Below, in pieces: positions 1 through 31,865 of a stretch of DNA of 31,865 nucleotides (position 1 is its first letter; the number at the start of each line of letters is the position of its first letter). A program made the position numbers and the translations under genes. The DNA is from Baffinella frigidus (Eukaryota; Cryptophyceae; Cryptomonadales; Baffinellaceae). The notes under the pieces were generated by a model. The model was not told the DNA's origin. It searched no databases and saw nothing but the letters and a program-made list of their open reading frames with translations. The stretch lies in NCBI GenBank assembly GCA_026770585.1, contig MU646326.1, positions 890,070 to 921,934 on the forward strand, given 5' to 3'.

Positions 1-9
1 TGATTGATT

Positions 10-44
<35 letters not shown>

Positions 45-53
45 TGGTGTATT

Positions 54-94
<41 letters not shown>

Positions 95-108
95 GAATAT
101 TGATTGAT
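1..108. repeat. GATA tetranucleotide microsatellite
   Basis: Two runs of (GATA)n, about 10-44 and 53-95, separated by TTGGTGTATT and followed by a decaying ATTGATTGATAG. Plain simple-sequence DNA with no reading frame of note. Confidence 0.97.
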
Positions 109-159
109 AGGCGCTCGCGTCATTGATGCAGGAACGGTGGGGCAGGAACTCATCCGAGA

Positions 160-314
160 ACATGTTTAATTTAAAATAAAGTGGCCTGCCAAACCGGCCC
201 TAATCAAATTTACTTAGGGATTCTGCCCTAATCAAATTTACTGAGGGCCCTAATTAACCTTCGTCCGAATCCTATGAACAAATAGGGATCCATGTTCTTT
301 TAAATTAAACATGT
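160..314. repeat. Inverted repeat, 17-bp arms
   Basis: The arm at 160-176 (ACATGTTTAATTTAAAA) is perfectly inverted at 298-314. Between the arms a 17-bp direct repeat, CCCTAATCAAATTTACT, occurs at 198-214 and 226-242. GAACGGTGGGG lies just outside both arms (132-142 and 326-336) in direct orientation and could be a target duplication or part of a larger repeat. Probably a small foldback element. Confidence 0.7.
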
Positions 315-372
315 CACCGGATTAGAACGGTGGGGGGGTGGGAGGGGGTGGGGGAGGGGAGGGGGAGGGGAG

Positions 373-514
373 CCACCAGCCACGGGAAGTGAACCAAATC
401 GACGATTGCAAAAGGCGAATTTCCCCTGCAGACTAAAGGCTGAGCCGTTAGTCTGCAGGGGGTTGTACCACAGGCCTCATCACCCTGGTTTGGTTCTCTT
501 GTGGTGGCTGGTGG
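373..514. mobile_element. Foldback element with central hairpin
   Basis: Imperfect outer arms at about 373-400 and 487-514 (CCACCAGCCAC... against ...GTGGTGGCTGGTGG). Inside is a perfect 14-bp hairpin, CCCCTGCAGACTAA at 423-436 inverted at 448-461. The outer end resembles the CCACCAGC terminus of family E5. Confidence 0.6.
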
Positions 515-521
515 GGGAGGG

Positions 522-871
522 GACCACCAGCAACCCTTTGCAGCGTGTAACCGGACCGGGTACTGTAGTAAATTTGAGCTAAAGCGGACATATATGTCCG
601 TATCTCCCGTCAGCAATTCTGAGGTCCCTAGGAACTCCTACCGTAGGGTCCTACGAATAAAACAAAATAACAATGCGTTCCCGGAATCTTGCAAGGATCT
701 TGTCTGGGGAAACCTATTCTTTTATTTGATGGCAACGAAAATTACTACATAATTCGTTCTTATTAGTCATATTAAAGCATTTGTGTAGTAATATTCGTTG
801 CCATCAAATAAAAGAAAAATAGGTTTCCCCGGATAAGATCCGGTGAAAGCTGCTACTTGTTGCTGGTGGGC
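522..871. mobile_element. E5 foldback element (about 350 bp)
   Basis: Outer ends CCACCAGCAAC (524-534) and its inverse (859-869) are the E5 termini also seen at 2247-2549. Inside, a long nearly perfect inverted repeat (about 695-749 against 782-842) surrounds a 32-nt AT-rich loop, so this stretch could extrude as a cruciform. No coding frame is supported; short frames here follow the palindrome. Confidence 0.7.
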
Positions 872-900
872 CACTCCAGGCCCTTGGGTGGGGTATTCCG

Positions 901-939
901 TGCTCGTTCTTGGAGCCGTTTGCTCGTTCTTGGAGCCGT
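901..939. repeat. 20-bp tandem duplication
   Basis: TGCTCGTTCTTGGAGCCGT occurs at 901-919 and again at 921-939. Confidence 0.95.
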
Positions 940-1036
940 GTTTGTGCTAAAATTGACTTTTGAGAAAGTTTTCCCATAAAAAATGACTTTTGAATACCCC
1001 CCCCCCTCCAGCCCTGCGTGGGGGAGGGGAGGACAC

Positions 1037-1159
1037 CCGCTGGCACGTGCGCATGGCCTGGTTCGGAAGCATCTGCCCGGGCTTCTTGTGCACGTGGCAG
1101 AAGTACTGCACCGGCTGGGCCGTCACCGCCGCCATCTTCAGCTCCAGCACGTCTGCGAA
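1037..1159 (-). CDS. Candidate internal exon, unknown protein
   Basis: Read on the minus strand, this 123-nt segment follows a pyrimidine-rich acceptor (TTTCCCCCCAG, AG at 1161-1160) and precedes a GT at 1036-1035. It is open for exactly 41 codons with strong G/C in third positions, starting FADVLELK and ending near NQAMRTCQR, and includes a His/Cys/Lys stretch (YFCHVHKKPGQM). The open frame does extend further on both sides, but without an ATG and into lower-complexity sequence, so an internal exon or exon relic fits better than a single-exon gene. It lies downstream of, and in the same direction as, the candidate secreted-protein gene starting at 2006 and could be a later exon of it; two foldback elements would then sit in the intron. 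I do not recognise the peptide. Without transcript data this remains a guess. Confidence 0.3.
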
Positions 1160-1250
1160 CTGGGGGGAAAGCGCGGTTGGATAAGATGACAAACACGACC
1201 GCTGCGCGCCACATGGAGAGGTAGGACGAGACGTAGGGGCGAACTGCGCC

Positions 1251-1401
1251 CCGAGCCACAAGATTTTAGCTAAGTCAACCAGCTCACCTAAGTTAACTTT
1301 CCCCTGGTTTCGTTCAGATGGACCCTGCCACCGTGGCTGGCATTTGACTTACGGCGCTGGCTTTCGGGGGGTGGGGGCTTAGCTGAAATCTTGTGGCTCG
1401 G
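1251..1401. mobile_element. 151-bp TIR element with possible 11-bp target duplication
   Basis: 24-bp terminal inverted repeats (1251-1274 and 1378-1401, beginning CCGAGCCACAAGATTT) differ at one position. Directly outside are GAACTGCGCCC (1241-1251) and GAAGTGCGCCC (1405-1415), which may be a one-mismatch target-site duplication. Non-autonomous. Confidence 0.75.
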
Positions 1402-1437
1402 AGTGAAGTGCGCCCCGTTCGAGACCACGAGCCTCTC

Positions 1438-1577
1438 TACCAGCCCGAAGAGTGGGAGCAAATCATCTTGGTCGAGAACCGTGATTTGTACCTCAGGCCG
1501 CCGGATTCCGGCGGCCTCCAGTACAAATTAAGGGGGTTGAAAAAGGCGATTTGCTCCCACTCTGAGGGCTGCTGGTA
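1438..1577. mobile_element. 140-bp near-perfect foldback
   Basis: Inverted copies of TACCAGCCC...GTGGGAGCAAATC form the ends, and the inner part is also inverted down to a centre near 1507 (GGCCGCCGGATTCCGGCGGCC). Frames on both strands here are mirror shadows of the palindrome. Confidence 0.8.
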
Positions 1578-2006
1578 ACAAGCAAGTTGCCTGCAGTCGC
1601 GCCGCGCCCTGCCCGGCTCTCCGCATGGCATCGCAGGTTGGCAAGTTGCGGGTACAGCAGTGATGCTGCGTGCCTCTACAGGATGATGGACTCTGTCTGT
1701 TCAACCCCCATTCGATGGCGAAAATCTGCAGTCCTTCCGCAGATGCAGAAGAGTTTGTGAGTGCGTGGGGGGGGGGCACACCTGCCCCAGCTGGCGGCAC
1801 TGCCGATGGGCGCAGACACGCTGCTCCCGCGCGCCCCCCTGATGGCTCCACTCAAGCCCGCTCCCCTCCTCGTCGGTGTCGCTCTGTCCCTTAGCGTTGT
1901 GCCGCGCGCGGGCGGGTCGGTCTCGCTGGCACTGGACTGAGGATCCGTCGAGACATAACACGTGCGCAAGCAGCGCCAGGCACCAAAGAATTCGGACCGG
2001 GGCCAT
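1528..2006 (-). CDS. Candidate small secreted protein, one predicted intron
   Basis: The minus-strand ATG at 2006 opens a frame with a textbook signal peptide: MAPVR, a hydrophobic core ILWCLALLAHVLC (residues 6-18), then LDGSS, with likely cleavage near residue 18-20. The unspliced frame runs 101 codons to 1701. An alternative is a 56-nt intron, donor CAG|GTGTGC (GT at 1781-1780) and acceptor CTGCAG (AG at 1727-1726), which joins 75 codons of exon 1 in phase to exon 2 at 1725. Exon 2 holds a compact Cys cluster (SCRGTQHHCCTRNLPTC) and runs to a stop at 1528. Mature region: charged, Arg/Asp/Glu rich, with a further Cys pair (VCAHRQC) in exon 1. The last 17 or so codons fall inside the 1438-1577 foldback, so the original C-terminus may have been disrupted. 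The upstream 236 bp is duplicated at 5350-5617 without this coding region. Family and function unknown; the signal peptide is the only solid evidence. Confidence 0.35.
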
Positions 2007-2010
2007 CCTC

Positions 2011-2246
2011 CGGAGGTGCGCCCGGTGACGTGCTGTCCCGCGTATTCGGGCATGCTCTCCCCCCTCAGCCGCAGCGACAACCATCTTAATCTGGGATGGG
2101 GGGGGGGTCGGTAGCTCAGCGAAGTCTGGTTTACCGTCACCGGTTTCCAGGCGGTCGACCGTTACCGGCGGTAACAGCGAAGGTCCGAGAGAGAGAATGC
2201 ACAGCCGATCTGGTACCTTCGAGTTTTCTTTTTTGTCTGCGAACGA
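2011..2246. repeat. Duplicated segment, partner of 5350-5617
   Basis: The stretch from CGGAGGTGCGCCCGGTGACG through GGTTTCCAGGCG (to about 2153) and the distal TTCTTTTTTGTCTGCGAACGA (to 2246) recur in the same order at 5350-5494 and 5597-5617, with an unrelated middle. It would be the 5' flank of the minus-strand candidate gene starting at 2006. Confidence 0.9.
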
Positions 2247-2549
2247 GCCCACCAGCAACCACTAGCGGCTTTTATGGGGTGTCCGGAGCGTGTCTCGAGC
2301 AGGAACTAATAAGCGTTAATATGTATTGTAAATGGTCTTGACATGTGATGGACACACAGATAGAAAGACTGTGATCCTTTTATTTGGCCCACCGAACCTT
2401 CCATGACTGCTTTATCTGGAAAAAAAATATGTCGCGTCCGTCTCAGTACCAGGCCAATTGTAAGGAGATTCAAGGAGATTTCCTTGATTTGCCTGAAAAT
2501 TACTACCTGGCCAGACCTCAATAAAAGCCGCTAGTGGTTGCTGGTGGGC
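2247..2549. mobile_element. E5 TIR element, 303 bp
   Basis: Perfect 29-bp terminal inverted repeats at 2247-2275 and 2521-2549, beginning GCCCACCAGCAACCACTAGC. A weaker continuation of the inversion (GCGAACGAG against CTCGTTTGC) extends outside. No transposase frame, so a non-autonomous MITE-like element. Confidence 0.88.
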
Positions 2550-2741
2550 CCGCCTCGTTTGCCTCGGGGGTCATAACCTTACGGAACTGATGACCGATTT
2601 TTAGGGAATACGGAACTGATGACCGATTTAACCAGTCATCATGAGGAGGAGATACACCTCAATCCCCCGATTTTTTGAGGAGATTGCGGACACGACCTCT
2701 GAAATCGGTCCATCAAAGCGAACAAATCCATCTTGTAAATA
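2550..2741. other. Gene-free stretch with short direct repeat
   Basis: The only structure seen is ACGGAACTGATGACCGATTT, present at 2581-2600 and 2610-2629. CCATCAA(A/G)GCGAA, upstream of the gene at 2862, also occurs upstream of the gene at 7381, hinting that the duplicated block is slightly larger than its well-aligned part. Confidence 0.6.
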
Positions 2742-3752
2742 CGAACAAGAGCTTGTTTGAAACGTGACACGCTTTTACCTTCAACACACGCACTCGCTTG
2801 CCACGCCACCCTCGACTTCGCGCGACTGTAACTTCGTCCTCGTGCTCTCGGATCGCCTGCTATGTGGTTCTCCCCGACGAGCGCCGTGACGGCCTTCGGA
2901 CTTCAGAGCGACGAGCACATGTCGCGCCAGTGCTCCAACCTCTCGGACCTCGCCTTCGAGATGGAGCTCGATGATGCCGAGATGCTCGGTTCCCTCTTCC
3001 TTCACGCGGCGGCCTCCTCCCAGACTTCCTCGGCGTCTTCGTCGCCGCTGCCCAAGGCCTCCATCCATGCGATCGCGCATCAGTCAGCCAGCGATGAGTG
3101 GGCCCGGGAAACCCCACCCAAGGACGTCATGTCCTTCAGGGCGCGGTGGGTGTTGGAGTCTCTGCGACGGAATAGTGTACCGAAGCCTGAATTGTGTGCC
3201 GGGGCCTGAGAAGGTGCACACAGGATGCGAGGTGCGCACACAGGGCGCACCACTCTGGCAGAGATTTAAGTTATCGGTAGGTGCAGGAAGAGGCAGTCGT
3301 CGTAGGCGGGAATGTGAATGAATGAAGTGTATTCCAGAGATCTATCTCACGCTTTTGGCTGGCCAGCATGAAGCTCTGCCGGCGTGTTGCTGTGAGGGCG
3401 GGGCAGAGGGAGGGGCAGGAGGGCTGCTTCGCACAGAGGGGTCGCAGCGCGAGTGAGCTGAGCCCAGCGGCAGTTTCAGTTACTCGCGTGCAGCTTCTGT
3501 GCAAAAACGTGCCAGATGCAGACCCCGCTCGATGTTCTCCAGATCTAACTTTCTGAGCGGCTACGCTTGATTCGAATCAAAGCGATACATAGAGTATGCC
3601 ATCGCCGTCCATGGTTGTCCTGGCCACAGGTACAGGGACAGCAGACACGCACTAGCTAGGCGGGGCGGAGCATGTGAAATCAGTCAGAAACGAGGCGATT
3701 GTCGCATTCGTGTGTGCAGCGCTATTCGAGTGCCCTCGTTCTGGAGAACGCC
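2742..3752 (+). repeat. Duplicated gene block, copy 1
   Basis: About 1 kb aligned over most of its length with 7277-8501: shared 5' leader (CGAACAAGAGCTKGTTTGAAACG...), coding region, and 3' flank through CAGTCAG(A/C)AACGAGGCGAT and a final GAGTGCCCTC(G/C)TTCTG segment. The second copy differs by two element insertions and one in-frame coding deletion, so this copy shows the empty sites. Confidence 0.92.
2862..3209 (+). CDS. AFEMELDD-family protein, copy 1 (unknown function)
   Basis: An ATG-initiated 115-codon gene, one of four related genes in this window. No signal peptide or membrane segment. In order: an N-terminal SPTSAVTAFGL segment (residues 4-14), an acidic-hydrophobic block NLSDLAFEMELDDAEMLG (26-43), a Ser-rich linker (52-61), PLPKASIHAIAHQ (62-74), a TPPKDVMS motif (84-91) and a basic Arg-rich tail (93-108). 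Codons end almost always in G or C across the conserved part, unlike the antisense frame, which supports the plus strand. The block at 26-43 recurs in all four genes, so it is the probable functional core; its alternating acidic and hydrophobic residues resemble a short protein-binding or activation-type motif, but that is inference. The start is fixed by conservation with the copy at 7381, which shares the leader up to the ATG except for about 15 extra bp here. I do not recognise the family. Confidence 0.72.
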   Translation: MWFSPTSAVTAFGLQSDEHMSRQCSNLSDLAFEMELDDAEMLGSLFLHAAASSQTSSASSSPLPKASIHAIAHQSASDEWARETPPKDVMSFRARWVLESLRRNSVPKPELCAGA

Positions 3753-3794
3753 GGCTTCAAACCACAAGGTAGCCTCAACTACTTCGTAGGCTTG
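3753..3794. other. Spacer between gene block 1 and E1 element
   Basis: Short unique sequence after the duplicated block. It ends in TTG just before the E1 terminus; nothing else is recognisable. Confidence 0.5.
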
Positions 3795-4018
3795 TACAGG
3801 GGTACCTCGCCCATACGAAACTGCCCCCCCCTAGGACCCTGGAGTAGGCCTATCCCTTAAGTGACCAACGGGCGAATAATTGCCCGTGAAAGCAGTAGGT
3901 AGGTCCTAGGGCCCTACGGTAGGGCGTATGAGCCTACTGGTCACTTAAGGGGTAGGATACCTAGGGCCCGGGTGGTCCTGGGGGGGGGGCAGTTTCTTAT
4001 GAGCAAGGTACCCCTGTA
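3795..4018. mobile_element. E1 element interrupted by a nested E2
   Basis: The left end TACAGGGGTACCTCGC and right end GCAAGGTACCCCTGTA are inverted repeats. The normal central CCTAGGACC... core is split by a complete E2 element at 3851-3954. E1 is flanked by TA, as for Tc1/mariner-type target duplications. Confidence 0.9.
3851..3954. mobile_element. E2 element nested inside E1
   Basis: 104 bp beginning TATCCCTTAAGTGACC and ending GGTCACTTAAGGGGTA. It carries the CGGGCGAATAATTGCCCG palindrome subtype and the shared core AGGTCCTAGGGCCCTACGGT. It begins and ends with TA, and sits inside the E1 core at GGCC|TA. Confidence 0.9.
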
Positions 4019-4201
4019 CACGCCTACGCTGCATGATCAGCACGGTGGTCTGTTGCTAGGTAGTTAGCTGCAGCTCCCCAATACTGACCCCTGCGTGTTC
4101 TTAATTTAGGAGCAGAAGGTTAACAATACTGCGCGTTTAGTAACCCCTCTGGTACTAACATAACTTCAGAACACCACGACCGGCCGACCCTTGAGCAAGG
4201 G
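4019..4201. other. Gene-free spacer
   Basis: No convincing frame, hairpin or element end seen. It separates the E1/E2 nest from a reversed E1 fragment. Confidence 0.5.
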
Positions 4202-4320
4202 CACAGGGGACATAAAAAACGGTTCCCATACGAAAGAGGGCGTTTTGAGGTGTGGGTTTCTTAATAATTAGGAAAGAGAGGGCGGGCGTTTTCACTCGAT
4301 TTCGTAATCAGTAAGAAAGA
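4202..4320 (-). mobile_element. Reversed fragment of an E1 long-form end
   Basis: Read on the minus strand it contains AAACGCCCGCCCTCT...TTAATTATTAAGAAAC, CACACCTCAAAACGCCCTCTTTC and GGGAACCGTTTTTTATG, matching in order the end of the E1 long form near 27870-27930. The terminal TACAGGGG is degraded to CACAGGGG. Confidence 0.7.
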
Positions 4321-4342
4321 AAACGCGGGTGTCTTCTTGAGC

Positions 4343-4447
4343 AGAATCGAGTTTCCTCAACTCAGAATCGAGGTTCCTCGGCGAAGAATCGAGTTCCCTC
4401 AGCCCACAATTGAGTTTCTTCTGAAAAGAATCGATTTGCCTTGGCAC
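4343..4447. repeat. 21-bp tandem repeat (five units)
   Basis: Units start at 4343, 4364, 4385, 4406 and 4427 on the theme AGAATCGAGTTTCCTC.... Because 21 is a multiple of three, each strand reads as 7-residue repeats: RIEFPQ-like on plus, LDSELRK-like heptads on minus. The minus frame has an ATG at 4558 and ends at 4292, but its N-terminal part lies in degenerate telomere-like DNA, so I do not call a gene. Confidence 0.9.
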
Positions 4448-4489
4448 CGGAAACTTATTCGAATCGAAAAGAAAAGAAAAAAACTGAAA

Positions 4490-5348
4490 CCTAAACACAC
4501 TCAACAAGCAATCCTGACCCGGAAATCCTGAACACCCAAACCCTCTACCAGAAACCATTAACCCTGAACTAACATGAACCCCAAACCCAAAACCCTGAAA
4601 ACTGACACTGAACCCTAAACTCTAACCCCTAAACGCTGAACCTTCAACCCTGAACGCTGAACACTACACCCTGAAACCAACCCGCTCATACCTAAACCCT
4701 AAACCCCAAACCTTAAACCCTAAACCCCAAACCCTAGACCGTGAACCATGAACCATAAATCCTTTACCTTGAACCCTATCCCCAAACCCCTAAAACATAC
4801 CCCACACCATAACCCACAACCTCCAACCTTAACCCTAAACTACCCTGAACACTCAACCCTAAACCCTGAACCCTAAACCCTAAACATTAAACACTAAATC
4901 CTCAACCTCTCAACCCTCAACCCTAACCCCTACCCCTAAACCCTAGACCATGAACCATGAAACCCAAACTCTAAACAATGAACCTTGAACCCTAAACCCT
5001 AAACCTGAGACAGTCTAATATGAACCCCAAACCATAAACCCTGAACCTTGAACCTTAAACCCTACACCATAAACCCTGAACCCTGAACCCTAAACCCTGA
5101 ACCCTAAACCCTAAACCTAAACCCTGAACAGAAACCCTAAACCGTCACCCCTAAAGCCTAAACCCTAAAGCCTACACCCTAAAGCCTAAACCCTAAACCC
5201 TAAACCCTAAAAACCCTTATCCCTCAACCCCCAACCCTCAGTCCTCAACCCTAAACCCTACACTCTAAACCCCACACCCTAAACCCAGAACCCTAAACCC
5301 TAAACCCTGAACCCTAAACCCTAAACCCCAAACCCCAAACCATAAACC
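4490..5348. repeat. Degenerate telomere-like tract, CCCTAAA on plus strand
   Basis: Hundreds of bases of CCCTAAA/CCCTGAA/CCCCAAA-type heptamers, mostly imperfect. It ends sharply at AAACCCC|GGAGGTGCG, where the duplicated 5350-5617 segment begins. Confidence 0.95.
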
Positions 5349-5349
5349 C

Positions 5350-5617
5350 CGGAGGTGCGCCCGGTGACGTGCTAGCCCGCGTATTCAGGCATGCTCTCCC
5401 CCCCCAGCCGCAGCGACAACCATCTGGTACGAGCTCGTACGGGGGGGGGTCGGTAGCTCAGCGAGGTCTGGTTACCGTCACCGGTTTCCAGGCGATGCCT
5501 AGGTACAACTACATGTACGAGTAGTGGATAGGACTTTGTCTGCAGCTGTTGTAGCCAGTTCCGCGGCAGCAAGTCCTGAAGTCCCATACTCACACTTTTT
5601 CTTTTTTGTCTGCGAAC
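5350..5617. repeat. Duplicated segment, partner of 2011-2246
   Basis: Nearly identical to 2011-2153 over 5350-5494 (small substitutions plus a GGTACGAGCTCGTACG palindrome replacing TTAATCTGGGAT) and again over TTCTTTTTTGTCTGCGAACGAG near 5597-5618. The coding half of the 2006 gene is missing; telomere-like repeats start where the copy breaks. Confidence 0.9.
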
Positions 5618-5734
5618 GAGGTCCTTTACAAGGAGTTTCGTTTGAGAATCAGCCCAAATACAGGTTATGGTGGCCAAAGCCTCGAGCTCAGAAAATGGTG
5701 CCTTTTTGCGGCGCTTTTGCCGGGGGAAGGGCAT
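5372..5734 (-). CDS. Weak hypothetical ORF, 120 aa
   Basis: The ATG at 5734 on the minus strand opens 120 codons: a Lys/Arg-rich N-terminus (MPFPRQKRRKKAPFSELEAL), a mixed middle, and a C-terminal third inside the duplicated segment. The other copy (2011-2246) carries a 1-bp length difference that changes frame, so the C-terminal third is not conserved as protein. No domain recognised. Listed because it is the best ATG-started frame in the interval; it may be chance. Confidence 0.15.
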   Translation of the reverse strand: MPFPRQKRRKKAPFSELEALATITCIWADSQTKLLVKDLVRRQKRKSVSMGLQDLLPRNWLQQLQTKSYPLLVHVVVPRHRLETGDGNQTSLSYRPPPVRARTRWLSLRLGGESMPEYAG

Positions 5735-6221
5735 GAGGGGCCCGCCGATGCGGGATGTCAAGAGCTCTTCGGCTCCAATGCAGGGGGCCTCGCCCCACTA
5801 TCTGGTCAGACCCCGCGTTCGCGCTCCCCTGTGCGCGTTCTTGGGTGTTCTCGGGACCTGTCGGCCTCATGTTGTAGGAATGCGGAAGCTGGAATGAGGG
5901 GGAGCGGGGGGCAGAGCGGGATGACCTTCCGCTTGCAGGGCAGACTAGTGTTGAAGAATCCCCACTGACACCTTGCGAGCGTCGCCGCGTCACTGATGCG
6001 CGGATAAAGGCCAGGATTCTGATTTCCAGGCGCGCTGGGCAGTGAGGAGGATCCTGGCCGGCTGTCGGCTCACACGCCGAGTGGGCGACGGGGCACCGGC
6101 CCGGGTGCATCGTCGAGCTATAGATGAGGCTCTACAGCTGCATGGCGCTCGAATTCGCAGCGATGGGGCGAATAGAGCAGAGATAATGAGGAGAAATGTG
6201 CATAGATCAGGTGGGATGCGG
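5735..6221. other. GC-rich stretch without a supportable gene
   Basis: Several overlapping frames on both strands exceed 100 codons but have no ATG, or a Pro/Arg/Ser-biased composition expected of random GC-rich DNA. No repeat family detected here. Confidence 0.5.
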
Positions 6222-6895
6222 TGAATTTTGGTGGAATGAAGGATCATTACGGGGATTCTCGCGCTTCCACGCCTCGAGTCTCTTGCGCGCCCTAGTTCCT
6301 CCTCTTTGCATGCGGTGCCTCGCGCGGAGATGGCGGGGGAGAGCGGGAAACGCGCTGGTGTGCTTTCACGAACCCCAAAAGTTGACAACTAGCTGTGTCT
6401 GGTACCGCATGATGCCGCGAGAATCCCACAGAAAGATTGTAGACCAAACGATGCGCCGCGAAAAGTTGGGTAAGACTCCGTTGACCAGAACCCTGCTGCG
6501 CTCAACTTCATCCAATTAAGTATCGCGATGAAGGTTTTCGCAATACCCCGAATTAATGACGAAGTTGACAGCGAGTGGTCAAGTGGCGAATTTCGGCGGA
6601 AAATGCGGGGATGTTCGCTTTTTTTCGCCTTGATCTTGTTGCCCACCCTGGTTTCTCCCCTTTCCCTGCGGTGCCGCGCGCGGAGATGGCGCGCGAGAGC
6701 GGGGAACGCGCTGGTTGAGCTCTCTTCATTGCAACACCCTGGACTATGGCAGTGTCTGGTACCGTACGATGCAGTGAGAATCACACAGGAACATGTTACA
6801 CCAAAAGACGCGCCGCGAAAAGTTGGTCAATACTCCATAGATCAGAACCCTCCTCCGCTCAACTTCATTCAATTAAGTATCGCTCCGAAGAAAAC
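6222..6895 (+). repeat. Diverged tandem duplication, about 310 bp per unit
   Basis: 6222-6530 and about 6585-6895 align in order with shared islands: GCGCGGAGATGGCG, AACGCGCTGGT, GTGTCTGGTACCG, GCGCCGCGAAAAGTTGG, CGCTCAACTTCAT and CAATTAAGTATCGC. Indels shift the frame between units. Unit 2 has an ATG near 6603 with a signal-peptide-like run (SLFFALILLPTLVSPL) that unit 1 lacks, so coding potential is unproven. Confidence 0.75.
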
Positions 6896-7276
6896 ACTAA
6901 TTTAATTAATTAGCCCGAATTAATTGGATGACGCCGCCACCCGAAGGTCGGATTTTAAACGAAATTCCTTTTACGAGCTCGTAGCACCGAACATCAGCGG
7001 CGAGACAGGCCCGCCTCGGACACTTCCGCGTCCGCTTGCCCGGTAAACGTGTATTAATACCCGGCTCGTACTCGTAGCTTCAGCTCCTGGAGAACACGTG
7101 ACCCAAATTACGACTAATGATGACCAAAAATTATGACAGTCAAGAGCGAGATCTGTCCATCAAGGCGAAAATATCAAGATTTCCTCTTGATGGACTGATC
7201 CAAGAGATCGTGTTCGCAATCTCGCGTCAATCCCCCGAGTTTTTTTTTCAGAAGAACACCCCAAATTCTCGAAATT
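6896..7276. other. AT-richer upstream region of gene copy 2
   Basis: Contains TTAATTAATTAG and a small inverted repeat, CTGTCCATCAAG (7153-7164) against CTTGATGGACTG (7186-7197). TCAATCCCCCGA(T/G)TTTTTT is shared with the upstream region of copy 1. Probably promoter and 5' flank; no motif can be assigned. Confidence 0.45.
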
Positions 7277-7380
7277 CGAACAAGAGCTGGTTTGAAACGT
7301 GACACGCTTTTACCTTCATCACACGCACTCGCTTGCCACGCCACCCTCGACTTCGCGCGACTGTAACTTCGTCGCCTGCT

Positions 7381-7680
7381 ATGTGGTTCTCCCCGACGAG
7401 CGCCGTGACGGCCTTCGGACTTGAGAGCGACGAGCACATGTCGCACCAGTGCTCCAACCTCTCGGACCTCGCCTTCGAGATGGAGCTCGATGACGAGGAG
7501 ATGATCGGGTCCCTCTTCCTTCACGCGGCGGCCTCCTCCCAGACTTCCTCGGCGTCTCCGTCGCCGCTGCCCAAGGCCTCCATCCATGCGATCGCGCATC
7601 AGTCAGCCAGCGATGAGTGGGTGTTGGAGTCTCTGCGACGGAATAGTGTACCGAAGCCTGGATTGTGTGCCGGGGCCTGA
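7381..7680 (+). CDS. AFEMELDD-family protein, copy 2 (unknown function)
   Basis: 99 codons from an ATG in the same position as copy 1. Keeps the N-terminal SPTSAVTAFGL segment and the central NLSDLAFEMELDDEEMIG block, the Ser-rich linker and the C-terminal ESLRRNSVPKP. It lacks 16 residues (81-96 of copy 1), including the TPPKDVMS motif, by an in-frame 48-bp deletion between short GTGGG-type repeats. By eye, the 300 shared coding bases contain about six amino-acid-changing codons (Q/E, R/H, A/E, L/I, S/P, E/G) and only two silent changes, so the pair is young and constraint looks weak or altered. With motif B lost, it could be a degenerating paralogue or a truncated isoform-like gene. CAATAAAAG near 8107 is a possible poly(A) signal not present in that form in copy 1. 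Confidence 0.65.
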   Translation: MWFSPTSAVTAFGLESDEHMSHQCSNLSDLAFEMELDDEEMIGSLFLHAAASSQTSSASPSPLPKASIHAIAHQSASDEWVLESLRRNSVPKPGLCAGA

Positions 7681-7807
7681 GAAGGTGGAATTAAGTCGGA
7701 ACGAGTAGGTGCAGGAAGATCGTCGTAGGCGGCAATGTGAATGAATGAAGCGTGTCCCGGATATCTCTCTCACGCCTCTGTCTGGCCAGCATGAAGCTCT
7801 GCCGGCG

Positions 7808-7896
7808 CCTTCCACCAGCCATCCCAAGTGGCTCAAATAGTGTCCTGGAAGGTCTTGGATCCAGAGCACTATTTGAGCCACATCCAAGGGCTAGTG
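7808..7896. mobile_element. Hairpin element inserted in 3' flank of gene copy 2
   Basis: Absent from the paralogous site in copy 1 (CCGGCG|TGTTGCTG). Inverted arms AGTGGCTCAAATAGTG (about 7827-7842) and CACTATTTGAGCCAC (about 7867-7881), with CCACCAGCC...GCTAGTGG at the ends, placing it near family E5. Confidence 0.8.
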
Positions 7897-8255
7897 GTTG
7901 CTGTGAGGCGGGGCAGAGTGCAGCCTTGCGACGGCCATTAGGATCCACCCTCCATCGCAGAGGGAGGAGCAGAGGACTGCTTCGGAGCAGAGGACTGCTT
8001 CGCACCGAGGTCGCAGCGCGAGGGAGCTGAGCCCAGCGGCATTTTCAGGTGCCTTCGTGAGATTCTCTGCAGACACGCTCTCTTTTGGAACGGCCACGCT
8101 TGATTCCAATAAAAGCGATACATGCCATGTAGCCGTCCATGCTTGTCCTGACGACAGGTACAGGGCCCGGTATGGTACAGGGACAGCAGGCACGCAATAG
8201 GCGGGGCGGAGCATGTGGAATCAGTCAGCAACGAGGCGATGCTCTCATTCGTGTT

Positions 8256-8467
8256 TATCTCTCAAGTGGCGATGGGGTCAAAACTGACCCCAAAGTGTCC
8301 CTAGGAAGGACCTAGTAGGGCCCTACGGTAAGACGTATCCCTGAAGTGCCCAACGGGCGAAAAATCGCCCGTGGACGCCTTCTAAAGGCAGGTCCTAGGG
8401 CTCTACCGTAGGGCGTATGCGCCCACTGGGCACTTGAGGGATAAGCCTACTCGCCACTTAAGGGATA
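8256..8467. mobile_element. Outer E2 element split by an inner E2
   Basis: Starts TATCTCTCAAGTGGCGA and ends TCGCCACTTAAGGGATA. It carries the GGGGTCAAAACTGACCCC palindrome subtype and is interrupted after CTACGGTAAGACG by a second complete E2. The site is empty in the paralogous block at about 3710. Confidence 0.87.
8336..8443. mobile_element. Inner E2 element (E2 within E2)
   Basis: 108 bp, TATCCCTGAAGTGCCC to GGGCACTTGAGGGATA, with the CGGGCGAAAAATCGCCCG palindrome subtype. Inserted at the internal TA of the outer E2 (intact copies read GGGCGTATGAGCC there). Confidence 0.9.
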
Positions 8468-8501
8468 GCGAGATGCGAGTGCCCTCCTTCTGCAGAGCGC
8501 C

Positions 8502-8585
8502 TAACCCTAAACCCTAAAACATGAACCCTGAACCCTGAACCCTAAACCCTAAACCATAACCCCTAGCCCCCTAATCCCTAACTGT
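8502..8585. repeat. Short telomere-like tract, CCCTAAA orientation
   Basis: About ten degenerate heptamers immediately following the duplicated gene block. Confidence 0.9.
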
Positions 8586-8631
8586 CACATGCCCGATGAG
8601 GATACCCTAGCCGGTTTCTGCCGCGATCCTG

Positions 8632-8749
8632 AGACCCCGCTTAAGAGGAGAGAGGCCGCGCCGGCCAAGGCCCGACACACAAGCGAGAGAGAACTTACCT
8701 TCATTAGTCAACCATTGAGGCTCATCACCTGTCCGACCGAGGCTCACAG
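8632..8749. repeat. 118-bp duplicated block with splice-donor-like motif (copy 1)
   Basis: Almost identical to 11598-11715 in the same orientation. On the minus strand both copies contain AATGAAG|GTAAGTTCTCTCTC, an ideal GT-AG intron donor (plus-strand complement ACTTAC at 8693-8698), so it may be a captured exon-intron boundary. No frame extends far enough to name a gene. Followed closely by an E3 copy. Confidence 0.85.
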
Positions 8750-8772
8750 ATCCTCTGCACTGGAGGGCCTGG

Positions 8773-8859
8773 TGTGATCCAAGAGGAAGCATGGCTTTTC
8801 TGCAGAACAAGTTCCGGTGTCCGCCTATGTTGGGAGCTCCAAGAACCTAAAGAACCTAA
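8773..8859 (+). repeat. E3 dispersed repeat
   Basis: Full-length copy from GTGATCCAAGAGGAAGC through TTCCGGTGTCCGCCTATG to the AAGAACCTAAAGAACCTAA tail. Confidence 0.92.
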
Positions 8860-8877
8860 CTCTGAACCCCTATTCCC

Positions 8878-8985
8878 TACAGGGGTGCCGATGTCTCCTC
8901 CGAGGACCCTACAGTAGGGCTGTGCCTAGGGGCCCTATGGTTGTCCTGGGGTGTGGGCGTTTTCTGTTGAGCGAGGTACCCTGTA
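8878..8985. mobile_element. E1 element, degenerate
   Basis: TACAGGGGTGCCG... to GAGCGAGGTACCCTGTA with the typical central AGGACCCTACAGTAGGGC. It lies immediately beside (CCCCTAA)n repeats. Confidence 0.85.
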
Positions 8986-9445
8986 ACCCCTAACCCCTAC
9001 TCCCAAACCCCAAACTCCTAACCCCTACTCCCAAACCCCAAACCCCAAACCCCTAACCCCTAACCCCTAACCCCTAACCCCTTACCCCTTACCCCTTACC
9101 CCTAACCCCTAACCCTTAACCCCTAACCCCTAACCTCTAACCTCTAACCTCTAACCCCTAACCCCTAACCCCTCACCACTAACCCCTACATGTAACCCCT
9201 AACCCCTAACCCCTACATTTAACCCCTAAACCCTAACCCCCAACCCCTTACACCTAACACATAACACATAATCCATAACCCATAACCCTTGCACCCTGAA
9301 CCCTAAACCCTTAACCCTGACCCCTAACCCCTCACACCTATCACCTAAACCCTACACCCTACACCCTACACCCTACACCCTACACCCTAAATCCCTAACC
9401 CTCAATCCTCAATCCTCAACCCTAAACCCCAAACCATTGACCTAG
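8986..9445. repeat. Telomere-like tract with CCCCTAA and CCCTACA variants
   Basis: Mostly CCCCTAA-type heptamers to about 9290, then CCCTAAA-type, then a clean run of CCCTACA (9350-9388). Locally homogenised variants rather than random decay. Confidence 0.95.
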
Positions 9446-9804
9446 CCTTGCAGCGAGCTACGGCGGAGAGCAGGAAGAAGATGACCCGAATGAAAAAGCG
9501 AACACCCACACAGCGGACTTCGAAGGGACTTTGAACAACCCCTCAGCGAGAAGACCTACGACCCTGCGGTAGGCAACCCGTAGGGACATAGGGAGGTTCC
9601 TACGGATAAGGTAACGGAAACTCGCCCTGAAGTGGGCCGAAAATCCCTTCGTTGCCCGCCTTGTGGGAGGCGTCATGTCGTCGGGGGGCGAACACCGTCG
9701 GTGGTTTTCTGGGGATACAACCCCGTGTAAAGTCACTCCGGGGTTTTACCGTCGGGGGTTTCGACTCTCCCGTATCTCGAACTACCCTGCACTCAGGCTG
9801 TTAC
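9446..9804. other. Gene-free unique stretch
   Basis: Contains TCTGGGGATACAACCCCGTG (from 9708) followed by TAAAGTCACTCCGG, repeated at 10131 with small differences. Local inverted pieces (ACCGTCGG...CCGTCGGG) suggest element debris. No supportable coding frame. Confidence 0.5.
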
Positions 9805-9894
9805 CCTTGAGGTCCTTCAGGTTCTTCGAGCTCCCAACATAGGCGTACACCGGAACTGGTTCTGCAGAAAAGCCATGCTTCCTTTCAGATCACA
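9805..9894 (-). repeat. E3 dispersed repeat
   Basis: Minus-orientation copy: CCTTGAGGTCCTTCAGGTTC...GAAAAGCCATGCTTCCTTTC. It is followed by GGCCCCCCGGTGCAAAGGAT, an upstream extension of E3 also seen at 11282, 20118 and 30593. Confidence 0.92.
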
Positions 9895-9987
9895 TCCAGG
9901 CCCCCCGGTGCAAAGGATCGCGAGTGGCCTCTTGGTGCATTCGCGCGAGTTCGTTGCGTGGCGTCGCAGACACAAGTCTACAAGTAC

Positions 9988-10060
9988 ATGGCTTTTCTGC
10001 AAAACAAGTTCCGGTGTCCGCCTATGTTGGGAGCTCGAAGAACCTAAAAGACCTAAAGGA
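9988..10060 (+). repeat. E3 dispersed repeat, 5'-truncated
   Basis: Starts at ATGGCTTTTCTGCAAAACAA and runs to the AACCTAAAAGACCTAAAGG tail. Confidence 0.9.
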
Positions 10061-10130
10061 CAGGAACACGTATGTAGCCACGAAACCTTGCCGAAATTTG
10101 TTTTGGAGAGTCCAAGCAGATCTGGGGATA

Positions 10131-10182
10131 CAACCTCGTGCAAGGTCACTCCGGTCATCCTACACGGGGTTGCATCCCCAGA
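10131..10182. repeat. Hairpin with 15-bp arms
   Basis: TCTGGGGATACAACC (10131-10145) is inverted at 10168-10182 with one mismatch. The left half also occurs at 9708. Confidence 0.8.
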
Positions 10183-10243
10183 CCAGAAGTAGGGCAGCCT
10201 CGCTTCACCTGAGCAACAAACCCTTCCGGCCCGTTCGCAGATC

Positions 10244-10365
10244 TACAGGGATGCCTCGCACACAAGAAACTGCCCCCCCCCCTGGGACCACCATAGGGCC
10301 CTAGGCATAGGCCTACTGTAGGGTCCTAGAGAGGGGCAGTTTCTTATGAGCGAGGTACCCCTGTA
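10244..10365. mobile_element. E1 element
   Basis: 122 bp, TACAGGGATGCCTCGC to GCGAGGTACCCCTGTA. Core GGGACCACCATAGGGCCCTA with the second half CATAGGCCTACTGTAGGGTC. Confidence 0.93.
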
Positions 10366-10484
10366 CGCCCGTCTGGTATTTACGACAAGTGCCCCGCGCC
10401 CGGGTCTGGAAATCCCCGAGGGTCCTCCGCCACGACTGCCTCCGAAACTACGAGGCATGCTCTAGCACGTGTAAGTAGCATGAC

Positions 10485-10537
10485 GCGTAGGGCATGTGCG
10501 GGGCTGACGCTGGTTGCTTGGCAATAAATTGCCAATC
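10485..10537. repeat. Inverted duplicate of 30494-30544
   Basis: GCATGTGCGGGGCTGACGCT followed by GGTTGCTTGGCAATAAATTG matches the reverse complement of 30494-30544 with a few differences. Confidence 0.85.
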
Positions 10538-10581
10538 GCATCGGTGCGGAGGTTCTGTGCGGCATGCTCTGGCGCGGAGGT

Positions 10582-10641
10582 CAGAACAATTTCCGGTGTC
10601 CGCCTATGTTGGGAGCTCAAAGAACCTCAAGGACCTAAAGG
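10582..10641 (+). repeat. E3 dispersed repeat, 5'-truncated
   Basis: CAGAACAATTTCCGGTGTCC through the AGAACCTCAAGGACCTAAAG tail. Confidence 0.9.
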
Positions 10642-10702
10642 TTCAGTGCGGCATCTTGCGGTGGTGCAGGTGTCCGTGAGGACATCCTTTCGGGGCATGC
10701 TC

Positions 10703-10824
10703 TACAGGGGTACCTCGCTGATAAGAAACTGCCCCCCCCCTAGGACCGCGATAGGGCCCTAGGCATAGGCCTACTGTAGAGTCCTAGGGGGGGTGTTGTT
10801 GCTTATGAGCGAGGTACCCCTGTA
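10703..10824. mobile_element. E1 element
   Basis: 122 bp, TACAGGGGTACCTCGCTGAT to GAGCGAGGTACCCCTGTA; length and core match the 10244 copy. Confidence 0.93.
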
Positions 10825-10834
10825 GCCCCAAAGC

Positions 10835-10890
10835 AGAGAGAGAGTGAGAGCAGATACAGCAGGGGCAAGGTACAAGGCGGACTAGGTGCA
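10835..10890. repeat. Imperfect inverted duplicate of about 11110-11180
   Basis: AGAGAGAGTGAGAGCAGAT...GGTACAAGGCGGACTAGGT matches the reverse complement of about 11110-11180 with scattered differences. The two are separated by an E3 copy. Confidence 0.6.
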
Positions 10891-10936
10891 CGCAGAGACC
10901 CTGGTCCTGTGCGACATGCGGTGGTGCGGATGTCCG

Positions 10937-11022
10937 TTAGGTCCTTTAGGTTCTTCGAGCTCCCAACATAGGCGGACACCGGAACTTGTTCTGTAGAAAG
11001 GCCATGCTTCCTTTCGGATCAC
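10937..11022 (-). repeat. E3 dispersed repeat
   Basis: Full minus-orientation copy ending TTCCTTTCGGATCAC. Confidence 0.92.
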
Positions 11023-11186
11023 CTCAAGCCGTGAGCCTCGCGGGCCTTTGGGGGAGGGGGGGGGGGCTCCATCGGGCAGAAGAATCTTTGTTTAAAAATA
11101 CGTTTTCTCGCTGCCTGTAGCATGTACTTAGTCCACCCTGTACCTGGTCCTTGCGGCATCTGATCTCACTCTCTCTCTCGAATGGC

Positions 11187-11277
11187 CCTTTAGGTCCATA
11201 AGGTTCTTCGAGCTCCCAACATAGGCGGACACTGGAACTTGTTCTGCAGGAAAGCCATGCTTCTTTTCGGAACACAT
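11187..11277 (-). repeat. E3 dispersed repeat
   Basis: Full minus-orientation copy followed by the CAGGCGCCCTGGTGCAAAGG extension and GATCGCAGCAGAAACCGGCT, which gives the longer E3 consensus. Confidence 0.92.
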
Positions 11278-11375
11278 TCAGGCGCCCTGGTGCAAAGGAT
11301 CGCAGCAGAAACCGGCTAAAGCTGGAGCGCTTTCCCGGCAGCGGCAGACATCGTGACCCTTTTCACGATCTCATA

Positions 11376-11498
11376 TACAGGGGTGCCTCGCTCACAAGAA
11401 ACTGCCCCCCCCCCATAAGACCACCATAGGGTCCTAGGCATAGGCCTACTGTAGGATCCTAGTGGGGGGCGGTTTCTTATGAGCGAGGAACCCCTGAA
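11376..11498. mobile_element. E1 element
   Basis: TACAGGGGTGCCTCGCTCAC to GAGCGAGGAACCCCTGA; the right terminus is mutated (AACC for TACC, GA for GTA). Confidence 0.9.
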
Positions 11499-11553
11499 GA
11501 CCTTATCAATACCAACACCACCGCCACGTATTTATTTTCTGCCATCCGTTGAT

Positions 11554-11580
11554 CGTTCCGGGGAACAGAGCCCCGGAACG
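11554..11580. repeat. Perfect 10-bp hairpin
   Basis: CGTTCCGGGG, 7-nt loop, CCCCGGAACG. No U tract follows, and this is eukaryotic DNA, so I do not call it a terminator. Confidence 0.85.
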
Positions 11581-11597
11581 ACCTTCGCTACCAGATG

Positions 11598-11715
11598 CGA
11601 CCCCGCTTGGGAGGAGAGAGGCCGCGCCGGCCAAGGCCCGACACACAAGCGAGAGAGAACTTACCTTCATTAGTCAACCATTGAGGCTCATCACCTGTCC
11701 GACCGAGGCTCACAC
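11598..11715. repeat. 118-bp duplicated block with splice-donor-like motif (copy 2)
   Basis: Near-identical to 8632-8749. The minus-strand AAG|GTAAGT (complement ACTTAC at 11659-11664) is preserved. The flanks differ from those of copy 1, so this is a segmental duplication of just this block. Confidence 0.85.
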
Positions 11716-12098
11716 ACTCAGGTCCCCATTGCTAGAATCCCAGCAACGGGGGGGTGCGCCTCCTGCCCCTTTGGGCCCACCGTACGCCCATCCCCACAAT
11801 TCCTAGATCGAAGAGCGGTCCTAGATCAAAGTGCGGCTTCCTATGTGTTCTGTTCCCCCGTACGGAGATGAATAAGGAACCTTCCTCTTAAATTTGAAGA
11901 ACGTGCCACCGCCCGTGCTCAGATTCTCAACGTTACCTACCAGAACACCCTCCTGTCACGCGCTCCGTCTTTCGGGGCTCCGTGTTCTCTCGCTCGCTCT
12001 CTCGCTTCCTCGCTCGCTCGGTCTATCCATGTATCTCTTTCTCTCTGTCAGGAAGGGATCTTTCTCTCGCGCCCACACAGAGCGGCCTAGACGTTGTA
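11716..12098. other. Gene-free stretch, pyrimidine-rich at its end
   Basis: Unique sequence with no supportable gene. 11970-12070 is CT-rich (TCTCTCGCTCGCTCTCTCGC type) low-complexity DNA. Confidence 0.5.
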
Positions 12099-12187
12099 CT
12101 TTAGGTCCTTTAGGTTCTTCGAGCTCCAACATAGGCGGACACCGGACCTGGTTCTGCAGAAAAGCCATGCTTCCTTTCGGATCATAT
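12099..12187 (-). repeat. E3 dispersed repeat
   Basis: CTTTAGGTCCTTTAGGTTCT through GCTTCCTTTCGGATCAT. Confidence 0.92.
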
Positions 12188-12339
12188 TCACTTGAGACCT
12201 CCGGAACCATTACCTCGAGTGCTTGCTGGGACGCCCTCGAGGGTTTGGTTCCGGAGGACACAGAGCAGCCTTGACGTTGTACTGGTTGCGGAGCTCCACG
12301 TATCTGCCCAGATGTCGAGAGGCAGAGCCGCTGCTGCTG

Positions 12340-12483
12340 CGAGAGAGAGAGAGAGAGAGAAAGAGAGAGAATGAGAGAGAGAATGAGAGAGATAGAGAGA
12401 GAGAAGAAGAAGAAGAGAGAGAGCGCGAGCGAGAGCGAGCGAGCGAGAGAGCGAGCGAGAGAGAGAGGGGGGGGGGGGAAGGT

Positions 12484-12522
<39 letters not shown>

Positions 12523-12545
12523 CCAAAGAGAGCGAGAGAGAGAGA
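12340..12545. repeat. Purine-rich microsatellite: (GA)n, G run, (TG)n, (GA)n
   Basis: Long GA/GAGAA tract interrupted by an 11-12 nt G run near 12470 and a (TG) run near 12485-12510. Open frames here are simple-repeat artefacts (poly-RE or poly-SL). Confidence 0.97.
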
Positions 12546-12599
12546 CCTTCTATGAAACCCCTCTGTGATCTGGGCGTGCTGGCTGCGGAAGTGTACTAC

Positions 12600-12938
12600 C
12601 AAGGGGTTCAGGGTTTAGGGTTTCTGGTTTGGGGTCCAGGGTTTAAAGACTAGGACTGAGGTCCTGGAGTTTAAAGTTTGGGGTTTAGGGTTTGGGGTGT
12701 AGGGTTGAGGGGCTAGGGTTTAGGGTTTAGGGTTTAGGGTTCAGGGTTTGGGACTTAAGGTTTAGGGTTTAGGGTTTGGGGTCTAGGGTTTAGGGTTCAG
12801 GGTTCAGGGTTTAGGGTTTGGGGTTTGGGGTTTAGGGTTTAGGGTTTAAGGTGTGGGGTTTAGGGGTTCGGGTTTAAGGTTCAGGGTTGAGTTTACAGGG
12901 TTTAGGGTTTAGGGTTGAATGTTTAGGGTTCAAGGTTC
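12600..12938. repeat. Telomere-like tract, TTTAGGG on plus strand
   Basis: First tract in this orientation. Degenerate TTTAGGG, TTCAGGG and TTTGGGG units, ending directly at the duplicated 12939-13310 block. Confidence 0.95.
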
Positions 12939-13310
12939 AAGACGTTCTGAGAGCTGCATAGCCCAGAACGCCCTGAGCCGGCCAGATCCCACTGTCCCTG
13001 CTCTTGGGGTCGAAGACAACGAGATCTTCGGCGCACGCGCAAGAGCGGAGGAGCGGGAGCAGGCGATGGAACACGGCTGAGGAGATGTATCGAGAGCAGC
13101 TGTAGCGAAGCGAAGGGAGCGCCAGCTAGACGCAGCAGAGGCGCCCGTCCACAGGATCACAGCATGGAATTTACTGGATGCAAGCTGGGTTCAGCCAACT
13201 CACCCCCAAAACTACGCCCAAAAGTGCCTTAGAGCAAACGAGCACCTCATAACCTACAGGGTGCCTTGACACCCCCCTTGCGAGAGGCACGTCAAGGGTG
13301 TAAGAGAGAT
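12939..13310 (-). repeat. Inverted duplicate of 26593-26958, open-frame-bearing
   Basis: High similarity to the reverse complement of about 26593-26958 over roughly 360 bp. On its minus strand a frame (ATG complement near 13160) reads ILWTGASAASSWRSLRFATA and continues to a stop near 12930. The other copy keeps the same frame with few changes (WTGA/WAGA, WRS/WHS, SLSS/SSSS). The frame is Ala/Ser/Arg biased and could be an exon of a duplicated gene or just a repeat; no domain recognised. Confidence 0.85.
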
Positions 13311-13371
13311 ATCCCCAAATTGATAGGTCAAACCAGTCAACTTATGGCGTGAGTGCCAATAGCTCCTTGAC

Positions 13372-13682
13372 ACAGGGTTGAGGGTTGAGGGTTGAGGGTT
13401 TATGGTTTATGGTTTTGGGTTTCAGGTTTTAGGGTTTAGGGTTTAGGGTTTGAGGTTCATGGTTTAAGGTTTAGGGTTTAGAGTTTAGGTTTTGGGGTTT
13501 AGGGGTTAGTGTTCAGGGGTTAGGGTTTAGGGTTTAGGGTTTAGGTTTCAGGGTTTAGGGTTTAGGGTTCAGGGTTTAGGATTTAGGGTTTAGGGGTTAA
13601 GGGTTAGCGGTTAGCGGTTAGGGTTTAGGTTTCAGGGTTTTGGGTTTAGGGTTTAGGGTTTAGGGTTTAGGGTTTCGTGTTT
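13372..13682. repeat. Telomere-like tract, TTTAGGG orientation
   Basis: Begins with four TTGAGGG units, then mixed TTTAGGG-type heptamers, ending in five clean TTTAGGG units. Confidence 0.95.
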
Positions 13683-13739
13683 CGCATCTCACCGGTTCTT
13701 TTATGGCAGCGCAGAAGTCTCTTGCGCACAGTGTCCACC

Positions 13740-13844
13740 TATCCCTTAAGTGGCCAGTAGGCTCCTACGCCCTACCGTAGGGCCCTAGGACCTGCCTAGG
13801 ACCTCTTTCGGGTCAATTTTGACTGGCTGGCCACTGAAGGGATA
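13740..13844. mobile_element. E2 element (reverse core orientation)
   Basis: TATCCCTTAAGTGGCC to GGCCACTGAAGGGATA. The GGTCAATTTTGACT palindrome subtype is on the right side, so the core is inverted relative to the copy at 20402. Confidence 0.92.
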
Positions 13845-13876
13845 TTGGGAGCTCGAAGAACCTAAAGGACCTAAAG
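13845..13876 (+). repeat. E3 3' fragment abutting E2
   Basis: TTGGGAGCTCGAAGAACC plus TAAAGGACCTAAAG; starts exactly at the E2 end. Confidence 0.88.
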
Positions 13877-13892
13877 AAGTCTCCTGTCATCC

Positions 13893-14605
13893 CTGGTTTA
13901 GAGTTTAAAGTTCAGGTTTTCGGATTTGGGGTTGAGGGTTTCGGGTTTAGGGTTTAGAGACATGTTGAGACCTAGTAGCTCCTCCTCGCTGCCCCTCACG
14001 CCAGCCCCACCACCGACTTGGTTTGGGGTTTAGTGTTGCGGGTTGTGGGTTTAGGGTTTGGGGTTTAGGGTTTAGGTTTTGGGGGTTGGGGGTTGGGGGT
14101 TGGGGGTTGGCTGTATGTTTTAGGGTTTATGGTTTATGGTTTATGGTTTAGGGTGTGGGGTTTGGGGTTTAGGGCTAGGGTTTAGGGTTCAGGTTTTAGG
14201 GTTGATTTTTTAGGGTTTAGGGTTTAGTGTTTGGGGTTAAGGTCTGAGGGTTTAGGGATTAGGGTTTAGGGTTTAGGGTTTAGGGTTTAGGGTTTAGGGT
14301 TTAGGGTTTAGGGTTTAGGGTTTAGGGTTTAGGGTCTAGGGCTTTCTGTTTACGGTCTAGGGCTTTCTGTTTACGGTTTACGGTTTGGGGTTTGGGGTTT
14401 GGGGTCTGTGGTTTCGGGGTTGGGGTTTGGCGTTTGGCGTTTGGCGTTTGGCGTTTGGCGTTTGGCGTTTGGCGTTTGGCGTTTGGCGTTTGGGGTTTGG
14501 GGTTTAGGGTTTGGGGTTTGGGGTTTGGGGTTTGGGGTTTAGGGTTAAGGGCTTAGGGCTTAGTGGTTGGGGGTTGGGGTTTTAAGGTTTAGGGTTTAGG
14601 GTTGA
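13893..14605. repeat. Telomere-like tract with (GTTTGGC)9
   Basis: TTTAGGG-orientation tract with a unique island at about 13957-14020. Contains a run of about ten near-perfect TTTAGGG units at 14265-14340, nine consecutive GTTTGGC units (14425-14487), TTGGGGG and TTTATGG runs. Confidence 0.95.
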
Positions 14606-14641
14606 CTAAGAATCCAGCGTCGTCATCAGCGCCTCCACCTG

Positions 14642-14722
14642 TCCTTTAGGTCCTTTAGGTTCTTCGAGCTCCCAAGATAGGTGGACACCGGAACTTGTTC
14701 TGTAGAAAGGCCATGCTTCCTC
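14642..14722 (-). repeat. E3 dispersed repeat
   Basis: TCCTTTAGGTCCTTTAGG to AAAGGCCATGCTTCCT, immediately followed by GA-rich DNA. Confidence 0.92.
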
Positions 14723-15304
14723 GGGTGACAAGGCTCTCAGGCCCAGCGAGAGAGAGGGAGAGAGACAGGCGGAGAGAGAGAGACAGACAGAGATAGACAG
14801 AGAGCTGCGAAGTGCCCTCGCCGATGGGGAGGGGGGGGGCGTCCCCGCTCCAGCCAATTTTCGTTTTTCCCCGTCTCCCCGACCCCAACCCAAAATCCGC
14901 GCTGACCCGAAAAGTACACCTGTACTCATGGATAACAAAACTGGTCATGACCCTTTGAGACAAATCTCTGCAAATCTCGAGGCTGGCGAGGATGCGGACC
15001 TTGAGATACGTGCGAGCTCGTACCGGACCACGTACCGGTGACCAAGGGGATTTTTTTCTAAAAATACCCCTTGCGGTGACCGGTCTGTAAGAACCAGTAA
15101 GAACAGATACGTGTTCATACATGTACATTACGTATCATGTTTTACAGCTTTAAGGCCTTACGAGGTCGTAGAACCTTGCACGTGATCAACTTAGAAAACG
15201 TTTGCGCCCCGAATGGCCGATTTGTGACAGGTGCGAGTTTGTGTCATGCTGTGATGACACAACGTTTCGACAAAATCGTGTGGTAGCAGGAAAAAAAATG
15301 AAAA
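14723..15304. other. Gene-free stretch with hairpin at 15034-15084
   Basis: GA-rich low complexity at 14745-14805. At 15034-15084 a hairpin pairs ACCGGTGACCAAGGGGA with ACCCCTTGCGGTGACCGGT. CAAAATCGTGTGGTAGCAGG near 15272 resembles CAAAATCGTGTAGTAAAG in the 18531-19015 element, so element debris is likely. Confidence 0.5.
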
Positions 15305-15309
15305 TGGGG

Positions 15310-15392
15310 GGCGATAAATACGTCTCAAAGGCGCAAAAATTGAGGCGCAAAAATACGTCGTACAAAAATTGAGGCGCAAAAATACGTCTCAA
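15310..15392 (+). repeat. 29-bp direct repeats upstream of gene copy 3
   Basis: CAAAAATTGAGGCGCAAAAATACGTC occurs at 15334-15359 and 15363-15388, and AAATACGTCTCAAA occurs at both edges. Sitting about 120 bp before the ATG at 15506, it might be a cis-regulatory cluster (GCGCAAAAA three times); this is inference. It is not shared with copies 1 and 2. Confidence 0.75.
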
Positions 15393-15505
15393 ATCTCAGT
15401 GTCTTTGATCTCTACTCTCCCGCCGCTCTCCCACGTGGCGCACGTCGTAGCGGTGGACTCTCGTGTCGTGTGTTTTTGTGCCTAGGCAAATGTGCCGCAT
15501 GCACC

Positions 15506-15910
15506 ATGTTCTCCCCGACGAACGCCGTGACGGCCTTCGGACTTGAGAGCGACAAGCTCATGTCGCGCCAGTGCCCCAACCTCTCGGACCTCGCCTTCGA
15601 GATGGAGCTCGATGATGCCGAGATGCTCGGCGCCCTTCCTTCGCACGCGGCAGCCTTCTCCCAGACTTCCTCGGCGTCTTCGTCGCCGCTGCCCAAGACC
15701 TCCATCCATGCGATCGCGCATCAGACAGCCAGCGAGGAGTGGCCCCGGGAAAGATCCCCAACGGAGGACGTCATCTCAACGTCGGACGTCATGTCGACGT
15801 TTGCGACGTTCCGCCCTATGGAGTCGGAGCTGCGATCTCGATCGCAGAGTCTCCTGCGTCTTGACCATTGCAGTGATTTGCACGCTGGCCGGACTCCTCC
15901 CCCACAGTGA
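15506..15910 (+). CDS. AFEMELDD-family protein, copy 3 (unknown function)
   Basis: 134 codons from ATG at 15506 (context CACCATGT; two upstream ATGs are out of frame). Strongly similar to copies 1 and 2 over residues 1-80: MFSPTNAVTAFGLESD, the block NLSDLAFEMELDDAEMLG (26-43), Ser-rich linker (52-61) and PLPKTSIHAIAHQTAS. The SPTEDVISTSDVMSTF segment (84-99) holds a doubled DV(I/M)ST motif matching the TPPKDVMS of copy 1, probably from slippage between GACGTCAT repeats. The tail (RPMESELRSRSQSL) is Ser/Arg rich and only loosely like the tail of copy 1. The leader and 3' flank are unrelated to the copy 1/2 block, so this copy arose by an older event. GAATGAATAAAT near 15963 is a possible poly(A) signal. 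Soluble, no signal or membrane segment; function unknown. Confidence 0.7.
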   Translation: MFSPTNAVTAFGLESDKLMSRQCPNLSDLAFEMELDDAEMLGALPSHAAAFSQTSSASSSPLPKTSIHAIAHQTASEEWPRERSPTEDVISTSDVMSTFATFRPMESELRSRSQSLLRLDHCSDLHAGRTPPPQ

Positions 15911-16001
15911 CGTCGTCAGCAATGTAGCAGTCGCCTCGGAAGCGACGAAACGTGGAGAGATGCGAATGAATAAATTTGTTTTCAGGATTCGGAGAGCCTC
16001 C

Positions 16002-16085
16002 GGCCATGGATATCTTGACATTGATTCGAGGTCCCCCTCCTGTGGCTGTTCACTGGCCATGAATATCTTGACATTGATTCGAGGT
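16002..16085 (+). repeat. 31-bp direct repeat in 3' flank of gene copy 3
   Basis: GGCCATGRATATCTTGACAT then TGATTCGAGGT at 16002-16032 and 16055-16085, separated by 22 bp. Confidence 0.92.
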
Positions 16086-16089
16086 GCGG

Positions 16090-16211
16090 CACAGGGGTAC
16101 CTCGCTCATAAGAAACCGCCTCACCCTAGGACCCTACAGTAGGACCATGCCTAGGGCCATATGGTGGTCCTAGGGGGGGGGGTCTTTTCTTATGAGCGAG
16201 GTACCCCTGTA
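16090..16211. mobile_element. E1 element
   Basis: CACAGGGGTACCTCGCTCAT to GCGAGGTACCCCTGTA; 122 bp with the usual core (AGGACCCTACAGTAGGACC). The left terminal T is mutated to C. Confidence 0.93.
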
Positions 16212-16405
16212 CTGTCTATTTCGGCGAAACGCATCCCTCACAGCCCTTTCCCCCAACTCCATCCCCCTCTTCCGCCGCAGATCGACGTGATTAGAGGCAC
16301 TGCTGGGACTGCACATGTTGAGGGTTGAGGGTTTGGGGGTTGGGACCCTAAAACCTGGCAATGTTCGGAGAGCCCTGCTGTTTGCACTGTTGACGGAAAG
16401 TGTTG
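16212..16405. other. Gene-free spacer
   Basis: Contains a few telomere-like heptamers (TTGAGGGTTGAGGG, near 16317). No gene seen. Confidence 0.5.
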
Positions 16406-16487
16406 CCCCGAAAGGAAGCATGGCTTTTCTGCATTACACGTTCCGGTGTCCGCCTATGGTGGGAGCTCGATGAACCTAAAGGACCTT
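16406..16487 (+). repeat. E3 dispersed repeat
   Basis: CCCCGAAAGGAAGCATGG to ATGAACCTAAAGGACCTTGA. Confidence 0.92.
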
Positions 16488-16574
16488 GAGTGTTGCCCGG
16501 AAGAGCCGCCTCGACACAAAGACCACTGTGCTACTTAATGGGGCTACCGGGTTTAGGGTTTAGGGTTTAGGGTT

Positions 16575-16696
16575 TACAGGGGTACCAGGGCTCACAAGAA
16601 ACTGCGCCCCCCCCAGGACCACCATAGAGCCCTAGGCATAGGCCTACTGTAGGCTCCTAGGGGAAGGCGGTTTCTCATGAGCGAGGTACCCCTGTA
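16575..16696. mobile_element. E1 element inserted at a telomere-like tract
   Basis: Left flank is GGGTTTAGGGTTTAGGGTT; the element starts at its TA. TACAGGGGTACCAGGG to GCGAGGTACCCCTGTA. Confidence 0.93.
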
Positions 16697-16777
16697 GGGT
16701 GCGTGCTCACACCACGCAGGTTCCGTGTCACGTCTGCTGGTGTGGCAGATTGCCTCCTCGTGCCTGTACATGTACAG

Positions 16778-16794
16778 TACAGGGGTACCTCGCA
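16778..16794. mobile_element. E1 left-terminus fragment
   Basis: TACAGGGGTACCTCGCA only; no matching right end nearby. Confidence 0.6.
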
Positions 16795-16844
16795 GTTGAC
16801 GCTGATCCTTGTGAAGACGGAGTCCTAGACGGCTAACGCCTATG

Positions 16845-16956
16845 ATAGCCCTTCAGTGGCCACGGGATCGTATTTGGGCCTACTACAAAGGAGGTGGTAT
16901 GCCCCTACATAGCCCTACGTGGAAGCGCAAGAGTTGACTGGCCACTTGAAAGATGA
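16845..16956. mobile_element. Degenerate E2 element
   Basis: ATAGCCCTTCAGTGGCCAC at the left and GACTGGCCACTTGAAAGATGA at the right, with a diverged core (TGGTATGCCCCTACATAGCC). Confidence 0.65.
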
Positions 16957-17000
16957 ATGACTTGTTTCCGGCCGAGGCGGGCCCGTCCAGGACTCGGTCT

Positions 17001-17200
17001 CCACAATCCTGGGTACGCAGCACGTTTGCTCCTCAACCTTGATACAGAAGTGTACAGGGGGGCTTGATGTGATCCGAAAGGAAGCATGGCCTTTCTGCAG
17101 GATAAGTTCCGGTGTCCACCTATGGTGGGAGTTAAAAGAACCTAAAGGACCTGAAGTCCCCACAATCCTGGGTACACAGCACGTTTGCTCCTCAACCTTG
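17001..17200. repeat. 41-bp direct duplication around an E3 copy
   Basis: CCACAATCCTGGGTACGCAG and the following CACGTTTGCTCCTCAACCTTG occur at 17001-17041 and again at 17160-17200. A plus E3 lies between them and a minus E3 follows. Confidence 0.92.
17068..17156 (+). repeat. E3 dispersed repeat
   Basis: GTGATCCGAAAGGAAGCATG to AAAAGAACCTAAAGGACCTG; variant GTTAAAAG in place of GCTCGAAG, shared with the 22379 copy. Confidence 0.92.
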
Positions 17201-17201
17201 C

Positions 17202-17293
17202 TCCTTTAGGTCCTTTAGGTTCTTTGAGCTCCCAACATAGGCGGACACCGGAACTTATCCTGCAGAAGGGCCATGCTTCCTTTCGGATCACAT
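17202..17293 (-). repeat. E3 dispersed repeat
   Basis: Opposite orientation to the copy at 17068, giving a convergent E3 pair. Confidence 0.92.
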
Positions 17294-17311
17294 CACCCGA
17301 TTCCTTAAATG

Positions 17312-17441
17312 TACAGGGGTACATCTGGTTCACATAAAAAGCAGTTCGCTTTCGAAACAGGGCGTTTTTGAGGTGTGAGTTTTGGAACACAAGGCGGGCG
17401 TTTTGAGATTCCCTGTTTCTTATGAGCGAGGTACCCCTGTA
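17312..17441. mobile_element. E1 element, short version of the array subtype
   Basis: TACAGGGGTACATCTGG to GCGAGGTACCCCTGTA. Instead of the CCTAGGACC core it carries GGGCGTTTTTGAGGTGTGAG and GGCGGGCGTTTTGAG, i.e. reversed pieces of the 43-bp arrays of the E1 long form. Confidence 0.85.
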
Positions 17442-17503
17442 CTGCTCTTCCAGGGGCTTCTAGATTCCCGGGGTATGGCCTTCCAACCAGCAAGTGTCAC
17501 ACC

Positions 17504-17608
17504 TATCCCTTAAGTGCCCAGTAGGCGCATACGCCCTACCGTAGGACCCTAGGACCTACCTAGGACCTCTTGGTGGTCAAATTTGACCACCTGGGCACTT
17601 AAGGGATA
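17504..17608. mobile_element. E2 element
   Basis: TATCCCTTAAGTGCCC to GGGCACTTAAGGGATA; palindrome subtype GGTCAAATTTGACC, on the right side. Confidence 0.93.
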
Positions 17609-17683
17609 GATCGATGGATGTGCAAGGACCGCATGTTCCCTGCTGCAGAGTTTGAAGACAGCCCATTGACTGTCAAAAAAAAT

Positions 17684-18530
17684 CAGGGTTTAGGGTTTAG
17701 GGTTTAGGGTTCAGGGTTTAAAGTTTAGGGTTTGGGGTTTGCTGTTCAGAGTTTAGGGTTTAGGGTTTGGGGTTTGGGGTTTGGGGTTTGGGGTTTAGGG
17801 TTTGGGGTTTGAGGTTTAGGGTTTGGGATTGGGGGTTTAGGGTTTAGGATACATGTAGGTTTTAGGGTTGAGGGTTTAGGGTTTGAAGTTTAGGGTTTAG
17901 GGTTTAGGGTTTAGGGTTTAGGGTTTGGGGTTTGGGATAGGGTTTGGGGTTCAGGGTTCGGGATTTAAGGTTTGGGGATGAGGGTTTAAGGTTTAGGGTT
18001 AGGGTTTAGGGTATACGGTTTACGGTTTACGGTTTACGGTTTACGGTTTACGGTTTAGGAATGAGGTTTTAGGGTTTAGGATTTAGGGCTTAGGGTTTAG
18101 GGTTTAGGGTTTAGGGTCTAGGGTTTAGGATTTAGGGTTCAGGGTGTAGGGTTCAGGGTTTAAGGTTCAGGGTTTAGGGTTTAGGGTTCAGGGTGTAGGG
18201 TTTAGGATTTGGGTTTTAGGATAGGGTTGAGGGTTAAGTGTTAAGGGTTTGGGGTTTGGTGTTTATGGTTTATGGTTTTTGGTTCAGGATTCAGGGTTCA
18301 GGGTTCAGGGTTTAGGGTAAAAAAAGACCTCAAGGTTAAGGGTTCAGGGATTAGGGTTTGGGGGTCAGAGTTTGGGATACGGTTTAGGGTTTAGGAGTCA
18401 AGATTTAGGGTTTAGGGTTTAGGCTTAAGAGATAGGGTTTAGGGGTCAGGGTTGAGGGTTTAATGATTAGGTTTTAGGGTTTGGGGTTCAGGCTTTAGGC
18501 CTCAGGGTTTGGGGTTTGGGGTTTAGGGTG
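17684..18530. repeat. Telomere-like tract, TTTAGGG orientation
   Basis: About 850 bp of variant heptamers, including six TTTACGG units (18015-18055) and TTTGGGG runs. Interrupted at 18531 by an AT-rich element. Confidence 0.95.
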
Positions 18531-19015
18531 TACGAGGTGTGTAAGCCAAATATGGACCTTTTCTGGGGCGCGAAAAGGATTTGGAAGACGGAATATTTTA
18601 CCCCAAGTCCTTCAGGTCGTTTTGAAGGCAAGCTCACGCTGAGCACTCTGGTCTAATCATTTCCGAAAATAATTAACGAGTGTTTGAACGAAGGTTTTCG
18701 GTTTTTTACAGCTGCCGAAACCGGCCCTTTTACAGCTGCCGAAACATTCTCTCGAGAATTATGGACCTTTCTTACCACACAGTCCCCATACAATTTGATC
18801 TCGGATTAGTCAACTGTCAACTCGCGGCTGAATTGCTCCACAAAATCGTGTAGTAAAGAAGGAAATCGATCAAGGTAAAAAAGCCTTGTTTCCAGCAAGC
18901 TTTTGAGTTTTAAACGGCATTGTAAAACGATTCTCTGGTACAAAACATTTACCTCTGTGTGGTAAAGACCGTCCATAATTTTCGAATGGTCCATAATTAT
19001 CGTACACGCCTCGTA
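18531..19015. mobile_element. AT-rich 485-bp TIR element within telomere-like DNA
   Basis: Ends TACGAGGTGTGTAAGCCAAA and the inverse of TACGAGGCGTGTACGATAAT, followed by TATGGACC on each side, about 28 bp of imperfect TIR. TA at both borders; both flanks are TTTAGGG repeats, so it inserted into an existing array. Inside, a second inverted pair, AATTATGGACCTTTCTTACC (from 18757) against its inverse near 18960-18979, suggests a nested element. TTTTACAGCTGCCGAAAC is directly repeated (18704, 18728). No transposase frame. Confidence 0.82.
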
Positions 19016-19307
19016 GGGTTTAGGGACGGTTGACGGTTTAGGGTTTAAGGTTTGGGTTTTAGGGTTTAGGGTTAAGGTTTAGGGGTTAGGGGTCAGGGGT
19101 CAGGGTTTAGGGTTTAGGGTTTGGGAAGTAGGGTTTAGGGTTCAGGGTGCAGGGTTCAGGGTTTAGAGTCTGGGGTTTGGGATTTAGGGTTTGGGTTTTG
19201 AGATAGGGTTTAGGGTTAAGTGTTAAGGATTTAGGGTTGAGTGTTTATGGTATATTTTTTTTTGTTCAGGGTTCAGGGCTCAGGGTTCAGGGTGTTGGGT
19301 TTAGGGT

Positions 19308-19395
<88 letters not shown>

Positions 19396-19472
19396 GGNNN
19401 NNNNNNNNNNNNNNNNNNNNNNNNNNNNNNNNNNNNNNNNNNNNNNNNNNNNNNNNNNNNNNNNNNNAGGGT

Positions 19473-19560
<88 letters not shown>

Positions 19561-20105
19561 GGGTCGTGGTTTGTGGTTTAGGTTGTAGGGTGTAGGGGTT
19601 GGCGTGTAGATTGTAGGGTGTAGGGTGTATGGTGTAAGGTGCAGGGTGTAGGTTGTAGGGTGTAGGGTGTAGGGTTTAGGGCATAGGGTGTAGGGTGTAG
19701 GGATCAGTGCTTAGTATTTGATTTGGGGCTTAGGGTTTAGGGTTTATGGCTTAAGGTTTAGGGTTTGGTTTAAGGGTGTAGGGTTAAGATTTAAGAGTCG
19801 CGAGTTCAGGGTTTAGTGTTCAGAGTTCAGGGTTGTAGGGTGTAGGGTGCATGGTTCATAGCCCATGGTGCAGCGTTTAGGGTTTAGGGTTTAGGATTCA
19901 GGGTTTTTGATAGGTTTTAAGCTTAAGGGTTTAGGGTTTGGGGTCCAGGGTTTGGGGATTGGGGATTAGGGTTGAGGGTTTATGGTTTAAGGTTAAGTGT
20001 TCAGGGTTTAGGGGTTAGGGTTTAGGGTGTAGGATGTAGGGTGTGAGATGCAGGGTTTAGTGTGTGTGGATCAGCGCTCAGCATTTGGGATTGAGGTTGT
20101 GGGTT
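19016..20105. repeat. Telomere-like tract with long (TTGAGGG)n run
   Basis: Mixed heptamers; 19314-19560 is an uninterrupted TTGAGGG array containing the assembly gap. Followed by GTGTAGG-type variants (19575-19700). Confidence 0.95.
19398..19467. other. Assembly gap (70 N)
   Basis: Lies within the TTGAGGG array, so true array length is unknown and a misjoin here is possible. Confidence 0.99.
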
Positions 20106-20140
20106 GAGTGCCGCGATCCTCTGCACCGGGGGGGCTGAAT

Positions 20141-20229
20141 GTGATCCGAAAGGAAGCATGGCTTTTCTGCAGAACAAGTTCCGGTGTCCGCCTATGTTGG
20201 GAGCTCGAAGAACCTCAAGGACCTAAAGG
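20141..20229 (+). repeat. E3 dispersed repeat with upstream extension
   Basis: Preceded by CCGCGATCCTCTGCACCGGG; the same extension occurs before the 30610 copy. Confidence 0.92.
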
Positions 20230-20401
20230 GTTGCTCCGACATGTCAGGAGACGTTCCTAGCTAAGCCACGCAGCACAGGAACGCACGGGGAACTCCGTCA
20301 CACGCAGCACAGGAACGCACGGGGCTCAGAGCCTGCGAGAACAGCTGTTCCCAACCATGTCCTTGCTGGTGATGATCCTCGTGCGATGGTTTACATCTAC
20401 T

Positions 20402-20506
20402 TATCCCTTAAGTGGCCAGGCAGTCAAAGTTGACAGCCGGGAGGTCCTAGGCAGGTCCTGGGGCCCTCCGGTAGGGCGTATGAGCCTACTGGTCACTTAA
20501 GGGATA
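20402..20506. mobile_element. E2 element
   Basis: TATCCCTTAAGTGGCC to GGTCACTTAAGGGATA; palindrome subtype GTCAAAGTTGAC, on the left side. Confidence 0.93.
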
Positions 20507-20596
20507 GGGCTCATATAATACTAGTAAGGTTTACCCCGAATACAGTCGGGCTATTGGCCCCCGAGGCAGGCCTGTCCTACACCCGGTCCTCACAGG

Positions 20597-22115
20597 TTCA
20601 GGGTTCAGGGTTCAGGGTTCAGGGTTCAGGGTTCAGGGTTCAGAGTTTAGGGTGCAGGGAGAAGGGTGCATGGTTCATGGTTGAATGTGTAGGGTTTTGG
20701 GTTTGGGGTTTAGGGTTTAGGGTTCAGGGTTTAGGGTTCAGGGTGTAGGGGTTGGGTTTCAGGGTTGAGGGTTGAGGGTTTTGGGTTAAAGGTTTAGGGT
20801 TTAGGGTTTAGGGTTTAGGGGTTAGGGGTTAGGGTTTTGGGGTTTAGGGTTTAGTGTTTAGGGTTGAGGGTTTAGGCTTTGACGCTAAGGGTTTAGGGTT
20901 TAGGGTTTAGGGTTCAGGGTTCAGGGTTTAGGGTCGAGGGTTGAGTGTTTAGGATTTAGAGTGTAGGATGCATGGTCCAGGGTTAAGGGTTCAGGATTTA
21001 GGGTTGACGGTTCATAGTTGAGGATTCACAGTTTCGTTTTCAGAGTTTAGGGTTCGTGGCTTAGGATTTAGGGTTTCGGGTTTCGGGTTCAGGATTTCGG
21101 GTTTAGGGTTGAGGGTTTAGGTTTACAGGGTTTAGAGTTTAGGGTGCAGGGTTCGCTTTTTAGGGTTTGAGGTTTAAGGTTCAGGGTTTAAGGGTTATGG
21201 GTTTAGGTTTACAGGGTTTAGAGTTTGGGGTTTAGAGTTCAGGGTTCAGGGTTTAGGTTTTAGGGTCTAGGATTTTGGGTTTAGGGTTGACGGTTTAGGA
21301 TAGGGTTTAGGGTTTAGGTTGTAGCGATTAGGGAATAGGGTTTAGGGTGTAGGGTTTAGGGTTAGGGTTTAGGGTTTAGGGTTTAGGGTTCAGGGTTTAG
21401 AGTTTAGGGTTTGGGGTTTAGAGTTTGGGGTTTAGGGTTTAGGGTTTGAAAATTAGGGGTCTGGGTTTAGGGGTTAGGGGTTAGGAGTTATGTTTCAGGG
21501 GTTACAGGGGTCACTCGCGATCAAAGGGTTTAGGGTTTAGGGTTTAGGGTTTAGGGTTTAGGGTTTAGGTTTTTAGGGTTGGGGATATCGGGTTGAGGGA
21601 TAGGGATTAGGGAATAGGTTTCAGGGTTTAGGGTTTAGGGTTTAGGGTTTAGGGTTTAGGGTTTAGGGTTTAGGGTTTACATGTGGGGTTCAGGGTTCAG
21701 GGTTTAGGGTTAAGGGTTTCGGGTTTCGGGTTTGGTACATTTGGGTTTGGGCTTTCGGAATTCGGAATCAGGGTTTAGGGTTGAGGGTTCCGGGTTTATT
21801 GTTTAGGGTTTAGGGTTCAGGGTTCAGGTTTCAGGGTTCAGGGTTTATTGTTTAGGGTTCAGGGTTCAGGGTTCAGGGTTTAGGGTTTATGGTGTAGGGT
21901 GTAGGGTTTAGGGTTTAGGGTTTAGGGGTCAGGGTTTAGAGTTTAGGGCATAGGGTTTAGGGTTCAGGGTTCAGGGCTTGAGGTTTTGGGTTACGGGTTT
22001 AGGGTGTAGGGTTCAGGTTTCAGGGTTTAGGGCTTAGAGTTTAGGGTTTAGGGTTTAGGGGTTGGGGGTTCAGGTGTAGGCTTTAGGGTTTAGGGTTTAG
22101 GTTTTTGATTGTAGG
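20597..22115. repeat. Long telomere-like tract, TTTAGGG orientation
   Basis: About 1.5 kb. Starts with a run of TTCAGGG units (20597-20642) and includes two clean TTTAGGG runs near 21527-21568 and 21628-21678. The apparent ATG frame at 20554 is only the repeat translated. Confidence 0.95.
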
Positions 22116-22162
22116 GTTCACTGAAACAAGGCGGGGGGAAAGCTCCTCGCAATTGCTACAAT

Positions 22163-22285
22163 TATAGGGATACCTCGCTCATAAGAAAACACCCCCCTTT
22201 AGGACCCTACAGTAGGACCATGCCTAGAGGGCCCTATGGTGGTCCTAGGGGGTGGGTGTTTTTTTATGAGAGAGGTACCCCTGTA
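22163..22285. mobile_element. E1 element
   Basis: TATAGGGATACCTCGCTCAT to GAGAGAGGTACCCCTGTA with the AGGACCCTACAGTAGGACC core. Confidence 0.9.
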
Positions 22286-22378
22286 CTGGCTCTTCTCCTG
22301 TTGGGGCGCGTACTCAAATCTCAAGGTCCCTCTTCTGACCGCTCTCGAGCTGGTCGTGTACAACTTTAAGGTTTCGCA

Positions 22379-22450
22379 CATGGCCTTTCTACAGAACAAG
22401 TTCCGGTGTCCGCCTATGGTGGGAGTTAAAAGAACCTGAAGGACCTAAAG
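22379..22450 (+). repeat. E3 dispersed repeat, 5'-truncated
   Basis: CATGGCCTTTCTACAGAACA to AGAACCTGAAGGACCTAAAG; the GTTAAAAG variant. Confidence 0.92.
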
Positions 22451-22650
22451 ATTTGTACCTGCAAACGGCTCAAGCCAGGTCCGGATTCCGGACCTGGACT
22501 TCAAAAATGTTCCGTATCCGCTCAAGAGCGGCTCCGTTTGGATTCCCCTATTTGATCTCAAATACTCAACATCTGGAAACCAAACAGACACTCGCTCTTT
22601 TGAGAGAAAAAGGCAGGCCCTCACTGTTGCACGACGAATTGTTGAGACTC

Positions 22651-22731
22651 GTAGGAAGCATGGCTTTTCTGCAGAACCGGTTCCGGTGTCCGCCTATGTT
22701 GGGAGCTCGAAGAACCTTAAGGACCTGAAGG
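22651..22731 (+). repeat. E3 dispersed repeat
   Basis: GTAGGAAGCATGGCTTTTCT to AGAACCTTAAGGACCTGAAG. Confidence 0.92.
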
Positions 22732-22906
22732 TATGAGGAGGACCCCCATAGCAAGTGCAAAACAACCAATCTGTCCTCTCACATTGAGCCCTACATGTAA
22801 CCTCGCATGCTTTGCAAGACAAAGGGCTCTCCGAGCAGCTGTGGGTGCAAAAGGCCTTCCAATAGCATCCCCGTTGCGTTCCTGAGCACACCAGAGTCAT
22901 CTGAAA

Positions 22907-23052
22907 AGCCAACGCCAGTGAGGTACTGAGAGCCTACGGATTGCCTACGGTAGGAGCCCCCCTCCTACGACTTTTAAAGACCGTTTGGTTTTCAACGTCG
23001 TAGGAGGAGGGGGGGTTCCTACCGTAGGCTAAGGGGTCCGCTGGCGTTAGCT
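22907..23052. mobile_element. Foldback element, 146 bp
   Basis: Terminal AGCCAACGCCAG and CTGGCGTTAGCT (one mismatch), and a long inner inverted repeat GCCTACGGTAGGA...CCTCCTACGAC around a loop of about 25 nt (22972-22996). Confidence 0.82.
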
Positions 23053-24224
23053 TGTGGCATTAAGAGCGTGCCTCCTGGCACACGTTCTGTCGATCGTACT
23101 AGTCCCCAGCCCCGAAACCTACAACCTAATCCCAAAAACTCAGCTGAGGACCAAAACCCTGTCAGCGTGCCCATGTTCGCGAGAAACCATCAGCGCACCC
23201 ATTATCTTTGCAACCCCCCCCTGGCGTGCAGCCCCCCCTGCTCTGCAAAGAAACAGGTTGACTCGTGGTGGACCTCGCCCTAAAGGTCCGCACCTTTGCG
23301 GCATGCGCCCCGCCCGTGTGGTACTCGCATGCTTTGCAAGACAAAGTGCTCTAAGAAACAAGTTGACTCGTGGCGCTGCGAGGCATTCCGTGCCGTGCCA
23401 GCTTTGGAAGGCTTTCTCTTCCAGAGCATCAATCTGATCCGGCAGCGTGTCTGGCGATCAAGAGTTTGAACATCAGGTCGGTGCCTTGCTCACCAGCGCC
23501 TGGCCTCGTATCCGTTTATGCTCCCAGGTTCTCTCGATCACAATCCCTTGCGGAGTACTGCAGCAGAAGTTATGCCAGCATGCCAAATCAAAGCAGCACT
23601 CCCGGGACGTCCGCTGGCGTCGTGAAGCCGGGGCAGCGCGGGGGCGACTGGAACGGCGGGGAGAAAGAACCGAAGGCATGCTTTTCAATGTGCCAGGCCA
23701 CACGCTCACACGGAGATCGTTTGACTTGTCCTACACCTACGCCCCATGCCTGGTGTATATAGGGTTCACGAGTCGTAGGGGTTCTCAAGGTTCCGCCGCA
23801 TCGAAGCGGAAGGTCAGAAGGTGGCGACGTGTCGGCCTCGTAAATCTCCGAACGCCTCTTATCAACAAACCTGGTTTGTCACATCGGTCAGCAAGCTTTA
23901 AAAGGCCACGAGGGAGGGATAACGATCGCTTCACGTCACACGACCTTGTAAGATGATCGTGTAGTAAACAACGAAGAGGCGTAAGTTCATGCTTGTTTGT
24001 CGGGTTTGACTCTAGTCGATTTTAAATCATTTATAAATCTCTAAATGTTAAAATATTTTTCATCACTCCCGTGACCCCATCATTCCCTATCTCCGAATCG
24101 TGCTGATTTTAGCTGTTTCCAGGGGGGATTTCTGGCCACGAGTGTGTGTATGGCGTGTTGTGCACACACAGCCCCCCTGCTGCAACTTTCTTCTAACGAC
24201 GCAACTCCTTAGAAAAAAAGAAAA
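23053..24224. other. Intergenic region with short direct repeats, no supportable gene
   Basis: Direct repeats: CTCGCATGCTTTGCAAGACA (22803 and 23326) and GAAACA(G/A)GTTGACTCGTGG (23250 and 23357). Open frames of 130-169 codons at 23370-23956 begin at GTG rather than ATG and overlap each other. A TATATAG at 23755 and an inverted ACGCCTCTT/AAGAGGCGT pair (about 23850 and 23975) are the only other signals. The last 200 bp are AT-rich and probably the 5' flank of the gene at 24309. Confidence 0.5.
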
Positions 24225-24308
24225 ATGCGACTTTCTCTTCACGTGAGGCATAATTCAAAAACACAACACCGAGATCAGAAACAGGCACACGAAAAGAGAA
24301 AGGAAAGA

Positions 24309-24830
24309 ATGTCATCTGTGGATGTGCTGGCGCGGTCGGCGCCCCAATGGAAGCCGGTCGGAGCGTGGCCGCGCAAGGAGTACGTTTCAGCGAGTTGGTC
24401 GCCAGGAGTTTTCAAGACTGACGGGCTGATGCACGACGGCGGTCCGGGGCTTTCTGAGATGGCGTTCGAGATGGAGATGGAGCTTGACGATGCGTCGGTC
24501 GAGACAACGACGCGTTTCGGCCCAGCGGACTGGCAGCTGCTCCAGCCACGTGCGGCGTCGCCCAGCTCCAAGCATCTCGGAGAAAAGTGGGGCAGGATGA
24601 TCTCTCCGAACGACGTCACCGTCCTACCGCAAACCGTCAAGATGGCCGCACATCCATCTGCGCACGACACCATCCCCTGGAGCCCGAGCGGAATGCACGG
24701 TCCGTCGGCGAGGCCGTCTGGCCTAGAGTCACAGAGGAGAGGCGTGCCCGATTCATCGGAAGCCTTGCCTTGTCCTGCGCCCGGCGGCGCCAGGAGTTTT
24801 AAAGAGGAGATGGAGGAGATGGAGGGCTGA
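24309..24830 (+). CDS. AFEMELDD-family protein, divergent copy 4 (unknown function)
   Basis: 173 codons from ATG at 24309 (context AAAGAATGTC); an in-frame ATG at 24225 would add 28 Lys/Arg/His-rich residues. It keeps the motif order of the other copies: SPGVFKTDGLMHD (31-43, against SPTSAVTAFGLQSD), GLSEMAFEMEMELDDAS (47-63, with an extra Met-Glu), a Ser/Pro linker with SPSSK (84-88), W then R, and ISPNDV (98-103, against TPPKDV). The rest is unique: a 30-residue N-terminal extension with several Trp (PQWKPVGAWPRKEY), a Pro/Ser-rich middle and an acidic tail EEMEEMEG. High G/C in third positions supports the plus strand. No signal peptide or membrane span. Conservation of separate motifs across otherwise unlike sequence suggests these are the functional parts. 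A minus-strand open frame covers the same span but lacks an ATG. Confidence 0.7.
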   Translation: MSSVDVLARSAPQWKPVGAWPRKEYVSASWSPGVFKTDGLMHDGGPGLSEMAFEMEMELDDASVETTTRFGPADWQLLQPRAASPSSKHLGEKWGRMISPNDVTVLPQTVKMAAHPSAHDTIPWSPSGMHGPSARPSGLESQRRGVPDSSEALPCPAPGGARSFKEEMEEMEG

Positions 24831-24895
24831 AATGAGTGGAATGAAGCCCTCAAAACTGTCATACTCTCGGACACACACACGGATGGAGCGTCCGC

Positions 24896-25019
24896 TACAG
24901 GGGTACCTCGCTCATTAGAAAACGCCCCCAACCCCTAGGGACCACCATAGGGCCTTAGGCATAGGACTACTGTAGGGTCCTAGGAGGAGGCGCTTTCTTA
25001 TGAGCAAGGTACCCCTGTA
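24896..25019. mobile_element. E1 element
   Basis: TACAGGGGTACCTCGCTCAT to GAGCAAGGTACCCCTGTA, 124 bp, 66 bp past the stop of gene copy 4. Confidence 0.93.
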
Positions 25020-25047
25020 GTCAGCCTTGTACAGCGCGCCGACCTGG

Positions 25048-25196
25048 CCTTGCTCGGATAGCGAGAGGGCAAACGGATGGGGTATTTTCTTGCCAGCCTT
25101 CCAAATGGCAAGGCTAGCGCCCACAAATTGGACGCGGCTGGTACAAATTTTCAGTCCGTACCCGATCCGTTTGCCCCCTCGCTATCCGACCAAGCA
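25048..25196. mobile_element. Foldback element, about 149 bp
   Basis: About 36-bp TIR: TTGCTCGGATAGCGAGAGGG (from 25050) plus CAAACGGATGGGGTA, inverted at 25158-25195 with a few mismatches. A small inner hairpin (TTGCCAGCCTT...AAATGGCAAGG) lies between. Confidence 0.82.
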
Positions 25197-25308
25197 CCAC
25201 GTAGTGTTCCACTGTCCTGATTCTGAATCCTCCATCCACATCTAGACACGACAGTGCTCGTTGCGTGCTGGCTGTTGCCGCGTTACAGTGTCGCCTTCCG
25301 TACAGGGA

Positions 25309-25413
25309 TACAGGGGTACCTCGCTCATAAGAAACCGACCCTCCCTAGGACCCTGCAGTAGGGTCATGCTTAGGGCCCTACGGTGGTCCTAGGGGGGGGG
25401 GGGGGCTTTCTTG
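25309..25413. mobile_element. E1 element lacking its right end
   Basis: Begins TACAGGGGTACCTCGC; breaks off at GGGGGCTTTCTTG where the next E1 begins. Confidence 0.9.
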
Positions 25414-25535
25414 TACAGGGGTACCTCGCTCATAAGAAACCGCCCCCCACTATGACCCCTACAATAGGCCTACGCCTAGGGCCTTATGGTGATCCTAGGG
25501 GTTTGGGCGTTTCTTTTGAGCGAGGTACCCCTGTA
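25414..25535. mobile_element. E1 element, second of a head-to-tail series
   Basis: Complete, TACAGGGGTACCTCGC to GCGAGGTACCCCTGTA. Its terminal TA is also the first TA of the next copy. Confidence 0.93.
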
Positions 25536-25645
25536 CCTCGCTCATACGAAACCGCCCCCCCCCTAGGATTACCGTAGGGCCCTAGGCATAGGCCTACTGT
25601 AGGGTCTTGAGGGGGAGGCGCTTTCTTATGAGTGAGGTACCCCTA
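25534..25645. mobile_element. E1 element lacking its left TACAGGGG
   Basis: Starts at TACCTCGCTCATACG fused to the previous element's end; ends GAGGTACCCCTA. The same CCCCTGTACCTCG fusion occurs at 28924-28936. Confidence 0.9.
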
Positions 25646-26340
25646 CAGGGGTACCTCGCATAAGGAACCGGAAATCTGAAAACGCCCGCCGTCCGTTCCT
25701 TAATTATTAAGGAACTCCGTGGAAACGCCCGCCCCCCGTTCCTTAATTATGAAGGAACTCACGAAAAACGCCCGCCCTCCGTTTCTTAATTATTAAGGAA
25801 CTCACGAAAAACGCTCGCCTTGTTTCATAATCCTCCTTTTTTCTTTATCCTCTCCCCCTTGCATTCGACACTGCGCCGCCCCCTCAAACGCCGCCCCCTC
25901 AAACTCAGATCACTCCTCGTCCTCACCACTGCATGCATGACTCGGGCCCTGCGGCGATGCTACAGGTGTACACTGTAGAGGGGGGTGGCTCCTTCTGAAC
26001 GAGGGTCTTTGTACGTGTAATGTACATCTAAATGTACATGAATAAACGAGCCCGGCAAGAGCGAAGCGCAATGGCAGGTCACATTGTTTGACTTGCTGTC
26101 CTCATTCCTCCACAGCGCATGCGCAACACTGCGCTGGCAATCGAGCCCGGCATCTCATCCTTCACCCCACACTGCCCTACCACGGGCACGCCCCCCACCA
26201 CCTACATGCACACTGTACATGTACATGTACATGTAGGTGTCACACCTTAATCACCCCCGTCGCCCTCCCCCCCTCCACCTCGCTGCCCTCCCTCTCGCTC
26301 TCGCCGCCCCCTTCTTCTCACTCACTCTCAGCTCCAGACT

Positions 26341-26370
26341 CGTCACTCTCAGATAACTCTGAGAGTGACG
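26341..26370. repeat. Perfect 13-bp hairpin, 4-nt loop
   Basis: CGTCACTCTCAGA, TAAC, TCTGAGAGTGACG. Directly precedes a 15-bp tandem repeat. Confidence 0.92.
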
Positions 26371-26380
26371 CCCTGTAACT

Positions 26381-26444
26381 CGACAGGGGGGCTTCCGACA
26401 GGGGGGCTTCCGTCAGGGGGGCTTCCGTCAGGGGGGCTTCCGTT
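26381..26444. repeat. 15-bp tandem repeat, four units plus
   Basis: CG(A/T)CAGGGGGGCTTC units start at 26381, 26396, 26411 and 26426; a fifth, diverged start CGTTAG follows. Confidence 0.93.
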
Positions 26445-26592
26445 AGTGGAGACGCTTCCAGTGTAGCATTTGAGTTACTCTCGTACGCTGGTGCGTGTGG
26501 GGCTAGCCTTCAGCCATTTTTGGCTAAGCATCCCTCTGGGGGCCTCACACGTGCGTGCGTGGGTACCTAGTGTGTGCTCTGAATTTGTCTTT

Positions 26593-26958
26593 CTTACCCA
26601 TTGCGTGCCTCTCGCAAGGGGGGTGTCAAGGCACCCTGTAGGTTATGAGGTGCTCGTTTGCTCTAAGGCACTTATGGTCGTAGTTTTGGGGGTGAGTTGG
26701 CTCAACCGGGGGCATCCAGTAAATTCCATGCTGCGATCCTGTGGGCGGGCGCCTCTGCTGCGTCTAGCTGGCACTCCCTTCGCTTCGCTACAGCTGCTCT
26801 CGATACATCTCCTCAGCCGTGTTCCATCGCCTGCTCCCGCTCCTCCGCTCTTGCGCGTGCGCCGAAGATCTCGTCGTCTTCGACCCCAAGAGCAGGGACA
26901 GTGGGATCTGGCCGGCTCAGGGCGTTCTGGGCTATGCAGCTCTCAGAACGTCTTGACA
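26593..26958 (+). repeat. Inverted duplicate of 12939-13310, open-frame-bearing
   Basis: Contains the plus-strand frame 26697-26969 whose second half (WAGASAASSWHSLRFATAAL onward to MQLSERL) is conserved with the minus-strand frame at 12930-13160. The first codon of that frame is not shared by the other copy, which reads differently upstream of ILW, so the start is uncertain. It could be an exon of a duplicated gene; not recognised. Confidence 0.85.
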
Positions 26959-27395
26959 TTTTGAACTAGACAACCCCACGATTGTAAGCCAGTTTGAACC
27001 GCAATCCCCCCCCCAAAGGTACACGAGTAGGGTGCACACACGTGAACCGCCCTGCAGGTGCCCGAAAAGCACTGAATTTTGAAAGATGCACGACTCGGGA
27101 ACCAGTTTTTCTCGGGAAATGGTGGCATTGTTTTTAGGCCGAAAAAACGCCAGCTCCATTCTCCGGGGGGGCAAGCAATCTATGGGCCAAATTTTTTTCG
27201 TGGTTCGTGAGAAAACGCCCGCCTTCCGTTCCTTGTTTATTAAGAAACTCCGTTGAAACGCCCGCCCTCTGTTCCTTAATTATTAAGGAACTCAGTGAGA
27301 ACGCCCGCCCTCCGTTCCTTATTTATTAAGGAACTCAGACACCAAAAACGCCATGTTCCTTATGTGGACTGTTCCTTACAGTTGAGGTACCCCTG

Positions 27396-27524
27396 TACAG
27401 GGCTTACTCGAAGTTAAGGTCACACAAATTAAGGTCACACACTCCGATGTGGACCTTGATTATTGAAGGTCCACACACTGACTGACTCAAAATCGTGCGT
27501 CCTTAACTTCGAGTAAGCCCTGTA
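27396..27524. mobile_element. E4 short element (129 bp)
   Basis: TACAGGGCTTACTCGAAG to CTTCGAGTAAGCCCTGTA, with AAGGTCACACAAATTAAGGT inside. Shares its first TA with the last TA of the preceding E1. Confidence 0.92.
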
Positions 27525-27576
27525 AGCCAACGCTGGTCCCTAGGAATAGGGAAGTTATTAGCGAGGTGCCCCTGTA
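27525..27576. mobile_element. E1 right-end remnant
   Basis: TTATTAGCGAGGTGCCCCTGTA with part of a GGTCCCTAGG core; its left part is missing. Confidence 0.7.
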
Positions 27577-28139
27577 CGCCAAGTCACTAGAAAAGAGGAG
27601 GAAAACTTCAACAAGTTCACGCACTGATGTCCACACATCGGGTTACAGGGGTACCTCGCTCACAAGAAACAGGGAATCTGAAATTGTCCGCCTTCCCTTC
27701 TTTAAATATTAAGAAACGCAGGGAAACGCCTACCCTCTCTTTTTAAACTGAAACTCGGTGGAAACGCTTGCCTTCTGTTCCTTGTTTGTTGAAACCCCCA
27801 GTAAAAACGCCCGCCCTCGCTTTCTTAATTATTGTGAAATGCAGGGGGGAAGCCCGCCCTCTCTCTCTTAATATCAAGAAACTCACACCTCAAAAACGCC
27901 CTCTTTCTGACGGGAACCATTTCCTATGGTAGAGTTACAGGGCTTACTCGAAGTTAAGGTCACACAAATTAAGGTCACACACCGTAAATTGTGATGTGGA
28001 CGTTAAATAATGAACGTCCGCACACCACACCCGTTTCCTGTGGACGTTAATTATTAACGTCCGCACACAACACCCGTTTTCTGCACACGTTACTACAGCG
28101 CAAAAAACAATTGGCCAGACATCGCTTACCTCCCCGGAG

Positions 28140-28440
28140 AATGGAGCTGGCAAAGTTTCGGGTCCGACAAGTGCCCTCATTTCCCAGCTTTCAGGTCGAA
28201 AAAGGCCGGAAAAAATCCGGAAAAGGCACGTTTTCGACCCGGACACCCACCTTTTCCCGAGACCAAACATAGAACAGGGCGCTTTGACAGAGCAGCATGC
28301 CGGCCGGAAGCGCACACACCACACAAAACCGAAGCGACGCTGCCGCCGCCCCGATCTGCCACTTCAGAACCACCCGGAACGACCCCCCTGACTGGCCTGG
28401 CACCACATCCGGGGCGCTGCCTCCCCAGGTGATACAGGAA
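28140..28440 (-). pseudogene. Captured gene fragment with a membrane-like segment
   Basis: Minus-strand cargo of the long E4. One frame has a hydrophobic stretch typical of a membrane helix (SLRFCVVCALPAGMLLCQSA then LFYVW, around 28255-28335) after a polar segment (PDVVPGQSGGSFRVVLKWQ). A strong intron-donor match, CCGGGGAG|GTAAGCG, lies at 28140/28139, and a weaker GAAAAG|GTGGGT lies nearer the hydrophobic stretch. No ATG starts the frame and it stops soon after, so this looks like one or more exons copied from a host membrane-protein gene. The source family is not identifiable by eye. Confidence 0.35.
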
Positions 28441-28521
28441 AACCCGGCCTGGCATCCCAGCGGATCCTCCAAAAAAAAAATGAAATGACCAGAAATCAAA
28501 TGGCTCAAAGCACTGAAGAAT

Positions 28522-28552
28522 ATAAAGGACCTAAAGGACCTAAAGGACCTAA
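28522..28552 (+). repeat. (GGACCTAAA)n, E3-tail-like
   Basis: Three GGACCTAAA-type units with no E3 body attached; within the E4 cargo. Confidence 0.8.
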
Positions 28553-28929
28553 TATCTTATCAAACCTGGGTTTTTTTGGTGCTTGAGGGGGGGGGGGGGA
28601 GAAAAAGGGGCTCGGCCGGACCTATGTAGGTGGGGTCGAGGAGCTCATCCGTAGTTAACTCCCAACTCCTCAAGAGTGAGGTGGGCGTGACCTTCGATGT
28701 GAGTGTAAATAAAAGCACCAAAGCACCGACCAAAAAATCAAAAAGGCACTTTCTGCGACCCGAATGTTAAGGTCAACATTTAACGTCCGCGTCACACCCG
28801 TTTTCTGTGGACGTTAATTAGTAACGTCCGCACACCACACCCGTTTTCTGCGGACGTTAATTTTAACGTCCGCACACCACACCCCTCAAAATGGTGTGAC
28901 CTTGATTTCGGGTAAGACCTGTACCCCTG

Positions 28930-29130
28930 TACCTCGACTAAGAAACGACGCTGACCAGTCATGAGGCGTTTGGGGGGGGGGGGCTTTTTGGTTTTGAGAG
29001 AGTGAGAGCGTGCGTTTTTCCTGAGTTTCTTAAATCTGAAGAAACGAAGACTGTCCGTTCTCAGATTGGTTCCTGTAGTGGTCAGAAGTAGCCAAACATT
29101 AGACAATAACATGGGGTACCTCGCCTCTAA
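28930..29130. mobile_element. E1-derived debris
   Basis: TACCTCGACTAAGAAACGACG continues directly from the previous E1 end. A further terminus piece, GGGGTACCTCGCC, lies at 29113-29125. No complete element. Confidence 0.55.
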
Positions 29131-29306
29131 TCACACCCTTCCTCCAGGGTCAGTCGGTCGGCGGTGACTCAACGCGAGATCTAGTCCACCCTTTGGTACT
29201 AAATTGAGGATCGCAGGGGCCAGATCCGATTCGTATTCTGCAGTAATGGGTTCTTGTACACTTCTGAGGTTGAAGGTGCTTGTACAAGATGCGGGTTCTT
29301 GCACCA
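29131..29306. other. Short unique spacer
   Basis: Unique sequence before the telomere-like tract. A weak direct repeat (GGTTCTTGTACA / GGTTCTTGCACC) and no supportable gene. Confidence 0.5.
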
Positions 29307-30445
29307 TAAACCCTGAACCCCAAACCCAAACCCTGAACCCCAAACACACCCTGAACACCCTGAACCCTAAATCCTAAACCCTAAACTCTGAACACTCAAC
29401 CCTGAACCCTGAACCCTGAACCCCAAACCCTACAACCTAAAACGTAAACCCTGAACCCTAAACCCTAAAACCTAAACCTAAACCCTAAACCTGAAACCCT
29501 AAACTCTAAACCCTTAACCCTTAACCCTACACCCAAAACCCTGGACCCTGAACCCTGAACCCTGAACTCTGAAAACTGAACCCAAAACCCGAAACCTTCA
29601 ACCCCAAACACTAAACCCTGAAACCTAAACCCTAAACCCTAAAACCTAAAACATGAACCCTAAACCTAAACCCTAAACCCCAAACCCTAAACCATGAACC
29701 CCAAACCCAAAACTCTGCACACCAAACCCAAAACTATACACCTTAAACCCTAAACCACAAACTCTGAACCCTGAAACCGGAACCCTCAACTGTAAACCTT
29801 AAACCTTAAACCTTTGAACCCTAAAACCTAAACCCTAAACCCCAAACCCTAAACCCTAAACCCTAAACCCTAAACCCTACACCCTAAACCTCAAAACCTA
29901 AACGTCAAACCTCGAACCCTCAACCCTCAACCCTCAACCATAAACCATGAACCCTGAACCCTAAGCCCTAAACCCTGAACCCTAAACGCTCAACGCTAAA
30001 ACCTGAACCATAAACCCTGAACCCTGAACCCTGAACCCTAAACCCTGAACATCAAACTCTGAACCCTAAACCCTCAACCCTTAACACTACACCCTGAAGT
30101 CTACGCCAGAAAACCCTGAACCCTGAATCCTGAACACCAAACCCTACATCCTCAACCCTAAACCCTAAATCGTAAACCCTAAACTTTAAACCCTCAACCC
30201 TCAACCCCAAAGCCTCAACCCTCAACCCTCAACCCTAAACCCTCAACCCTAAACCCTAAACCCTAAACCCTAAACCCTAAACCCTGAATCCTGAACACCA
30301 AACCTTATATCATCAACCCTAAACCCTAAATCGTAAACCCTGTTCTTTAAATCCCAAACCCTAAACCCCAAACCCTAAACCCTCCACCCTAAAGCCTCCA
30401 CCCTCCACCCTAAACCCTAAACCCTAAACCCCGAACCTTCAACCC
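29307..30445. repeat. Telomere-like tract, CCCTAAA orientation
   Basis: About 1.1 kb of degenerate CCCTAAA, CCCTGAA and CCCTCAA units; orientation opposite to the tracts at 12.6-22.1 kb. Confidence 0.96.
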
Positions 30446-30450
30446 GATCC

Positions 30451-30544
30451 CCGATGAGGATAGCCGGTTTCTGCCGCGATCCTTCTGCAGAGAGATTGAT
30501 AATTTATTGCCAAACAACCAGCGTCAGCGCCGCACATGCTACGC
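30451..30544. repeat. Composite duplicate: GATGAGGATA block plus inverse of 10485-10537
   Basis: GATGAGGATA...GCCGGTTTCTGCCGCGATCC matches 8596-8630 directly, while 30494-30544 matches 10485-10537 inverted. It abuts telomere-like repeats, as at 8.58 kb. Confidence 0.82.
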
Positions 30545-30609
30545 ATTGTGCCACTTACTGTACCCCGTGTCGGCCGCTCATACGGATCCTTCTGCACCGG
30601 GGGGGCTGA

Positions 30610-30700
30610 ATGTGATCCGAAAGGAAGCATGGCCTTTCTGCAGGATAAGTTCCGGTGTCCGTCTATGTTGGGAGCTTGAAGAACCTAAAGGAGCTAAAGG
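30610..30700 (+). repeat. E3 dispersed repeat with upstream extension
   Basis: TGTGATCCGAAAGGAAGCAT to AAGAACCTAAAGGAGCTAAA, preceded by GATCCTTCTGCACCGGGGGG. Confidence 0.92.
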
Positions 30701-30739
30701 ACACCAATCCCTAAACACTAAACTTTAAAACCTAAACCC

Positions 30740-30843
30740 TATCCCTTAAGTGGCGGACGGGCGAATATTCGCCCTAACTCGCCCTAGGCAGGTCCTAGGG
30801 CCCTACCTTAGGGCGTATCAGCCTACTCTCCACTTAAGGGATA
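30740..30843. mobile_element. E2 element inserted in telomere-like repeats
   Basis: Left flank CCTAAACCC, element TATCCCTTAAGTGGCG to TCCACTTAAGGGATA, right flank CCCTAAAACC. Carries the CGGGCGAATATTCGCCC palindrome. A clear insertion at a TA of a CCCTAAA array. Confidence 0.94.
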
Positions 30844-31865
30844 CCCTAAAACCTAAACCCTAAACCCTAAACCCTAAACCCTAAACCCTAAAGCCTGAAC
30901 CCAACACCTAAACCCTAAACCCTCAACCCTTAACCCTAAACCCTAAACCCTAAACCCTAAACCCTGAACCCAAACATTTGATCCCTCAATCCTGAACATT
31001 CAACATTGAACCCAAAACACTGAACTCACTCCCTAACTCCTGAACCCTTAACCCTAAACCCTGTTGCTTAAACCCCAAACCCTAAACCCTGAAACCTAAA
31101 CCCTTCACCCTAAACAATAAACCATTAACCCTGAACCCTACACCCTACACCCTAAACCGTGAACCCTGACACCTAAACCCTGAACCCTAAACCCTAAACC
31201 CCAAACCCCAAACCCTTAACCCTAAACCCTAAACCCTAAAACAAAAAACCTGAACCCTCAACCCTTAAACCTAAACCCTAAACCCTAAACCCTGAACCCT
31301 AAACCCTAAACCCTAAACCCTAAACCCTAAACCCCAAATCCTCAACCCTAAACCTCAAACCCTTAACCTTGAACCCTAAACCCTAAACCCAAACATCCAA
31401 ACCCTAAATCCTGAACACTCAACCCTGAACCCAAAACCCTAAACCCCACACCCTAAACCCTAAACCCCAAACTGTCAACCATGTTCCCTAAACCCCAAAC
31501 CCTCAACCCCAAACCCTAAACCCTCCACCCTTCACCCTCCACCTTAACCCCTAAACCCTAAACCCTAAACCCTAAACCTTAAACCCTAAACACTGAACAC
31601 TAAACCCTAAACCCTGAACCTTGAAAACTAAACCCCAAACCCTAAACCCTAAACCCTGACACTCAACCCTCAACCCTCAACCCTAAACCCTAAACAATAA
31701 ACCCTAAACCGTAATCTCTGAACCCTAAACGCTCAACGCTCAACCCTCAAGCCTCAACCCTAAACCCTCAACCCTAAACCTCAGACCTAGAACACTAAAC
31801 CCTAAACCCTAAACCCTAAACCCTAAACCCTAAACCCTAAACCCTAAACCCTAAACCCTAAACCT
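30844..31865. repeat. Telomere-like tract, CCCTAAA orientation, running off the window
   Basis: Degenerate units becoming perfect CCCTAAA repeats over about the last 70 bp. On a right-hand chromosome end the plus strand would read TTTAGGG, so this is not a normally oriented terminus. Confidence 0.96.

Follow-up and report, generated by a model that had tools for sequence, protein, structure and literature searches.

Among the closest described counterparts of the proteins considered here are activators of the CITED2 type (acidic exposure class), with which they share a short acidic segment rich in leucine and aromatic residues, small size and the lack of a recognised domain. There is also some likeness between subfamily A of our proteins and the PAM2 motifs of MLLE-binding proteins, a type that includes peptides such as SNLNPNAKEF, in that L, S/N, A and E stand at matching positions. 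CITED2 and VP16, neither of which has a DNA-binding domain, anchor a composition rule (equation 2) that asks of a 39-residue tile in an acidic activation domain a net charge of -9 or lower and at least seven W, F, Y or L residues (PMC10550315). Two further consensus sequences enter the comparison: the class 1d nuclear export signal (NES), with four hydrophobic residues spaced x2-x3-x1 (PMC4168985), and the PAM2 consensus LNxxAxEFxP (PMC7356810).

In the present study we describe a 15-residue motif of fixed spacing that joins three very divergent subfamilies of proteins from one cryptophyte genome and from metagenome sequences. Disordered regulatory proteins are poorly catalogued in algae outside the plant line, in our judgement because only short motifs outlast divergence. 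The window, by which we mean the whole stretch of DNA analysed (31,865 nucleotides), belongs to an assembly of 382,457,362 bases in 1364 contigs. The host is a cryptophyte alga whose antenna contains phycobiliproteins, since its genome contains 11 places that score above the curated cut-off for PF02972 (phycoerythrin alpha chain), which we take to be a cryptophyte-specific family, compared with none in any of 14 control genomes.

The four genes of the window

The sequence-only reading of the window had proposed four related genes, and all four open reading frames were found where it placed them, on the plus strand (Table 1). Their GC3 is 0.73-0.82, whereas flanks of equal length stay at or below 0.64 in every phase, which is the pattern that would be expected of coding sequence. 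Length alone proves little about coding; open reading frames of at least 99 residues number 23 in the window and about 7 in a simulated window, and those of at least 173 residues number 3 and 0.3, respectively. Copy 4 has a second, upstream ATG at 24225, and its metagenome relatives P0007 and P0008 start at the Met of 24309.

Table 1. Positions of the family genes and of their motifs in the window and on two other contigs of the host genome.
Feature	Subfamily and length	Position	Strand
Segments with copies 1 and 2 (78% identity)		2737..3384 matching 7272-7807	.
Copy 1	A, 115 aa	2862..3209	+
Copy 1 core motif MSRQCSNLSDLAFEM		2919..2963	+
Copy 1 TPPKDV (SPxDV-type site)		3111..3128	+
Copy 2, without SP..DV segment	A, 99 aa	7381..7680	+
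Copy 2 core motif MSHQCSNLSDLAFEM		7438..7482	+
Copy 3	A, 134 aa	15506..15910	+
Copy 3 core motif MSRQCPNLSDLAFEM		15560..15604	+
Copy 3 SPTEDV		15755..15772	+
Copy 3 C-terminal GRTPP		15887..15901	+
Copy 4	B, 173 aa	24309..24830	+
Copy 4 core motif MHDGGPGLSEMAFEM		24429..24473	+
Copy 4 SPNDV		24603..24617	+
Gene 5, with LMDPEGLNLSDLAFEI	C, 148 aa	contig C160, L038 1450-1896	
Gene 6, MDPGGFCLADLAFEM, then SPADV, then GAGGTPG	C, 151 aa	contig C611, L045 58-513	

Copies 1 to 3, which make up subfamily A in the window, are close duplicates: copy 3 matches copy 1 at 91% over 2867-3133, and the likeness is limited to the coding part. Relative to copy 1, copy 2 has a 48-bp in-frame gap, which accounts for its lack of an SP..DV segment, and copy 3 is the only one of the three to have both an SPxDV-type site and a GxTPP end. 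Copy 4 is distant (29% identity to copy 1 over the alignment), yet the core that it has in common with subfamily A is shared beyond chance. A profile built without subfamily B scores it at 18.0 bits, compared with 12.7 for the best shuffle when the residues of the 608 open reading frames of the window were shuffled to give 200 control sets. The reverse profile, made from P0007 and P0008 of subfamily B, gives copy 3 a score of 11.1 bits (best shuffle 9.1) and leaves copies 1 and 2, at 7.3 and 4.9 bits, inside the shuffle range. When subfamilies A and B are compared profile to profile, it is the core that is aligned, with a probability of 75.5%.

Further members and the conserved core

A search of about 5.8 billion proteins, the first round of which scored only the 7992 candidates with most words in common, yielded eight further members, all from metagenome sources; six are like subfamily A (P0003-P0006, P0009 and P0011) and two belong to subfamily B (P0007 and P0008). 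P0001 and P0002, being the window's own proteins, were kept out of the counts, as was P0010, a probable assembly chimera that joins a TIR fragment to the second half of P0009.

The family is not restricted to the window, as its members in the host genome include one gene on each of two other contigs. Genome searches with copy 1, copy 4 and P0011 returned the window copies only, and a search with P0009 found gene 5 (E 0.074), which scores 22.8 bits with a 12-member profile, compared with 9.4 or less in 20,000 shuffles, and has a GC3 of 0.76 against 0.46-0.59 in its flanks, depending on phase. Gene 5 as query then found gene 6 (E 1.3e-9), together with weaker matches on contigs C953 (E 0.149, with three stops) and C803 (E 1.75). 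Gene 6 scores 15.0 bits with the 12-member profile, slightly over the best of 20,000 shuffles (12.8), and we regard it as a probable member mainly on account of its 46% identity to gene 5 and of its motif order. The concern that intact copies might be lacking elsewhere in the genome is answered by these two genes. When the genome is scanned with a DNA pattern for the AFEM core, the only four matches are those in the window, and the reversed control matches nowhere; a looser pattern has five matches, all of them members, whereas its reversed control has 64, and the missing chance matches are unexplained. Stretches of viral contigs and of GTDB genome contigs fit a pattern, and none was confirmed as a relative by tblastn. 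The set of 14 members used below consists of the four window proteins, the two others from the host genome and the eight from metagenomes.

We show that these proteins form a family with a common order and spacing of motifs. The pattern M-x6-L-[SA]-[DE]-x-A-F-x-[MI], which was written after the alignments had been seen, occurs once in each of the 14 members with fixed spacing, and in none of 14,000 shuffles; it is kept by three subfamilies (A, B and C) that are otherwise unlike one another. The spared unit is longer than the AFEMELDD highlighted at the outset, as an invariant Met, separated by six residues from L-[SA]-[DE], is its first position. Acidic residues follow the core in most members. 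Further downstream, an SPxDV-type site is present in 12 of the 14 by a loose pattern and in nine as strictly SPxD[VI]; it is absent from copy 2 and gene 5, both of which keep the core. A C-terminal GxTPP-like motif, which had been overlooked, is found in eight members and absent from the other six, copies 1 and 2 among them, by a pattern that is also loose, was written after the alignments had been seen and admits copy 4, whose GPSARPS is without a TP.

The sequence-only reading had the four genes sharing four motifs in the same order, and this holds for the core; the (S/T)P..DV motif is missing from copy 2, and the SPNDV of copy 4 is one residue shorter than the spacing proposed for it. The N-terminal SP....T.GL..D does not stand as written, since copies 1 to 3 have T..GL and, in the alignment, their SP and that of copy 4 fall at different places. 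The idea that selection keeps the spared motifs fared better, as divergence has spared the core and homologues elsewhere hold the motifs in the same order.

No named family had been recognised, and our searches agree. Pfam has no match for the four window proteins or for gene 5, and for the 12 aligned members it gives two weak single-member matches, the best at E 0.004 (Sema4F_C), none of them credible; NCBIfam matched none of 11 members, and a PDB sequence search returned no match, these three scans not having taken gene 6 on its own. PHROGs gave weak single-member matches only, and the string LSDLAFEMEL is absent from the literature text searched, in a search that was limited as regards the family itself. 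Two low-confidence AlphaFold2 models, made from shallow alignments of 12 and 8 sequences, have mean pLDDT values of 58.6 and 54.3, are mostly without regular structure and show no long helix at the core, which suggests that the proteins are likely disordered.

Constraint on the copies and candidate role of the core

Among copies 1 to 3, dN/dS is 0.80 (copies 1-2), 0.81 (1-3) and 0.93 (2-3); over the first 79-80 codons, dN values are 0.030, 0.094 and 0.115 and dS values 0.048, 0.096 and 0.130, respectively. With so few changes, this is not distinguishable from weak or no constraint. It is the long-range comparison that shows constraint on the core, which is old. The recent duplicates do not show it, and copies 1 and 2 may be in decay. 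It is conceivable, if somewhat unlikely, that the other members are the functional ones and that copies 1 to 3 (or copies 1 and 2 at least) are duplicates decaying within repeat-rich DNA. The dN/dS values would fit such a scenario, as would the loss of the SPxDV-type site in copy 2, the missing GxTPP end of copies 1 and 2 and the match with three stops on contig C953. Against it, the frames of copies 1 to 3 are all intact, changes are few (copies 1 and 2 differ by 9), every motif is kept in copy 3, and the likeness of copy 3 to copy 1 is confined to the coding part.

The core had been described as a docking or activation type of segment, and this is the reading that we infer to be the best. 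The family could quite possibly be one of small, probably disordered cryptophyte regulatory proteins in which the fixed-spacing core, as a new docking motif, would fit into a groove of a folded partner, as CITED2-like acidic activation segments do. The SPxDV-type and GxTPP-like sites would then act as a phospho-switch, being targets of proline-directed kinases that tune the interaction or the stability of the protein. If docking occurs through an acidic core of the activation type, a transcription coactivator would be the first guess as to the partner. Taken together as a disordered adaptor with a docking segment, phospho-regulated SP/TP sites and an activation-type partner, this picture is put forward tentatively; docking, the class of the partner and phosphorylation are each what we infer.

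The composition of the proteins is consistent with this reading in part. Equation 2 is passed by nine of the 14 members, compared with 322 of 14,000 shuffles and none of the 214 other open reading frames of at least 60 residues in the window; all eight metagenome members pass, and from the host genome one of six (copy 2 only) does so (PMC10550315). Under the stricter equation 1, 4 of 12 members tested pass (PMC10550315). The likeness seen to CITED2-type activators is one of composition: the family differs in its three Met/Ile positions and its fixed spacing, and only the nine members just mentioned meet the composition rule.

The main functional rival is that a proline-directed kinase or cyclin docks at the core, with SPxDV and GxTPP as the substrates. 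The core and [ST]P sites do co-occur in most members; however, in copy 2 and gene 5 the core is present and SPxDV absent, and we know of no kinase-docking consensus that fits the core, so we hold this explanation to be unlikely. It is distinctly improbable that the core serves as a nuclear export signal for CRM1. Twelve of the 14 members have the class 1d spacing at the core, but it fails in genes 5 and 6, where the core is otherwise kept, the pattern occurs somewhere in 2975 of 12,000 shuffled members, and the family's conserved positions reach beyond the NES consensus (PMC4168985). Nor does an export signal account for the invariant Met and Phe. Very improbable indeed is a PAM2-like motif that would bind poly(A)-binding protein through its MLLE domain. 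SNLSDLAFEM is like SNLNPNAKEF-type peptides in Leu, Ala and Glu, but all 14 members have Met or Ile where PAM2 has its key Phe/Trp, the final Pro is absent, none of the 14 fits LNxxAxx[F/W]xP, even with S, P or T for N, and a search of the host genome, weak for being without a positive control, found no MLLE domain.

The export-signal and PAM2 readings are both weakened by these comparisons. TAZ and KIX domains, whose absence would tell against the coactivator reading, had no match in the host genome, in a search that is likewise weak for being without a positive control, and neither did CRM1_C in the domain search. CRM1 is expected in any eukaryote, and because it too was not found, the TAZ, MLLE, KIX and CRM1_C negatives carry little weight. 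For the docking reading, the 15-residue core could serve as a defined peptide bait for a partner.

Setting of the window

The window occupies positions 890,070-921,934 of contig C24 (1,343,043). The marked expansion of the family that had been suggested is not what we see, with six members found in the 382-Mb genome; member counts in the host genome are lower bounds, as the searches covered part of the sequence, ignored introns and did not find the expected CRM1. No further member was found in the 30,310 bases that could be read out of 220,000 around the window (best E 0.18). An Rfam scan of the window gave no match, and when ten other frames of the window were compared with Pfam, two matches appeared, both under the cut-off. 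Telomere-like arrays are present in the window and, as the window is internal to its contig, they do not lie at a contig end.

Short inverted-end element and other repeats in the window

Short elements with inverted ends TACAGGGGTACCTCGCTCAT lie close to the third and fourth family genes of the window (copies 3 and 4), with arms of 35-36 nt that are 86-89% complementary. With up to 3 mismatches allowed, 23 such ends are found in the window vs 0 expected from shuffles, and the additional ends are spread across 3795-27663. This short element looks like a non-autonomous transposable element. The TTTAGGG-type arrays are diverged (68-82% matches), occur on both strands and are internal to the contig, away from its end.

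Repeat features of the window
Feature	Window positions	Remark
Short element, TACAGGGGTACCTCGCTCAT ends	16090-16211	shortly 3' of copy 3
Short element, TACAGGGGTACCTCGCTCAT ends	24896-25019	shortly 3' of copy 4
TTTAGGG-type arrays	4577-5349, 8984-9401, 12604-12930, 13374-13675, 14020-14603, 17685-18529, 19035-19397, 19468-20042, 20595-22105, 29303-31864	
Tandem arrays, 43-bp units	25679-25819, 27213-27338, 27995-28083, 28779-28884	inner palindromes
Adjacent direct repeat, ~280 bp	6250-6526 + 6606-6883	77% identity

Family-related sequences outside the window

The metagenome protein P0010 consists of a TIR-like fragment (PF13676) and the second half of P0009, a metagenome member of the family, with the junction at FEMEL. 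P0010 is probably an assembly chimera, though it may be a genuine fusion of these two parts. Elsewhere in the host genome, G000:C953:110027-110314 weakly resembles (E 0.149) gene 5, a family member outside the window, and contains three internal stops; it is perhaps a dead copy.
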